Source: Metellina segmentata
Taxonomy: Eukaryota; Arthropoda; Arachnida; Araneae; Tetragnathidae
Length of the DNA stretch: 64,000 bases
Direction of reading: 5' to 3'
NCBI GenBank assembly: GCA_947359465.1
Contig: OX375883.1
Span: forward strand, 89,522,911 to 89,586,910
Shown here: piece by piece, positions 1 through 64,000 of the stretch
Layout of the letters: every line of letters begins with the position of its first letter
How positions within the stretch are numbered: the first letter of the stretch is position 1
Position numbers and translations under genes: made by a program
Notes under the pieces: model-generated
What the model was told of the DNA's origin: nothing
Databases searched by the model: none
What the model saw: the letters and a program-made list of their open reading frames with translations, nothing else

Positions 1-462
1 AACTAATAGTAAGAATACGAAGAATTAAAAAGTAAGCGACAAAACGGTAACTTGGTAATATTCTTGATATATCTTTTATTCGCTCTCTGGTATTTTGCCC
101 TCATCGCTTGCCTTGACCACATCTCCCACCAAACTGCCAGTGAGTGAACTATTCGATTAAAATGTCGTGGAAGAGAGAGAGAGCTGGTAATAACATTAAT
201 AGAACTATTTAAAGAAAGGCCTGCCCTCTGGGACCAAAGTACATCGTAGTACAAAGACAAAAACTAAAAGAAGAATGCCTGGAGTGAAATGGGTGAGGAA
301 CTCGACATCTTGATGAAAAAAAAAAAACTCTTTTCTACAAAGGGGTGAGAAGAGTGCGCTCGGATGGTTGCCGATAAAGTCCACAAAGCGTTTGCACTGG
401 AGTTGGTCGAAAAAAGGAACGAAAAGCGGTCAGCATAGGGGGAACGTAAAACGTCCTCGTCA
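1..462. other. Unassigned AT-rich flank
   Basis: No gene is recognised here. A short (GA)n run lies near 171-183. Open frames of 60-100 codons exist on both strands but show no family resemblance. On the plus strand a lysine/arginine-rich frame runs into the MITE that follows. If the MITE is ignored, the frame still carries a stop, so it is at best a decayed coding remnant. Confidence 0.4.
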
Positions 463-470
463 CAAAAAGG

Positions 471-998
471 TAGAGTGCCTATATAATAAGAGTGGCGACA
501 AGGGACCAAATTTGGCAAAATGCGCATGCGCGGCAGCCATTTTTCTACCAGAATCGTCTCCAAGAAGGTTGCTGGGCTAATTAATATATCATTTCAAGGA
601 GAACAAAAAGCATGTGATTGTTATTATATGGATATATTCGGTATAAATGAATCATTTAAACGCTAAATTACATGCGTAATTGATGAGATGGATTGCACAC
701 CGCGCTAACTTAGATTGCGGGAAACACCACGTTGTTCAAAAAAAGCTATTTACTTAAAAAGTCTTCACATTTATGCTGACAAAATACTTTAATAATAACA
801 AATAAAAATTCTGGAACATGAATAAGCTATATTTTCTTTTTTTATTTAACGTACACGCGTTTTTCTCGAACACACAAAAAGTTCCCATGTTAAGTCTTCG
901 GGAGCTAGGAAAAGACCGCCTCGGGCGGTAGAAAAGGTCTCTAAGCCAATCAGAAAGTGTTTCCCGTATGTCGCCACTCTTATTATATAGGCACTCTA
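471..998. mobile_element. hAT-type MITE, 528 bp
   Basis: The two ends form a perfect 30-bp terminal inverted repeat beginning TAGAGTGCC (471-500 and 969-998). The element is flanked by a perfect 8-bp target duplication, CAAAAAGG, at 463-470 and 999-1006. An 8-bp duplication with termini starting TAGAG fits the hAT superfamily. The interior has no transposase coding, so the copy is non-autonomous and depended on an enzyme made elsewhere. The perfect inverted repeats and duplication suggest a fairly recent insertion. Confidence 0.9.
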
Positions 999-1006
999 CA
1001 AAAAGG

Positions 1007-1624
1007 GAGAGAAATGTACTTGCAAATCCAGTGTAAACGCTGGTTTAAAGCCCCGACCATAAAATTACTATGAGAACTTCATGGTAGCCAACCCCTAGGA
1101 CTTGGGGCCCGGGACGGAAATAAAAATCGCGCTTTATTCTTATCTGAAATGTAAGAGCGACTTGGCTGAATGACATTTCTTGTCTCCTTCCCATTGCGTC
1201 GCCTCCGAGTTCAGCTAATGACGTTGCAGTTTGTTTAGCGATAATGTCTGATCGGCATCTCCTAATTCACACCGTCTTCACGTGCTGAGGGACACGTGAA
1301 AAACAGATGACCAAAGTAGATCTGATAGGTTTGTTTACATTGATTAGGCACGCCCTAGAATTGAACCACTCATACGATCAGGATGTGGAGGCATGACATC
1401 TGGTGTTTACATGAATCGTCAGTGATCAATCTCTCGAAAGCGTTTTAACCTTGTTATGTTTGTCTAGTACAAAATATCGTCCATCAATGACAATTAAAAA
1501 CTTAATCCGATAAAAAATAAAATTGTTACTTTTATTTACTTTTTATGTGATTGAAGCATAATTTGAGTCACTTAAAACTTCTTTAATTTGTATATGTCAA
1601 ATACAAATTTCTATAAGTTAATTT
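1007..1624. other. Intergenic, no feature recognised
   Basis: This stretch between the hAT MITE and the first SINE is mixed in composition, with a GC-richer part near 1090-1320 and an AT-rich part from 1480. I see no long open frame, tandem structure or inverted repeat in it. Confidence 0.4.
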
Positions 1625-1635
1625 ATTTCAATACT

Positions 1636-2090
1636 AGGAGCCGCGGTAGCTCAGTCAGTAGAGCGTCGGGCTCGCATCAGAAGGGTTGTGGGTTCTGTCC
1701 TCGGATGAGCCTACAATTCTGATGATTGCGAGATCGGCGCTTCGACCTGGCTAAAGACCGTCGTGTTCACTAATGCTGACTGGGGCACGTTAAATAGATC
1801 GTGGTCACAATGTCCCCCATCCGTCCATGTTCCCATACCAAATCAATACCTCTGGGGGTACCTGATCAATGGGTTATCGGCCTCTGATTGGGATCTAAAT
1901 TACGATAGGTGTGAGTGAATGGATGTATGAAAGGGACCTTCCTGTAAAACGGATGTGTCATGTATGTCGAGCAAAGTCGGACTTTCTCCCAATGGGGCTC
2001 AATAACATGGAAGGCGCATTCCTCTTGCCGTCTTCGACGGGCCTGGCACTCCTCTGGTCTGCCAGTGTAGGCTTAAGAAACAACAACAAC
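1636..2090 (+). mobile_element. tRNA-derived SINE, family B, full length
   Basis: The head copies a tRNA: an A-box-like stretch (TAGCTCAGTCAGTAGAG) lies near 1647 and a mutated B box (GGGTTCTGTCC) near 1689. These form the internal RNA polymerase III promoter typical of SINEs. The body is about 400 bp and ends in an (AAC)n tail at 2078-2090. An 11-bp direct repeat, ATTTCAATACT, flanks the element at 1625-1635 and 2091-2101, the mark of LINE-machinery retrotransposition. The head is not a working tRNA gene because the acceptor stem does not close and the B box is mutated. Confidence 0.88.
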
Positions 2091-2366
2091 ATTTCAATAC
2101 TGGCACTGTGAAAAAATAAAAATGAAAAAAGCTGGCGTATAACACTTTCCTAACCTTACGTCACTTTTAACGCCACCTATCGGAGTAATGGAGATTCATG
2201 AGCATTAGAAATACACCAGTTTAACCCTAGCAATCGAACACTGAACACGTCTGGCTTCTTTAATCTCCCAGTTTACCTTGTAATTGTTTCTTCTTTGGTG
2301 TTTCGTGACATGTGTAACATTTTGTCTCATTAAATATCAAAATCACCCCGATGATTAGTTATTTGA

Positions 2367-2652
2367 GTCAAGCGTACTGGAGCAAAACAACGTGCTGTTG
2401 ACGACGGACTGGGATCAAACCCCCAATGGAAAGATCCGAGGACAACACCTCGCGTGATTTTGAACCACGGTCAGATGACGAGGCAATACCTGAGCTGGCA
2501 CTCCACTCTCCAAACTTCCACATGCCAACGTGAGAACATTTGAGGCCACGACGGATTTAACGTGCACCAGCCTCCTCTGTCCCCGAATGTCTTTGGCTGG
2601 ATTCGAATTTGCAACCCTCCTGTCGCTAATCCGATATTCTACCAACCGGGCC
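2367..2652 (-). mobile_element. tRNA-derived SINE, family A
   Basis: Read on the minus strand, this has a tRNA-like head with a decayed B box (TTCGAATCC) near 2600. The family core follows, including CTGTCGTGGCC-like and CATCTGACCGTGGTTCAAA blocks. The tail ends near the start coordinate. The same core occurs at 2775-3639, 40846-41149, 56283-56562 and 58412-59500. The boundary nearest the tail is approximate. Confidence 0.8.
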
Positions 2653-2774
2653 TAAAATAAAGAAATCAATGACGTAAAGCAAAGTTGTCGTTATTACGCA
2701 GTTAAATTCTGTAGTGTCAACACCTTAGACAGTATTCCAAAATTCCATTTTTTCGAGGATAGGTAGGTAGTTAA

Positions 2775-3639
2775 ATAATGTCGCACTGGAGCAACACAAT
2801 GGGAGATTCACCCTGATCCGGAATTCATTTCAAAAGGAAAGATATGATGATAAAATAAGTTTGAACCATGGTAAAAGGATGAGATCAACACCTAAGCTGG
2901 CACCCCACTCTCCAAACTTACACCCATTTGGCAGGACATTTGAGGCAATGATATACACTACCCTCCAATAATGGACCGGACAGGAAGATGTAATGATATA
3001 ATAAAATAATACATGTTTTAATAAGGGGATGTTCCTCCCACGTGCTACAATTATACTAGGAACCCTTCCAGGCATCACTTCAACTAGGTTTTTATACACA
3101 GTTATGGGTATTTGCGTCCATTCCCGGTGCAAGAATGTCGCCAGCTCAGCTGTAAATTTCGGAGGTGGTTCCCTGGTCCGTAAACGTAGCTCCAACTCGT
3201 TCCCCCAAATGTTCTCTGGGGTTTAGGTCGGGACTATGACAGGCCAGAGAAGACGTCTTACATCCATTTCTCGATACCACTGCTTGACAGAGGCTGCAAC
3301 ATGACATGGAGCGCTGTCGTCTTGGAAGTAACATTTGCCCATTCCATAAAATTACCAGAGCGTAGGAAGAACCTGATTGTACAAAATGTTCATGTAGGCG
3401 TCTGCGTTCAATTGACCAGGAACAACATGCAAAGTTCCCAGGCCATACCATAGGAAACACCCCCAAACAAGTTGTCGGATTTTATGCAAATCCGCTGGCG
3501 TCCGGTCCATTATTGTAGGTTAGTGTATGTAGCATGCACCAGACAGCTTTAACGTGTATTCGACGGTCTTCGGTTCGACCTAGTTTCGAACTCACAACCC
3601 TCCGGTTGCTAAAATCTGTCACTCTTCCAACTGGGACCG
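2775..3639 (-). mobile_element. SINE family A split by a Tc1-like element
   Basis: The 3' part of the SINE (minus strand) covers 2775-2953. The tRNA-like head covers 3528-3639, with a B-box-like GAGTTCGAAAC near 3588. The two parts join colinearly if 2954-3527 is removed. The copy is more diverged than the others, and its interruption shows that it is older than the Tc1-like insertion. Confidence 0.75.
2954..3527 (-). mobile_element. Tc1-like transposon remnant nested in a SINE
   Basis: The ends match as inverted repeats beginning TACACTA (2954 onward and up to 3527), with TA at each border as expected for Tc1/mariner targets. The minus strand still encodes pieces of a Tc1 transposase C-terminal half. 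These include a block like the second catalytic Asp region, a degenerate WPA-SPDLNP-type block, and a tail rich in HREW/QIP as in Tc1 C termini. Frameshifts break it into overlapping frames. The N-terminal DNA-binding half and first catalytic Asp are missing. A sister copy lies at 50158-50723. Confidence 0.82.
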
Positions 3640-4078
3640 TTTGTTGGAGTTTTTGTCCTTATAAGTATATTTTTGATTATGAGTTTTAAATGCATGAAAA
3701 TCGATTTATTGCAGCCATTGTAAAGAAATTGAGCCAATGTTTTTTAAACACATGATTAAACTATCTTGATTCAAACGGTAATTTATTCTTCTGGGTAAAA
3801 CTAAAAATTAAATACCAGAACTTAAAGGCTACTTCTAAAAATCACAACACTTGAGAAACGAAAACTCGATACTCATAATTCGTAGCGGAAGAAGTTTTAA
3901 AGCAGAATCGGTAATTGGCGAGTGCGTTAATTGTTGATTGAGATTGTTTATCTAAATTACAGATTGAGGTTTTTCTTTAATTTCATTCTTTATGATATAG
4001 TACTATGTATTGTTACATTGTTTAATACCTATATGTTTATACTTAACAGGGAATAATAAGTTGAAATTTATTTGATAG
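3640..4078. other. AT-rich intergenic DNA
   Basis: This AT-rich stretch has many short A and T runs. I see no open frame of note, no inverted repeat with target duplication, and no similarity to the other repeats in the window. Confidence 0.4.
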
Positions 4079-4234
4079 CCACTTCGAGGCCTTGGAGTTT
4101 GCATGTGCAGTTCGTTTGCGAAGCACACCTAATTGGAATACATAGCAATCACCGGGGGTAGCGAGAAGTGGTCACACCTGACCCCACAAAAAGAACTGTC
4201 AAGGGCAACGCCGTGCTGGTCACGCAGTGGCTAG
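4079..4234 (+). mobile_element. Helitron 3'-end fragment
   Basis: The last about 156 bp match the 3' end of the Helitron at 48154-48654, with a shared start CACTTCGAGGCC. The fragment finishes with a short hairpin followed by CTAG and a host T at 4235, the standard Helitron 3' signature. The 5' part is absent, so this is a truncated copy. Confidence 0.7.
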
Positions 4235-4255
4235 TTATTGAAAATGTTTAAATAA

Positions 4256-5797
4256 CTAGGGGGCTCCGCCCCCTGCTCGCTTACGCTCGCCAACCCCCGG
4301 GGATTGCTGCGCAATCCCATTTGGTTTGCTTCGCAAACCAACCATCCTGTCACAGATGCCATTTGGTTTGCTTCGCAAACCAACATTACTTTCACAGAGT
4401 GAAACTATCTGAATAATTCGTATTATGCTGATTTCACTTTCCGGTTCATGACGTCACAGCGAGGGCTTCGCTGCGTCTCGCTTACGCTCGCCGACCCCGG
4501 GGATTGCTACGCAATCCGTTTAGTTTGCTTTCTCAAACCAATACTTCTTTCGCAAGTGATTTAACTTTTTTTTTTGCTTTAACACTTAATGTACCCTAAA
4601 CTAATAGCGGCATCAGTAAAAAATCTTCTGCATCTTGTTCCCTGTACAATTTTAAGTAAACATTGTTAAAATCCAAACTTTACGATCTGTACTTTGTCGG
4701 TAAACTGTCTTGAGAACAGAGGGAAAAAAGCGAGCCTTTTTCCTCGCCAAATAAAAAGAAATCGTTTTTATGGCAATTGTTGCTACGATAAATTTGATAT
4801 CTGGCAAACCCGATAGTCGAAAGTGCAACCCACTACTGCTTTCGGAAGCAGCTATGCGAACTGAAAAATACGAAATTTGTGACACCAACTTTTGATTGCA
4901 TCGAATTTATTTATGAACCAATTTTAAAAATAATTGTACCGTAAGAAAGAGTATATTCTGAGGTATACTGCAATATTTTTAAAATTAAAAACTAACAGTA
5001 ATACTATACAGATATGATCATTTTAGTTTTGTATCGGAAGTTACGATCTGAAAGTTCCGAAAATTGTATGACCAACTTTTAATTGCATCGATTTTATTTA
5101 TTAACCAATTTGAAAAATAACTGTACCATAAGAAAGAGTGTAATGTAATGTATTCAGTGATGTTTTCAAATTTAAAAAATAATGGCTTTTGCCGTAGACA
5201 AAACGGTTTTAACAATAAGTAGCGAAAATATCCAAAGATTCCGAATTTTGTATGACGAACTTTTGATCGCATCCAATTTAATTATTAACCGATTTCAAAA
5301 ATAATAGTACTGTAAGAAAGAGTATATTCTGAGGTATACTGCGATATTTTAAAAATTAAAAATTAATAGTAATTAGATATAGATACGGCAGTTTTAAAAA
5401 AAAGTAACAAAAATGTCTTGATTTTTCCTGAATTTCAAAAAAATATTATCAAGAACCAAATTTAAATTTCAAAAAAAACTCGACGAGCTGCAAAAATTTA
5501 CGTTGAGAGGTACTCTTAAAAAAAAACTCACGACTGAAGACTGAAAATTTGAATGTGTTTTGCTCACTCGCGGAAGAAATTTCGCTTCTTCAACTTTAAC
5601 ACTTAATAAAACCTAAACTAATAGCCGCATCGGAAAAAATCTTAATAATTATCCAGGGAATACGATGAAGAACAAAGCATGTTAATTTCATTTTTTTCCG
5701 ATCAGTACTTTCTCGGGAAACCGTCTAAGAATCGAGCTAAACAACACAGTTTTCAATTCTGCGGCGGCGGCGGTAACATTTTTTTAATATAGAGAGA
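4256..5797 (-). mobile_element. Non-autonomous Helitron, 1.54 kb
   Basis: On the minus strand the element starts TCTCTCTATATTAAAA (5' TC end at 5797). It ends with the hairpin GGGGGC-GGA-GCCCCC and CTAG at 4256-4259. It sits between a host A and T, matching the Helitron insertion rule at both ends. Near the 3' end is a chain of short perfect palindromes, such as GGTTTGCTTCGCAAACC (twice) and GATTGCTGCGCAATC. No Rep/helicase coding is visible. The interior holds three diverged tandem units and a wider duplicated segment. Confidence 0.78.
4871..5400. repeat. Three-copy tandem repeat, period about 185 bp
   Basis: Three imperfect units start near 4871, 5058 and 5241. Each opens with a GAAA/GAATTTTGTATGAC-like segment followed by AACTTTTGATTGCATCGA. 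Each continues through ATAATTGTACCGTAAGAAAG and a GAGGTATACTG-type block. They lie inside the minus-strand Helitron. A second pair of related segments, at 4577-4627 and 5590-5645 (TTTAACACTTAAT...CTAAACTAATAG), flanks them about 1 kb apart. This suggests internal duplication during the history of the Helitron. Confidence 0.7.
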
Positions 5798-6569
5798 TTA
5801 CTTGCGTTTTTGGAATCGATTTGCTATCGGAGTTATAAAATATTTTTCTATCAATATTCGATTCTTGAAATGGAAACATGCAAGATAAATTCGTTTTATA
5901 TTTTTAAAAATACTTATTTTGAACTTTATCTATAATTTTGACATAAAAGAAACGTTTACCTTAAAAAATGGTTAAATGTTTAAAATAATTAAAGATTTAA
6001 AATAAAACAAATTAATGTATTATTTGAAAATATAAAAAAAGTAAGAAATTCTTGAATTCATCAAAGTCGTTTCTTTTTAGAGAAAAGTATACTCTAAATC
6101 TCATCCCCCAATCTATAATATTGAAATCAACTTCATGAGTTAAAAAATACTTCAGTACTACAATACTTGAGTTCAAAAACCAATTTATCCTCTGAAATTG
6201 AGGCAGATTTTCATAAGACGTTTCATAGGGGTATCCAGGTTCACCTTCTGAATACATCCTTGAATCTCTTCCCTCTGAGCCGATGAATAGTTGCGGATTG
6301 TTTCTGTCTTGATAATAGTGAAAGAAATCCCTCAAATGATTTCATCGCCTTCCCACGAAATAAGACAATAGAGGCAGATTGGAGTTAAGACTATTTTTTG
6401 ATAAGAAACGCTCGATAGATACAGATGTTTTAACCCGGTGAATTACATTCTGTTTAGGGAATGGTTTCCTTTGACTACTATCTTTTATTGAGCAAATTGT
6501 TTTTCTGATCAGTCTTTCATTTTGCATTTACAGAATAACTTTGGCTGTAAACGATGGTAGTTTACATAG
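5798..6569. other. AT-rich DNA with coding-like minus-strand frames
   Basis: The region is AT-rich. On the minus strand two adjacent frames (6527 down to 6342, then 6335 down to about 6012) have a protein-like composition, for example a GSEGRDSRMYSEGEPGYPYE stretch. They could be one broken reading frame. I do not recognise a family, see no convincing splice sites, and consider chance quite possible. Confidence 0.25.
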
Positions 6570-6570
6570 G

Positions 6571-6727
6571 AGTGCCCAGTTCAGTAGAGACCTCTGTGGT
6601 AATGAGGGCGTACGGTCCATTCACCAGAGCCCCACAAATCACTTGGAAAATACTGCTAGAATATTTACTGATGTTACCGTAAGCTTCGAAAAGTACTCAT
6701 ATTGGAATGCTTTTGCTGCAGTCTTGG
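6571..6727 (-). pseudogene. Inverted fragment of SLC37-type transporter
   Basis: The minus strand reads a segment of the C-terminal half of an SLC37 sugar-phosphate exchanger, including FEAYGNISKYSSSIF and ALVNGPYALITTEVS. The same protein segment occurs in plus orientation at about 41420-41565. There it is more decayed, with a stop where Gly is expected after ALVN. Homology appears to fade near 6727 on one side and ends sharply after the ELGT codons near 6571 on the other. No clear splice sites flank it. It is either a rearranged piece of the same retrocopy or a relic of a second copy. Confidence 0.75.
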
Positions 6728-7206
6728 AAAGTACAGAAGAGCTGTTTACCAAACAAGCGTGTTGGTTTTGACATTTCTGGAAATTCATATACTGCCTTCC
6801 ACATGTCAAGAAGACCGTTATCAGTATTGAAGAATTTACTTAACCAGGACTGGAGCAAGTTGATTCTGCCTCCAGGTATGATCATTAATAATGTAACTAA
6901 AGATAATTGGTGTGACTGGGTTCCGTTCCATAAAAAAAAATGCAATCAGGCTTTTGGGTGTATTGGACTATCTACGTTTTTGCATATACGATATGCATGC
7001 TCATCAGTGGAATGGTAGCAGAACGCATGGATTTGCGCTATTATCTGACCCTTGGCAGGTTCTAAATGGTTTATTTACTATCTTTTTGGAATAGCCTATT
7101 ATTTAGAGATACACAACTTTACCTTCTTCGTTCTCGTTCAACTAATAGCAGACGTTTTTTTAATGTACAGAATCGCCCGGCGTGGTGTCGTGGTGCGTGT
7201 TAAATT

Positions 7207-7460
7207 GGATCGGCAAAGCTCGAAAATGACTCGTATTAGGCCTGTGGAACGCCCACATGTACGTAGGAAACATACCGGAGGCTTACGTAGCAGGACATTT
7301 TGTTGCACATAACTGAGGCTTACGTTTTATCATACCAGGTGCAGTTGTTTGCCTAGTTGGCTTTTTACTGTTTCTATTCCTCGCTCCTCACCCAGAAGAT
7401 GTTAATTTGGTTATCTCAAGTCACCATGCGACGCCAAAGAAATCATGGTCAGACATTTTC
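7207..7460 (+). repeat. First (left-edge) unit of the satellite
   Basis: This unit continues colinearly from the single-copy pseudogene and keeps ancestral bases that internal units have lost. It has GGATCGG rather than GGTTCGG at its start and ACGTAGG rather than ATGTAGG/ATGTGGG. Its Arg-Lys codons are followed by TGA and then the LVLGLWNAHMYVGN reading. From about 7270 onward it is almost identical to internal units. It marks the left boundary of homogenisation. Confidence 0.85.
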
Positions 7461-8877
7461 GGTTCGGCAAAGCTCGACGAGGACTCATATTCGGCCTGTG
7501 GAACGCCCACATGTATGTGGGAAACATACCGGAGGCTTACGTAGCAGGACATTTTGTTGCACATAACTGAGGCTTACGTTTTATCATACCAGGTGCAGTT
7601 GTTTGCCTAGTTGGCTTTTTACTGTTTCTATTCCTCGCTCCTCACCCAGAAGATGTTAATTTGGTTATCTCAAGTCACCATGCGACGCCAAAGAAATCAT
7701 GGTCAGACATTTTCGGTTCGGCAAAGCTCGACGAGGACTCATATTCGGCCTGTGGAACGCCCACATGTATGTGGGAAACATACCGGAGGCTTACGTAGCA
7801 GGACATTTTGTTGCACATAACTGAGGCTTACGTTTTATCATACCAGGTGCAGTTGTTTGCCTAGTTGGCTTTTTACTGTTTCTATTCCTCGCTCCTCACC
7901 CAGATGTTAATTTGGTTATCTCAAGTCACCATGCGACGCCAAAGAAATCATGGTCAGACATTTTCGGTTCGGCAAAGCTCGACGAGGACTCATATTCGGC
8001 CAGTGGAACGCCCACATGTATGTAGGAAACATACCGGAGGCTTACGTAGCAGGACATTTTGTTGCACATAACTGAGGCTTAGCTTTTATCATACCAGGTA
8101 CAGTTGTTTGCCTAGTTGGCTTTTTACTGTTTCTATTCCTCGCTCCTCACCCAGAAGATGTTAATTTGGTTATCTCAAGTCACCATGCGACGCCAAAGAA
8201 ATCATGGTCAGACATTTTCGGTTCGGCAAAGCTCGACGAGGACTCATATTCGGCCTGTGGAACGCCCACATGTATGTAGGAAACTTACCGGATTCTTACG
8301 TAGCAGGACATTTTGTTGCACATAACTGAGGCTTAGCTTTTATCATACCAGGTACAGTTGTTTGCCTAGTTGGCTTTTTACTGTTTCTATTCCTCGCTTC
8401 TCACCCAGAAGATGTTAATTTGGTTATCTCAAGTCACCATGCGACGCCAAAGAAATCATGGTCAGACATTTTCGGTTCGGCAAAGCTCGACGAGGACTCA
8501 TATTCGGCCTGTGGAACGCCCACATGTATGTAGGAAACATACCGGAGGCTTACGTAGCAGGACATTTTGTTGCACATAACTGAGGCTTACGTTTTATCAT
8601 ACCAGGTGCAGTTGTTTGCCTAGTTGGCTTTTTACTGTTTCTATTCCTCGCTCCTCACCCAGAAGATGTTAATTTGGTTATCTCAAGTCACCATGCGACG
8701 CCAAAGAAATCATGGTCGGACATTTTCAGTTCGACAAAGCTAGACGAGGACTCATATTCGGCCTGTGGAACGCCCACATGTATGTGGGAAACATACCGGA
8801 GGCTTACGTAGCAGGACATTTTGTTGCACATAACTGAGGCTTACGTTTTATCATACCAGGTGCAGTTGTTTGCCTAG

Positions 8878-10909
8878 TTGGCTTTTTACTGTTTCTATTC
8901 CTCGCTCCTCACCCAGAAGATGTTAATTTGGTTATCTCAAGTCACCATGCGACGCCAAAGAAATCATGGTCAGACATTTTCGGTTCGGCAAAGCTCGACG
9001 AGGACTCATATTCGGCCTGTGGAACGCCCACATGTATGTAGGAAACATACCGGATTCTTACGTAGCAGGACATTTAGTTGCACATAACTGAGGCTTACGT
9101 TTTATCATACCAGGTGCAGTTGTTTGCCTAGTTGGCTTTTTACTGTTTCTATTCCTCGCTCCTCACCCAGAAGATGTTAATTTGGTTATCTCAAGTCACC
9201 ATGCGACGCCAAAGAAATCATGGTCAGACATTTTCGGTTCGGCAAAGCTCGACGAGGACTCATATTCGGCCTGTGGAACGCCCACATGTATGTAGGAAAC
9301 ATACCGGAGGCTTACGTAGCAGGACATTTTGTTGCACATAACTGAGGCTTACGTTTTATCATACCAGGTGCAGTTGTTTGCCTAGTTGGCTTTTTACTGT
9401 TTCTATTCCTCGCTCCTCACCCAGAAGATGTTAATTTGGTTATCTCAAGTCACCATGCGACGCCAAAGAAATCATGGTCAGACATTTTCGGTTCGGCAAA
9501 GCTCGACGAGGACTCATATTCGGCCTGTGGAACGCCCACATGTATGTGGGAAACATACCGGAGGCTTACGTAGCAGGACATTTTGTTGCACATAACTGAG
9601 GCTTACGTTTTATCATACCAGGTGCAGTTGTTTGCCTAGTTGGCTTTTTACTGTTTCTATTCCTCGCTCCTCACCCAGAAGATGTTAATTTGGTTATCTC
9701 AAGTCACCATGCGACGCCAAAGAAATCATGGTCAGACATTTTCGGTTCGGCAAAGCTCGACGAGGACTCATATTCGGCCTGTGGAACGCCCACATGTATG
9801 TAGGAAACATACCGGAGGCTTACGTAGCAGGCCATTTTGTTGCACATAACTGAGGCTTAGCTTTTATCATACCAGGTACAGTTGTTTGCCTAGTTGGCTT
9901 TTTACTGTTTCTATTCCTCGCTCCTCACCCAGAAGATGTTAATTTGGTTATCTCAAGTCACCATGCGACGCCAAAGAAATCATGGTCAGACATTTTCGGT
10001 TCGGCAAAGCTCGACGAGGACTCATATTCGGCCTGTGGAACGCCCACATGTATGTAGGAAACATACCGGAGGCTTACGTAGCAGGACATTTTGTTGCACA
10101 TAACTGAGGCTTACGTTTTATCATACCAGGTGCAGTTGTTTGCCTAGTTGGCTTTTTACTGTTTCTATTCCTCGCTTCTCACCCAGAAGATGTTAATTTG
10201 GTTATCTCAAGTCACCATGCGACGCCAAAGAAATCATGGTCAGACATTTTCGGTTCGGCAAAGCTCGACGAGGACTAATATTCGGCCTGTGCAACGCCCA
10301 CATGTATGTAGGAAACATACCGGAGGCTTACGTAGCAGGACATTTTGTTGCACATAACTGAGGCTTACGTTTTATCATACCAGGTGCAGTTGTTTGCCTA
10401 GTTGGCTTTTTACTGTTTCTATTCCTCGCTCCTCACCCAGAAGATGTTAATTTGGTTATCTCAAGTCACCATGCGACGCCAAAGAAATCATGGTCAGACA
10501 TTTTCGGTTCGGCAAAGCTCGACGAGGACTCATATTCGGCCTGTGGAACGCCCACATGTATGTAGGAAACATACCGGAGGCTTACGTAGCAGGACATTTT
10601 GTTGCACATAACTGAGGCTTACGTTTTATCATACCAGGTGCAGTTGTTTGCCTAGTTGGCTTTTTACTGTTTCTATTCCTCGCTCCTCACCCAGAAGATG
10701 TTAATTTGGTTATCTCAAGTCACCATGCGACGCCAAAGAAATCATGGTCGGACATTTTCAGTTCGACAAAGCTAGACGAGGACTCATATTCGGCCTGTGG
10801 AACGCCCACATGTATGTGGGAAACATACCGGAGGCTTACGTAGCAGGACATTTTGTTGCACATAACTGAGGCTTACGTTTTATCATACCAGGTGCAGTTG
10901 TTTGCCTAG
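8878..10909 (+). repeat. 8-unit higher-order block, copy 1
   Basis: Eight units in a fixed order of variants. The first has GGATTCTTACG and a T-to-A change giving CATTTAGTTGC. The fourth has GGCCATTTTG. The sixth has GACTAATATT with TGCAACGCC. The last has ACATTTTCAGTTCGACAAAG. The same ordered block recurs at 20817-22848, 11,939 bp away. Confidence 0.85.
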
Positions 10910-13900
10910 TTGGCTTTTTACTGTTTCTATTCCTCGCTCCTCACCCAGAAGATGTTAATTTGGTTATCTCAAGTCACCATGCGACGCCAAAGAAATCATG
11001 GTCAGACATTTTCGGTTCGGCAAAGCTCGACGAGGACTCATATTCGGCCAGTGGAACGCCCACATGTATGTAGGAAACATACCGGAGGCTTACGTAGCAG
11101 GACATTTTGTTGCACATAACTGAGGCTTAGCTTTTATCATACCAGGTACAGTTGTTTGCCTAGTTGGCTTTTTACTGTTTCTATTCCTCGCTCCTCACCC
11201 AGAAGATGTTAATTTGGTTATCTCACGTCACCATGCGACGCCAAAGAAATCATGGTCAGACATTTTCGGTTCGGCAAAGCTCGACGAGGACTCATATTCG
11301 GCCTGTGGAACGCCCACATGTATGTAGGAAACATACCGGATTCTTACGTAGCAGGACATTTTGTTGCACATAACTGAGGCTTAGCTTTTATCATACCAGG
11401 TACAGTTGTTTGCCTAGTTGGCTTTTTACTGTTTCTATTCCTCGCTCCTCACCCAGAAGATGTTAATTTGGTTATCTCAAGTCACCATGCGACGCCAAAG
11501 AAATCATGGTCAGACATTTTCGGTTCGGCAAAGCTCGACGAGGACTCATATTCGGCCTGTGGAACGCCCACATGTATGTAGGAAACATACCGGAGGCTTA
11601 CGTAGCAGGACATTTTGTTGCACATAACTGAGGCTTACGTTTTATCATACCAGGTGCAGTTGTTTGCCTAGTTGGCTTTTTACTGTTTCTATTCCTCGCT
11701 CCTCACCCAGAAGATGTTAATTTGGTTATCTCAAGTCACCATGCGACGCCAAAGAAATCATGGTCAGACATTTTCGGTTCGGCAAAGCTCGACGAGGACT
11801 CATATTCGGCCTGTGGAACGCCCACATGTATGTAGGAAACATACCGGAGGCTTACGTAGCAGGACATTTTGTTGCACATAACTGAGGCTTACGTTTTATC
11901 ATACCAGGTGCAGTTGTTTGCCTAGTTGGCTTTTTACTGTTTCTATTCCTCGCTCCTCACCCAGAAGATGTTAATTTGGTTATCTCAAGTCACCATGCGA
12001 CGCCAAAGAAATCATGGTCAGACATTTTCGGTTCGGCAAAGCTCGACGAGGACTCATATTCGGCCTGTGGAACGCCCACATGTATGTAGGAAACATACCG
12101 GATTCTTACGTAGCAGGACATTTTGTTGCACATAACTGAGGCTTACGTTTTATCATACCAGGTGCAGTTGTTTGCCTAGTTGGATTTTTACTGTTTCTAT
12201 TCCTCGCTCCTCACCCAGAAGATGTTAATTTGGTTATCTCAAGTCACCATGCGACGCCAAAGAAATCATGGTCAGACATTTTCGGTTCGGCAAAGCTCGA
12301 CGAGGACTCATATTCGGCCTGTGGAACGCCCACATGTATGTAGGAAACATACCGGAGGCTTACGTAGCAGGACATTTTGTTGCACATAACTGAGGCTTAC
12401 GTTTTATCATACCAGGTGCAGTTGTTTGCCTAGTTGGCTTTTTACTGTTTCTATTCCTCGCTCCTCACCCAGAAGATGTTAATTTGGTTATCTCAAGTCA
12501 CCATGCGACGCCAAAGAAATCATGGTCAGACATTTTCGGTTCGGCAAAGCTCGACGAGGACTCATATTCGGCCTGTGGAACGCCCACATGTATGTGGGAA
12601 ACATACCGGAGGCTTACGTAGCAGGACATTTTGTTGCACATAACTGAGGCTTACGTTTTATCATACCAGGTGCAGTTGTTTGCCTAGTTGGCTTTTTACT
12701 GTTTCTATTCCTCGCTCCTCACCCAGAAGATGTTAATTTGGTTATCTCAAGTCACCATGCGACGCCAAAGAAATCATGGTCAGACATTTTCGGTTCGGCA
12801 AAGCTCGACGAGGACTCATATTCGGCCTGTGGAACGCCCACATGTATGTAGGAAACATACCGGAGGCTTACGTAGCAGGCCATTTTGTTGCACATAACTG
12901 AGGCTTACGTTTTATCATACCAGGTGCAGTTGTTTGCCTAGTTGGCTTTTTACTGTTTCTATTCCTCGCTCCTCACCCAGAAGATGTTAATTTGGTTATC
13001 TCAAGTCACCATGCGACGCCAAAGAAATCATGGTCAGACATTTTCGGTTCGGCAAAGCTCGACGAGGACTCATATTCGGCCTGTGGAACGCCCACATGTA
13101 TGTGGGAAACATACCGGAGGCTTACGTAGCAGGACATTTTGTTGCACATAACTGAGGCTTACGTTTTATCATACCAGGTGCAGTTGTTTGCCTAGTTGGC
13201 TTTTTACTGTTTCTATTCCTCGCTCCTCACCCAGAAGATGTTAATTTGGTTATCTCAAGTCACCATGCGACGCCAAAGAAATCATGGTCAGACATTTTCG
13301 GTTCGGCAAAGCTCGACGAGGACTCATATTCGGCCAGTGGAACGCCCACATGTATGTAGGAAACATACCGGAGGCTTACGTAGCAGGACATTTTGTTGCA
13401 CATAACTGAGGCTTAGCTTTTATCATACCAGGTACAGTTGTTTGCCTAGTTGGCTTTTTACTGTTTCTATTCCTCGCTCCTCACCCAGAAGATGTTAATT
13501 TGGTTATCTCAAGTCACCATGCGACGCCAAAGAAATCATGGTCAGACATTTTCGGTTCGGCAAAGCTCGACGAGGACTCATATTCGGCCTGTGGAACGCC
13601 CACATGTATGTAGGAAACATACCGGATTCTTACGTAGCAGGACATTTTGTTGCACATAACTGAGGCTTAGCTTTTATCATACCAGGTACAGTTGTTTGCC
13701 TAGTTGGCTTTTTACTGTTTCTATTCCTCGCTCCTCACCCAGAAGATGTTAATTTGGTTATCTCAAGTCACCATGCGACGCCAAAGAAATCATGGTCAGA
13801 CATTTTCGGTTCGGCAAAGCTCGACGAGGACTCATATTCGGCCTGTGGAACGCCCACATGTATGTAGGAAACATACCGGAGGCTTACGTAGCAGGACATT

Positions 13901-15990
13901 TTGTTGCACATAACTGAGGCTTACGTTTTATCATACCAGGTGCAGTTGTTTGCCTAGTTGGCTTTTTACTGTTTCTATTCCTCGCTCCTCACCCAGAAGA
14001 TGTTAATTTGGTTATCTCAAGTCACCATGCGACGCCAAAGAAATCATGGTCAGACATTTTCGGTTCGGCAAAGCTCGACGAGGACTCATATTCGGCCTGT
14101 GGAACGCCCACATGTATGTAGGAAACATACCGGAGGCTTACGTAGCAGGCCATTTTGTTGCACATAACTGAGGCTTACGTTTTATCATACCAGGTGCAGT
14201 TGTTTGCCTAGTTGGCTTTTTACTGTTTCTATTCCTCGCTCCTCACCCAGAAGATGTTAATTTGGTTATCTCAAGTCACCATGCGACGCCAAAGAAATCA
14301 TGGTCAGACATTTTCGGTTCGGCAAAGCTCGACGAGGACTCATATTCGGCCTGTGGAACGCCCACATGTATGTGGGAAACATACCGGAGGCTTACGTAGC
14401 AGGACATTTTGTTGCACATAACTGAGGCTTACGTTTTATCATACCAGGTGCAGTTGTTTGCCTAGTTGGCTTTTTACTGTTTCTATTCCTCGCTCCTCAC
14501 CCAGAAGATGTTAATTTGGTTATCTCAAGTCACCATGCGACGCCAAAGAAATCATGGTCAGACATTTTCGGTTCGGCAAAGCTCGACGAGGACTCATATT
14601 CGGCCTGTGGAACGCCCACATGTATGTAGGAAACATACCGGAGGCTTACGTAGCAGGCCATTTTGTTGCACATAACTGAGGCTTAGCTTTTATCATACCA
14701 GGTACAGTTGTTTGCCTAGTTGGCCTTTTTACTGTTTCTATTCCTCGCTCCTCACCCAGAAGATGTTAATTTGGTTATCTCAAGTCACCATGCGACGCCA
14801 AAGAAATCATGGTCAGACATTTTCGGTTCGGCAAAGCTCGACGAGGACTCATATTCGGCCTGTGGAACGCCCACATGTATGTAGGAAACATACCGGAGGC
14901 TTACGTAGCAGGACATTTTGTTGCACATAACTGAGGCTTACGTTTTATCATACCAGGTGCAGTTGTTTGCCTAGTTGGCTTTTTACTGTTTCTATTCCTC
15001 GCTTCTCACCCAGAAGATGTTAATTTGGTTATCTCAAGTCACCATGCGACGCCAAAGAAATCATGGTCAGACATTTTCGGTTCGGCAAAGCTCGACGAGG
15101 ACTAATATTCGGCCTGTGCAACGCCCACATGTATGTAGGAAACATACCGGAGGCTTACGTAGCAGGACATTTTGTTGCACATAACTGAGGCTTACGTTTT
15201 ATCATACCAGGTGCAGTTGTTTGCCTAGTTGGCTTTTTACTGTTTCTATTCCTCGCTCCTCACCCAGAAGATGTTAATTTGGTTATCTCAAGTCACCATG
15301 CGACGCCAAAGAAATCATGGTCAGACATTTTCGGTTCGGCAAAGCTCGACGAGGACTCATATTCGGCCTGTGGAACGCCCACATGTATGTAGGAAACATA
15401 CCGGAGGCTTACGTAGCAGGACATTTTGTTGCACATAACTGAGGCTTACGTTTTATCATACCAGGTGCAGTTGTTTGCCTAGTTGGCTTTTTACTGTTTC
15501 TATTCCTCGCTTCTCACCCAGAAGATGTTAATTTGGTTATCTCAAGTCACCATGCGACGCCAAAGAAATCATGGTCAGACATTTTCGGTTCGGCAAAGCT
15601 CGACGAGGACTAATATTCGGCCTGTGCAACGCCCACATGTATGTAGGAAACATACCGGAGGCTTACGTAGCAGGACATTTTGTTGCACATAACTGAGGCT
15701 TACGTTTTATCATACCAGGTGCAGTTGTTTGCCTAGTTGGCTTTTTACTGTTTCTATTCCTCGCTCCTCACCCAGAAGATGTTAATTTGGTTATCTCAAG
15801 TCACCATGCGACGCCAAAGAAATCATGGTCGGACATTTTCAGTTCGACAAAGCTAGACGAGGACTCATATTCGGCCTGTGGAACGCCCACATGTATGTGG
15901 GAAACATACCGGAGGCTTACGTAGCAGGACATTTTGTTGCACATAACTGAGGCTTACGTTTTATCATACCAGGTGCAGTTGTTTGCCTAG
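10910..15990 (+). repeat. 20-unit higher-order block, copy 1
   Basis: Twenty units. It begins with a unit carrying CGGCCAGTGG and ends with a unit carrying TTTTCAGTTCGACAAAG. The order of GGATTC, ATGTGGG, GGCCATTTT and GACTAATATT variants is matched by the block at 32501-37580, apart from one unit lost and one gained. It includes the single 1-bp insertion of the array near 14726. Confidence 0.8.
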
Positions 15991-18900
15991 TTGGCTTTTT
16001 ACTGTTTTTATTCCTCGCTCCTCACCCAGAAGATGTTAATTTGGTTATCTCAAGTCACCATGCGACGCCAAAGAAATCATGGTCAGACATTTTCGGTTCG
16101 GCAAAGCTCGACGAGGACTCATATTCGGCCAGTGGAACGCCCACATGTATGTAGGAAACATACCGGAGGCTTACGTAGCAGGACATTTTGTTGCACATAA
16201 CTGAGGCTTAGCTTTTATCATACCAGGTACAGTTGTTTGCCTAGTTGGCTTTTTACTGTTTCTATTCCTCGCTCCTCACCCAGAAGATGTTAATTTGGTT
16301 ATCTCAAGTCACCATGCGACGCCAAAGAAATCATGGTCAGACATTTTCGGTTCGGCAAAGCTCGACGAGGACTCATATTCGGCCTGTGGAACGCCCACAT
16401 GTATGTAGGAAACATACCGGATTCTTACGTAGCAGGACATTTTGTTGCACATAACTGAGGCTTAGCTTTTATCATACCAGGTACAGTTGTTTGCCTAGTT
16501 GGCTTTTTACTGTTTCTATTCCTCGCTCCTCACCCAGAAGATGTTAATTTGGTTATCTCAAGTCACCATGCGACGCCAAAGAAATCATGGTCAGACATTT
16601 TCGGTTCGGCAAAGCTCGACGAGGACTCATATTCGGCCTGTGGAACGCCCACATGTATGTAGGAAACATACCGGAGGCTTACGTAGCAGGACATTTTGTT
16701 GCACATAACTGAGGCTTACGTTTTATCATACCAGGTGCAGTTGTTTGCCTAGTTGGCTTTTTACTGTTTCTATTCCTCGCTCCTCACCCAGAAGATGTTA
16801 ATTTGGTTATCTCAAGTCACCATGCGACGCCAAAGAAATCATGGTCAGACATTTTCGGTTCGGCAAAGCTCGACGAGGACTCATATTCGGCCTGTGGAAC
16901 GCCCACATGTATGTAGGAAACATACCGGAGGCTTACGTAGCAGGACATTTTGTTGCACATAACTGAGGCTTACGTTTTATCATACCAGGTGCAGTTGTTT
17001 GCCTAGTTGGCTTTTTACTGTTTCTATTCCTCGCTCCTCACCCAGAAGATGTTAATTTGGTTATCTCAAGTCACCATGCGACGCCAAAGAAATCATGGTC
17101 AGACATTTTCGGTTCGGCAAAGCTCGACGAGGACTCATATTCGGCCTGTGGAACGCCCACATGTATGTAGGAAACATACCGGATTCTTACGTAGCAGGAC
17201 ATTTTGTTGCACATAACTGAGGCTTACGTTTTATCATACCAGGTGCAGTTGTTTGCCTAGTTGGCTTTTTACTGTTTCTATTCCTCGCTCCTCACCCAGA
17301 AGATGTTAATTTGGTTATCTCAAGTCACCATGCGACGCCAAAGAAATCATGGTCAGACATTTTCGGTTCGGCAAAGCTCGACGAGGACTCATATTCGGCC
17401 TGTGGAACGCCCACATGTATGTAGGAAACATACCGGAGGCTTACGTAGCAGGACATTTTGTTGCACATAACTGAGGCTTACGTTTTATCATACCAGGTGC
17501 AGTTGTTTGCCTAGTTGGCTTTTTACTGTTTGTATTCCTCGCTCCTCACCCAGAAGATGTTAATTTGGTTATCTCAAGTCACCATGCGACGCCAAAGAAA
17601 TCATGGTCAGACATTTTCGGTTCGGCAAAGCTCGACGAGGACTCATATTCGGCCTGTGGAACGCCCACATGTATGTGGGAAACATACCGGAGGCTTACGT
17701 AGCAGGACATTTTGTTGCATATAACTGAGGCTTACGTTTTATCATACCAGGTGCAGTTGTTTGCCTAGTTGGCTTTTTACTGTTTCTATTCCTCGCTCCT
17801 CACCCAGAAGATGTTAATTTGGTTATCTCAAGTCACCATGCGACGCCAAAGAAATCATGGTCAGACATTTTCGGTTCGGCAAAGCTCGACGAGGACTCAT
17901 ATTCGGCCTGTGGAACGCCCACATGTATGTAGGAAACATACCGGAGGCTTACGTAGCAGGCCATTTTGTTGCACATAACTGAGGCTTAGCTTTTATCATA
18001 CCAGGTACAGTTGTTTGCCTAGTTGGCTTTTTACTGTTTCTATTCCTCGCTCCTCACCCAGAAGATGTTAATTTGGTTATCTCAAGTCACCATGCGATGC
18101 CAAAGAAATCATGGTCAGACATTTTCGGTTCGGCAAAGCTCGACGAGGACTCATATTCGGCCTGTGGAACGCCCACATGTATGTAGGAAACATACCGGAG
18201 GCTTACGTAGCAGGACATTTTGTTGCACATAACTGAGGCTTACGTTTTATCATACCAGGTGCAGTTGTTTGCCTAGTTGGCTTTTTACTGTTTCTATTCC
18301 TCGCTTCTCACCCAGAAGATGTTAATTTGGTTATCTCAAGTCACCATGCGACGCCAAAGAAATCATGGTCAGACATTTTCGGTTCGGCAAAGCTCGACGA
18401 GGACTAATATTCGGCCTGTGCAACGCCCACATGTATGTAGGAAACATACCGGAGGCTTACGTAGCAGGACATTTTGTTGCACATAACTGAGGCTTACGTT
18501 TTATCATACCAGGTGCAGTTGTTTGCCTAGTTGGCTTTTTACTGTTTCTATTCCTCGCTCCTCACCCAGAAGATGTTAATTTGGTTATCTCAAGTCACCA
18601 TGCGACGCCAAAGAAATCATGGTCAGACATTTTCGGTTCGGCAAAGCTCGACGAGGACTCATATTCGGCCTGTGGAACGCCCACATGTATGTAGGAAACA
18701 TACCGGAGGCTTACGTAGCAGGACATTTTGTTGCACATAACTGAGGCTTACGTTTTATCATACCAGGTGCAGTTGTTTGCCTAGTTGGCTTTTTACTGTT
18801 TCTATTCCTCGCTCCTCACCCAGAAGATGTTAATTTGGTTATCTCAAGTCACCATGCGACGCCAAAGAAATCATGGTCGGACATTTTCAGTTCGACAAAG

Positions 18901-19038
18901 CTAGACGAGGACTCATATTCGGCCTGTGGAACGCCCACATGTATGTGGGAAACATACCGGAGGCTTACGTAGCAGGACATTTTGTTGCACATAACTGAGG
19001 CTTACGTTTTATCATACCAGGTGCAGTTGTTTGCCTAG
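15991..19038 (+). repeat. 12-unit higher-order block, copy 1
   Basis: Twelve units, 3,048 bp. Diagnostic marks are GTTTTTATTCC in unit 1, GTTTGTATTCC in unit 7, GGCCATTTT in unit 8, GCGATGCC in unit 9, GACTAATATT in unit 10 and TTCAGTTCGAC in unit 12. The block recurs at 29453-32500 and 37581-40628 with nearly the same marks. Confidence 0.9.
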
Positions 19039-20816
19039 TTGGCTTTTTACTGTTTCTATTCCTCGCTCCTCACCCAGAAGATGTTAATTTGGTTATCTCA
19101 AGTCACCATGCGACGCCAAAGAAATCATGGTCAGACATTTTCGGTTCGGCAAAGCTCGACGAGGACTCATATTCGGCCAGTGGAACGCCCACATGTATGT
19201 AGGAAACATACCGGAGGCTTACGTAGCAGGACATTTTGTTGCACATAACTGAGGCTTAGCTTTTATCATACCAGGTACAGTTGTTTGCCTAGTTGGCTTT
19301 TTACTGTTTCTATTCCTCGCTCCTCACCCAGAAGATGTTAATTTGGTTATCTCAAGTCACCATGCGACGCCAAAGAAATCATGGTCAGACATTTTCGGTT
19401 CGGCAAAGCTCGACGAGGACTCATATTCGGCCTGTGGAACGCCCACATGTATGTAGGAAACATACCGGATTCTTACGTAGCAGGACATTTTGTTGCACAT
19501 AACTGAGGCTTAGCTTTTATCATACCAGGTACAGTTGTTTGCCTAGTTGGCTTTTTACTGTTTCTATTCCTCGCTCCTCACCCAGAAGATGTTAATTTGG
19601 TTATCTCAAGTCACCATGCGACGCCAAAGAAATCATGGTCAGACATTTTCGGTTCGGCAAAGCTCGACGAGGACTCATATTCGGCCTGTGGAACGCCCAC
19701 ATGTATGTAGGAAACATACCGGAGGCTTACGTAGCAGGACATTTTGTTGCACATAACTGAGGCTTACGTTTTATCATACCAGGTGCAGTTGTTTGCCTAG
19801 TTGGCTTTTTACTGTTTCTATTCCTCGCTCCTCACCCAGAAGATGTTAATTTGGTTATCTCAAGTCACCATGCGACGCCAAAGAAATCATGGTCAGACAT
19901 TTTCGGTTCGGCAAAGCTCGACGAGGACTCATATTCGGCCTGTGGAACGCCCACATGTATGTAGGAAACATACCGGAGGCTTACGTAGCAGGACATTTTG
20001 TTGCACATAACTGAGGCTTACGTTTTATCATACCAGGTGCAGTTGTTTGCCTAGTTGGCTTTTTACTGTTTCTATTCCTCGCTCCTCACCCAGAAGATGT
20101 TAATTTGGTTATCTCAAGTCACCATGCGACGCCAAAGAAATCATGGTCAGACATTTTCGGTTCGGCAAAGCTCGACGAGGACTCATATTCGGCCTGTGGA
20201 ACGCCCACATGTATGTAGGAAACATACCGGATTCTTACGTAGCAGGACATTTTGTTGCACATAACTGAGGCTTACGTTTTATCATACCAGGTGCAGTTGT
20301 TTGCCTAGTTGGCTTTTTACTGTTTCTATTCCTCGCTCCTCACCCAGAAGATGTTAATTTGGTTATCTCAAGTCACCATGCGACGCCAAAGAAATCATGG
20401 TCAGACATTTTCGGTTCGGCAAAGCTCGACGAGGACTCATATTCGGCCTGTGGAACGCCCACATGTATGTAGGAAACATACCGGAGGCTTACGTAGCAGG
20501 ACATTTTGTTGCACATAACTGAGGCTTACGTTTTATCATACCAGGTGCAGTTGTTTGCCTAGTTGGCTTTTTACTGTTTCTATTCCTCGCTCCTCACCCA
20601 GAAGATGTTAATTTGGTTATCTCAAGTCACCATGCGACGCCAAAGAAATCATGGTCGGACATTTTCAGTTCGACAAAGCTAGACGAGGACTCATATTCGG
20701 CCTGTGGAACGCCCACATGTATGTGGGAAACATACCGGAGGCTTACGTAGCAGGACATTTTGTTGCACATAACTGAGGCTTACGTTTTATCATACCAGGT
20801 GCAGTTGTTTGCCTAG
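19039..20816 (+). repeat. 7-unit higher-order block
   Basis: Seven units. The first six match the opening six units of the 12- and 20-unit blocks, and the block closes with the TTCAGTTCGAC unit. A shortened version, missing three units, precedes the first 8-unit block (7865-8877 in the same phase). Confidence 0.75.
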
Positions 20817-22848
20817 TTGGCTTTTTACTGTTTCTATTCCTCGCTCCTCACCCAGAAGATGTTAATTTGGTTATCTCAAGTCACCATGCGACGCCAAAGA
20901 AATCATGGTCAGACATTTTCGGTTCGGCAAAGCTCGACGAGGACTCATATTCGGCCTGTGGAACGCCCACATGTATGTAGGAAACATACCGGATTCTTAC
21001 GTAGCAGGACATTTAGTTGCACATAACTGAGGCTTACGTTTTATCATACCAGGTGCAGTTGTTTGCCTAGTTGGCTTTTTACTGTTTCTATTCCTCGCTC
21101 CTCACCCAGAAGATGTTAATTTGGTTATCTCAAGTCACCATGCGACGCCAAAGAAATCATGGTCAGACATTTTCGGTTCGGCAAAGCTCGACGAGGACTC
21201 ATATTCGGCCTGTGGAACGCCCACATGTATGTAGGAAACATACCGGAGGCTTACGTAGCAGGACATTTTGTTGCACATAACTGAGGCTTACGTTTTATCA
21301 TACCAGGTGCAGTTGTTTGCCTAGTTGGCTTTTTACTGTTTCTATTCCTCGCTCCTCACCCAGAAGATGTTAATTTGGTTATCTCAAGTCACCATGCGAC
21401 GCCAAAGAAATCATGGTCAGACATTTTCGGTTCGGCAAAGCTCGACGAGGACTCATATTCGGCCTGTGGAACGCCCACATGTATGTGGGAAACATACCGG
21501 AGGCTTACGTAGCAGGACATTTTGTTGCACATAACTGAGGCTTACGTTTTATCATACCAGGTGCAGTTGTTTGCCTAGTTGGCTTTTTACTGTTTCTATT
21601 CCTCGCTCCTCACCCAGAAGATGTTAATTTGGTTATCTCAAGTCACCATGCGACGCCAAAGAAATCATGGTCAGACATTTTCGGTTCGGCAAAGCTCGAC
21701 GAGGACTCATATTCGGCCTGTGGAACGCCCACATGTATGTAGGAAACATACCGGAGGCTTACGTAGCAGGCCATTTTGTTGCACATAACTGAGGCTTAGC
21801 TTTTATCATACCAGGTACAGTTGTTTGCCTAGTTGGCTTTTTACTGTTTCTATTCCTCGCTCCTCACCCAGAAGATGTTAATTTGGTTATCTCAAGTCAC
21901 CATGCGACGCCAAAGAAATCATGGTCAGACATTTTCGGTTCGGCAAAGCTCGACGAGGACTCATATTCGGCCTGTGGAACGCCCACATGTATGTAGGAAA
22001 CATACCGGAGGCTTACGTAGCAGGACATTTTGTTGCACATAACTGAGGCTTACGTTTTATCATACCAGGTGCAGTTGTTTGCCTAGTTGGCTTTTTACTG
22101 TTTCTATTCCTCGCTTCTCACCCAGAAGATGTTAATTTGGTTATCTCAAGTCACCATGCGACGCCAAAGAAATCATGGTCAGACATTTTCGGTTCGGCAA
22201 AGCTCGACGAGGACTAATATTCGGCCTGTGCAACGCCCACATGTATGTAGGAAACATACCGGAGGCTTACGTAGCAGGACATTTTGTTGCACATAACTGA
22301 GGCTTACGTTTTATCATACCAGGTGCAGTTGTTTGCCTAGTTGGCTTTTTACTGTTTCTATTCCTCGCTCCTCACCCAGAAGATGTTAATTTGGTTATCT
22401 CAAGTCACCATGCGACGCCAAAGAAATCATGGTCAGACATTTTCGGTTCGGCAAAGCTCGACGAGGACTCATATTCGGCCTGTGGAACGCCCACATGTAT
22501 GTAGGAAACATACCGGAGGCTTACGTAGCAGGACATTTTGTTGCACATAACTGAGGCTTACGTTTTATCATACCAGGTGCAGTTGTTTGCCTAGTTGGCT
22601 TTTTACTGTTTCTATTCCTCGCTCCTCACCCAGAAGATGTTAATTTGGTTATCTCAAGTCACCATGCGACGCCAAAGAAATCATGGTCGGACATTTTCAG
22701 TTCGACAAAGCTAGACGAGGACTCATATTCGGCCTGTGGAACGCCCACATGTATGTGGGAAACATACCGGAGGCTTACGTAGCAGGACATTTTGTTGCAC
22801 ATAACTGAGGCTTACGTTTTATCATACCAGGTGCAGTTGTTTGCCTAG
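20817..22848 (+). repeat. 8-unit higher-order block, copy 2
   Basis: Same unit order as 8878-10909, including the rare CATTTAGTTGC variant, which appears only in the first unit of these two blocks. This links them by descent rather than chance. Confidence 0.85.
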
Positions 22849-25800
22849 TTGGCTTTTTACTGTTTCTATTCCTCGCTCCTCACCCAGAAGATGTTAATTT
22901 GGTTATCTCAAGTCACCATGCGACGCCAAAGAAATCATGGTCAGACATTTTCGGTTCGGCAAAGCTCGACGAGGACTCATATTCGGCTAGTGGAACGCCC
23001 ACATGTATGTAGGAAACATACCGGAGGCTTACGTAGCAGGACATTTTGTTGCACATAACTGAGGCTTAGCTTTTATCATACCAGGTACAGTTGTTTGCCT
23101 AGTTGGCTTTTTACTGTTTCTATTCCTCGCTCCTCACCCAGAAGATGTTAATTTGGTTATCTCAAGTCACCATGCGACGCCAAAGAAATCATGGTCAGAC
23201 ATTTTCGGTTCGGCAAAGCTCGACGAGGACTCATATTCGGCCTGTGGAACGCCCACATGTATGTAGGAAACATACCGGATTCTTACGTAGCAGGACATTT
23301 TGTTGCACATAACTGAGGCTTAGCTTTTATCATACCAGGTACAGTTGTTTGCCTAGTTGGCTTTTTACTGTTTCTATTCCTCGCTCCTCACCCAGAAGAT
23401 GTTAATTTGGTTATCTCAAGTCACCATGCGACGCCAAAGAAATCATGGTCAGACATTTTCGGTTCGGCAAAGCTCGACGAGGACTCATATTCGGCCTGTG
23501 GAACGCCCACATGTATGTAGGAAACATACCGGAGGCTTACGTAGCAGGACATTTTGTTGCACATAACTGAGGCTTACGTTTTATCATACCAGGTGCAGTT
23601 GTTTGCCTAGTTGGCTTTTTACTGTTTCTATTCCTCGCTCCTCACCCAGAAGATGTTAATTTGGTTATCTCAAGTCACCATGCGACGCCAAAGAAATCAT
23701 GGTCAGACATTTTCGGTTCGGCAAAGCTCGACGAGGACTCATATTCGGCCTGTGGAACGCCCACATGTATGTAGGAAACATACCGGAGGCTTACGTAGCA
23801 GGACATTTTGTTGCACATAACTGAGGCTTACGTTTTATCATACCAGGTGCAGTTGTTTGCCTAGTTGGCTTTTTACTGTTTCTATTCCTCGCTCCTCACC
23901 CAGAAGATGTTAATTTGGTTATCTCAAGTCACCATGCGACGCCAAAGAAATCATGGTCAGACATTTTCGGTTCGGCAAAGCTCGACGAGGACTCATATTC
24001 GGCCTGTGGAACGCCCACATGTATGTAGGAAACATACCGGATTCTTACGTAGCAGGACATTTTGTTGCACATAACTGAGGCTTACGTTTTATCATACCAG
24101 GTGCAGTTGTTTGCCTAGTTGGCTTTTTACTGTTTCTATTCCTCGCTCCTCACCCAGAAGATGTTAATTTGGTTATCTCAAGTCACCATGCGACGCCAAA
24201 GAAATCATGGTCAGACATTTTCGGTTCGGCAAAGCTCGACGAGGACTCATATTCGGCCTGTGGAACGCCCACATGTATGTAGGAAACATACCGGAGGCTT
24301 ACGTAGCAGGACATTTTGTTGCACATAACTGAGGCTTACGTTTTATCATACCAGGTGCAGTTGTTTGCCTAGTTGGCTTTTTACTGTTTCTATTCCTCGC
24401 TCCTCACCCAGAAGATGTTAATTTGGTTATCTCAAGTCACCATGCGACGCCAAAGAAATCATGGTCAGACATTTTCGGTTCGGCAAAGCTCGACGAGGAC
24501 TCATATTCGGCCTGTGGAACGCCCACATGTATGTGGGAAACATACCGGAGGCTTACGTAGCAGGACATTTTGTTGCACATAACTGAGGCTTACGTTTTAT
24601 CATACCAGGTGCAGTTGTTTGCCTAGTTGGCTTTTTACTGTTTCTATTCCTCGCTCCTCGCCCAGAAGATGTTAATTTGGTTATCTCAAGTCACCATGCG
24701 ACGCCAAAGAAATCATGGTCAGACATTTTCGGTTCGGCAAAGCTCGACGAGGACTCATATTCGGCCTGTGGAACGCCCACATGTATGTAGGAAACATACC
24801 GGAGGCTTACGTAGCAGGCCATTTTGTTGCACATAACTGAGGCTTACGTTTTATCATACCAGGTGCAGTTGTTTGCCTAGTTGGCTTTTTACTGTTTCTA
24901 TTCCTCGCTCCTCACCCAGAAGATGTTAATTTGGTTATCTCAAGTCACCATGCGACGCCAAAGAAATCATGGTCAGACATTTTCGGTTCGGCAAAGCTCG
25001 ACGAGGACTCATATTCGGCCTGTGGAACGCCCACATGTATGTGGGAAACATACCGGAGGCTTACGTAGCAGGACATTTTGTTGCACATAACTGAGGCTTA
25101 CGTTTTATCATACCAGGTGCAGTTGTTTGCCTAGTTGGCTTTTTACTGTTTCTATTCCTCGCTCCTCACCCAGAAGATGTTAATTTGGTTATCTCAAGTC
25201 ACCATGCGACGCCAAAGAAATCATGGTCAGACATTTTCGGTTCGGCAAAGCTCGACGAGGACTCATATTCGGCCAGTGGAACGCCCACATGTATGTAGGA
25301 AACATACCGGAGGCTTACGTAGCAGGACATTTTGTTGCACATAACTGAGGCTTAGCTTTTATCATACCAGGTACAGTTGTTTGCCTAGTTGGCTTTTTAC
25401 TGTTTCTATTCCTCGCTCCTCACCCAGAAGATGTTAATTTGGTTATCTCAAGTCACCATGCGACGCCAAAGAAATCATGGTCAGACATTTTCGGTTCGGC
25501 AAAGCTCGACGAGGACTCATATTCGGCCTGTGGAACGCCCACATGTATGTAGGAAACATACCGGATTCTTACGTAGCAGGACATTTTGTTGCACATAACT
25601 GAGGCTTAGCTTTTATCATACCAGGTACAGTTGTTTGCCTAGTTGGCTTTTTACTGTTTCTATTCCTCGCTCCTCACCCAGAAGATGTTAATTTGGTTAT
25701 CTCAAGTCACCATGCGACGCCAAAGAAATCATGGTCAGACATTTTCGGTTCGGCAAAGCTCGACGAGGACTCATATTCGGCCTGTGGAACGCCCACATGT

Positions 25801-28800
25801 ATGTAGGAAACATACCGGAGGCTTACGTAGCAGGACATTTTGTTGCACATAACTGAGGCTTACGTTTTATCATACCAGGTGCAGTTGTTTGCCTAGTTGG
25901 CTTTTTACTGTTTCTATTCCTCGCTCCTCACCCAGAAGATGTTAATTTGGTTATCTCAAGTCACCATGCGACGCCAAAGAAATCATGGTCAGACATTTTC
26001 GGTTCGGCAAAGCTCGACGAGGACTCATATTCGGCCTGTGGAACGCCCACATGTATGTAGGAAACATACCGGAGGCTTACGTAGCAGGCCATTTTGTTGC
26101 ACATAACTGAGGCTTACGTTTTATCATACCAGGTGCAGTTGTTTGCCTAGTTGGCTTTTTACTGTTTCTATTCCTCGCTCCTCACCCAGAAGATGTTAAT
26201 TTGGTTATCTCAAGTCACCATGCGACGCCAAAGAAATCATGGTCAGACATTTTCGGTTCGGCAAAGCTCGACGAGGACTCATATTCGGCCTGTGGAACGC
26301 CCACATGTATGTGGGAAACATACCGGAGGCTTACGTAGCAGGACATTTTGTTGCACATAACTGAGGCTTACGTTTTATCATACCAGGTGCAGTTGTTTGC
26401 CTAGTTGGCTTTTTACTGTTTCTATTCCTCGCTCCTCACCCAGAAGATGTTAATTTGGTTATCTCAAGTCACCATGCGACGCCAAAGAAATCATGGTCAG
26501 ACATTTTCGGTTCGGCAAAGCTCGACGAGGACTCATATTCGGCCTGTGGAACGCCCACATGTATGTAGGAAACATACCGGAGTCTTACGTAGCAGGCCAT
26601 TTTGTTGCACATAACTGAGGCTTAGCTTTTATCATACCAGGTACAGTTGTTTGCCTAGTTGGCTTTTTACTGTTTCTATTCCTCGCTCCTCACCCAGAAG
26701 ATGTTAATTTGGTTATCTCAAGTCACCATGCGACGCCAAAGAAATCATGGTCAGACATTTTCGGTTCGGCAAAGCTCGACGAGGACTAATATTCGGCCTG
26801 TGCAACGCCCACATGTATGTAGGAAACATACCGGAGGCTTACGTAGCAGGACATTTTGTTGCACATAACTGAGGCTTACGTTTTATCATACCAGGTGCAG
26901 TTGTTTGCCTAGTTGGCTTTTTACTGTTTCTATTCCTCGCTCCTCACCCAGAAGATGTTAATTTGGTTATCTCAAGTCACCATGCGACGCCAAAGAAATC
27001 ATGGTCAGACATTTTCGGTTCGGCAAAGCTCGACGAGGACTCATATTCGGCCTGTGGAACGCCCACATGTATGTAGGAAACATACCGGAGGCTTACGTAG
27101 CAGGACATTTTGTTGCACATAACTGAGGCTTACGTTTTATCATACCAGGTGCAGTTGTTTGCCTAGTTGGCTTTTTACTGTTTCTATTCCTCGCTTCTCA
27201 CCCAGAAGATGTTAATTTGGTTATCTCAAGTCACCATGCGACGCCAAAGAAATCATGGTCAGACATTTTCGGTTCGGCAAAGCTCGACGAGGACTAATAT
27301 TCGGCCTGTGCAACGCCCACATGTATGTAGGAAACATACCGGAGGCTTACGTAGCAGGACATTTTGTTGCACATAACTGAGGCTTACGTTTTATCATACC
27401 AGGTGCAGTTGTTTGCCTAGTTGGCTTTTTACTGTTTCTATTCCTCGCTCCTCACCCAGAAGATGTTAATTTGGTTATCTCAAGTCACCATGCGACGCCA
27501 AAGAAATCATGGTCAGACATTTTCGGTTCGGCAAAGCTCGACGAGGACTCATATTCGGCCTGTGGAACGCCCACATGTATGTAGGAAACATACCGGAGGC
27601 TTACGTAGCAGGACATTTTGTTGCACATAACTGAGGCTTACGTTTTATCATACCAGGTGCAGTTGTTTGCCTAGTTGGCTTTTTACTGTTTCTATTCCTC
27701 GCTCCTCACCCAGAAGATGTTAATTTGGTTATCTCAAGTCACCATGCGACGCCAAAGAAATCATGGTCAGACATTTTCGGTTCGGCAAAGCTCGACGAGG
27801 ACTCATATTCGGCCTGTGGAACGCCCACATGTATGTGGGAAACATACCGGAGGCTTACGTAGCAGGACATTTTGTTGCACATAACTGAGGCTTACGTTTT
27901 ATCATACCAGGTGCAGTTGTTTGCCTAGTTGGCTTTTTACTGTTTCTATTCCTCGCTCCTCACCCAGAAGATGTTAATTTGGTTATCTCAAGTCACCATG
28001 CGACGCCAAAGAAATCATGGTCAGACATTTTCGGTTCGGCAAAGCTCGACGAGGACTCATATTCGGCCTGTGGAACGCCCACATGTATGTAGGAAACATA
28101 CCGGAGGCTTACGTAGCAGGCCATTTTGTTGCACATAACTGAGGCTTAGCTTTTATCATACCAGGTACAGTTGTTTGCCTAGTTGGCTTTTTACTGTTTC
28201 TATTCCTCGCTCCTCACCCAGAAGATGTTAATTTGGTTATCTCAAGTCACCATGCGACGCCAAAGAAATCATGGTCAGACATTTTCGGTTCGGCAAAGCT
28301 CGACGAGGACTCATATTCGGCCTGTGGAACGCCCAGATGTATGTAGGAAACATACCGGAGGCTTACGTAGCAGGACATTTTGTTGCACATAACTGAGGCT
28401 TACGTTTTATCATACCAGGTGCAGTTGTTTGCCTAGTTGGCTTTTTACTGTTTCTATTCCTCGCTTCTCACCCAGAAGATGTTAATTTGGTTATCTCAAG
28501 TCACCATGCGACGCCAAAGAAATCATGGTCAGACATTTTCGGTTCGGCAAAGCTCGACGAGGACTAATATTCGGCCTGTGCAACGCCCACATGTATGTAG
28601 GAAACATACCGGAGGCTTACGTAGCAGGACATTTTGTTGCACATAACTGAGGCTTACGTTTTATCATACCAGGTGCAGTTGTTTGCCTAGTTGGCTTTTT
28701 ACTGTTTCTATTCCTCGCTCCTCACCCAGAAGATGTTAATTTGGTTATCTCAAGTCACCATGCGACGCCAAAGAAATCATGGTCAGACATTTTCGGTTCG

Positions 28801-29452
28801 GCAAAGCTCGACGAGGACTCATATTCGGCCTGTGGAACGCCCACATGTATGTAGGAAACATACCGGAGGCTTACGTAGCAGGACATTTTGTTGCACATAA
28901 CTGAGGCTTACGTTTTATCATACCAGGTGCAGTTGTTTGCCTAGTTGGCTTTTTACTGTTTCTATTCCTCGCTTCTCACCCAGAAGATGTTAATTTGGTT
29001 ATCTCAAGTCACCATGCGACGCCAAAGAAATCATGGTCAGACATTTTCGGTTCGGCAAAGCTCGACGAGGACTAATATTCGGCCTGTGCAACGCCCACAT
29101 GTATGTAGGAAACATACCGGAGGCTTACGTAGCAGGACATTTTGTTGCACATAACTGAGGCTTACGTTTTATCATACCAGGTGCAGTTGTTTGCCTAGTT
29201 GGCTTTTTACTGTTTCTATTCCTCGCTCCTCACCCAGAAGATGTTAATTTGGTTATCTCAAGTCACCATGCGACGCCAAAGAAATCATGGTCGGACATTT
29301 TCAGTTCGACAAAGCTAGACGAGGACTCATATTCGGCCTGTGGAACGCCCACATGTATGTGGGAAACATACCGGAGGCTTACGTAGCAGGACATTTTGTT
29401 GCACATAACTGAGGCTTACGTTTTATCATACCAGGTGCAGTTGTTTGCCTAG
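22849..29452 (+). repeat. 26-unit higher-order block (expanded 20-unit block)
   Basis: The first 15 units follow the order of the 20-unit block. The later part carries an added run in which the GACTAATATT unit appears four times and the ATGTGGG/GGCCATTTT pair once more. It closes with the TTCAGTTCGAC unit. It reads as a 20-unit block enlarged by an internal duplication. Confidence 0.75.
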
Positions 29453-32400
29453 TTGGCTTTTTACTGTTTTTATTCCTCGCTCCTCACCCAGAAGATGTTA
29501 ATTTGGTTATCTCAAGTCACCATGCGACGCCAAAGAAATCATGGTCAGACATTTTCGGTTCGGCAAAGCTCGACGAGGACTCATATTCGGCCAGTGGAAC
29601 GCCCACATGTATGTAGGAAACATACCGGAGGCTTACGTAGCAGGACATTTTGTTGCACATAACTGAGGCTTAGCTTTTATCATACCAGGTACAGTTGTTT
29701 GCCTAGTTGGCTTTTTACTGTTTCTATTCCTCGCTCCTCACCCAGAAGATGTTAATTTGGTTATCTCAAGTCACCATGCGACGCCAAAGAAATCATGGTC
29801 AGACATTTTCGGTTCGGCAAAGCTCGACGAGGACTCATATTCGGCCTGTGGAACGCCCACATGTATGTAGGAAACATACCGGATTCTTACGTAGCAGGAC
29901 ATTTTGTTGCACATAACTGAGGCTTAGCTTTTATCATACCAGGTACAGTTGTTTGCCTAGTTGGCTTTTTACTGTTTCTATTCCTCGCTCCTCACCCAGA
30001 AGATGTTAATTTGGTTATCTCAAGTCACCATGCGACGCCAAAGAAATCATGGTCAGACATTTTCGGTTCGGCAAAGCTCGACGAGGACTCATATTCGGCC
30101 TGTGGAACGCCCACATGTATGTAGGAAACATACCGGAGGCTTACGTAGCAGGACATTTTGTTGCACATAACTGAGGCTTACGTTTTATCATACCAGGTGC
30201 AGTTGTTTGCCTAGTTGGCTTTTTACTGTTTCTATTCCTCGCTCCTCACCCAGAAGATGTTAATTTGGTTATCTCAAGTCACCATGCGACGCCAAAGAAA
30301 TCATGGTCAGACATTTTCGGTTCGGCAAAGCTCGACGAGGACTCATATTCGGCCTGTGGAACGCCCACATGTATGTAGGAAACATACCGGAGGCTTACGT
30401 AGCAGGACATTTTGTTGCACATAACTGAGGCTTACGTTTTATCATACCAGGTGCAGTTGTTTGCCTAGTTGGCTTTTTACTGTTTCTATTCCTCGCTCCT
30501 CACCCAGAAGATGTTAATTTGGTTATCTCAAGTCACCATGCGACGCCAAAGAAATCATGGTCAGACATTTTCGGTTCGGCAAAGCTCGACGAGGACTCAT
30601 ATTCGGCCTGTGGAACGCCCACATGTATGTAGGAAACATACCGGATTCTTACGTAGCAGGACATTTTGTTGCACATAACTGAGGCTTACGTTTTATCATA
30701 CCAGGTGCAGTTGTTTGCCTAGTTGGCTTTTTACTGTTTCTATTCCTCGCTCCTCACCCAGAAGATGTTAATTTGGTTATCTCAAGTCACCATGCGACGC
30801 CAAAGAAATCATGGTCAGACATTTTCGGTTCGGCAAAGCTCGACGAGGACTCATATTCGGCCTGTGGAACGCCCACATGTATGTAGGAAACATACCGGAG
30901 GCTTACGTAGCAGGACATTTTGTTGCACATAACTGAGGCTTACGTTTTATCATACCAGGTGCAGTTGTTTGCCTAGTTGGCTTTTTACTGTTTGTATTCC
31001 TCGCTCCTCACCCAGAAGATGTTAATTTGGTTATCTCAAGTCACCATGCGACGCCAAAGAAATCATGGTCAGACATTTTCGGTTCGGCAAAGCTCGACGA
31101 GGACTCATATTCGGCCTGTGGAACGCCCACATGTATGTGGGAAACATACCGGAGGCTTACGTAGCAGGACATTTTGTTGCACATAACTGAGGCTTACGTT
31201 TTATCATACCAGGTGCAGTTGTTTGCCTAGTTGGCTTTTTACTGTTTCTATTCCTCGCTCCTCACCCAGAAGATGTTAATTTGGTTATCTCAAGTCACCA
31301 TGCGACGCCAAAGAAATCATGGTCAGACATTTTCGGTTCGGCAAAGCTCGACGAGGACTCATATTCGGCCTGTGGAACGCCCACATGTATGTAGGAAACA
31401 TACCGGAGGCTTACGTAGCAGGCCATTTTGTTGCACATAACTGAGGCTTAGCTTTTATCATACCAGGTACAGTTGTTTGCCTAGTTGGCTTTTTACTGTT
31501 TCTATTCCTCGCTCCTCACCCAGAAGATGTTAATTTGGTTATCTCAAGTCACCATGCGATGCCAAAGAAATCATGGTCAGACATTTTCGGTTCGGCAAAG
31601 CTCGACGAGGACTCATATTCGGCCTGTGGAACGCCCACATGTATGTAGGAAACATACCGGAGGCTTACGTAGCAGGACATTTTGTTGCACATAACTGAGG
31701 CTTACGTTTTATCATACCAGGTGCAGTTGTTTGCCTAGTTGGCTTTTTACTGTTTCTATTCCTCGCTTCTCACCCAGAAGATGTTAATTTGGTTATCTCA
31801 AGTCACCATGCGACGCCAAAGAAATCATGGTCAGACATTTTCGGTTCGGCAAAGCTCGACGAGGACTAATATTCGGCCTGTGCAACGCCCACATGTATGT
31901 AGGAAACATACCGGAGGCTTACGTAGCAGGACATTTTGTTGCACATAACTGAGGCTTACGTTTTATCATACCAGGTGCAGTTGTTTGCCTAGTTGGCTTT
32001 TTACTGTTTCTATTCCTCGCTCCTCACCCAGAAGATGTTAATTTGGTTATCTCAAGTCACCATGCGACGCCAAAGAAATCATGGTCAGACATTTTCGGTT
32101 CGGCAAAGCTCGACGAGGACTCATATTCGGCCTGTGGAACGCCCACATGTATGTAGGAAACATACCGGAGGCTTACGTAGCAGGACATTTTGTTGCACAT
32201 AACTGAGGCTTACGTTTTATCATACCAGGTGCAGTTGTTTGCCTAGTTGGCTTTTTACTGTTTCTATTCCTCGCTCCTCACCCAGAAGATGTTAATTTGG
32301 TTATCTCAAGTCACCATGCGACGCCAAAGAAATCATGGTCGGACATTTTCAGTTCGACAAAGCTAGACGAGGACTCATATTCGGCCTGTGGAACGCCCAC

Positions 32401-32500
32401 ATGTATGTGGGAAACATACCGGAGGCTTACGTAGCAGGACATTTTGTTGCACATAACTGAGGCTTACGTTTTATCATACCAGGTGCAGTTGTTTGCCTAG
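29453..32500 (+). repeat. 12-unit higher-order block, copy 2
   Basis: Carries the same private marks as the first 12-unit block: GTTTTTATTCC, GTTTGTATTCC and GCGATGCC in units 1, 7 and 9. It lies exactly 53 units (13,462 bp) downstream of copy 1. Confidence 0.9.
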
Positions 32501-35500
32501 TTGGCTTTTTACTGTTTCTATTCCTCGCTCCTCACCCAGAAGATGTTAATTTGGTTATCTCAAGTCACCATGCGACGCCAAAGAAATCATGGTCAGACAT
32601 TTTCGGTTCGGCAAAGCTCGACGAGGACTCATATTCGGCCAGTGGAACGCCCACATGTATGTAGGAAACATACCGGAGGCTTACGTAGCAGGACATTTTG
32701 TTGCACATAACTGAGGCTTAGCTTTTATCATACCAGGTACAGTTGTTTGCCTAGTTGGCTTTTTACTGTTTCTATTCCTCGCTCCTCACCCAGAAGATGT
32801 TAATTTGGTTATCTCAAGTCACCATGCGACGCCAAAGAAATCATGGTCAGACATTTTCGGTTCGGCAAAGCTCGACGAGGACTCATATTCGGCCTGTGGA
32901 ACGCCCACATGTATGTAGGAAACATACCGGATTCTTACGTAGCAGGACATTTTGTTGCACATAACTGAGGCTTACGTTTTATCATACCAGGTGCAGTTGT
33001 TTGCCTAGTTGGCTTTTTACTGTTTCTATTCCTCGCTCCTCACCCAGAAGATGTTAATTTGGTTATCTCAAGTCACCATGCGACGCCAAAGAAATCATGG
33101 TCAGACATTTTCGGTTCGGCAAAGCTCGACGAGGACTCATATTCGGCCTGTGGAACGCCCACATGTATGTAGGAAACATACCGGAGGCTTACGTAGCAGG
33201 ACATTTTGTTGCACATAACTGAGGCTTACGTTTTATCATACCAGATGCAGTTGTTTGCCTAGTTGGCTTTTTACTGTTTCTATTCCTCGCTCCTCACCCA
33301 GAAGATGTTAATTTGGTTATCTCAAGTCACCATGCGACGCCAAAGAAATCATGGTCAGACATTTTCGGTTCGGCAAAGCTCGACGAGGACTCATATTCGG
33401 CCTGTGGAACGCCCACATGTATGTAGGAAACATACCGGATTCTTACGTAGCAGGACATTTTGTTGCACATAACTGAGGCTTACGTTTTATCATACCAGGT
33501 GCAGTTGTTTGCCTAGTTGGCTTTTTACTGTTTCTATTCCTCGCTCCTCACCCAGAAGATGTTAATTTGGTTATCTCAAGTCACCATGCGACGCCAAAGA
33601 AATCATGGTCAGACATTTTCGGTTCGGCAAAGCTCGACGAGGACTCATATTCGGCCTGTGGAACGCCCACATGTATGTAGGAAACATACCGGAGGCTTAC
33701 GTAGCAGGACATTTTGTTGCACATAACTGAGGCTTACGTTTTATCATACCAGGTGCAGTTGTTTGCCTAGTTGGCTTTTTACTGTTTCTATTCCTCGCTC
33801 CTCACCCAGAAGATGTTAATTTGGTTATCTCAAGTCACCATGCGACGCCAAAGAAATCATGGTCAGACATTTTCGGTTCGGCAAAGCTCGACGAGGACTC
33901 ATATTCGGCCTGTGGAACGCCCACATGTATGTGGGAAACATACCGGAGGCTTACGTAGCAGGACATTTTGTTGCACATAACTGAGGCTTACGTTTTATCA
34001 TACCAGGTGCAGTTGTTTGCCTAGTTGGCTTTTTACTGTTTCTATTCCTCGCTCCTCACCCAGAAGATGTTAATTTGGTTATCTCAAGTCACCATGCGAC
34101 GCCAAAGAAATCATGGTCAGACATTTTCGGTTCGGCAAAGCTCGACGAGGACTCATATTCGGCCTGTGGAACGCCCACATGTATGTAGGAAACATACCGG
34201 AGGCTTACGTAGCAGGCCATTTTGTTGCACATAACTGAGGCTTACGTTTTATCATACCAGGTGCAGTTGTTTGCCTAGTTGGCTTTTTACTGTTTCTATT
34301 CCTCGCTCCTCACCCAGAAGATGTTAATTTGGTTATCTCAAGTCACCATGCGACGCCAAAGAAATCATGGTCAGACATTTTCGGTTCGGCAAAGCTCGAC
34401 GAGGACTCATATTCGGCCTGTGGAACGCCCACATGTATGTGGGAAACATACCGGAGGCTTACGTAGCAGGACATTTTGTTGCACATAACTGAGGCTTACG
34501 TTTTATCATACCAGGTGCAGTTGTTTGCCTAGTTGGCTTTTTACTGTTTCTATTCCTCGCTCCTCACCCAGAAGATGTTAATTTGGTTATCTCAAGTCAC
34601 CATGCGACGCCAAAGAAATCATGGTCAGACATTTTCGGTTCGGCAAAGCTCGACGAGGACTCATATTCGGCCAGTGGAACGCCCACATGTATGTAGGAAA
34701 CATACCGGAGGCTTACGTAGCAGGACATTTTGTTGCACATAACTGAGGCTTAGCTTTTATCATACCAGGTACAGTTGTTTGCCTAGTTGGCTTTTTACTG
34801 TTTCTATTCCTCGCTCCTCACCCAGAAGATGTTAATTTGGTTATCTCAAGTCACCATGCGACGCCAAAGAAATCATGGTCAGACATTTTCGGTTCGGCAA
34901 AGCTCGACGAGGACTCATATTCGGCCTGTGGAACGCCCACATGTATGTAGGAAACATACCGGATTCTTACGTAGCAGGACATTTTGTTGCACATAACTGA
35001 GGCTTAGCTTTTATCATACCAGGTACAGTTGTTTGCCTAGTTGGCTTTTTACTGTTTCTATTCCTCGCTCCTCACCCAGAAGATGTTAATTTGGTTATCT
35101 CAAGTCACCATGCGACGCCAAAGAAATCATGGTCAGACATTTTCGGTTCGGCAAAGCTCGACGAGGACTCATATTCGGCCTGTGGAACGCCCACATGTAT
35201 GTAGGAAACATACCGGAGGCTTACGTAGCAGGACATTTTGTTGCACATAACTGAGGCTTACGTTTTATCATACCAGGTGCAGTTGTTTGCCTAGTTGGCT
35301 TTTTACTGTTTCTATTCCTCGCTCCTCACCCAGAAGATGTTAATTTGGTTATCTCAAGTCACCATGCGACGCCAAAGAAATCATGGTCAGACATTTTCGG
35401 TTCGGCAAAGCTCGACGAGGACTCATATTCGGCCTGTGGAACGCCCACATGTATGTAGGAAACATACCGGAGGCTTACGTAGCAGGCCATTTTGTTGCAC

Positions 35501-37580
35501 ATAACTGAGGCTTACGTTTTATCATACCAGGTGCAGTTGTTTGCCTAGTTGGCTTTTTACTGTTTCTATTCCTCGCTCCTCACCCAGAAGATGTTAATTT
35601 GGTTATCTCAAGTCACCATGCGACGCCAAAGAAATCATGGTCAGACATTTTCGGTTCGGCAAAGCTCGACGAGGACTCATATTCGGCCTGTGGAACGCCC
35701 ACATGTATGTGGGAAACATACCGGAGGCTTACGTAGCAGGACATTTTGTTGCACATAACTGAGGCTTACGTTTTATCATACCAGGTGCAGTTGTTTGCCT
35801 AGTTGGCTTTTTACTGTTTCTATTCCTCGCTCCTCACCCAGAAGATGTTAATTTGGTTATCTCAAGTCACCATGCGACGCCAAAGAAATCATGGTCAGAC
35901 ATTTTCGGTTCGGCAAAGCTCGACGAGGACTCATATTCGGCCTGTGGAACGCCCACATGTATGTAGGAAACATACCGGAGGCTTACGTAGCAGGCCATTT
36001 TGTTGCACATAACTGAGGCTTAGCTTTTATCATACCAGGTACAGTTGTTTGCCTAGTTGGCTTTTTACTGTTTCTATTCCTCGCTCCTCACCCAGAAGAT
36101 GTTAATTTGGTTATCTCAAGTCACCATGCGACGCCAAAGAAATCATGGTCAGACATTTTCGGTTCGGCAAAGCTCGACGAGGACTCATATTCGGCCTGTG
36201 GAACGCCCACATGTATGTAGGAAACATACCGGAGGCTTACGTAGCAGGACATTTTGTTGCACATAACTGAGGCTTACGTTTTATCATACCAGGTGCAGTT
36301 GTTTGCCTAGTTGGCTTTTTACTGTTTCTATTCCTCGCTTCTCACCCAGAAGATGTTAATTTGGTTATCTCAAGTCACCATGCGACGCCAAAGAAATCAT
36401 GGTCAGACATTTTCGGTTCGGCAAAGCTCGACGAGGACTAATATTCGGCCTGTGCAACGCCCACATGTATGTAGGAAACATACCGGAGGCTTACGTAGCA
36501 GGACATTTTGTTGCACATAACTGAGGCTTACGTTTTATCATACCAGGTGCAGTTGTTTGCCTAGTTGGCTTTTTACTGTTTCTATTCCTCGCTCCTCACC
36601 CAGAAGATGTTAATTTGGTTATCTCAAGTCACCATGCGACGCCAAAGAAATCATGGTCAGACATTTTCGGTTCGGCAAAGCTCGACGAGGACTCATATTC
36701 GGCCTGTGGAACGCCCACATGTATGTAGGAAACATACCGGAGGCTTACGTAGCAGGACATTTTGTTGCACATAACTGAGGCTTACGTTTTATCATACCAG
36801 GTGCAGTTGTTTGCCTAGTTGGCTTTTTACTGTTTCTATTCCTCGCTTCTCACCCAGAAGATGTTAATTTGGTTATCTCAAGTCACCATGCGACGCCAAA
36901 GAAATCATGGTCAGACATTTTCGGTTCGGCAAAGCTCGACGAGGACTAATATTCGGCCTGTGCAACGCCCACATGTATGTAGGAAACATACCGGAGGCTT
37001 ACGTAGCAGGACATTTTGTTGCACATAACTGAGGCTTACGTTTTATCATACCAGGTGCAGTTGTTTGCCTAGTTGGCTTTTTACTGTTTCTATTCCTCGC
37101 TCCACACCCAGAAGATGTTAATTTGGTTATCTCAAGTCACCATGCGACGCCAAAGAAATCATGGTCAGACATTTTCGGTTCGGCAAAGCTCGACGAGGAC
37201 TCATATTCGGCCTGTGGAACGCCCACATGTATGTAGGAAACATACCGGAGGCTTACGTAGCAGGACATTTTGTTGCACATAACTGAGGCTTACGTTTTAT
37301 CATACCAGGTGCAGTTGCTTGCCTAGTTGGCTTTTTACTGTTTCTATTCCTCGCTCCTCACCCAGAAGATGTTAATTTGGTTATCTCAAGTCACCATGCG
37401 ACGCCAAAGAAATCATGGTCGGACATTTTCAGATCGACAAAGCTAGACGAGGACTCATATTCGGCCTGTGGAACGCCCACATGTATGTGGGAAACATACC
37501 GGAGGCTTACGTAGCAGGACATTTTGTTGCACATAACTGAGGCTTACGTTTTATCATACCAGGTGCAGTTGTTTGCCTAG
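32501..37580 (+). repeat. 20-unit higher-order block, copy 2
   Basis: Follows the 20-unit order with one early unit lost and one late unit gained. The last unit has TTTTCAGATCGACAAAG, where GATCG matches the ancestral left-edge sequence better than other internal units do. Confidence 0.75.
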
Positions 37581-40500
37581 TTGGCTTTTTACTGTTTTTA
37601 TTCCTCGCTCCTCACCCAGAAGATGTTAATTTGGTTATCTCAAGTCACCATGCGACGCCAAAGAAATCATGGTCAGACATTTTCGGTTCGGCAAAGCTCG
37701 ACGAGGACTCATATTCGGCCAGTGGAACGCCCACATGTATGTAGGAAACATACCGGAGGCTTACGTAGCAGGACATTTTGTTGCACATAACTGAGGCTTA
37801 GCTTTTATCATACCAGGTACAGTTGTTTGCCTAGTTGGCTTTTTACTGTTTCTATTCCTCGCTCCTCACCCAGAAGATGTTAATTTGGTTATCTCAAGTC
37901 ACCATGCGACGCCAAAGAAATCATGGTCAGACATTTTCGGTTCGGCAAAGCTCGACGAGGACTCATATTCGGCCTGTGGAACGCCCACATGTATGTAGGA
38001 AACATACCGGATTCTTACGTAGCAGGACATTTTGTTGCACATAACTGAGGCTTAGCTTTTATCATACCAGGTACAGTTGTTTGCCTAGTTGGCTTTTTAC
38101 TGTTTCTATTCCTCGCTCCTCACCCAGAAGATGTTAATTTGGTTATCTCAAGTCACCATGCGACGCCAAAGAAATCATGGTCAGACATTTTCGGTTCGGC
38201 AAAGCTCGACGAGGACTCATATTCGGCCTGTGGAACGCCCACATGTATGTAGGAAACATACCGGAGGCTTACGTAGCAGGACATTTTGTTGCACATAACT
38301 GAGGCTTACGTTTTATCATACCAGGTGCAGTTGTTTGCCTAGTTGGCTTTTTACTGTTTCTATTCCTCGCTCCTCACCCAGAAGATGTTAATTTGGTTAT
38401 CTCAAGTCACCATGCGACGCCAAAGAAATCATGGTCAGACATTTTCGGTTCGGCAAAGCTCGACGAGGACTCATATTCGGCCTGTGGAACGCCCACATGT
38501 ATGTAGGAAACATACCGGAGGCTTACGTAGCAGGACATTTTGTTGCACATAACTGAGGCTTACGTTTTATCATACCAGGTGCAGTTGTTTGCCTAGTTGG
38601 CTTTTTACTGTTTCTATTCCTCGCTCCTCACCCAGAAGATGTTAATTTGGTTATCTCAAGTCACCATGCGACGCCAAAGAAATCATGGTCAGACATTTTC
38701 GGTTCGGCAAAGCTCGACGAGGACTCATATTCGGCCTGTGGAACGCCCACATGTATGTAGGAAACATACCGGATTCTTACGTAGCAGGACATTTTGTTGC
38801 ACATAACTGAGGCTTACGTTTTATCATACCAGGTGCAGTTGTTTGCCTAGTTGGCTTTTTACTGTTTCTATTCCTCGCTCCTCACCCAGAAGATGTTAAT
38901 TTGGTTATCTCAAGTCACCATGCGACGCCAAAGAAATCATGGTCAGACATTTTCGGTTCGGCAAAGCTCGACGAGGACTCATATTCGGCCTGTGGAACGC
39001 CCACATGTATGTAGGAAACATACCGGAGGCTTACGTAGCAGGACATTTTGTTGCACATAACTGAGGCTTACGTTTTATCATACCAGGTGCAGTTGTTTGC
39101 CTAGTTGGCTTTTTACTGTTTGTATTCCTCGCTCCTCACCCAGAAGATGTTAATTTGGTTATCTCAAGTCACCATGCGACGCCAAAGAAATCATGGTCAG
39201 ACATTTTCGGTTCGGCAAAGCTCGACGAGGACTCATATTCGGCCTGTGGAACGCCCACATGTATGTGGGAAACATACCGGAGGCTTACGTAGCAGGACAT
39301 TTTGTTGCACATAACTGAGGCTTACGTTTTATCATACCAGGTGCAGTTGTTTGCCTAGTTGGCTTTTTACTGTTTCTATTCCTCGCTCCTCACCCAGAAG
39401 ATGTTAATTTGGTTATCTCAAGTCACCATGCGACGCCAAAGAAATCATGGTCAGACATTTTCGGTTCGGCAAAGCTCGACGAGGACTCATATTCGGCCTG
39501 TGGAACGCCCACATGTATGTAGGAAACATACCGGAGGCTTACGTAGCAGGCCATTTTGTTGCACATAACTGAGGCTTAGCTTTTATCATACCAGGTACAG
39601 TTGTTTGCCTAGTTGGCTTTTTACTGTTTCTATTCCTCGCTCCTCACCCAGAAGATGTTAATTTGGTTATCTCAAGTCACCATGCGACGCCAAAGAAATC
39701 ATGGTCAGACATTTTCGGTTCGGCAAAGCTCGACGAGGACTCATATTCGGCCTGTGGAACGCCCACATGTATGTAGGAAACATACCGGAGGCTTACGTAG
39801 CAGGACATTTTGTTGCACATAACTGAGGCTTACGTTTTATCATACCAGGTGCAGTTGTTTGCCTAGTTGGCTTTTTACTGTTTCTATTCCTCGCTTCTCA
39901 CCCAGAAGATGTTAATTTGGTTATCTCAAGTCACCATGCGACGCCAAAGAAATCATGGTCAGACATTTTCGGTTCGGCAAAGCTCGACGAGGACTAATAT
40001 TCGGCCTGTGCAACGCCCACATGTATGTAGGAAACATACCGGAGGCTTACGTAGCAGGACATTTTGTTGCACATAACTGAGGCTTACGTTTTATCATACC
40101 AGGTGCAGTTGTTTGCCTAGTTGGCTTTTTACTGTTTCTATTCCTCGCTCCTCACCCAGAAGATGTTAATTTGGTTATCTCAAGTCACCATGCGACGCCA
40201 AAGAAATCATGGTCAGACATTTTCGGTTCGGCAAAGCTCGACGAGGACTCATATTCGGCCTGTGGAACGCCCACATGTATGTAGGAAACATACCGGAGGC
40301 TTACGTAGCAGGACATTTTGTTGCACATAACTGAGGCTTACGTTTTATCATACCAGGTGCAGTTGTTTGCCTAGTTGGCTTTTTACTGTTTCTATTCCTC
40401 GCTCCTCACCCAGAAGATGTTAATTTGGTTATCTCAAGTCACCATGCGACGCCAAAGAAATCATGGTCGGACATTTTCAGTTCGACAAAGCTAGACGAGG

Positions 40501-40628
40501 ACTCATATTCGGCCTGTGGAACGCCCACATGTATGTAGGAAACATACTGGAGGCTTACGTCGCAGGACATTTTGTTGCACATAACTGAGGCTTAGCTTTT
40601 ATCCTACCAGGTGCAGTTGTTTGCCTAG
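37581..40628 (+). repeat. 12-unit higher-order block, copy 3
   Basis: Same order as the other 12-unit blocks, with GTTTTTATTCC and GTTTGTATTCC in units 1 and 7, but without the GCGATGCC change in unit 9. Its last unit passes into the right edge and picks up extra differences, such as ATACTGGAGG and TACGTCGCAGG. Confidence 0.88.
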
Positions 40629-40732
40629 TTGGCTTTTTGCTGTTTCTATTCCTTGCTCCTCACCCAGAAGATGTTAATTTGGTTATTTCAAGTAACAATG
40701 CCACGCCAAAGAAACCATCGTCGGACATTTTC
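40479..40732 (+). repeat. Last (right-edge) unit of the satellite
   Basis: The first half resembles internal units. The second half departs from them, with TTGCTGTTTC, CCTTGCTCC, AGTAACAATGCC and AAACCATCGTCGG. It then runs without a break into single-copy pseudogene sequence (TLNGNGAHTKYD in the ancestral frame). It retains the pre-amplification state, in which SSNNATPKKPSSDIF is read in place of the internal SSHHATPKKSWSDIF. Confidence 0.85.
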
Positions 40733-40845
40733 ACTCTCAACGGAAATGGAGCTCATACGAAGTATGATCTAATTATAGAGGTCGAAAAGAGTAATATAGA
40801 AGAAAGAGCACCTTTGAAAGCAAAAATCACTGGTAATTTTAGTTA

Positions 40846-41149
40846 ACGTCGTGCTAGAGCTACACAACGGGCTATTGACGACGGTCCGAGATCAGTCCCT
40901 TTAAGGGAAAGTTCCGAGGACAATACCTCGTAATTCTTTGAACCACGGTCAGATGACGAAGCAACACCTGAGATGACACCCCACTCTCCAAACTTCCACA
41001 CCAACCCAACGTGGGGACTTTCGGCCACGACAGATTTAAGGTGCACCAGCCACCACTACACCATACGCTTACAAACATCCATGCCCGGACCCGGATTGAA
41101 CCAGGAACCTTTCGGCAAAAACCACTGATACCGAAAACCCCATCCACCA
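40846..41149 (-). mobile_element. SINE family A inserted in the SLC37 pseudogene
   Basis: On the minus strand the tRNA-like head (B-box-like GGTTCAATCC near 41093) is followed by the complete family A core, ending near 40846. It interrupts the pseudogene between the codons KAKIT and KAITFWE. The repeat of Lys-Ala-Ile-Thr-like sequence on both sides is consistent with an imperfect target duplication around GAAAGC. Because it lies outside the array, it was not amplified with it. Confidence 0.85.
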
Positions 41150-41812
41150 TCATAAGAAGAAAGCCATAACGTTCTGGGAGGCCGTCAAAATTCCAAGGAG
41201 TAGTTGAATTCTCCTTCTGTCTTTTTTTCTTTTCAAAGTTAGTGAGCTACACTTTTCTCTTTTGGTTGCCCCGATACCTCAACCATGCTACTGGAGTAGG
41301 AGCGTAAGCATCTGCCTACCTGTCGATAGCCTTCCATGTTGGTGGAATTCTCGGAAATGTACATACCTGACCATACCGGAGCAAGTGTCTTGACGTGTGT
41401 CGGATTCTTTGGACTAGCAATGCCTTCAATTTTCCTTTTCGAATCTTACGGTAGCATCAGCAAATATTCTAGCATTATTTTCAAAGTCATTTATGGGGCT
41501 CTAGTGAATTGACCTTGCGCCTACATTATCACAGCGATCTCTACTGAACTGGGCACTCACCAAAACATAAAAAGCAACTCGAAAGCTTTATCCACAGTTT
41601 CAGCGATAATTGATGCAACGGGTTCAATAGGAGCAGCGATTGGACTACTTCTTGCTGGCTTAGTGTCCGAAATATCGTGGTCGCATGTGTTTTATATGAT
41701 GATGTTTGCAGACTTATGTGCTCTAATATCGCTTTTAAGAACTACTTCAAAGGAAGCTAAACAGTGCTATGTTTTGCAGTTTAGATGTGCCTTCCCATTT
41801 TTTTTGCTGTAG

Positions 41813-43608
41813 ACATTATGAAGGAAGTTATGAGAGAATTGGACGGTGATAGCGTACTTCAAATTTTTTTTATGTTATTCATTTGTTAAGAATGCTCAGT
41901 TTTGCAGACACCTACGTTCTTTATCTAAAAATTATTTTTTAGACTTTTACTAATACGTTCAGTTTATTCTCTGTTTCTTGTAAAAGTGCTGAATTTTGAA
42001 CTGAATTTTATTATTGTTCCTTTTCTTGAATCGGAGAGTCATATCAAAACTGAAGACTCTTAAGTTCATATTTTCTGTATTACAGTACATAATCATTAAT
42101 GTGATTTTCATTTCATAACTAAAAAATGTTTAATTTTGTCGGTAATATTTGCTTTTTAGATTTAAGCTGTTTTGCTCAAATACTAAATGACGATGGATGT
42201 TAAATAAAGTTACTAAATAGTTTGTTAGATTGATCTGTTTAATACGTAATGATGGAATTCATGATTCTATGCTAATTACACTTTTTAGTTTGATGGAAAC
42301 GATTTATACTATATTCGTCAAATGAAAGTTCGGGGCATCTTTAATTTATTGGTTTCAGCAACTGTACAATCTTTCTTTTATTTTATTTGTCTATAATTTT
42401 GTGGACATGTTATAGAGTTACATTATTTTTTAAAGACGCAATAAGAAATTGTACAATATGAAATATGTATTATCTACTTGTACTTATGAAAAACTTGTTC
42501 AAAAATGAAATTTTAGTTGTGAAATGGAATTCAATGTAAATAGATCATCGTTCTAACAAAATGTTTTTCATTTAAAATTATACATGACGTGTGTTAAAAT
42601 TGGCAAAAAGGCATAGTAATTAAACTTTGTTAGCAATAATAAATTGTTTGAATATACATAAAATAAGTTAAATACATTCTGGTTGGATTACATGAATTTA
42701 AAATTATCAAGTGTACTGTTTAATGAAATTAAAACGATTGAACAACAGACTGTATTTAAATTTACTTACAATTGTATTAAAATTTATTATAAAAGATAAT
42801 ATTATAAAAATTACTATAAAATATTATATTATAAAAAATAATATTAAAAAATAATGTGCCTTTTCATGATGATATAGAAAGGTATGTAATATTTTGCTCT
42901 AAGTGAAATTATGAAATTTGTTATGGATTAAAGTTATATTGTTGAGAACATAAAATTTCATTCACAGAGCATTTCAAAACATGTTAATTTATTCTAACTT
43001 GCATATATAAATATACCATTTTCCAGACATTTTTACATTTTAGAAAGAAAATGTTTTTAATATTCTTGTTTTGTGCTTTATTTTTTAAATATATTTACAT
43101 TCTACTTATTTTTAATATTGTATAGCCCAACTCACACTCTTCCATAAAATTTCCAAGTTTCAATATTTATCCATAATTTGATATAATTTATTTATTACGT
43201 AATAAACTAAAACTTTTAAGACACAAAGAAATCAAGCCAATGCATAATCTCAATAGTGACAAGAAAAAATAAATAAATTTTGACAGAAAATTGGAAGTAT
43301 ATATGCTTTAAATTCTTCAATCTCATCAATACTAATTTAGCCTCTAAGAAATAAAACAATTATATATATATATATATATATATATATCCTGTTTACACAC
43401 ATTAGTGTTTTTCTAGTAGTTCTAATTTTAAAATCAGAAAAATGAAATTATTGATAGCTGTGATAGTGATAGCTGTTCTCGCCATTACAAATAGGACGTA
43501 ATTATGTATAAAAAATATGAATATATAACATCAAAAGCTGATATGTAAGCAAAGTGTGAGCCTCACTATATAGATTGAATTTTTTTTTACAAAACAACTA
43601 TCACTGGC
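41813..43608. other. AT-rich non-coding DNA
   Basis: Follows the last recognisable transporter codons. It is very AT-rich, with local short repeats such as AATATTATAAAA near 42790-42850. It may include the 3' untranslated part of the retrocopy, since AATAAA occurs near 42203, but no poly(A) tail or flanking duplication is visible. No open frame of interest. Confidence 0.4.
43361..43387. repeat. (TA)n microsatellite
   Basis: A pure TA dinucleotide run of 27 bp within AT-rich DNA. Confidence 0.95.
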
Positions 43609-43657
43609 GTCTACGCTACGGTCATGAGATTTTCCCACTTGTTGGTCCTTCGAGATC
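43609..43657 (+). repeat. 5' LTR remnant (49 bp)
   Basis: Identical over 49 bases to the first part of the 3' LTR. The rest of this LTR, the primer-binding site, gag and the start of pol are missing. Confidence 0.85.
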
Positions 43658-43669
43658 ACCAAGGGGTCA

Positions 43670-44410
43670 GTTGATCTTACATTATTTTCCACATATAATA
43701 CCAATTGTATAAATATTAAGGCGTATATTCTAAACAAGTTAACGGCTCCTTTGCCTTCTGAATCGTTTGATATTTCTAATTTGTATTATTTAAATTCGAT
43801 TCAATTAGCTGATATTGATTTTAATAAGCCTAAAAATATTGATGTTATAATTAAAGCGGATTATTTATTTTCTTTAATTCAGTTTGGACAAATTATTGGT
43901 TCAAACAATACACTTATTGCTCAAAATACTTTATTTGGTTGGATTATATCTGGTAGAATTTCTGGTGTTTCAGAGAGTGACGTTAACTCAAATATTTGTA
44001 CTGTCAGTGTTCACTCAGATATGGACATTGATGAAACGCTTAAACGTTTTGGGGAATCTGAGGAGATTCCAAATTTTGATGGGAATTTAAATTCTGAAGA
44101 GGAATTTTGCGAAAACCATTTTAAAGATGTTTATAAGGGTAGGGAAAATGATATGGTACTTTCAGAAAAAAAACCAAAGCCATTGTATTCTACAGTTGTA
44201 ATTCAAGGTAATGATTTATATGATGATTTGTTTGATAAATGTTCTTCCTTATCTAAAATAGTGCGTATTTTATCGTATTGTAGAAGATTTATTAATAATT
44301 GTAAAAAATGTGTAAAAATTGTACAAAATATTTCTTGTATAACTTCTGATGCTAAGTTGAATTTGCCATTATCTGTGTATGAACATACGGAAGCATGGAA
44401 ATTGATTATT
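43670..44410 (+). pseudogene. BEL/Pao protease-like region fused to pre-integrase segment
   Basis: The frame contains the aspartic-protease-associated block of BEL/Pao Pol (DUF1758 type), with ADYLFSLIQFGQIIGSN and FGWIISGRI. A segment like the N-terminal edge of reverse transcriptase follows (ETLKRFGESEEIP, FCENHFKD). At about residue 137 from the first Met (43751) it jumps to VVIQGNDLYDDLFDKCSSLS, which in whole elements lies between RNase H and integrase. Roughly the whole reverse transcriptase and RNase H are therefore deleted. A frameshift near 44400-44425 separates it from the integrase frame. Confidence 0.8.
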
Positions 44411-45750
44411 TTATATGTGCAAAAGAAATTTATGCTGATGAGTTCAAAGCTATTGTAAATGAAAAACCTATACATAAGAAAAGTGCATTGTGTTCCTTAT
44501 CGCCTTTTAGTGATAGTGATGGTGGCTTACGGGTGGGAGGACGTTTACAGAACTCCTCACTAAGATACGATGCAAAGCATCCTATCATTTTACCACGTCA
44601 GCATGTAATTAGTACATTAGTGGTTAGACAATATCATGTATCATACCTTCATGCCGGTCCAACTGTACTGTCAAATATTTTGCGTCAAGCTTATTGGATA
44701 ACTGGTGTCAGAAAACTTATACAAAGTGTCATTCATAAATGTATTTCATGTTCTAGATGGAGAGGTGCCAATTCTCAGCAATTAATGGGAAATCTACCGG
44801 ATCATCGTGTAAATATGAATCGTGCATTTTTAGTTTGTGGTATTGATAATGCCGGACCGCTAAGTATTAAACTTCATAAAGGTCGTGGAGCTAGATCAAC
44901 AAAGGGTTATATAGCTTTGTTCGTTTGTTTTTCCACTAAGGCTGTTCATATTGAAGCTGTAAGTGATCTTACATCTAATGCCTTCATTGCAGCCCTTCGA
45001 CGTTTCAGTTCACGCAGAGGTACTCCAAAGCACATTTATAGTGACAATGCTACAAACTTTGTTGGCGCAAAACGTAAATTATCTGAAATTCATGATGTTG
45101 TTTCTAAGATAAACAAAGACGAGTCGTTATCCTACTATTTAAATCAAAATTCAATTGATTGGCATTTCATCGCTCCTGCCTCTCCTCACCTCGGAGGAAT
45201 TTGGGAGTCAGGAATCCGATCAATTAGATATCACCTACGTCGAGTTATTGGAGATACAGCTCTGACTTTTGAAGAACTGACAACCTTACTTTCCCAAATC
45301 GAAGCAATTCTGAATTCAAGACCACTTACAACGGTTAGTGAAGGTGATATAGAGAATTTGGATGTTTTGACTCCCTCTCATTTTCTGATAGGAGAATTGT
45401 TGACTGCTCCCCCAGAATTAAAGGTAAACATCGACAAGTTGACCTATCATACCCGTTGGGAGCTCATTCAAAAATTGAAACAAGGTTTCTGGAAAAAATG
45501 GTACCACGAATATTTAAATTCACTTCAGCAACGTTCTAAGTGGAGGAGTAAAAAATGTTCAATTAAAATTGGTGATTTAGTACTTTTACGAGAGGATAAC
45601 GTCCCTCCAGCTACTTGGCCTCTAGGCAGAGTTATCGAGACTCATCCAGGCAAGGATAATCTGGTACGGGTGGTCACCATTTGAACTGCTAGGGGCACAT
45701 TTAAACGATCAATTGTAAAATTGTGTCTTCTACCTTTGTATCAAGAATGA
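44395..45750 (+). pseudogene. BEL/Pao integrase, near-complete but interrupted
   Basis: Integrase joins retroelement cDNA to host DNA. The frame shows a zinc-binding HHCC domain (H-x5-H in HVSYLHAG, then CISC), followed by the catalytic core. In the core, Asp is in GIDNAGP, Asp is in YSDNATNF and Glu is in GIWESGIRSIR, so the DDE triad is present. A C-terminal chromatin-binding-like domain (DUF5641 type) follows, with WELIQKLKQGFWKKWY. A TGA at 45682-45684 cuts off the last conserved stretch, which still reads on to LCLLPLYQE before the next stop at 45748-45750. The upstream frameshift removes its connection to the rest of Pol. Confidence 0.88.
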
Positions 45751-45771
45751 ATTCTTGATAGGGTGGGAGTA

Positions 45772-46161
45772 TGTCTACGCTACGGTCATGAGATTTTCCC
45801 ACTTGTTGGTCCTTCGAGATCTATTTTTAGAGGTCATAAAAGGGGGTTCCTTTCCCTAGCCTCGCTCAAGGGTCAGATTCTACACTATGTTATCCAAAAG
45901 CGGTGCTGAGAGAAATCTATTTTTAGAAGCAGTGTATGTAATGTGTTGTTTTTCCTTAGCCTCGCTACAGGTCCCTTTTTTTAACTGATGTCTTTTTTAC
46001 TGTAATAAAATCACTTGCTCGTCCACACTCAACGTGGCAGGACCTCTGTAACTTACTCGTCCACACTTAGCGTGGCAGGACGTTTGTCACCTTGTTCAGT
46101 GTTACATTAAATTTGTTATTGTTTTTAAAACTTATTTGTTTGTCTGATTCTCGGGACCACA
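45772..46161 (+). repeat. 3' LTR of the BEL/Pao element
   Basis: Starts TGTCTACGC directly after the polypurine tract. Contains a tandem pair of about 46-bp direct repeats near 46015-46085, each with CTCGTCCACACT and CGTGGCAGGAC. The AATAAAA at about 46004 could serve as the polyadenylation signal. The 3' end is placed at ACA by analogy with TG...CA termini. Confidence 0.65.
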
Positions 46162-46630
46162 GTCGTCCAATTTAACTGGGTTTTACGCAAGAGTTCCTGA
46201 TATATTGAAACATAAAACTTTTCAGAAAAGCTAAAAGTGTAACAGATACGGGCGAAAGATAAAAAAATTCTGATTATTTGCAACTAAAAAGAATAACTAA
46301 GAACATTTTTTTTTTTAATTTCAGACAAGTTAACCTGATGTACGTTTTCAGATCTTTCACTTCGAGATGGATCGTGGTCCGTTCTTCCAGTGCGACGTAA
46401 ATTCAACTACCAGTCAACCTGATGTACACATTTCGTTCTAAATCCAAAATATTTTGGCTTATATAGCATATTTCTGTTTACATAATCGTCATCATATTAA
46501 ATCCGAACTGAGCAATTCGTATATTTTATTGAAATAAGGATTTGTTCCTATCCATGGCAATCTTTGATACCTAAATGCTTTCGATACGTATATTATTGAT
46601 AACAGAGTAAAATGGTCATAATAAATTATG
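46162..46630. other. Non-coding spacer
   Basis: AT-rich stretch between the BEL/Pao LTR and the mariner-type element. A short local duplication is visible: two CAACCTGATGTAC/TAACCTGATGTAC motifs near 46332 and 46417. No coding signal was seen. Confidence 0.4.
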
Positions 46631-47479
46631 TATACAGGGTGGTCCCGAATTCATGGTACAAACTTTAATGGTAGGTACAGGACATTGTAACAATGATTTA
46701 TTGTATAGGAATGTATAGTCGCAAGTGACGCGGTGAGGCGAAAACAGGGGAAATAACGGCCGAAAGGAAAAACAAAGATTTTATTGAAAGCGTTGTTGAC
46801 AAGTGTCATGTTTACAGTAATTGTTCAAAATTGCGTCCACCAGTATCGATACATGCTTGACAGCGTCGGTGGAGCGATTGGCGTACACGTTCAAAGATGC
46901 CTGGTATTTCACGCACACCTGCAGCAGCTACAGATAAGCGAGCGACGAGATCCTCATCTGAGTCAACTGGAGTCTCATAAACAAGATGCTTTAGATGTCC
47001 CCATAAAAAGTAATCGAGGCTCGATAAATCGGGAGATCGGGGTGGCCAAGGGACTGGTCCACCACGCCCAATCCACCGAGTACCAAACGTGGCATTCAGG
47101 TAATTCCGTACATCAATGCTGAAGTGTGCTGGCGCCCCATCGTGCTGAAACCACATGCGGTTACGAATGGCGATCGGAACATCATGCAGCAGTTGTGGTA
47201 ACACTTCTTTCAGAAAAATAAGATAGCTTCCGCCAGTGAGCCGCGTGGGTAGTAAGTATAGGCCAATCAAAAAGTCGATGTTCAACAGCGGCTAGACATC
47301 TACTGCCCTCTACCCGCAATGATACCAACCGATCACTCCATTTCTCTTTCCTTTTATTTCCCCTGTTTACGCCTCACCGCGTCACTTGCGACTATACATT
47401 CCTATACAATAAATCATTGTTACAATGTCCTGTACCTACCATTAAAGTTTGTACCATGAATTCGGGACCACCCTGTATA
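46631..47479 (-). mobile_element. Mariner-type (IS630/Tc1/mariner) element with 124-bp inverted repeats
   Basis: The terminal inverted repeats start TACAGGGTGGTCCCGAATTC and match over about 124 bp with one mismatch (46633-46756 and 47354-47477). TA dinucleotides flank both ends. Between them the minus strand encodes only the C-terminal part of a transposase. The near-identity of the long inverted repeats suggests recent mobilisation. With only about 850 bp it is internally deleted and non-autonomous. Confidence 0.92.
46812..47285 (-). pseudogene. Mariner transposase C-terminal fragment (DD41D spacing)
   Basis: This 157-residue frame carries the second catalytic Asp in FQHDGAPAHFS and the third in SPDLSSLDYFLWG. 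I count 41 residues between them, as reported for the DD41D (rosa-like) group rather than the DD34D of classic mariners. The N-terminal helix-turn-helix domain and the first catalytic Asp are missing, and the region just upstream on the minus strand has stops. The frame itself is uninterrupted. It cannot make an active enzyme. Confidence 0.85.
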
Positions 47480-47973
47480 AGGCCAGGTGCAGTCATCCGT
47501 TTTTTCAATGTGCGGCGCTGAAGCCCAACTATGTACACATAACCGTGAAATGACGCAGGTACTCATTTCGCGCCTTTTGCAATGGATATTTATCGAAGAA
47601 AACGCGATTGTTTCGCTCATTTAGTGTGCAAAAAATATATTTTGAAACAAAATAGACGTTTTTTTTTACTGGATACATGTATTTATTACTTATTATTTAA
47701 ATTCCATTTATTTATGAAAACAAGGTACTTGAGACCGAAAAAGCGTGTGCGGCGAGCTGCGGTAAAAATTGCTTGCAAGTTGGACGTGCGGCGCCGGATG
47801 TATGTGTACATTACCCGATTGGATCTAATGTATCCCAGACCGCACTTGTGTTGCCGCAGCGGCGCCGGAGGTATGTGTACACTACTCGATTGGATCTAAT
47901 GTATCTCAGACCGCACTTGAGTTGCCGTAGCGGCGCCGCACGTTGAAAAAGCGGATGTGTGCACAGGGCCTTA
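47479..47973. mobile_element. CpG-rich MITE, copy 1
   Basis: The ends are imperfect inverted repeats (TAAGGCC-GTGCA-TCATCCG-TTTTTCAA and its complement), rich in GCGGCGCC motifs. The interior matches copy 2 at 63171-63619. A block of about 69 bp (GTATGTGTACA-TACCCGATTGGATC...) is tandemly duplicated at about 47795-47935 here but single in copy 2. The TTA/TAA-like borders and AGGCC termini fit PIF/Harbinger or a TTAA-targeting family. The superfamily is not settled. The mariner element lies exactly against its left end. Confidence 0.75.
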
Positions 47974-48153
47974 GACAAACTTCACGTTTTATTTTTATAG
48001 TAAAATTATTAATGAAATAAATAGGCTAGAATTAGAATTTATAGATGAATTATAACAAATCGTATTTTTTTTGAGTATTTCCATACCAAAAATAAATGTT
48101 AAATTTGTTATCCACCTTTGTTGCTTTGTTTCGTTTCTAGAATTGTGCACTTT

Positions 48154-48654
48154 TCTCTTCTATTATAAAAGGAAGCGTTTGTCCCTCGTTACGCTGTGTC
48201 CTGACGAATCTATGGCACTTACAATAATGAAATTTGGCACACAGGAAGTCCGAATATTTTGCGATTTTTGTGTTCAGCCCGAATTTTAAAATTTAATCTA
48301 GAACATTTTAAAATTAATTTATTAGTTTTTTTCTCCATTCTTTCTTTTTTCCGGAATGTGACGTCACCCGAAGCTCGAATGACGAAGGAACTAATTTTTC
48401 GATTTTCGGCCTTTGACGTCAGCCTTTGGAACCATGCCAATTTTTCCGATTCTAGCGTGTTTTGATTTGCGTTGTTGATAATAGTCACTTCGAGGCCATC
48501 ACGGCATTTGCATGTAGAGTTCGTTTGCGAAGCAAACCAAATGGGAATACGTAGCAATCACCGGGGGTTGGCGAGCGTCAGTGAGCAGTGGTCACACCTG
48601 ACTCCACGAAAAGATATGTCTCGGACAACGCCATGCTGGGCACGCATTGCCTAG
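48154..48654 (+). mobile_element. Non-autonomous Helitron, about 0.5 kb
   Basis: The 5' end resembles a Helitron start (TCTCTTCTATTATAAAAGG). The 3' end has a hairpin, GCCATGC-loop-GCATTGC, followed by CTAG and a host T. The last 160 bp match the fragment at 4079-4234. Subterminal palindromes around TTTGCGAAGCAAA resemble those of the minus-strand Helitron at 4256-5797. No coding is seen. The exact 5' end is approximate. Confidence 0.72.
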
Positions 48655-50157
48655 TTAGTTATAAATCCTGAAGTCGTGTTTAAGGTATTCAAAAGAAGTC
48701 CAGACACTCAGATTCAAATAATGTAAATGCTATATTTCATCAGTTTATGGGCAATTTAAAAAAGCTATAATTTATCATAGATAAATTCATTTCAACTGCA
48801 TTGCTACATTTATTCTTGTCTTTCTTAGAGACTACTCTGCTTTGCCTTTTTGATCCAATCAACAAAAAATAAAATAAAATTGATCCAAATTGAATGACAA
48901 AATGATTGTGAATAGAAAAAATATATTATTGCAGTTTTTAATTCGCCTCTGAACAATACTGGACAACGGACCTGGATTAAAGGAAAAAAAAAAATACCAG
49001 TTACGTTTAGTGTCGCCATCTGTCGGACTTCTATGGAACTTTGGATATTTCGAATATCTAGTCCACGATTGACCAACCAATTACAGATTTCGGCATATGA
49101 TTTTTGAGACCCATCTAGTCACAATAAAAAGCGACGACACAAACAAATTAATTGATAATAAAAAAATAATTTGAACAAATTAATTCGAACTGCTGTAAAA
49201 TTTGGATCACCTTAAATTGTGGCCCGACTTTTTGTCGATTCCTTCCGAAGTAATTAATTTCCCCATTGCTCTGAAATCATTCACCAAAACAGTGTTTACA
49301 ACATACTAAACCTGAAAGTCAAAACTAGGCACGTTTTATTTTAAAATCTATCCATATTTTTACTTTAGTGGACACGGAAGAAAAATATTAATTGAAATCA
49401 TATTTACATTTGGGGTGGTAGTTTAACCAACTGGAATATTTCGGGAGTTAAATGAAAGTGCTGTGTTGGAAACGCAAAATGAAATTTGTGAAGACACTAG
49501 AAATGCATTTTCCCTCCAAATGTTTCGAAGAAATAACTCATTCATCAATATATTTCCGGTTGTTTTGATGATCACAAGAGATATTTCGTCCATCAAGATC
49601 TGGTCAGTTTTGCTAGTGACGTGATACCTCGACTAAACAACCACCAGGAGGATTGAGGAAATAATTTCTGAATGGCCTGTGAAATCACCACTCTTAACTT
49701 TAAACCAAAAGGCTGCAACGGTGTGGGGAGAAAAGTGCGTGTAGTATAAAAAGAGACTTTTTTTTAATGTCCGAGATATAATGGTGGATGTGCTGTCCTC
49801 CTGCTCTGCGAGGTTATTCTTACATTTTCGCTTTTGCTGTAAATACTAATTGTGATTGATTATAATGTCCTCATCTGCTGTAAAAAACGTGTTAGTCCTC
49901 AGAAGGCTCTTTTTTTTTTTTTTTTAAATCTGACGCCATACAAAAGAGTGAACCAAAAATAACCCAAAAACTTTTGGCGCAGTTGACAGGATCATTTTTG
50001 TCCCAGTTTTCTATTCCAACCACAAGGATTCAAAACGTCAGCCAAAAAAGGAAAACAGATCGCTGTTAACTTTATGGAATAATATATAAGTAAATGAAAT
50101 ATATATAAAAAAAAAAGTTTTTTTTTTTTTATAATTTTTTTTTTAACATTGTTGATA
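48655..50157. other. AT-rich spacer with one dispersed motif
   Basis: Long AT-rich stretch with poly-T and poly-A runs (for example 49911-49925 and 50106-50152). The only repeat I can relate to others is at 49593-49660 (AAGATCTGGTCAGTTTTGC), which recurs at 57077 and 59866. No open frame stands out. Confidence 0.45.
49593..49660 (+). repeat. Dispersed repeat motif, copy 1
   Basis: Contains TCAAGATCTGGTCAGTTTTG and, 30 bp on, AACCACCAGGAGGATTGAGG. Related partial copies lie at 57077-57150 and 59866-59925 in the same orientation. The identity of the element is unknown. Confidence 0.6.
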
Positions 50158-50723
50158 TACACTACCTTACAACAATGGACCGGACGTCAAGATGTGTGGG
50201 TATAAAGGATAGAAGACATGCTTTAATAGGGGGATGGTTCCCTACGTGCTGTAATTACACTAGCAACACCTCTGGGCATACTTTCAACAAGGTGTCGATA
50301 CACAGCTATGAGAATTTGTGTTCATTCCTGCTGCAAGAATGTCGCCAGCACAACTGTAGATTTCGGACTTGGTTCTCTGGTCCGTAAGCGTCGCTCTAAC
50401 TAGTCCTACCAAAGTTCTATTGGGAGTTTTGGGACTTTGAGCAGGCCAGGGAAGACGTTTTACATCCATATCTCGATACAACTGCTTGACAGAGGCTGCA
50501 ACATGACTTGGAGCGTTGTCGTTCTGGAAGTAACACTTATCCATTCCATGAAATTACCAGAGCGTAGGAAGAACCTGATTGTCCCAAATGTTCTTGTAGG
50601 CGTCGGCGTTCAAATGACCAGGAGCATTATGCAAAGGTCCCAGGCCATACAACGAAAAACACCTCCAAACAAGTAGACGGATTTTATGCAAATTGGCTGG
50701 CGTCCGTACTGTAGGATAGTGTA
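50158..50723 (-). mobile_element. Tc1-like transposon remnant, second copy
   Basis: The ends (TACACTACCTTACAACAATG and the inverted counterpart finishing ATAGTGTA) match those of the element at 2954-3527, with TA at the borders. The minus strand reads YFQNDNAPSHVAASVKQLY and LPWPAQSP, the region of the second and third catalytic acids of Tc1 transposases, then shifts frame. The size (566 bp) is close to that of the other copy (574 bp). The two probably descend from one internally deleted, mobilised form. Confidence 0.85.
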
Positions 50724-51005
50724 TATATATTTCCCATGTTTTATAATGAAATAGGATAAAATAAACTTTCGGTTATCTAGAAGTAATATTTTAGTTCGTA
50801 ATATATTTTCTATAGGATCGCTGTCAGCGAATGACCTTCTAGAGCAGTGGTCCCTACGGACCCGAGGGGTCCGTGAAACTGCTAAGGGGGTCTGTGGTAA
50901 ATAAAAATTAATTTGGGGGTGCATGGACAACGTCGGGGGGTTCGCGAAAGGTTTAATATAAAGTAAAATATTTGTGACCCATTTTTGAAAGTCAAAAGTA
51001 AAAAC

Positions 51006-53124
51006 CACAGAGAAGTAGTACACAGAGGGTTCACTGCCATAGGAAGCAATGGACTTATAAATAACATGGGAAATCGCATAGACACTGGCGACCCCAGCGG
51101 GGGAGCCGGACCCTACTATAGCGTCGGATCTAGACCTCGTTTCCATAACAACCAAACTAGGTTTCCACAACAGCTATCTCAGGCTATTTTATTTTTTCGA
51201 AACCCAATTTGCAGTTTTGATTAAAAGCTAAATATTCTTTAAATAATTTTTAGCATAAATGCTTCAAAATAGCACTTTTTTAATGTCTTATGAACTTTAA
51301 AAAAAACCTTTATTTATGAAATCTTACCAATGTATGAACTTTTTTCTTTTATTTTTGTTTATTCTTTCATGTGAATGCTTCTTTAAAAATATATTCCAAA
51401 ACATGTTTGATTTGGAAAATTATTGATCTCTGTTGATAGTCTGAAATATTATTTGAACGAAAAAGTATATAATAAATTATTTTTTATTAACTTCATCAGG
51501 TACATTATTCATTTTTGGACATATTATACAATTTGAAAAAGGAATAGAAAAGGAAGTACTGTTTATGTAGAAGTCTCGTCGAAGCTCATTTGGTAGTAAG
51601 TCAATCACACACACGACCAAGTGATAATGGAATGTATGAATTTTATTGTTGAATCATGAATTCAATCACCAATACACAATTCTTCCCTGTGAAAAAAATA
51701 ACACAGAAGGGTATTGAACCCCAAGGCAGAATCTCTCACGCTGCTGTCTCCTCACACATTCAGAATACGAATACAAAAAAAAAAGTTGGCGCCTAAAAAA
51801 CTAATTACCTGACCTTGTTCTGAATGTTAAAAAAGAACATAGTTCAGCTACTGTTACTCGCTTATACATATTTCTGTGTGATCCATCTAGAACAATTTTA
51901 GCATAGGAAACGAACAATAAAATACACAACAGGATATAAAGGAATGAAATACCTTGGTAAAATAAGCAACTTAACTATCTTCATTTGCCTTCCAAAGAGT
52001 AAAATTCATTGTTTAGCATTAATAAACAAGCTAACTCAACGTAATTCACCATTTAGAGTAGCAAATTAATGGATAATACTACTTATTTTATTCATTATTG
52101 GAGTTAAATCACACAATTTTTTACCATTTAGTGTAGCAAATAAACAATAAAATACACAACAGGATACGACAATTTTTGTATCTCGAAAATCTTCACAGGG
52201 AAAGTGTTAGTTTCAGGATATGTTGATTTAAATCAAATTATTTTTGTATAAAAAATAAGTATTATTAAAATCAAACTTTTAAATTTAATTTTCTTTTCTG
52301 TATTAAGTTCATAGTGAGTATCACACAAAAGCATTCCTATTTTTCAAAAATATCTTTATAAATGTTGACATAAAACCGGTTATAATTCAGAAAAATGTAA
52401 ATTTTAAGTACACAAAAACAGAATATAAATTTAAAAAAATCAACAAATACACAAAATGCATAATGAATAGAGCAAAATTGTACAGAATTCTGAATACCAC
52501 ATGTTTCTTAAATTTAAGAACGATTGATTTTGATTAAATAAAAAATGCACAAACTAACACAAAGATTTTTAAAAATTAGTTTTCTTGGTCGAATTGTCTT
52601 AAAATTAAATATAACGATTTCATTTTTTCTTCCTTCAATTTTGTTTTAAAATAAGTGTTAGTAATTTTACCTGATTGTAAAACGATTTTAAAAATAGCAC
52701 ATAATTGACATTAGTAGTTTCCAAGTTATGATATTTTATGAAAAACAAAAGCAATTTACCTTTCAACGGTTTTTATAGGCGGTAAACTTGAACAACGGCT
52801 TTTCTATTGATGATGGTACATTATTTTAATTAACATCGCACTCACTCTGCGCATTAGAGTAGTACAACTAGATATATGGGACAATTGGGATCAAATTTTT
52901 CTGTTGATGGATAGTATAGTTTTTAAATAATTATTAAATTGATGCAAAGAATATTCAGCTGTTTGATGCTTCAAGAAGTCTGCCGATTAGAAAATTAAAA
53001 AATGGCTTCCGCTCTGGCTCTGAATGAAAATTTTCAAACTCCGTCCACAATTAGGGACTGGCTTCCCCACTGGAGCGCTATACGTCATGGCTTCAGTGAA
53101 CCCTCTGTATACTACTTCTCTGTG
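51006..53124. mobile_element. Non-autonomous inverted-repeat element (8-bp TSD) nested in the hAT
   Basis: Inverted repeats of 31 bp beginning CACAGAGAAGTAGTA match with one mismatch at 51006-51036 and 53094-53124. The target duplication is perfect: GTAAAAAC at 50998-51005 and 53125-53132. An 8-bp duplication allows hAT or P superfamily, and the CA start fits either. The 2.1-kb interior is AT-rich without any transposase frame. The insertion interrupts the 5' non-coding part of the host hAT. Confidence 0.9.
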
Positions 53125-53293
53125 GTAAAAACAATAAATAAATTGGTAGCGATTTTTGCGCTCTGAGAAAAGAAATAATTTGCTTTATTTTCTTATATCT
53201 TAAATTTGTGTCTTTTTTTTTTTGAACAGATAGCAGAATGATGTGAGATGAAGAAAAAATGCAGATAATATATATAGTGTTGAATATTTAAAA

Positions 53294-54944
53294 TATGGCT
53301 TTATTCGTTTATCAGGAAATAGTACTTTACCTATGTGTCTTCTATGCAACTTTGTCAAACGAATCAATGAAACTTTCTAAGCTTAAGGAACATTTGACAA
53401 AAGTCCATAGTGACAAACAAAAAGATAAAGATTTAGGTTTTTTGAAACAGACAAACAAAAATATTTGAAAACACCGTCATTGCGACAACTCTGAGAGGCA
53501 ACATCTGAGCGGGTCGTGGATGGACAGCGTGCTTCTTATAACATTTCTCTACTGATTTAATGTCCGAAAAGCCGCACACCATTGGTGAAGAACGTTTTAT
53601 ACCAGCTGTAATTGAGGTAATACGCACCGTACTGTATAAACCAGTTTTCGATATTGCACGAATTTCCTTGAGTAATAATGCAGTACTAAGAAAAATTGAC
53701 GAAATGGCTCAGTGAGTTGAAAATTCTTCATGTGAGTTACCTAAGAACATCTGAATTCTCCATACAGCTTGACGCGGCAACTTTGCCATGGAACGAAGCT
53801 TTACTTTTAGATTTTGTGAGATTTGTGAAGGAAAACATTTTCCAAGAATATTTTTATTTATCCAATGTTCGCAAACTGATACAAAATGTGAAGCAAAATT
53901 TAATGAATTAAAAAAAAAATTCGATTTAAAAGCTGTACCCTTGAAGTTATATCCTCTCCGTTGCAAATAAATGACTGTGCTCCGGCAATGGTAGGATGAC
54001 ACTGAGGCTTTCTGGCATACTTAAAACAAGCTATACTGAATGTATTATCTGTACATTGTGTCATTCATCGACAACATTTAGTCGCCAAAAATCTGAATGA
54101 ACGCTTTCGTGGCTCGCTAGATTATCTCATTAGAGGAGTTAATAAAATCAAAAGGAATGCCTTAAATGAGAGATTATTTGCTCAACTTTTCTATGAAAAT
54201 GATGAAGATTATAATAGTTTACTACTCAGCATGGAAGTTCGTTGGTTTTCAAAAAATAAATGTTTTAATCGATTTTATGCACTCTTTGATTCAGTGTTGG
54301 AATTCATGGAAAGTAAAGACAATGATATGCGGCTCAATTCAATTAATTCCAAAAATGACGTAGCTTATATTACTCACTTATTTGCTAAATTTAACGAAAC
54401 CAATTTGAGGCTACAAGGTGATCAATTAAATTTAATCAAAATTAAAAGTATAATATCTGCGTTTGTTACAAAACTTTCTCTGTACAACTTGGGGAGAGAA
54501 GAATGCTCTCAGTTTATAAATCTTTCAAAACTGCAAAAACGAGCTGTCAACACTTAACGGTTCTTTATTCTGGCCTCAGCCAAAGATTTGAAGACATTTT
54601 TTCACATGGTTGTCCCCGATTCTAGTTGGATCCTTTTAAAAGAAGATCCACAAAATCTCAGACGAATCCATACTAATACAGGGGCAATATATTGAATTAT
54701 TTACAAATGAGGAGCCGAAACCAATGTTTGAATAAGGACACCGCATATTTTGGTTACAAAAACAGATACCAATTTTATATCCTGCATTGTGGGTTAATGT
54801 GTACAGAAGCTGTTAATTGCATTCCTGTCTTCCTATTTAGTAGAACGTGGATTTTGTACAGCTATGAGCTTCATCACGAAAAAAAGAAACCGACAGGAAA
54901 TTAGTGCTCGTGGAGACTTAAGAATGTTACTCACAAACAACAAG
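53294..54944 (+). pseudogene. hAT transposase with BED zinc finger, decayed
   Basis: In order: a BED-type zinc finger (MCLLC, then SKLKEHLTKVHSD giving the C-C-H-H ligands, about 53334-53440); KPHTIGEERFIPAVIEVI (about 53573-53625); the first catalytic Asp region in QLDAAT (about 53768); and the second in NDCAPAMVG (about 53970). VHCVIHRQHLVAKNLNERF (about 54055-54110) and VRWFSKNKCFNRFYALFDS (54238-54295) follow. The C-terminal dimerisation block is SSYLVERGFCTAM through EISARGDLRMLL (54831-54940). Several frameshifts and TGA stops break it. Its nearest relatives by memory are ZBED5/SCAND3-like domesticated proteins and their parent transposons. This copy shows decay rather than domestication. 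Confidence 0.88.
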
Positions 54945-55059
54945 TAGAACATAAATAATCTCATATCATCCCATCAGGCTCATCTATCTCATTTAAAAAA
55001 ATTTATAATTTTTATTTTAAAACAAAAATTATAATTTCAGTAAATACTACTTACTCGTA

Positions 55060-55184
55060 TTTTAGTAAATATAAAGTAGTAGTAGTATTTACTAATGTAC
55101 TACTATTACTACTATGTATTTACTACAACTATATATTATAGTAGTAGTATTTTAGTAAATACTACTACATTCAATAAATACTAA
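55060..55184. repeat. (TACTA)-rich simple repeat
   Basis: Low-complexity stretch of TAGTAGTA/TACTACTA and AGTAAATACTAC motifs. It continues past the Helitron (TTTTAATAAATACTAC at 56012), so the Helitron landed inside it. Confidence 0.8.
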
Positions 55185-56011
55185 TCTATATATATAAAAC
55201 ACTAACGTACGTGGACCCGAAATCGACGTTATTTGTGTATCGTCGAATGGCAACAATCAACATATATAAAATAACCCAGATATTTTGAATTATTGCTGTT
55301 TTCAAATAGCCGAGGTCAATTTCTATTAAAAAGAAGGAATTAAATTGTAATATTTATGTTTGAACTTACTTTTTATTTCTTCCTTTGATGTAAACGTAAT
55401 TTTGCTACCCGGTATCGGGCCACGCGTCAGAATTAATGTTTACTTTTTAAATTTGATTTAGAATTCCGTGTTTGGGTATTTGAGTTGACTGCGAGATGTT
55501 GCCGACATATTTGAGGATTCCCAAGTATTATAAATGTGTTATTTTTGTTAATAAATCATTATTGTCTTTGTCAATATCGTTGAAAAGTCTTTTGTAGCAT
55601 TATTCTATTTCACAATAAATATAATCGGGAAGTCGAAATTCAACATGTTTGAAAAGATACGTACGTGTTTTTTTTTTCAGAATTTAGCATTTTTTCAAGG
55701 ATTGGAATTTTATTTTTGTTTGCATTATGTGTTCCGGTATATTACATGTTGCAGAAATATTATTTAGGAGTTAGATTTTAATGATATGTCTTTTTCCTGC
55801 AAAATATCTAGACGCGGGTAATTTTGTAGCGGTATATGTACATTTCGGCCAACTTTGCTTAAATATTTGATTGAATATGCAATGATTTAAAGAATTGTTT
55901 CACAAAAATGAATAAAATATACAAATCAAAACATGTTTAATTACGGTGTGTAAAAAAGTTTAAAAAGCACTATTACACACTGCCGAGCGCTAGCTGGCGC
56001 AGCCCGACTAG
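55185..56011 (+). mobile_element. Non-autonomous Helitron nested in the hAT, 827 bp
   Basis: Starts TCTATATATATAAAAC directly after a host A. Ends with a GC-rich hairpin region (CGAGCGCTAGCTGGCGCAGC) followed by CGACTAG and a host T. There is no target duplication, as expected. No Rep/helicase coding is present. Its terminal sequences differ from those of the other Helitrons here, so it is a separate family. Confidence 0.85.
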
Positions 56012-56282
56012 TTTTAATAAATACTACAATAAAAAAAACATACAAAATGTATATTTCAATAAATAAATACCATTCAAGATATGAAAGTTAAATTGTAATT
56101 TTTCTATTATGTAGTTATTTTACTTGGGGGTTCATGGTCAGGTTTTTGCTATAAGTAGGGGTCCTTAGACATACTAAGTTTGGGAACCACTGTTCTAGAG
56201 GATCCCTCCTTTTGTTCGGTACCCAACCATGTCGACCGTGAGGTGTGAACGCTTTGGAGGAAATGCATAAGGTCGCTCTGGT

Positions 56283-56562
56283 CCTGGTTCGAATCCGGTT
56301 CCGGGCATGGATGTTTGTAAGCGAATGGTGTAGAGGCGGCTGATGCACCTTAAATCTGTCGTGGCCGAAAGTCCTCACGTTGGGTTGGTGCGCAAGTTTG
56401 GAGATTGGGGTGCCATCTCAGGTGTTGCTTCGTCATCTGACCGCGGTTCAAAATTACGAGGTGTTGTCCTCGGATCTTTCGCTTAAGGAATTGATCCCGG
56501 ACCGTCGTCAATAGCCTGTTGTGTTGTTCTAGTACGATGTTAATTACAAATTACCAATTACC
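56283..56562 (+). mobile_element. SINE family A, 5'-truncated, with 14-bp target duplication
   Basis: A perfect 14-bp direct repeat, AAGGTCGCTCTGGT, lies at 56269-56282 and 56563-56576. The insert starts at the B box (CCTGGTTCGAATCC), so the 5' part of the tRNA head is missing. The full core follows, with an AT-rich tail (TTACAAATTACCAATTACC). This copy sets the family's 3' end and shows target-primed reverse transcription. Confidence 0.92.
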
Positions 56563-56699
56563 AAGGTCGCTCTGGTGATATACGCTACAGAACACTATGA
56601 AAGGAAAGCGTCAGTCGTAAATGCCGCTCAAGGCTCAATTGCTCAAGTTAGGTAATTAGGAAAGGGGGTCGGATATGCTGGCGAAAGAGCCGTTCCTGG

Positions 56700-56855
56700 A
56701 GACGATTGAAAAAATCTAAGCGCCGCAGCTTAGAGGTTAAGTTACAATTGCTTTGTTAAGTTTATAATTTGATTGGTGTCTAATTTAAAAGGCTAAAAAA
56801 CCCTGCCGCGACTTACTCTGAGATCCTCCCCCACCTCAAAATTTGAGAACCACTG
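56700..56855. mobile_element. hAT right-terminus fragment
   Basis: Ends with AAATTTGAGAACCACTG, the complement of the common hAT start CAGTGGTTCTCAAA. No matching left terminus or 8-bp duplication was found in the window. The left limit given is arbitrary. Confidence 0.4.
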
Positions 56856-57076
56856 ATCTACTGTGTTGGTTTTCCTCTCGCATTGCTCATACCTTTTTTT
56901 TCCCGTTGAACATTTTGCTATTAAAAAATTAAATTTTGCTTGTTTCTCAAAGCTACGTTTGTTATATGATGAACCTTTCCCCGGAAACTATTTGACCATT
57001 ATCCATCATTATATGACCTAATTGAAACTAACAAGGTATTGAACGTTAACGTATTGCTGATTTAAAAAAAATTTGA

Positions 57077-57150
57077 GATCAAGATCTGGTCAGTTTTTTT
57101 CCTAATGACGAAATAGCTTGTCGAGAGAACCAACAGAAGTGTTAAACCCC
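57077..57150 (+). repeat. Dispersed repeat motif, copy 2
   Basis: GATCAAGATCTGGTCAG, followed about 40 bp later by GAACCAACAGAAGTGTTAAA, aligned with the copies at 49593 and 59866. Confidence 0.5.
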
Positions 57151-57999
57151 CGGGGAACAGAAAATGCGACGTACGACGCAGAACAAACGAAGTCTTTGCA
57201 GAGTTTTTCATGGAAAACCGGTAAAAAATGATCGAGGTTTTTTTTGACAGAAAATGAATAAAAAGGTATAGTGTAAGTTCTTTTTCGCAATTTCAGTTGT
57301 AGGGGGTGACTACAAAGCGAGGGGGGGGGGTAAAAGTTATACAAAAAAATTATTATACAAACAAAGTGTAAACGATTTGATTACAAGTTTATTTTGAATT
57401 TCAAAATATTAAAATCAAATTAAATCACATTTTTATACTTACAAGCATAAGAATGGCTGAAAATTCAGTTTGGTATGATATACCATCACTGAAACTTTCT
57501 GATAAATTGGCATATTCAAAATCGTCAGAGTCGCTCATTATTAGATAAATTTTTCTAAACAAGTTTCAAAAACACTCAGTAAAAATTAATTTATGGTTAA
57601 TTGTTTACTTCTATGATATTTAACGCAATAAAAGTGGATAGATTAACTTTTCCGCACGAAACAACTGCTTTATATATATAACAAATAATTCCTAACAAAA
57701 CATTTTAATCAAAATGCACCACGCGGTTTACACAAGAAAAATGCAACATAGTGGTGCCATCTATGGTCAATGAATGTAACTATAATCTTGACAATCTATT
57801 TTTACTAAAACGGATCTCAGACCGGTATTAGAAATAAAATAAAAAACGCGAGATACAAGATCGCCCGTGTGAGACAAGGTCATGTGAAAATTTGCTGGTA
57901 ACTTTCGCCCGTGTCAGACACGGAAAAATTCGTTAAAAGGATTAATTTTATCAAATTTTGGCCGATATTTTTTCAATCATAAGTTACGATGTTCTGCAG

Positions 58000-58183
58000 T
58001 TCAAAACGCGCTCCTTGCCACACCGTGTATTTGTTTAGCTACGGAACAACATCCGTATACCACCCAAATTTCCACAAACCCTCTATAAATAATAAATCTT
58101 CTACGCCAATGACAAAATATTTAACTTCAAAAGTTATCGACAGAATTGCAAATTCTGAAAGTTTGCCTTGGTTTCAAATAAAA
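58000..58183 (+). CDS. Candidate internal exon of an unknown gene
   Basis: A 184-bp open stretch is bounded by an acceptor-like GTTCTGCAG (57991-57999) and a strong donor, AAA|GTAAGT (58184-58189). It reads from the last base of a codon through 61 codons with no stop, including YHPNFHKPSINNKSS and SKVIDRIANSESLPWFQIK. I recognise no family. Composition is less AT-biased than its surroundings, which supports coding. The call rests on two splice-like sites and an open frame only, so it could be chance or part of a transposon. No partner exon was identified. Confidence 0.3.
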
Positions 58184-58411
58184 GTAAGTTATTTAATTTC
58201 GATGTGTGTGTTTTAATATACATATGTAATACACATTTAGCCGATATTGTGTTTTACGTCTGTTCTTGATTTGACTGCAGTTTTCAAAATTCGGACAAAA
58301 TGCCTGCAGAGCAATATTAATTGCTTGGAGTTGTGTTACAGAACACTGAATATAATTCTGCACCTGGAGTTAAGTCTAAATAGCTTAGAGAAAATTCTCT
58401 CAACATTTCAA

Positions 58412-59500
58412 GCCGACCAACCGATGTGGTGGTTAAGGAGTTAGCTTCTAGATAGAAAGGTTCCTGGTTCGAATCCCGGTCAGTGCATGGATATTTGTGA
58501 GCGTAGGGTGTAGAGGCGGCTGGCGCACTTTAAATCTGTCGTGACTGAAAGTCCTTACGTTGGGTTGGTGTGGACGTTTGGGGGTGCCAGCTCAGGGGTT
58601 GCCTCGTCATCTGACCGTGGTTCAAAATGACGTGGTGTAGTCCTCGCAGCTTTCCCTTAAGCTTCGGTTTCCTAAGAAAGCGTAGCCGTGATCTAGCGGC
58701 CGTGATGTATCGGTGGGTGACGTCACTAAAACGGTGTTTATACATGGTGTTGGTTTCCTAGAGAGCGTTGTTTGTGAGAGTAACGAAAATTATCGGAGCC
58801 GCCATTTCCATGACTGTCGTCATAGCGATCTCAAACTGTTGGGGAACGGTTTTCCTCTTGTAGCGGCAAGATTTCATTTCCTGCTCCAAACGATTCGAGC
58901 GAAGAGGAGCAAAATAAATAAACATTTTTGACAGCCAGTGATTGATTCGGTTTTGTAAAATCGGGATCGTTGAACACAGAATGAAAACTTCAACGGATTT
59001 GAAATCTGCGGAAAATTTGACACCAGATCGATACCTTAAATGTGATTTTCTTTAAATAAATAATTAATTATTTAATAAATAATTAAATAATCAAATGGTA
59101 AATAATTGAATAATAAAGCTGTTTTTGATATCGATCTGGCGTAGAAATTTTACGCTGATTTGAAATCTGTTGAAATTTTTACTCTACCTTCAACGATCCC
59201 GAAGTTAGAAACTTTGAACTAGAGAATAAAAAACCATTTTGTTTTGTTTCTAGAATAAAATAAACCACGACAGCCGTCTGTGTTGCCCACTCTCCAACGT
59301 ATTCTGTCCGTCTAAGTTGACACTTCTGGATTCTTGTTTAGACGGCCGTGTCTAGTTACGCCCGCGGCATCATGACGTATCACGGCTGTTAGATAACGGC
59401 TACACTTTCTTAGGAAACCGAAGCTTTAGGGGATTGATCACTAACTGACGTCAATATCTTCGATGTGTTGCTCTAGTACGACGTTGATGAAAAACTACCA
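58412..59500 (+). mobile_element. SINE family A split by an inverted-repeat element
   Basis: The head with an intact B box (CTGGTTCGAATCCC, about 58469) and most of the core lie at 58412-58660. The last part, with GATGTGTTGCTCTAGTACGA, resumes at 59425 and ends near 59500. The two parts join at the family's CCCTTAAGGGGATTGATC site when 58661-59424 is removed. Confidence 0.85.
58661..59424. mobile_element. Inverted-repeat DNA element nested in a SINE, 764 bp
   Basis: The ends are inverted repeats beginning GCTTCGGTTTCCTAAGAAAG, matching over about 50 bp with several mismatches. TTAA lies at 58657-58660 and TTTA at 59425-59428, so the target duplication is TTAA (piggyBac-like) with one change, or TTA (PIF/Harbinger-like). 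The interior is moderately CpG-rich with no convincing transposase frame. It is a non-autonomous element. Confidence 0.85.
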
Positions 59501-60165
59501 AAAGATTACCCGACATTTAAAGAAATAAACATTTTAAAAATTGAATTAAATATTTTAATTTTCTTTTTGCATAGTTTAAAATATTCATTATAGATGTGTT
59601 CAACTGAATACGCCCAGAAATTGGACTCTAAATATACTAGTGGCCACACGAATATTAGTGCTGGAAGTAATTTATAACACACGTCGCCAAAAAGGCGATA
59701 AATCAAATTTTAAGGTATCCTAAATTTTAATATACGGTTCTTCCCTAAACCCTCCAAGTGATTTCGACGAGTTTTCTCGTCTATCATGATCTAACCAAAT
59801 TATGCTATTGGCGAGAATTATGGCATTATCAGAATATTTACTGCCGATTTTGTTGCTATGACGATGACAAGATCTGGTCAGTTTTGCTAATACCGCGTGA
59901 AACATCTACCAGGAGGGTTAAATACTGTTTCAACTTCTGATACTTTGTGGTTCTATCGGAAAAACTCTCGTATAATTCGCTTTCGAGTTGATATTTGAAA
60001 GAAAACCCCTTCTTACTACGTTATAAAGAATCTCTTCAACCTTCGTTCTTTAGAGATAATGCTTGAAATACAATAGGTGCTTCATTAAAAAAGGGATCAA
60101 ACAATACACGTCCTTCTAAAAATGGCTTTATGACAAGAGCCCAGTAAGAAGTGTCAATGACAGTT
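59501..60165. other. Non-coding spacer
   Basis: AT-rich and without a recognised gene. Contains the third copy of the dispersed motif at 59866-59925. Confidence 0.4.
59866..59925 (+). repeat. Dispersed repeat motif, copy 3
   Basis: GACAAGATCTGGTCAGTTTTG, then ATCTACCAGGAGGGTTAAA, matching the layout of the copies at 49593 and 57077. Confidence 0.6.
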
Positions 60166-60430
60166 ACTTTTTCAGCCCGTCACGGTCGCAGGTAACCGCC
60201 GCCATCGAAGTCGTTCGTTGTGCTATAGAAGCGAGCCTCACCGAGTCCTTTGCTTCTTAATACCGGAAGTTCGCAGAGCACCGGAAGCCCAAGCACAAAG
60301 GGATCGTAAAGTAAGGACGCTCGCCTTCTCCTTTGTTCGGGCTAATGGACTTCTCGAATACTTTGCAGACGAGATTTTCGCGTCTAATTTGAGCTCTAGG
60401 AGATTAAAATGGCAACGGCTCGCTGGCGGT
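60166..60430 (+). promoter_or_regulatory. CpG-rich island, possible promoter and first exon
   Basis: This is the most CpG-rich non-transposon stretch in the window. It holds two ETS/GABP-type motifs, TACCGGAAG and CACCGGAAG, about 20 bp apart (60272 and 60291). A CCGCCGCCATC element lies near 60199. A donor-like AAA|GTAAGG sits at 60309-60317, and an ATG in good context (TAAAATGGC) near 60409 opens only nine codons. This is the look of a housekeeping promoter with a non-coding first exon on the plus strand. It is an inference, and no downstream exon was found before the window ends. Confidence 0.3.
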
Positions 60431-60585
60431 TCGAATAGCGGAGGTTATTTCTATCGCGTATTTTTGCAGAGCATGGAGTTTTGTTCCGTATCAGATTCCA
60501 TTACAAATTGTGGGGTGATTTTGGTGTATTTTACTGAGCAGTTGGTTGTAAGGAAAGTTCGTTTATAAATTGACTTATTGAATCT

Positions 60586-61900
60586 ATAACTTTGGTGAAA
60601 ATGAATTTTATTTACATTAGTGGTTTATATTTAGAATGAAATGCTTGCGTGTGCAATGAACATTAGAATTCAGAAGCATAGAATGTGGTATTGATTGAAA
60701 AGGTTGATGATATTACTTTGAGACATTGGTTTATAAATCGACTTATTGAATTTATACCTTCGGTGAAGATAAAAAGGATTTACAGTGCGGTTTACATTTC
60801 GAATGAAATGCATGTCTAATGAACTTTAGGATTCAGTAACATAAAATGCGATATTGATTGAAAATGTCTATGATAGTACTTCGAGACATTAGTTAGATTT
60901 TATATGAAGCAATTTATAAGTTTCTATTGCGATGGAATTGTCTTTAGAGTTTTATTAGAATGATTACCTGAACGAAAAATTTGTATGTGTTTGGTGAAAA
61001 GTACCGATTGAATTTGTTTAGAATAACTTTTGAGTACAGATAACTGCGGTGAAGATGAATGTTATTTATAGTGCGGTGTGGCTTATATTTAGAATGAAAT
61101 GTTTGTATTGAACACTAGGATTAAAAACCACAAAATTCGATTGAAAAGGTCGTTGATATTATACTGAAACATTAGTTTGAATTTAGCTAGAACAATTTGT
61201 AAGTTTCTATTACGATAGAACAGTCTTTGAAGCTCTGTTGGAATTGTAATCTGAACGAAGAATTTATGTGTTTGGTGAACAATACCGGAATGTGGTACAA
61301 ATAATTGTTGAGTTCAGATAACTTAGGTGAAGATGAATATTATTTACAATATGATGAGGCTTAGATTTAAAATGAAAGTCTTGTAAATAACACATTAGGA
61401 TTCAGAAACACAAAATGTAGAATTGATTGAAAAGGTCAAATATATTATGTTGAGACATTAGTTAGAATTTATCTAGAACAATGCAAAAGTTTCGATTACA
61501 ATTTAATAGTCAATGAAGTTCTGTTAGAATCGTAACATCAACTAAGAATTTGCAAATGTTTGGTTAAAAGTACCGATCGATTTTTTTTAGAATAATTGTT
61601 GAGATCAGATAGAAAAATTGTCAGTGTTTCGAAAAGGTAATCGTTAAACATTTGTTCGTCTAACCAGTACATTTTGGTTAGAACAGTGATTTGAGATCGA
61701 TTGGGATACTTGTTAAATGTTGGTTTGAACATATGTTAGAGAATTCGATTGGTACAATCGTTAGAGAATTAGGTTAAAACTATCGGTAGAGTTTATTACA
61801 AAAAAAGCAATTTGAGATCTCTAAGAACAATAGTTAAATTCTAGTTAGAAAGTTTATAAATTTTGTTTTGGAGAGTACTTAAGTATGAACAGAATTTTCT
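60586..61900 (+). repeat. Degenerate tandem repeat array
   Basis: A block like ATAACTNNGGTGAAGATGAA, followed by TTATTTACA, recurs at 60586, 60754, 61040 and 61318 (spacings 168, 286 and 278 bp). GAATGAAATG, a CATTAGGATTCAG-like element, TTGATTGAAAAGG and GAGACATTAGTTAGA recur after it in the same order. Beyond 61600 shorter TTAGAACAAT/GTTAGAATTCGAT-like pieces continue and fade. The units are strongly diverged, so the array is old. Confidence 0.65.
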
Positions 61901-63170
61901 TATGGTCAAAGTTAGATTGGAATAATTATCAAATTTTTTACTCGTCAGAATTCGATTAAAACAAACATTAGCATTCAGTTATAACAATCCTTAAAATTCG
62001 CTTGTCACAGTCATCAGTTTAGTTAGAACAATAGTTTTAGGGTTGTAAAAAACAATTATTCGATTTAATTGGAAGTTATTAAATTTTTCTTGAGATTTTA
62101 ACTAAGTAGAAATGGAATTTTCCTAAGAGTTTTGTTGGGACACTATTAAATTTTCGTTAGATAGTAGATAGCATTAGGATAAAAAAAATAATCGCTGTAA
62201 TTCGCTAGGAAAAATCACCCGAGGAACAATAGAGGATTCTACAAACTCATTTAAAACTGTTAAACTTTTGTACGAGCAATTGATAGACTTTAATTTGAAC
62301 AGTAAATATAGAGTTCAAATAGAAATTGCAGAAACAATTATTGAATATTGTATGGAATAGTTGTTATAGACATCAGATAGTTAAGACAGTAAAATAAGGT
62401 ATTATAATTTTAATGTCCATCCCGTACCCCTGTATTGTACAAATATTGATTTCAGCTATTTTAAGAATAATTTATTTTGTTATTATGAATTATTAAGCAG
62501 ATATTTTGTATCGTATCAGAATCGTATATCGAAAAACACCAAGTCAAATACATTACACATCACTGCAGTAAGGGTATTACAAAGGAGAAAACTGTTCTAC
62601 AGAGACAAAAGGTATTTCAGTAAAGTGGATTCCCTTAACTTAAGATTGATTTTAGTGTAATTAATCTAAATATTCTATTCCATTAGTGTCTTTTCATCCT
62701 TAACATGATATTGTTATTTACCCTAATGAAGAGCCATTTTATATATATTTTCACATGTTTTACCAGCTTATCGATCTATTGTTGGATTTGGCGAAAGGAG
62801 GGAATTCTTTTTTATCTTTTCAGCCTCTATGATTAAAGCTATTTATTCACATTTATAAATGTTTATTTTTTACATTATTCACGTACAAAAAACGAATTTT
62901 CGATTTAAAAAAAAAGTCTTCAATGGGGACGAAGTGGATTCTCCCGCTGTTTTAACTCTCGAAGTATTTCGATAAGATATCTCACCTCAAATCGGGCCAA
63001 TTACGTTAAAAGCGATATATCTCATCGAGACAAAACTGCTATAGCATCTATGTACCATGGAAGCATCTGTGTATGCTGGGTTCAACGTATGCAGCATCTA
63101 TGGATGCTGAATATAATCTTTCTTTTTTAAAAGCTCTACTTCAAAACCTGGCAACACCAATAAAAGAAAA
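61901..63170. other. Non-coding AT-rich DNA
   Basis: Continues with faint similarity to the degenerate array until about 62350, then plain AT-rich DNA. A short run of GCATCTATG/GCATCTGTG motifs lies near 63045-63110. No gene was seen. Confidence 0.4.
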
Positions 63171-63619
63171 TTAAGGCCCGGTGCACACATCCGGTTTTTC
63201 AACGTGCGGCGCCGAAGCCCGACTATGCACACATAACCGTGAAATGACGCAAGTGCTCAGTTCGCGCCATTAGCGATAAATATTCTATCGAAGAAAATGT
63301 GTTTATTTTGCTTACTTGGTGTAAAAAAAAGTATAATTTGAAGCAAAATAGACGTTACTGGATACTACCATTTATTAATTATTATTTATATTCCATTTTT
63401 TGTGGAAATAAGGTACTTCAGCACAGATAAGCGTGTGCGGCGAGCTACGGCGCCGTGGGGAACTGCGGCACAAACTGCACGCAAGTTGGACGTGCGGCGC
63501 CGCAGCGGCGCCGGAGGCATGTTTGCACTACTCCATTGGATCTAATGTATCTCAGACCGCACTTGCGTTGCGGCAGCGACGTCACTCGTTGACAAACCGG
63601 ATGTGCGCACCGGGCTTAA
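63171..63619. mobile_element. CpG-rich MITE, copy 2
   Basis: Bounded by TTAAGGCCCGGTGCACACAT at the left and the inverted CGCACCGGGCTTAA at the right. TTAA lies at 63171-63174 and 63616-63619. It aligns along its length with 47479-47973 (for example GAAATGACGCA and ATTGGATCTAATGTATC). Its GC-rich ends contain repeated GCGGCGCC motifs. No transposase frame is present. Confidence 0.85.
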
Positions 63620-63668
63620 ACGTGGCTCTCAAACTTTTAAAGTTAACTCCATCCAGATATTTTGTACA

Positions 63669-63800
63669 CTAGGGGGCCCGCCCCCTGTTCGCTAACGCTC
63701 GACAACCCCCTGATAATTGCTTCGCAATCCTCATTGGTTTGCTGCGCGAATATATGCTCGCTTCGCTCGCATCAATGAAGACATGTGTCCTAGCAGAGGG
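63669..63800 (-). mobile_element. Helitron 3' terminus on the minus strand
   Basis: CTAG at 63669-63672 follows a host A. On the minus strand it is preceded by a GGGGGC-rich hairpin and then palindromic pieces (GCTCGCTTCGCTCGC and GATTGCTTCGCAATC-like), as in the element at 4256-5797. The 5' end is not recognisable and may lie beyond the window. Confidence 0.6.
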
Positions 63801-64000
63801 GATTATTTACAAAATATGATATTCCAACAAAAATATATTTTTCAAATCTAAATTTTTTTTGTTGTTTTTAAGAAAAGATATATACAGTACCCATAGAATC
63901 AGAATTCAAATGAAAACTTTGAGCAAATTTTGACTCGAAATGTGAGCGATGCTTTGGAAATTGAATACCCAGCATGTTGTTTGTTTGTACATTTACCCCT

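Follow-up and report, generated by a model that had tools for sequence, protein, structure and literature searches.

The window, by which we mean the whole 64,000-nucleotide stretch of Metellina segmentata DNA that was analyzed, lies on the contig here called C11 and holds one tandem array within an otherwise single-copy pseudogene of SLC37A2 type (Table 1). TRF reports this one array with a period of 254, 132.0 copies and 98% matches over window positions 7210-40732, and a cut at a fixed anchor yields 132 head-to-tail units, a number that comes from one assembly, without reads, and could be off. Both results bear out the count of 132 units in an earlier note on this DNA; the 254-bp period given there also stands, and its start at 7207 moves by one base because unit 1 begins at 7208. 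Unit length is 254 bp in 130 of the 132 units, 251 in u3 and 255 in u30, and only the last of these is a multiple of 3. Any two of units 1-131 differ on average by 3.85 bases (1.5%), and 562 of the 8515 pairs are identical.

The unit corresponds to residues 180-264 of an SLC37A2-type transporter, numbered in the protein of an intact paralog on contig C13. The right flank of the array matched the SLC37A2 structure 9ucm_A in the PDB (E 2.3e-33), and a search of the spider's own genome with the C13 ORF returned three pieces in the window with gene order kept. Against Pfam MFS_1, the unit and the right-flank fragment each scored 17.9 bits, under the cut-off of 33.4. The earlier note had taken the unit for SLC37 coding sequence, with an SLC37 gene matching on the flanks and colinear across both edges of the array, at unit 1 and at unit 132. 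The 9ucm_A match and the C13-ORF pieces support the identity of both unit and flanks, and the DNA alignment with the single-copy C13 locus agrees with the colinearity.

Table 1. Features of the array, its pseudogene flanks and neighboring elements (window positions)
Feature	Position	Strand	Observation or method
C13-colinear segment, interrupted by array and insertions	1049-48941	+	blastn between 60 kb of C13 and 124 kb of array-masked C11
Upstream sequence, C13-homologous	5879-6569	+	75/651 aligned bases differ
124-bp inverted copy of C-terminal coding part, near former start codon	6570-6693	-	92.7% to C13, 87.1% to right flank in window
Match to C13-ORF residues 12-264	6696-7463		own-genome protein search
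N-terminal part of single-copy pseudogene, continuing into unit 1, with a stop and frameshifting gaps	6714-7207	+	46/484 bases differ from C13
Tandem array, 132 x 254 bp, SLC37A2 residues 180-264	7208-40733	+	TRF, unit cut and protein search
Unit 1; 7 private-type differences from consensus, 6 in first 31 bp	7208-7461	+	unit alignment
Unit 132; 17 differences from consensus, 9 = C13 state, 8 derived	40480-40733	+	unit alignment
Match to C13-ORF residues 180-297	40481-40834		own-genome protein search
Single-copy pseudogene leaving unit 132	40734-40832	+	12/99 bases differ from C13
Dispersed repeat of ~280 bp, SINE-like by form, in pseudogene	40833-41114	.	missing from C13 gene; another C13 repeat matches at 92%
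C-terminal part of single-copy pseudogene, with two stops and with 11- and 34-base gaps relative to C13	41115-41812	+	58/696 bases differ (41115-41815)
Match to C13-ORF residues 378-526	41363-41809		own-genome protein search
3' noncoding sequence, C13-homologous	41816-43242	+	192/1318 aligned bases differ

The locus has two of the attributes of a satellite, a long head-to-tail array of similar units and noncoding sequence (a stop codon stands in every unit), and lacks another, presence at numerous loci or in a sizeable fraction of the genome, as one array was seen (80 of 163 candidates scored in the C13-ORF search; common words skipped in the unit search). Judged by its sequence, such a single-locus array is a nascent satellite, and the word "satellite" is generous for 33.5 kb, or ~0.002% of the 1.665 Gb assembly. 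With regard to a heterochromatic or centromeric location, a further attribute of satellites, the unit consensus contains no CENP-B-box-like core within 2 mismatches; nor does it contain inverted repeats of at least 8 bases. It carries an 11-bp direct repeat (columns 71-81 and 108-118) that is absent from C13, and a change at columns 116-118 makes the second copy resemble the first, as a local template switch would.

The intact paralog and the decayed copy

A genome search with one unit gave a match at C13:63949166-63949419; this search skips very common words, and the array itself is therefore not among its matches. At the C13 locus the unit is present exactly once in a colinear context, and the intronless coding sequence reads through 538 codons without a stop. 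The whole C13 gene matched 9ucm_A with an E value of 2.4e-150, and the best named full-length matches to its ORF are spider proteins with 72-80% identity (Larinioides 80%, Trichonephila 78%, Oedothorax 78%, Stegodyphus 76%, Uloborus 74% and Parasteatoda 72%), so that a full-length ORF with orthologs marks it as a gene. The segment colinear with the window spans about 12.3 kb of C13; dispersed repeats make up part of its outermost pieces, which leaves the ends uncertain. When the right flank of the array was used as a DNA query, three matches were obtained (all 3 candidates scored), namely itself, C13 and the inverted piece at 6570-6693. By sequence, the C13 segment is paralogous to the window and shows independently what the locus was like before it expanded.

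Two origins are conceivable for the C13 gene: it could be native, with a single coding exon, or a retrogene. The TTTACAG directly before its ATG, which resembles an acceptor site, leans toward the native gene, and the C13 reverse complement showed no poly(A) tract between 11640 and 13700. C13 departs from the spider orthologs at 10 invariant columns, which suggests that its constraint may be somewhat relaxed.

The two copies, with unit 66 representing the unit in the window, differ at 75 amino acid positions, which we scored against 7 spider orthologs. The orthologs have only the C13 residue in 55 cases, only the window residue in 1, both in 11 and neither in 8; four of the 75 differences are stops in the window. 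At columns invariant among the orthologs, C13 keeps 298 of 308 residues and the window 247 of 295, and the window copy also carries frameshifting gaps relative to C13. With SLC37A2 homology and these disabling changes, the window copy reads as a dead SLC37A2-type pseudogene and the C13 copy as intact. A TGA stop in the gene frame is common to 132 of 132 units where C13 has TGG, and the gene was therefore probably dead before amplification, with the proviso that homogenization might have carried the TGA into unit 132 secondarily.

Differences from C13 amount to 9.4% for u66 and 9.1% for u132, compared with 9.5% in the flanking coding sequence on the left and 12.1% and 8.3% on the right. Noncoding sequence differs more, by 11.5% upstream and 14.6% downstream. 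The unit has thus diverged about as far as its flanks, as would be expected if its origin was local.

Edge units, junctions and block structure

The two ends of the array depart from the consensus in different ways. None of the 7 differences of unit 1 is C13-like, and their crowding indicates that its first 31 bp are outside the homogenized part, at the left edge of the zone. Unit 132 shares 15 changes from C13 with the array majority, and retains the C13 state at 9 majority-derived sites, 5 of which are derived in 131 of the 131 other units. One of the 9, column 255, is the junction base, where the C13 counterpart is the first right-flank base. At 8 further sites unit 132 is itself derived, and 6 of these states occur in no other unit. 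In a tree, unrooted and with the bootstrap not fully settled, C13 and unit 132 are split from the other 31 distinct rows by a branch with support of 99/96. From the retained C13 states and the tree, unit 132 seems to be an early copy that has survived and avoided homogenization, and by its differences it is outside the homogenized part of the array.

The junctions between units fall into two haplotypes (columns 245, 255 | 6, 14), found at 121 and 10 of 131 junctions with no recombinants, and the u131|u132 junction carries the rarer one. We also looked for microhomology at the first junction by comparing C13 on both sides with the junctions, and rejected it, as no bases were in common.

Within the array, 22 runs of 6-21 consecutive units recur with 0-0.25% difference, the runs being limited by construction to at most one mismatch per unit. 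In one example, u28-48 match u81-101 with 4 mismatches. The longest exactly identical run covers 10 units (u6-15 and u53-62), compared with 2-4 in 20 shuffles of unit order. Unit identity is elevated only at lags 12, 32, 38, 47 and 53 and block runs occur at many lags, on which grounds a simple higher-order repeat of fixed period was rejected. Such distant repeats of consecutive units with few differences are the mark of recent multi-unit block growth. In Arabidopsis centromeres, in-frame indels of 1-31 monomers are described and break-induced replication is discussed (PMC12321929), and the block sizes of 6-21 found here fall within that range. Sequence alone does not separate break-induced replication from unequal exchange in the present case.

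Origin of the array and related systems

The history that very probably accounts for these observations is a segmental duplication followed by gene death, a tandem duplication of 254 bp, divergence and block expansion, all in place. What it builds on can be seen directly in the sequence: the colinearity, the one C13 unit, the stop common to all units, the C13 states retained by unit 132 and the block repeats. A segment with an SLC37A2-type gene, its coding sequence free of introns, would have been duplicated, the copies now lying on contigs C13 and C11; the gene would have stayed intact on C13 and died on C11. Within the dead gene, a stretch of 254 bp would then have been doubled head to tail, with no microhomology at the join. 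The resulting two units presumably diverged, and one would persist nearly unhomogenized as unit 132, while the other lineage may have given rise to ~131 units through in-register, multi-unit, homology-driven duplication. Such duplication, by unequal exchange or break-induced replication, would also have homogenized the array. The order of events, the type of recombination and the neutrality of the process are what we infer.

Jukes-Cantor distances between the segmental copies are 0.162 (0.139-0.187) in the 3' noncoding sequence and 0.125 upstream, and that between unit 132 and the array consensus is 0.070 (0.041-0.113); for comparison, units 2-131 differ by a mean of 1.5% and the recent blocks by 0-0.25%. 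As relative times these values are rough, and conversion would make the later dates too young. The earlier note had the array growing in place from one copy, and the one-unit state of C13, the colinear flanks and the match between unit and flank divergence all favor this. Counting against the proposed history is the inverted piece at 6570-6693, perhaps a template-switch insertion, which indicates that the locus has been rearranged by other means too. Given the C13 paralog, the stop that all units share and the ancestral character of unit 132, what was a plausible story is now well supported, and the earlier reading proves right on its essentials.

Colinear flanks and units in register would look alike had the piece been amplified outside the chromosome, by rolling-circle copying of an excised circle, and re-integrated by homology into the pseudogene. 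We consider this unlikely: the nested blocks at many lags and divergences, and the two junction haplotypes spread along the array, point to repeated in-place events rather than one burst, and re-integration is argued to be likely much rarer than excision in a discussion of satellite evolution (PMC12321929).

Near-identical tandem units are hard to assemble, and with one assembly and no reads the array might be largely an artefact, or its copy number badly wrong. The scattered private variants, the length variants u3 and u30, the consistent block structure and the passage of both array edges into single-copy sequence make this very improbable.

In Drosophila, Su(Ste)/Stellate comprises tandem, gene-derived copies that are ~90% like an active gene. 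The units here are likewise tandem and gene-derived; they share ~90% identity with the C13 gene and a single orientation. By analogy, the dead copy might regulate its living paralog, the ~131 near-identical units feeding small RNAs against C13 SLC37A2 as in Su(Ste)/Stellate, and array length would then tune the C13 transporter; we give this a very small chance. That the array has been kept for a function, such as small RNAs acting on the C13 gene, appears less likely still, as Rfam yielded no match.

Hardly credible is a pre-existing dispersed satellite that inserted into the gene and matches SLC37 incidentally, for although the unit search skips very common words and cannot prove dispersed copies absent, the gene reading continues through the unit on both sides and one copy sits in place in the intact C13 gene. 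On the same grounds we rejected a foreign satellite insertion. An older dispersed satellite, which the earlier note named as something that would refute its reading, gains no support: the listed C13-ORF matches (80 of 163 candidates scored) lie within the window or the C13 gene, and genome-wide dispersal of the unit is unlikely.

In-place growth from a pseudogene can be set beside several known systems. In a general model outlined in PMC12692304, satellite DNA arises by tandem duplication and then amplification; a single tandem duplication, array growth, homogenization and a block-like higher-order structure are common to that model and this locus, and the present case differs in involving one locus only and in retaining its single-copy source, the first junction and an unexpanded paralog that is intact. 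The human macrosatellite D4Z4, whose DUX4 has been called a retrotransposed gene (PMC2965761) and whose units are 3.3 kb long (PMC13138017), is similar in that the array unit derives from a gene copy. Each D4Z4 unit holds the gene, whereas the unit described here is a 254-bp internal piece with a stop, and the retro-origin of its source is only putative. The exon arrays within LPA, NBPF and DMBT1 (PMC2588610) are likewise tandem repeats of a coding-sequence piece, but their units are exons or protein domains, unlike a 254-bp unit that is not a multiple of 3 and has a stop in every copy. Satellites seeded by transposons or rDNA spacers (PMC5615363) also start from a known sequence class; here the seed is protein-coding sequence of a pseudogene at one locus, and was not first dispersed. 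Our literature search turned up neither this locus nor a satellite from a coding fragment with an intact unexpanded paralog, which does not prove that none has been described.

On the first tandem duplication and the sequence sources of satellites, a 2025 review states, transposon-derived cases excepted, that "in general we do not know" (PMC12321929). The present locus is one where source, first junction, oldest surviving unit and unexpanded paralog can all be read, and the order of death, one duplication, divergence and block growth becomes testable in individuals and in related spiders. It is also a case of local growth from one locus, as opposed to the dissemination before clustering that has been argued for the locust (PMC4935994). 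Theory leads one to expect events of this kind; what is unusual is how complete the record is.

Other elements in the window

The ~280-bp repeat within the pseudogene is bounded by an imperfect 13-bp target-site duplication and, by its absence from the C13 gene, is an insertion later than the segmental duplication. It also occurs at ~56282-56562 and beyond the window, and its relatives are numerous in the compared stretches of C13 (60 kb) and C11 (124 kb). An ORF of 429 amino acids (44395-45684), with DUF5641, an integrase zinc-binding domain and a sub-threshold integrase core, sits between stretches that adjoin on C13; we take it to be BEL/Pao-like. A 157-amino acid ORF on the reverse strand (46812-47285), with no Pfam family at E 0.001, presumably resembles a mariner-type transposase. 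TRF also reports a second tandem repeat at 60817-61575, short and diverged, with a period of 286, 2.7 copies and 74% matches.
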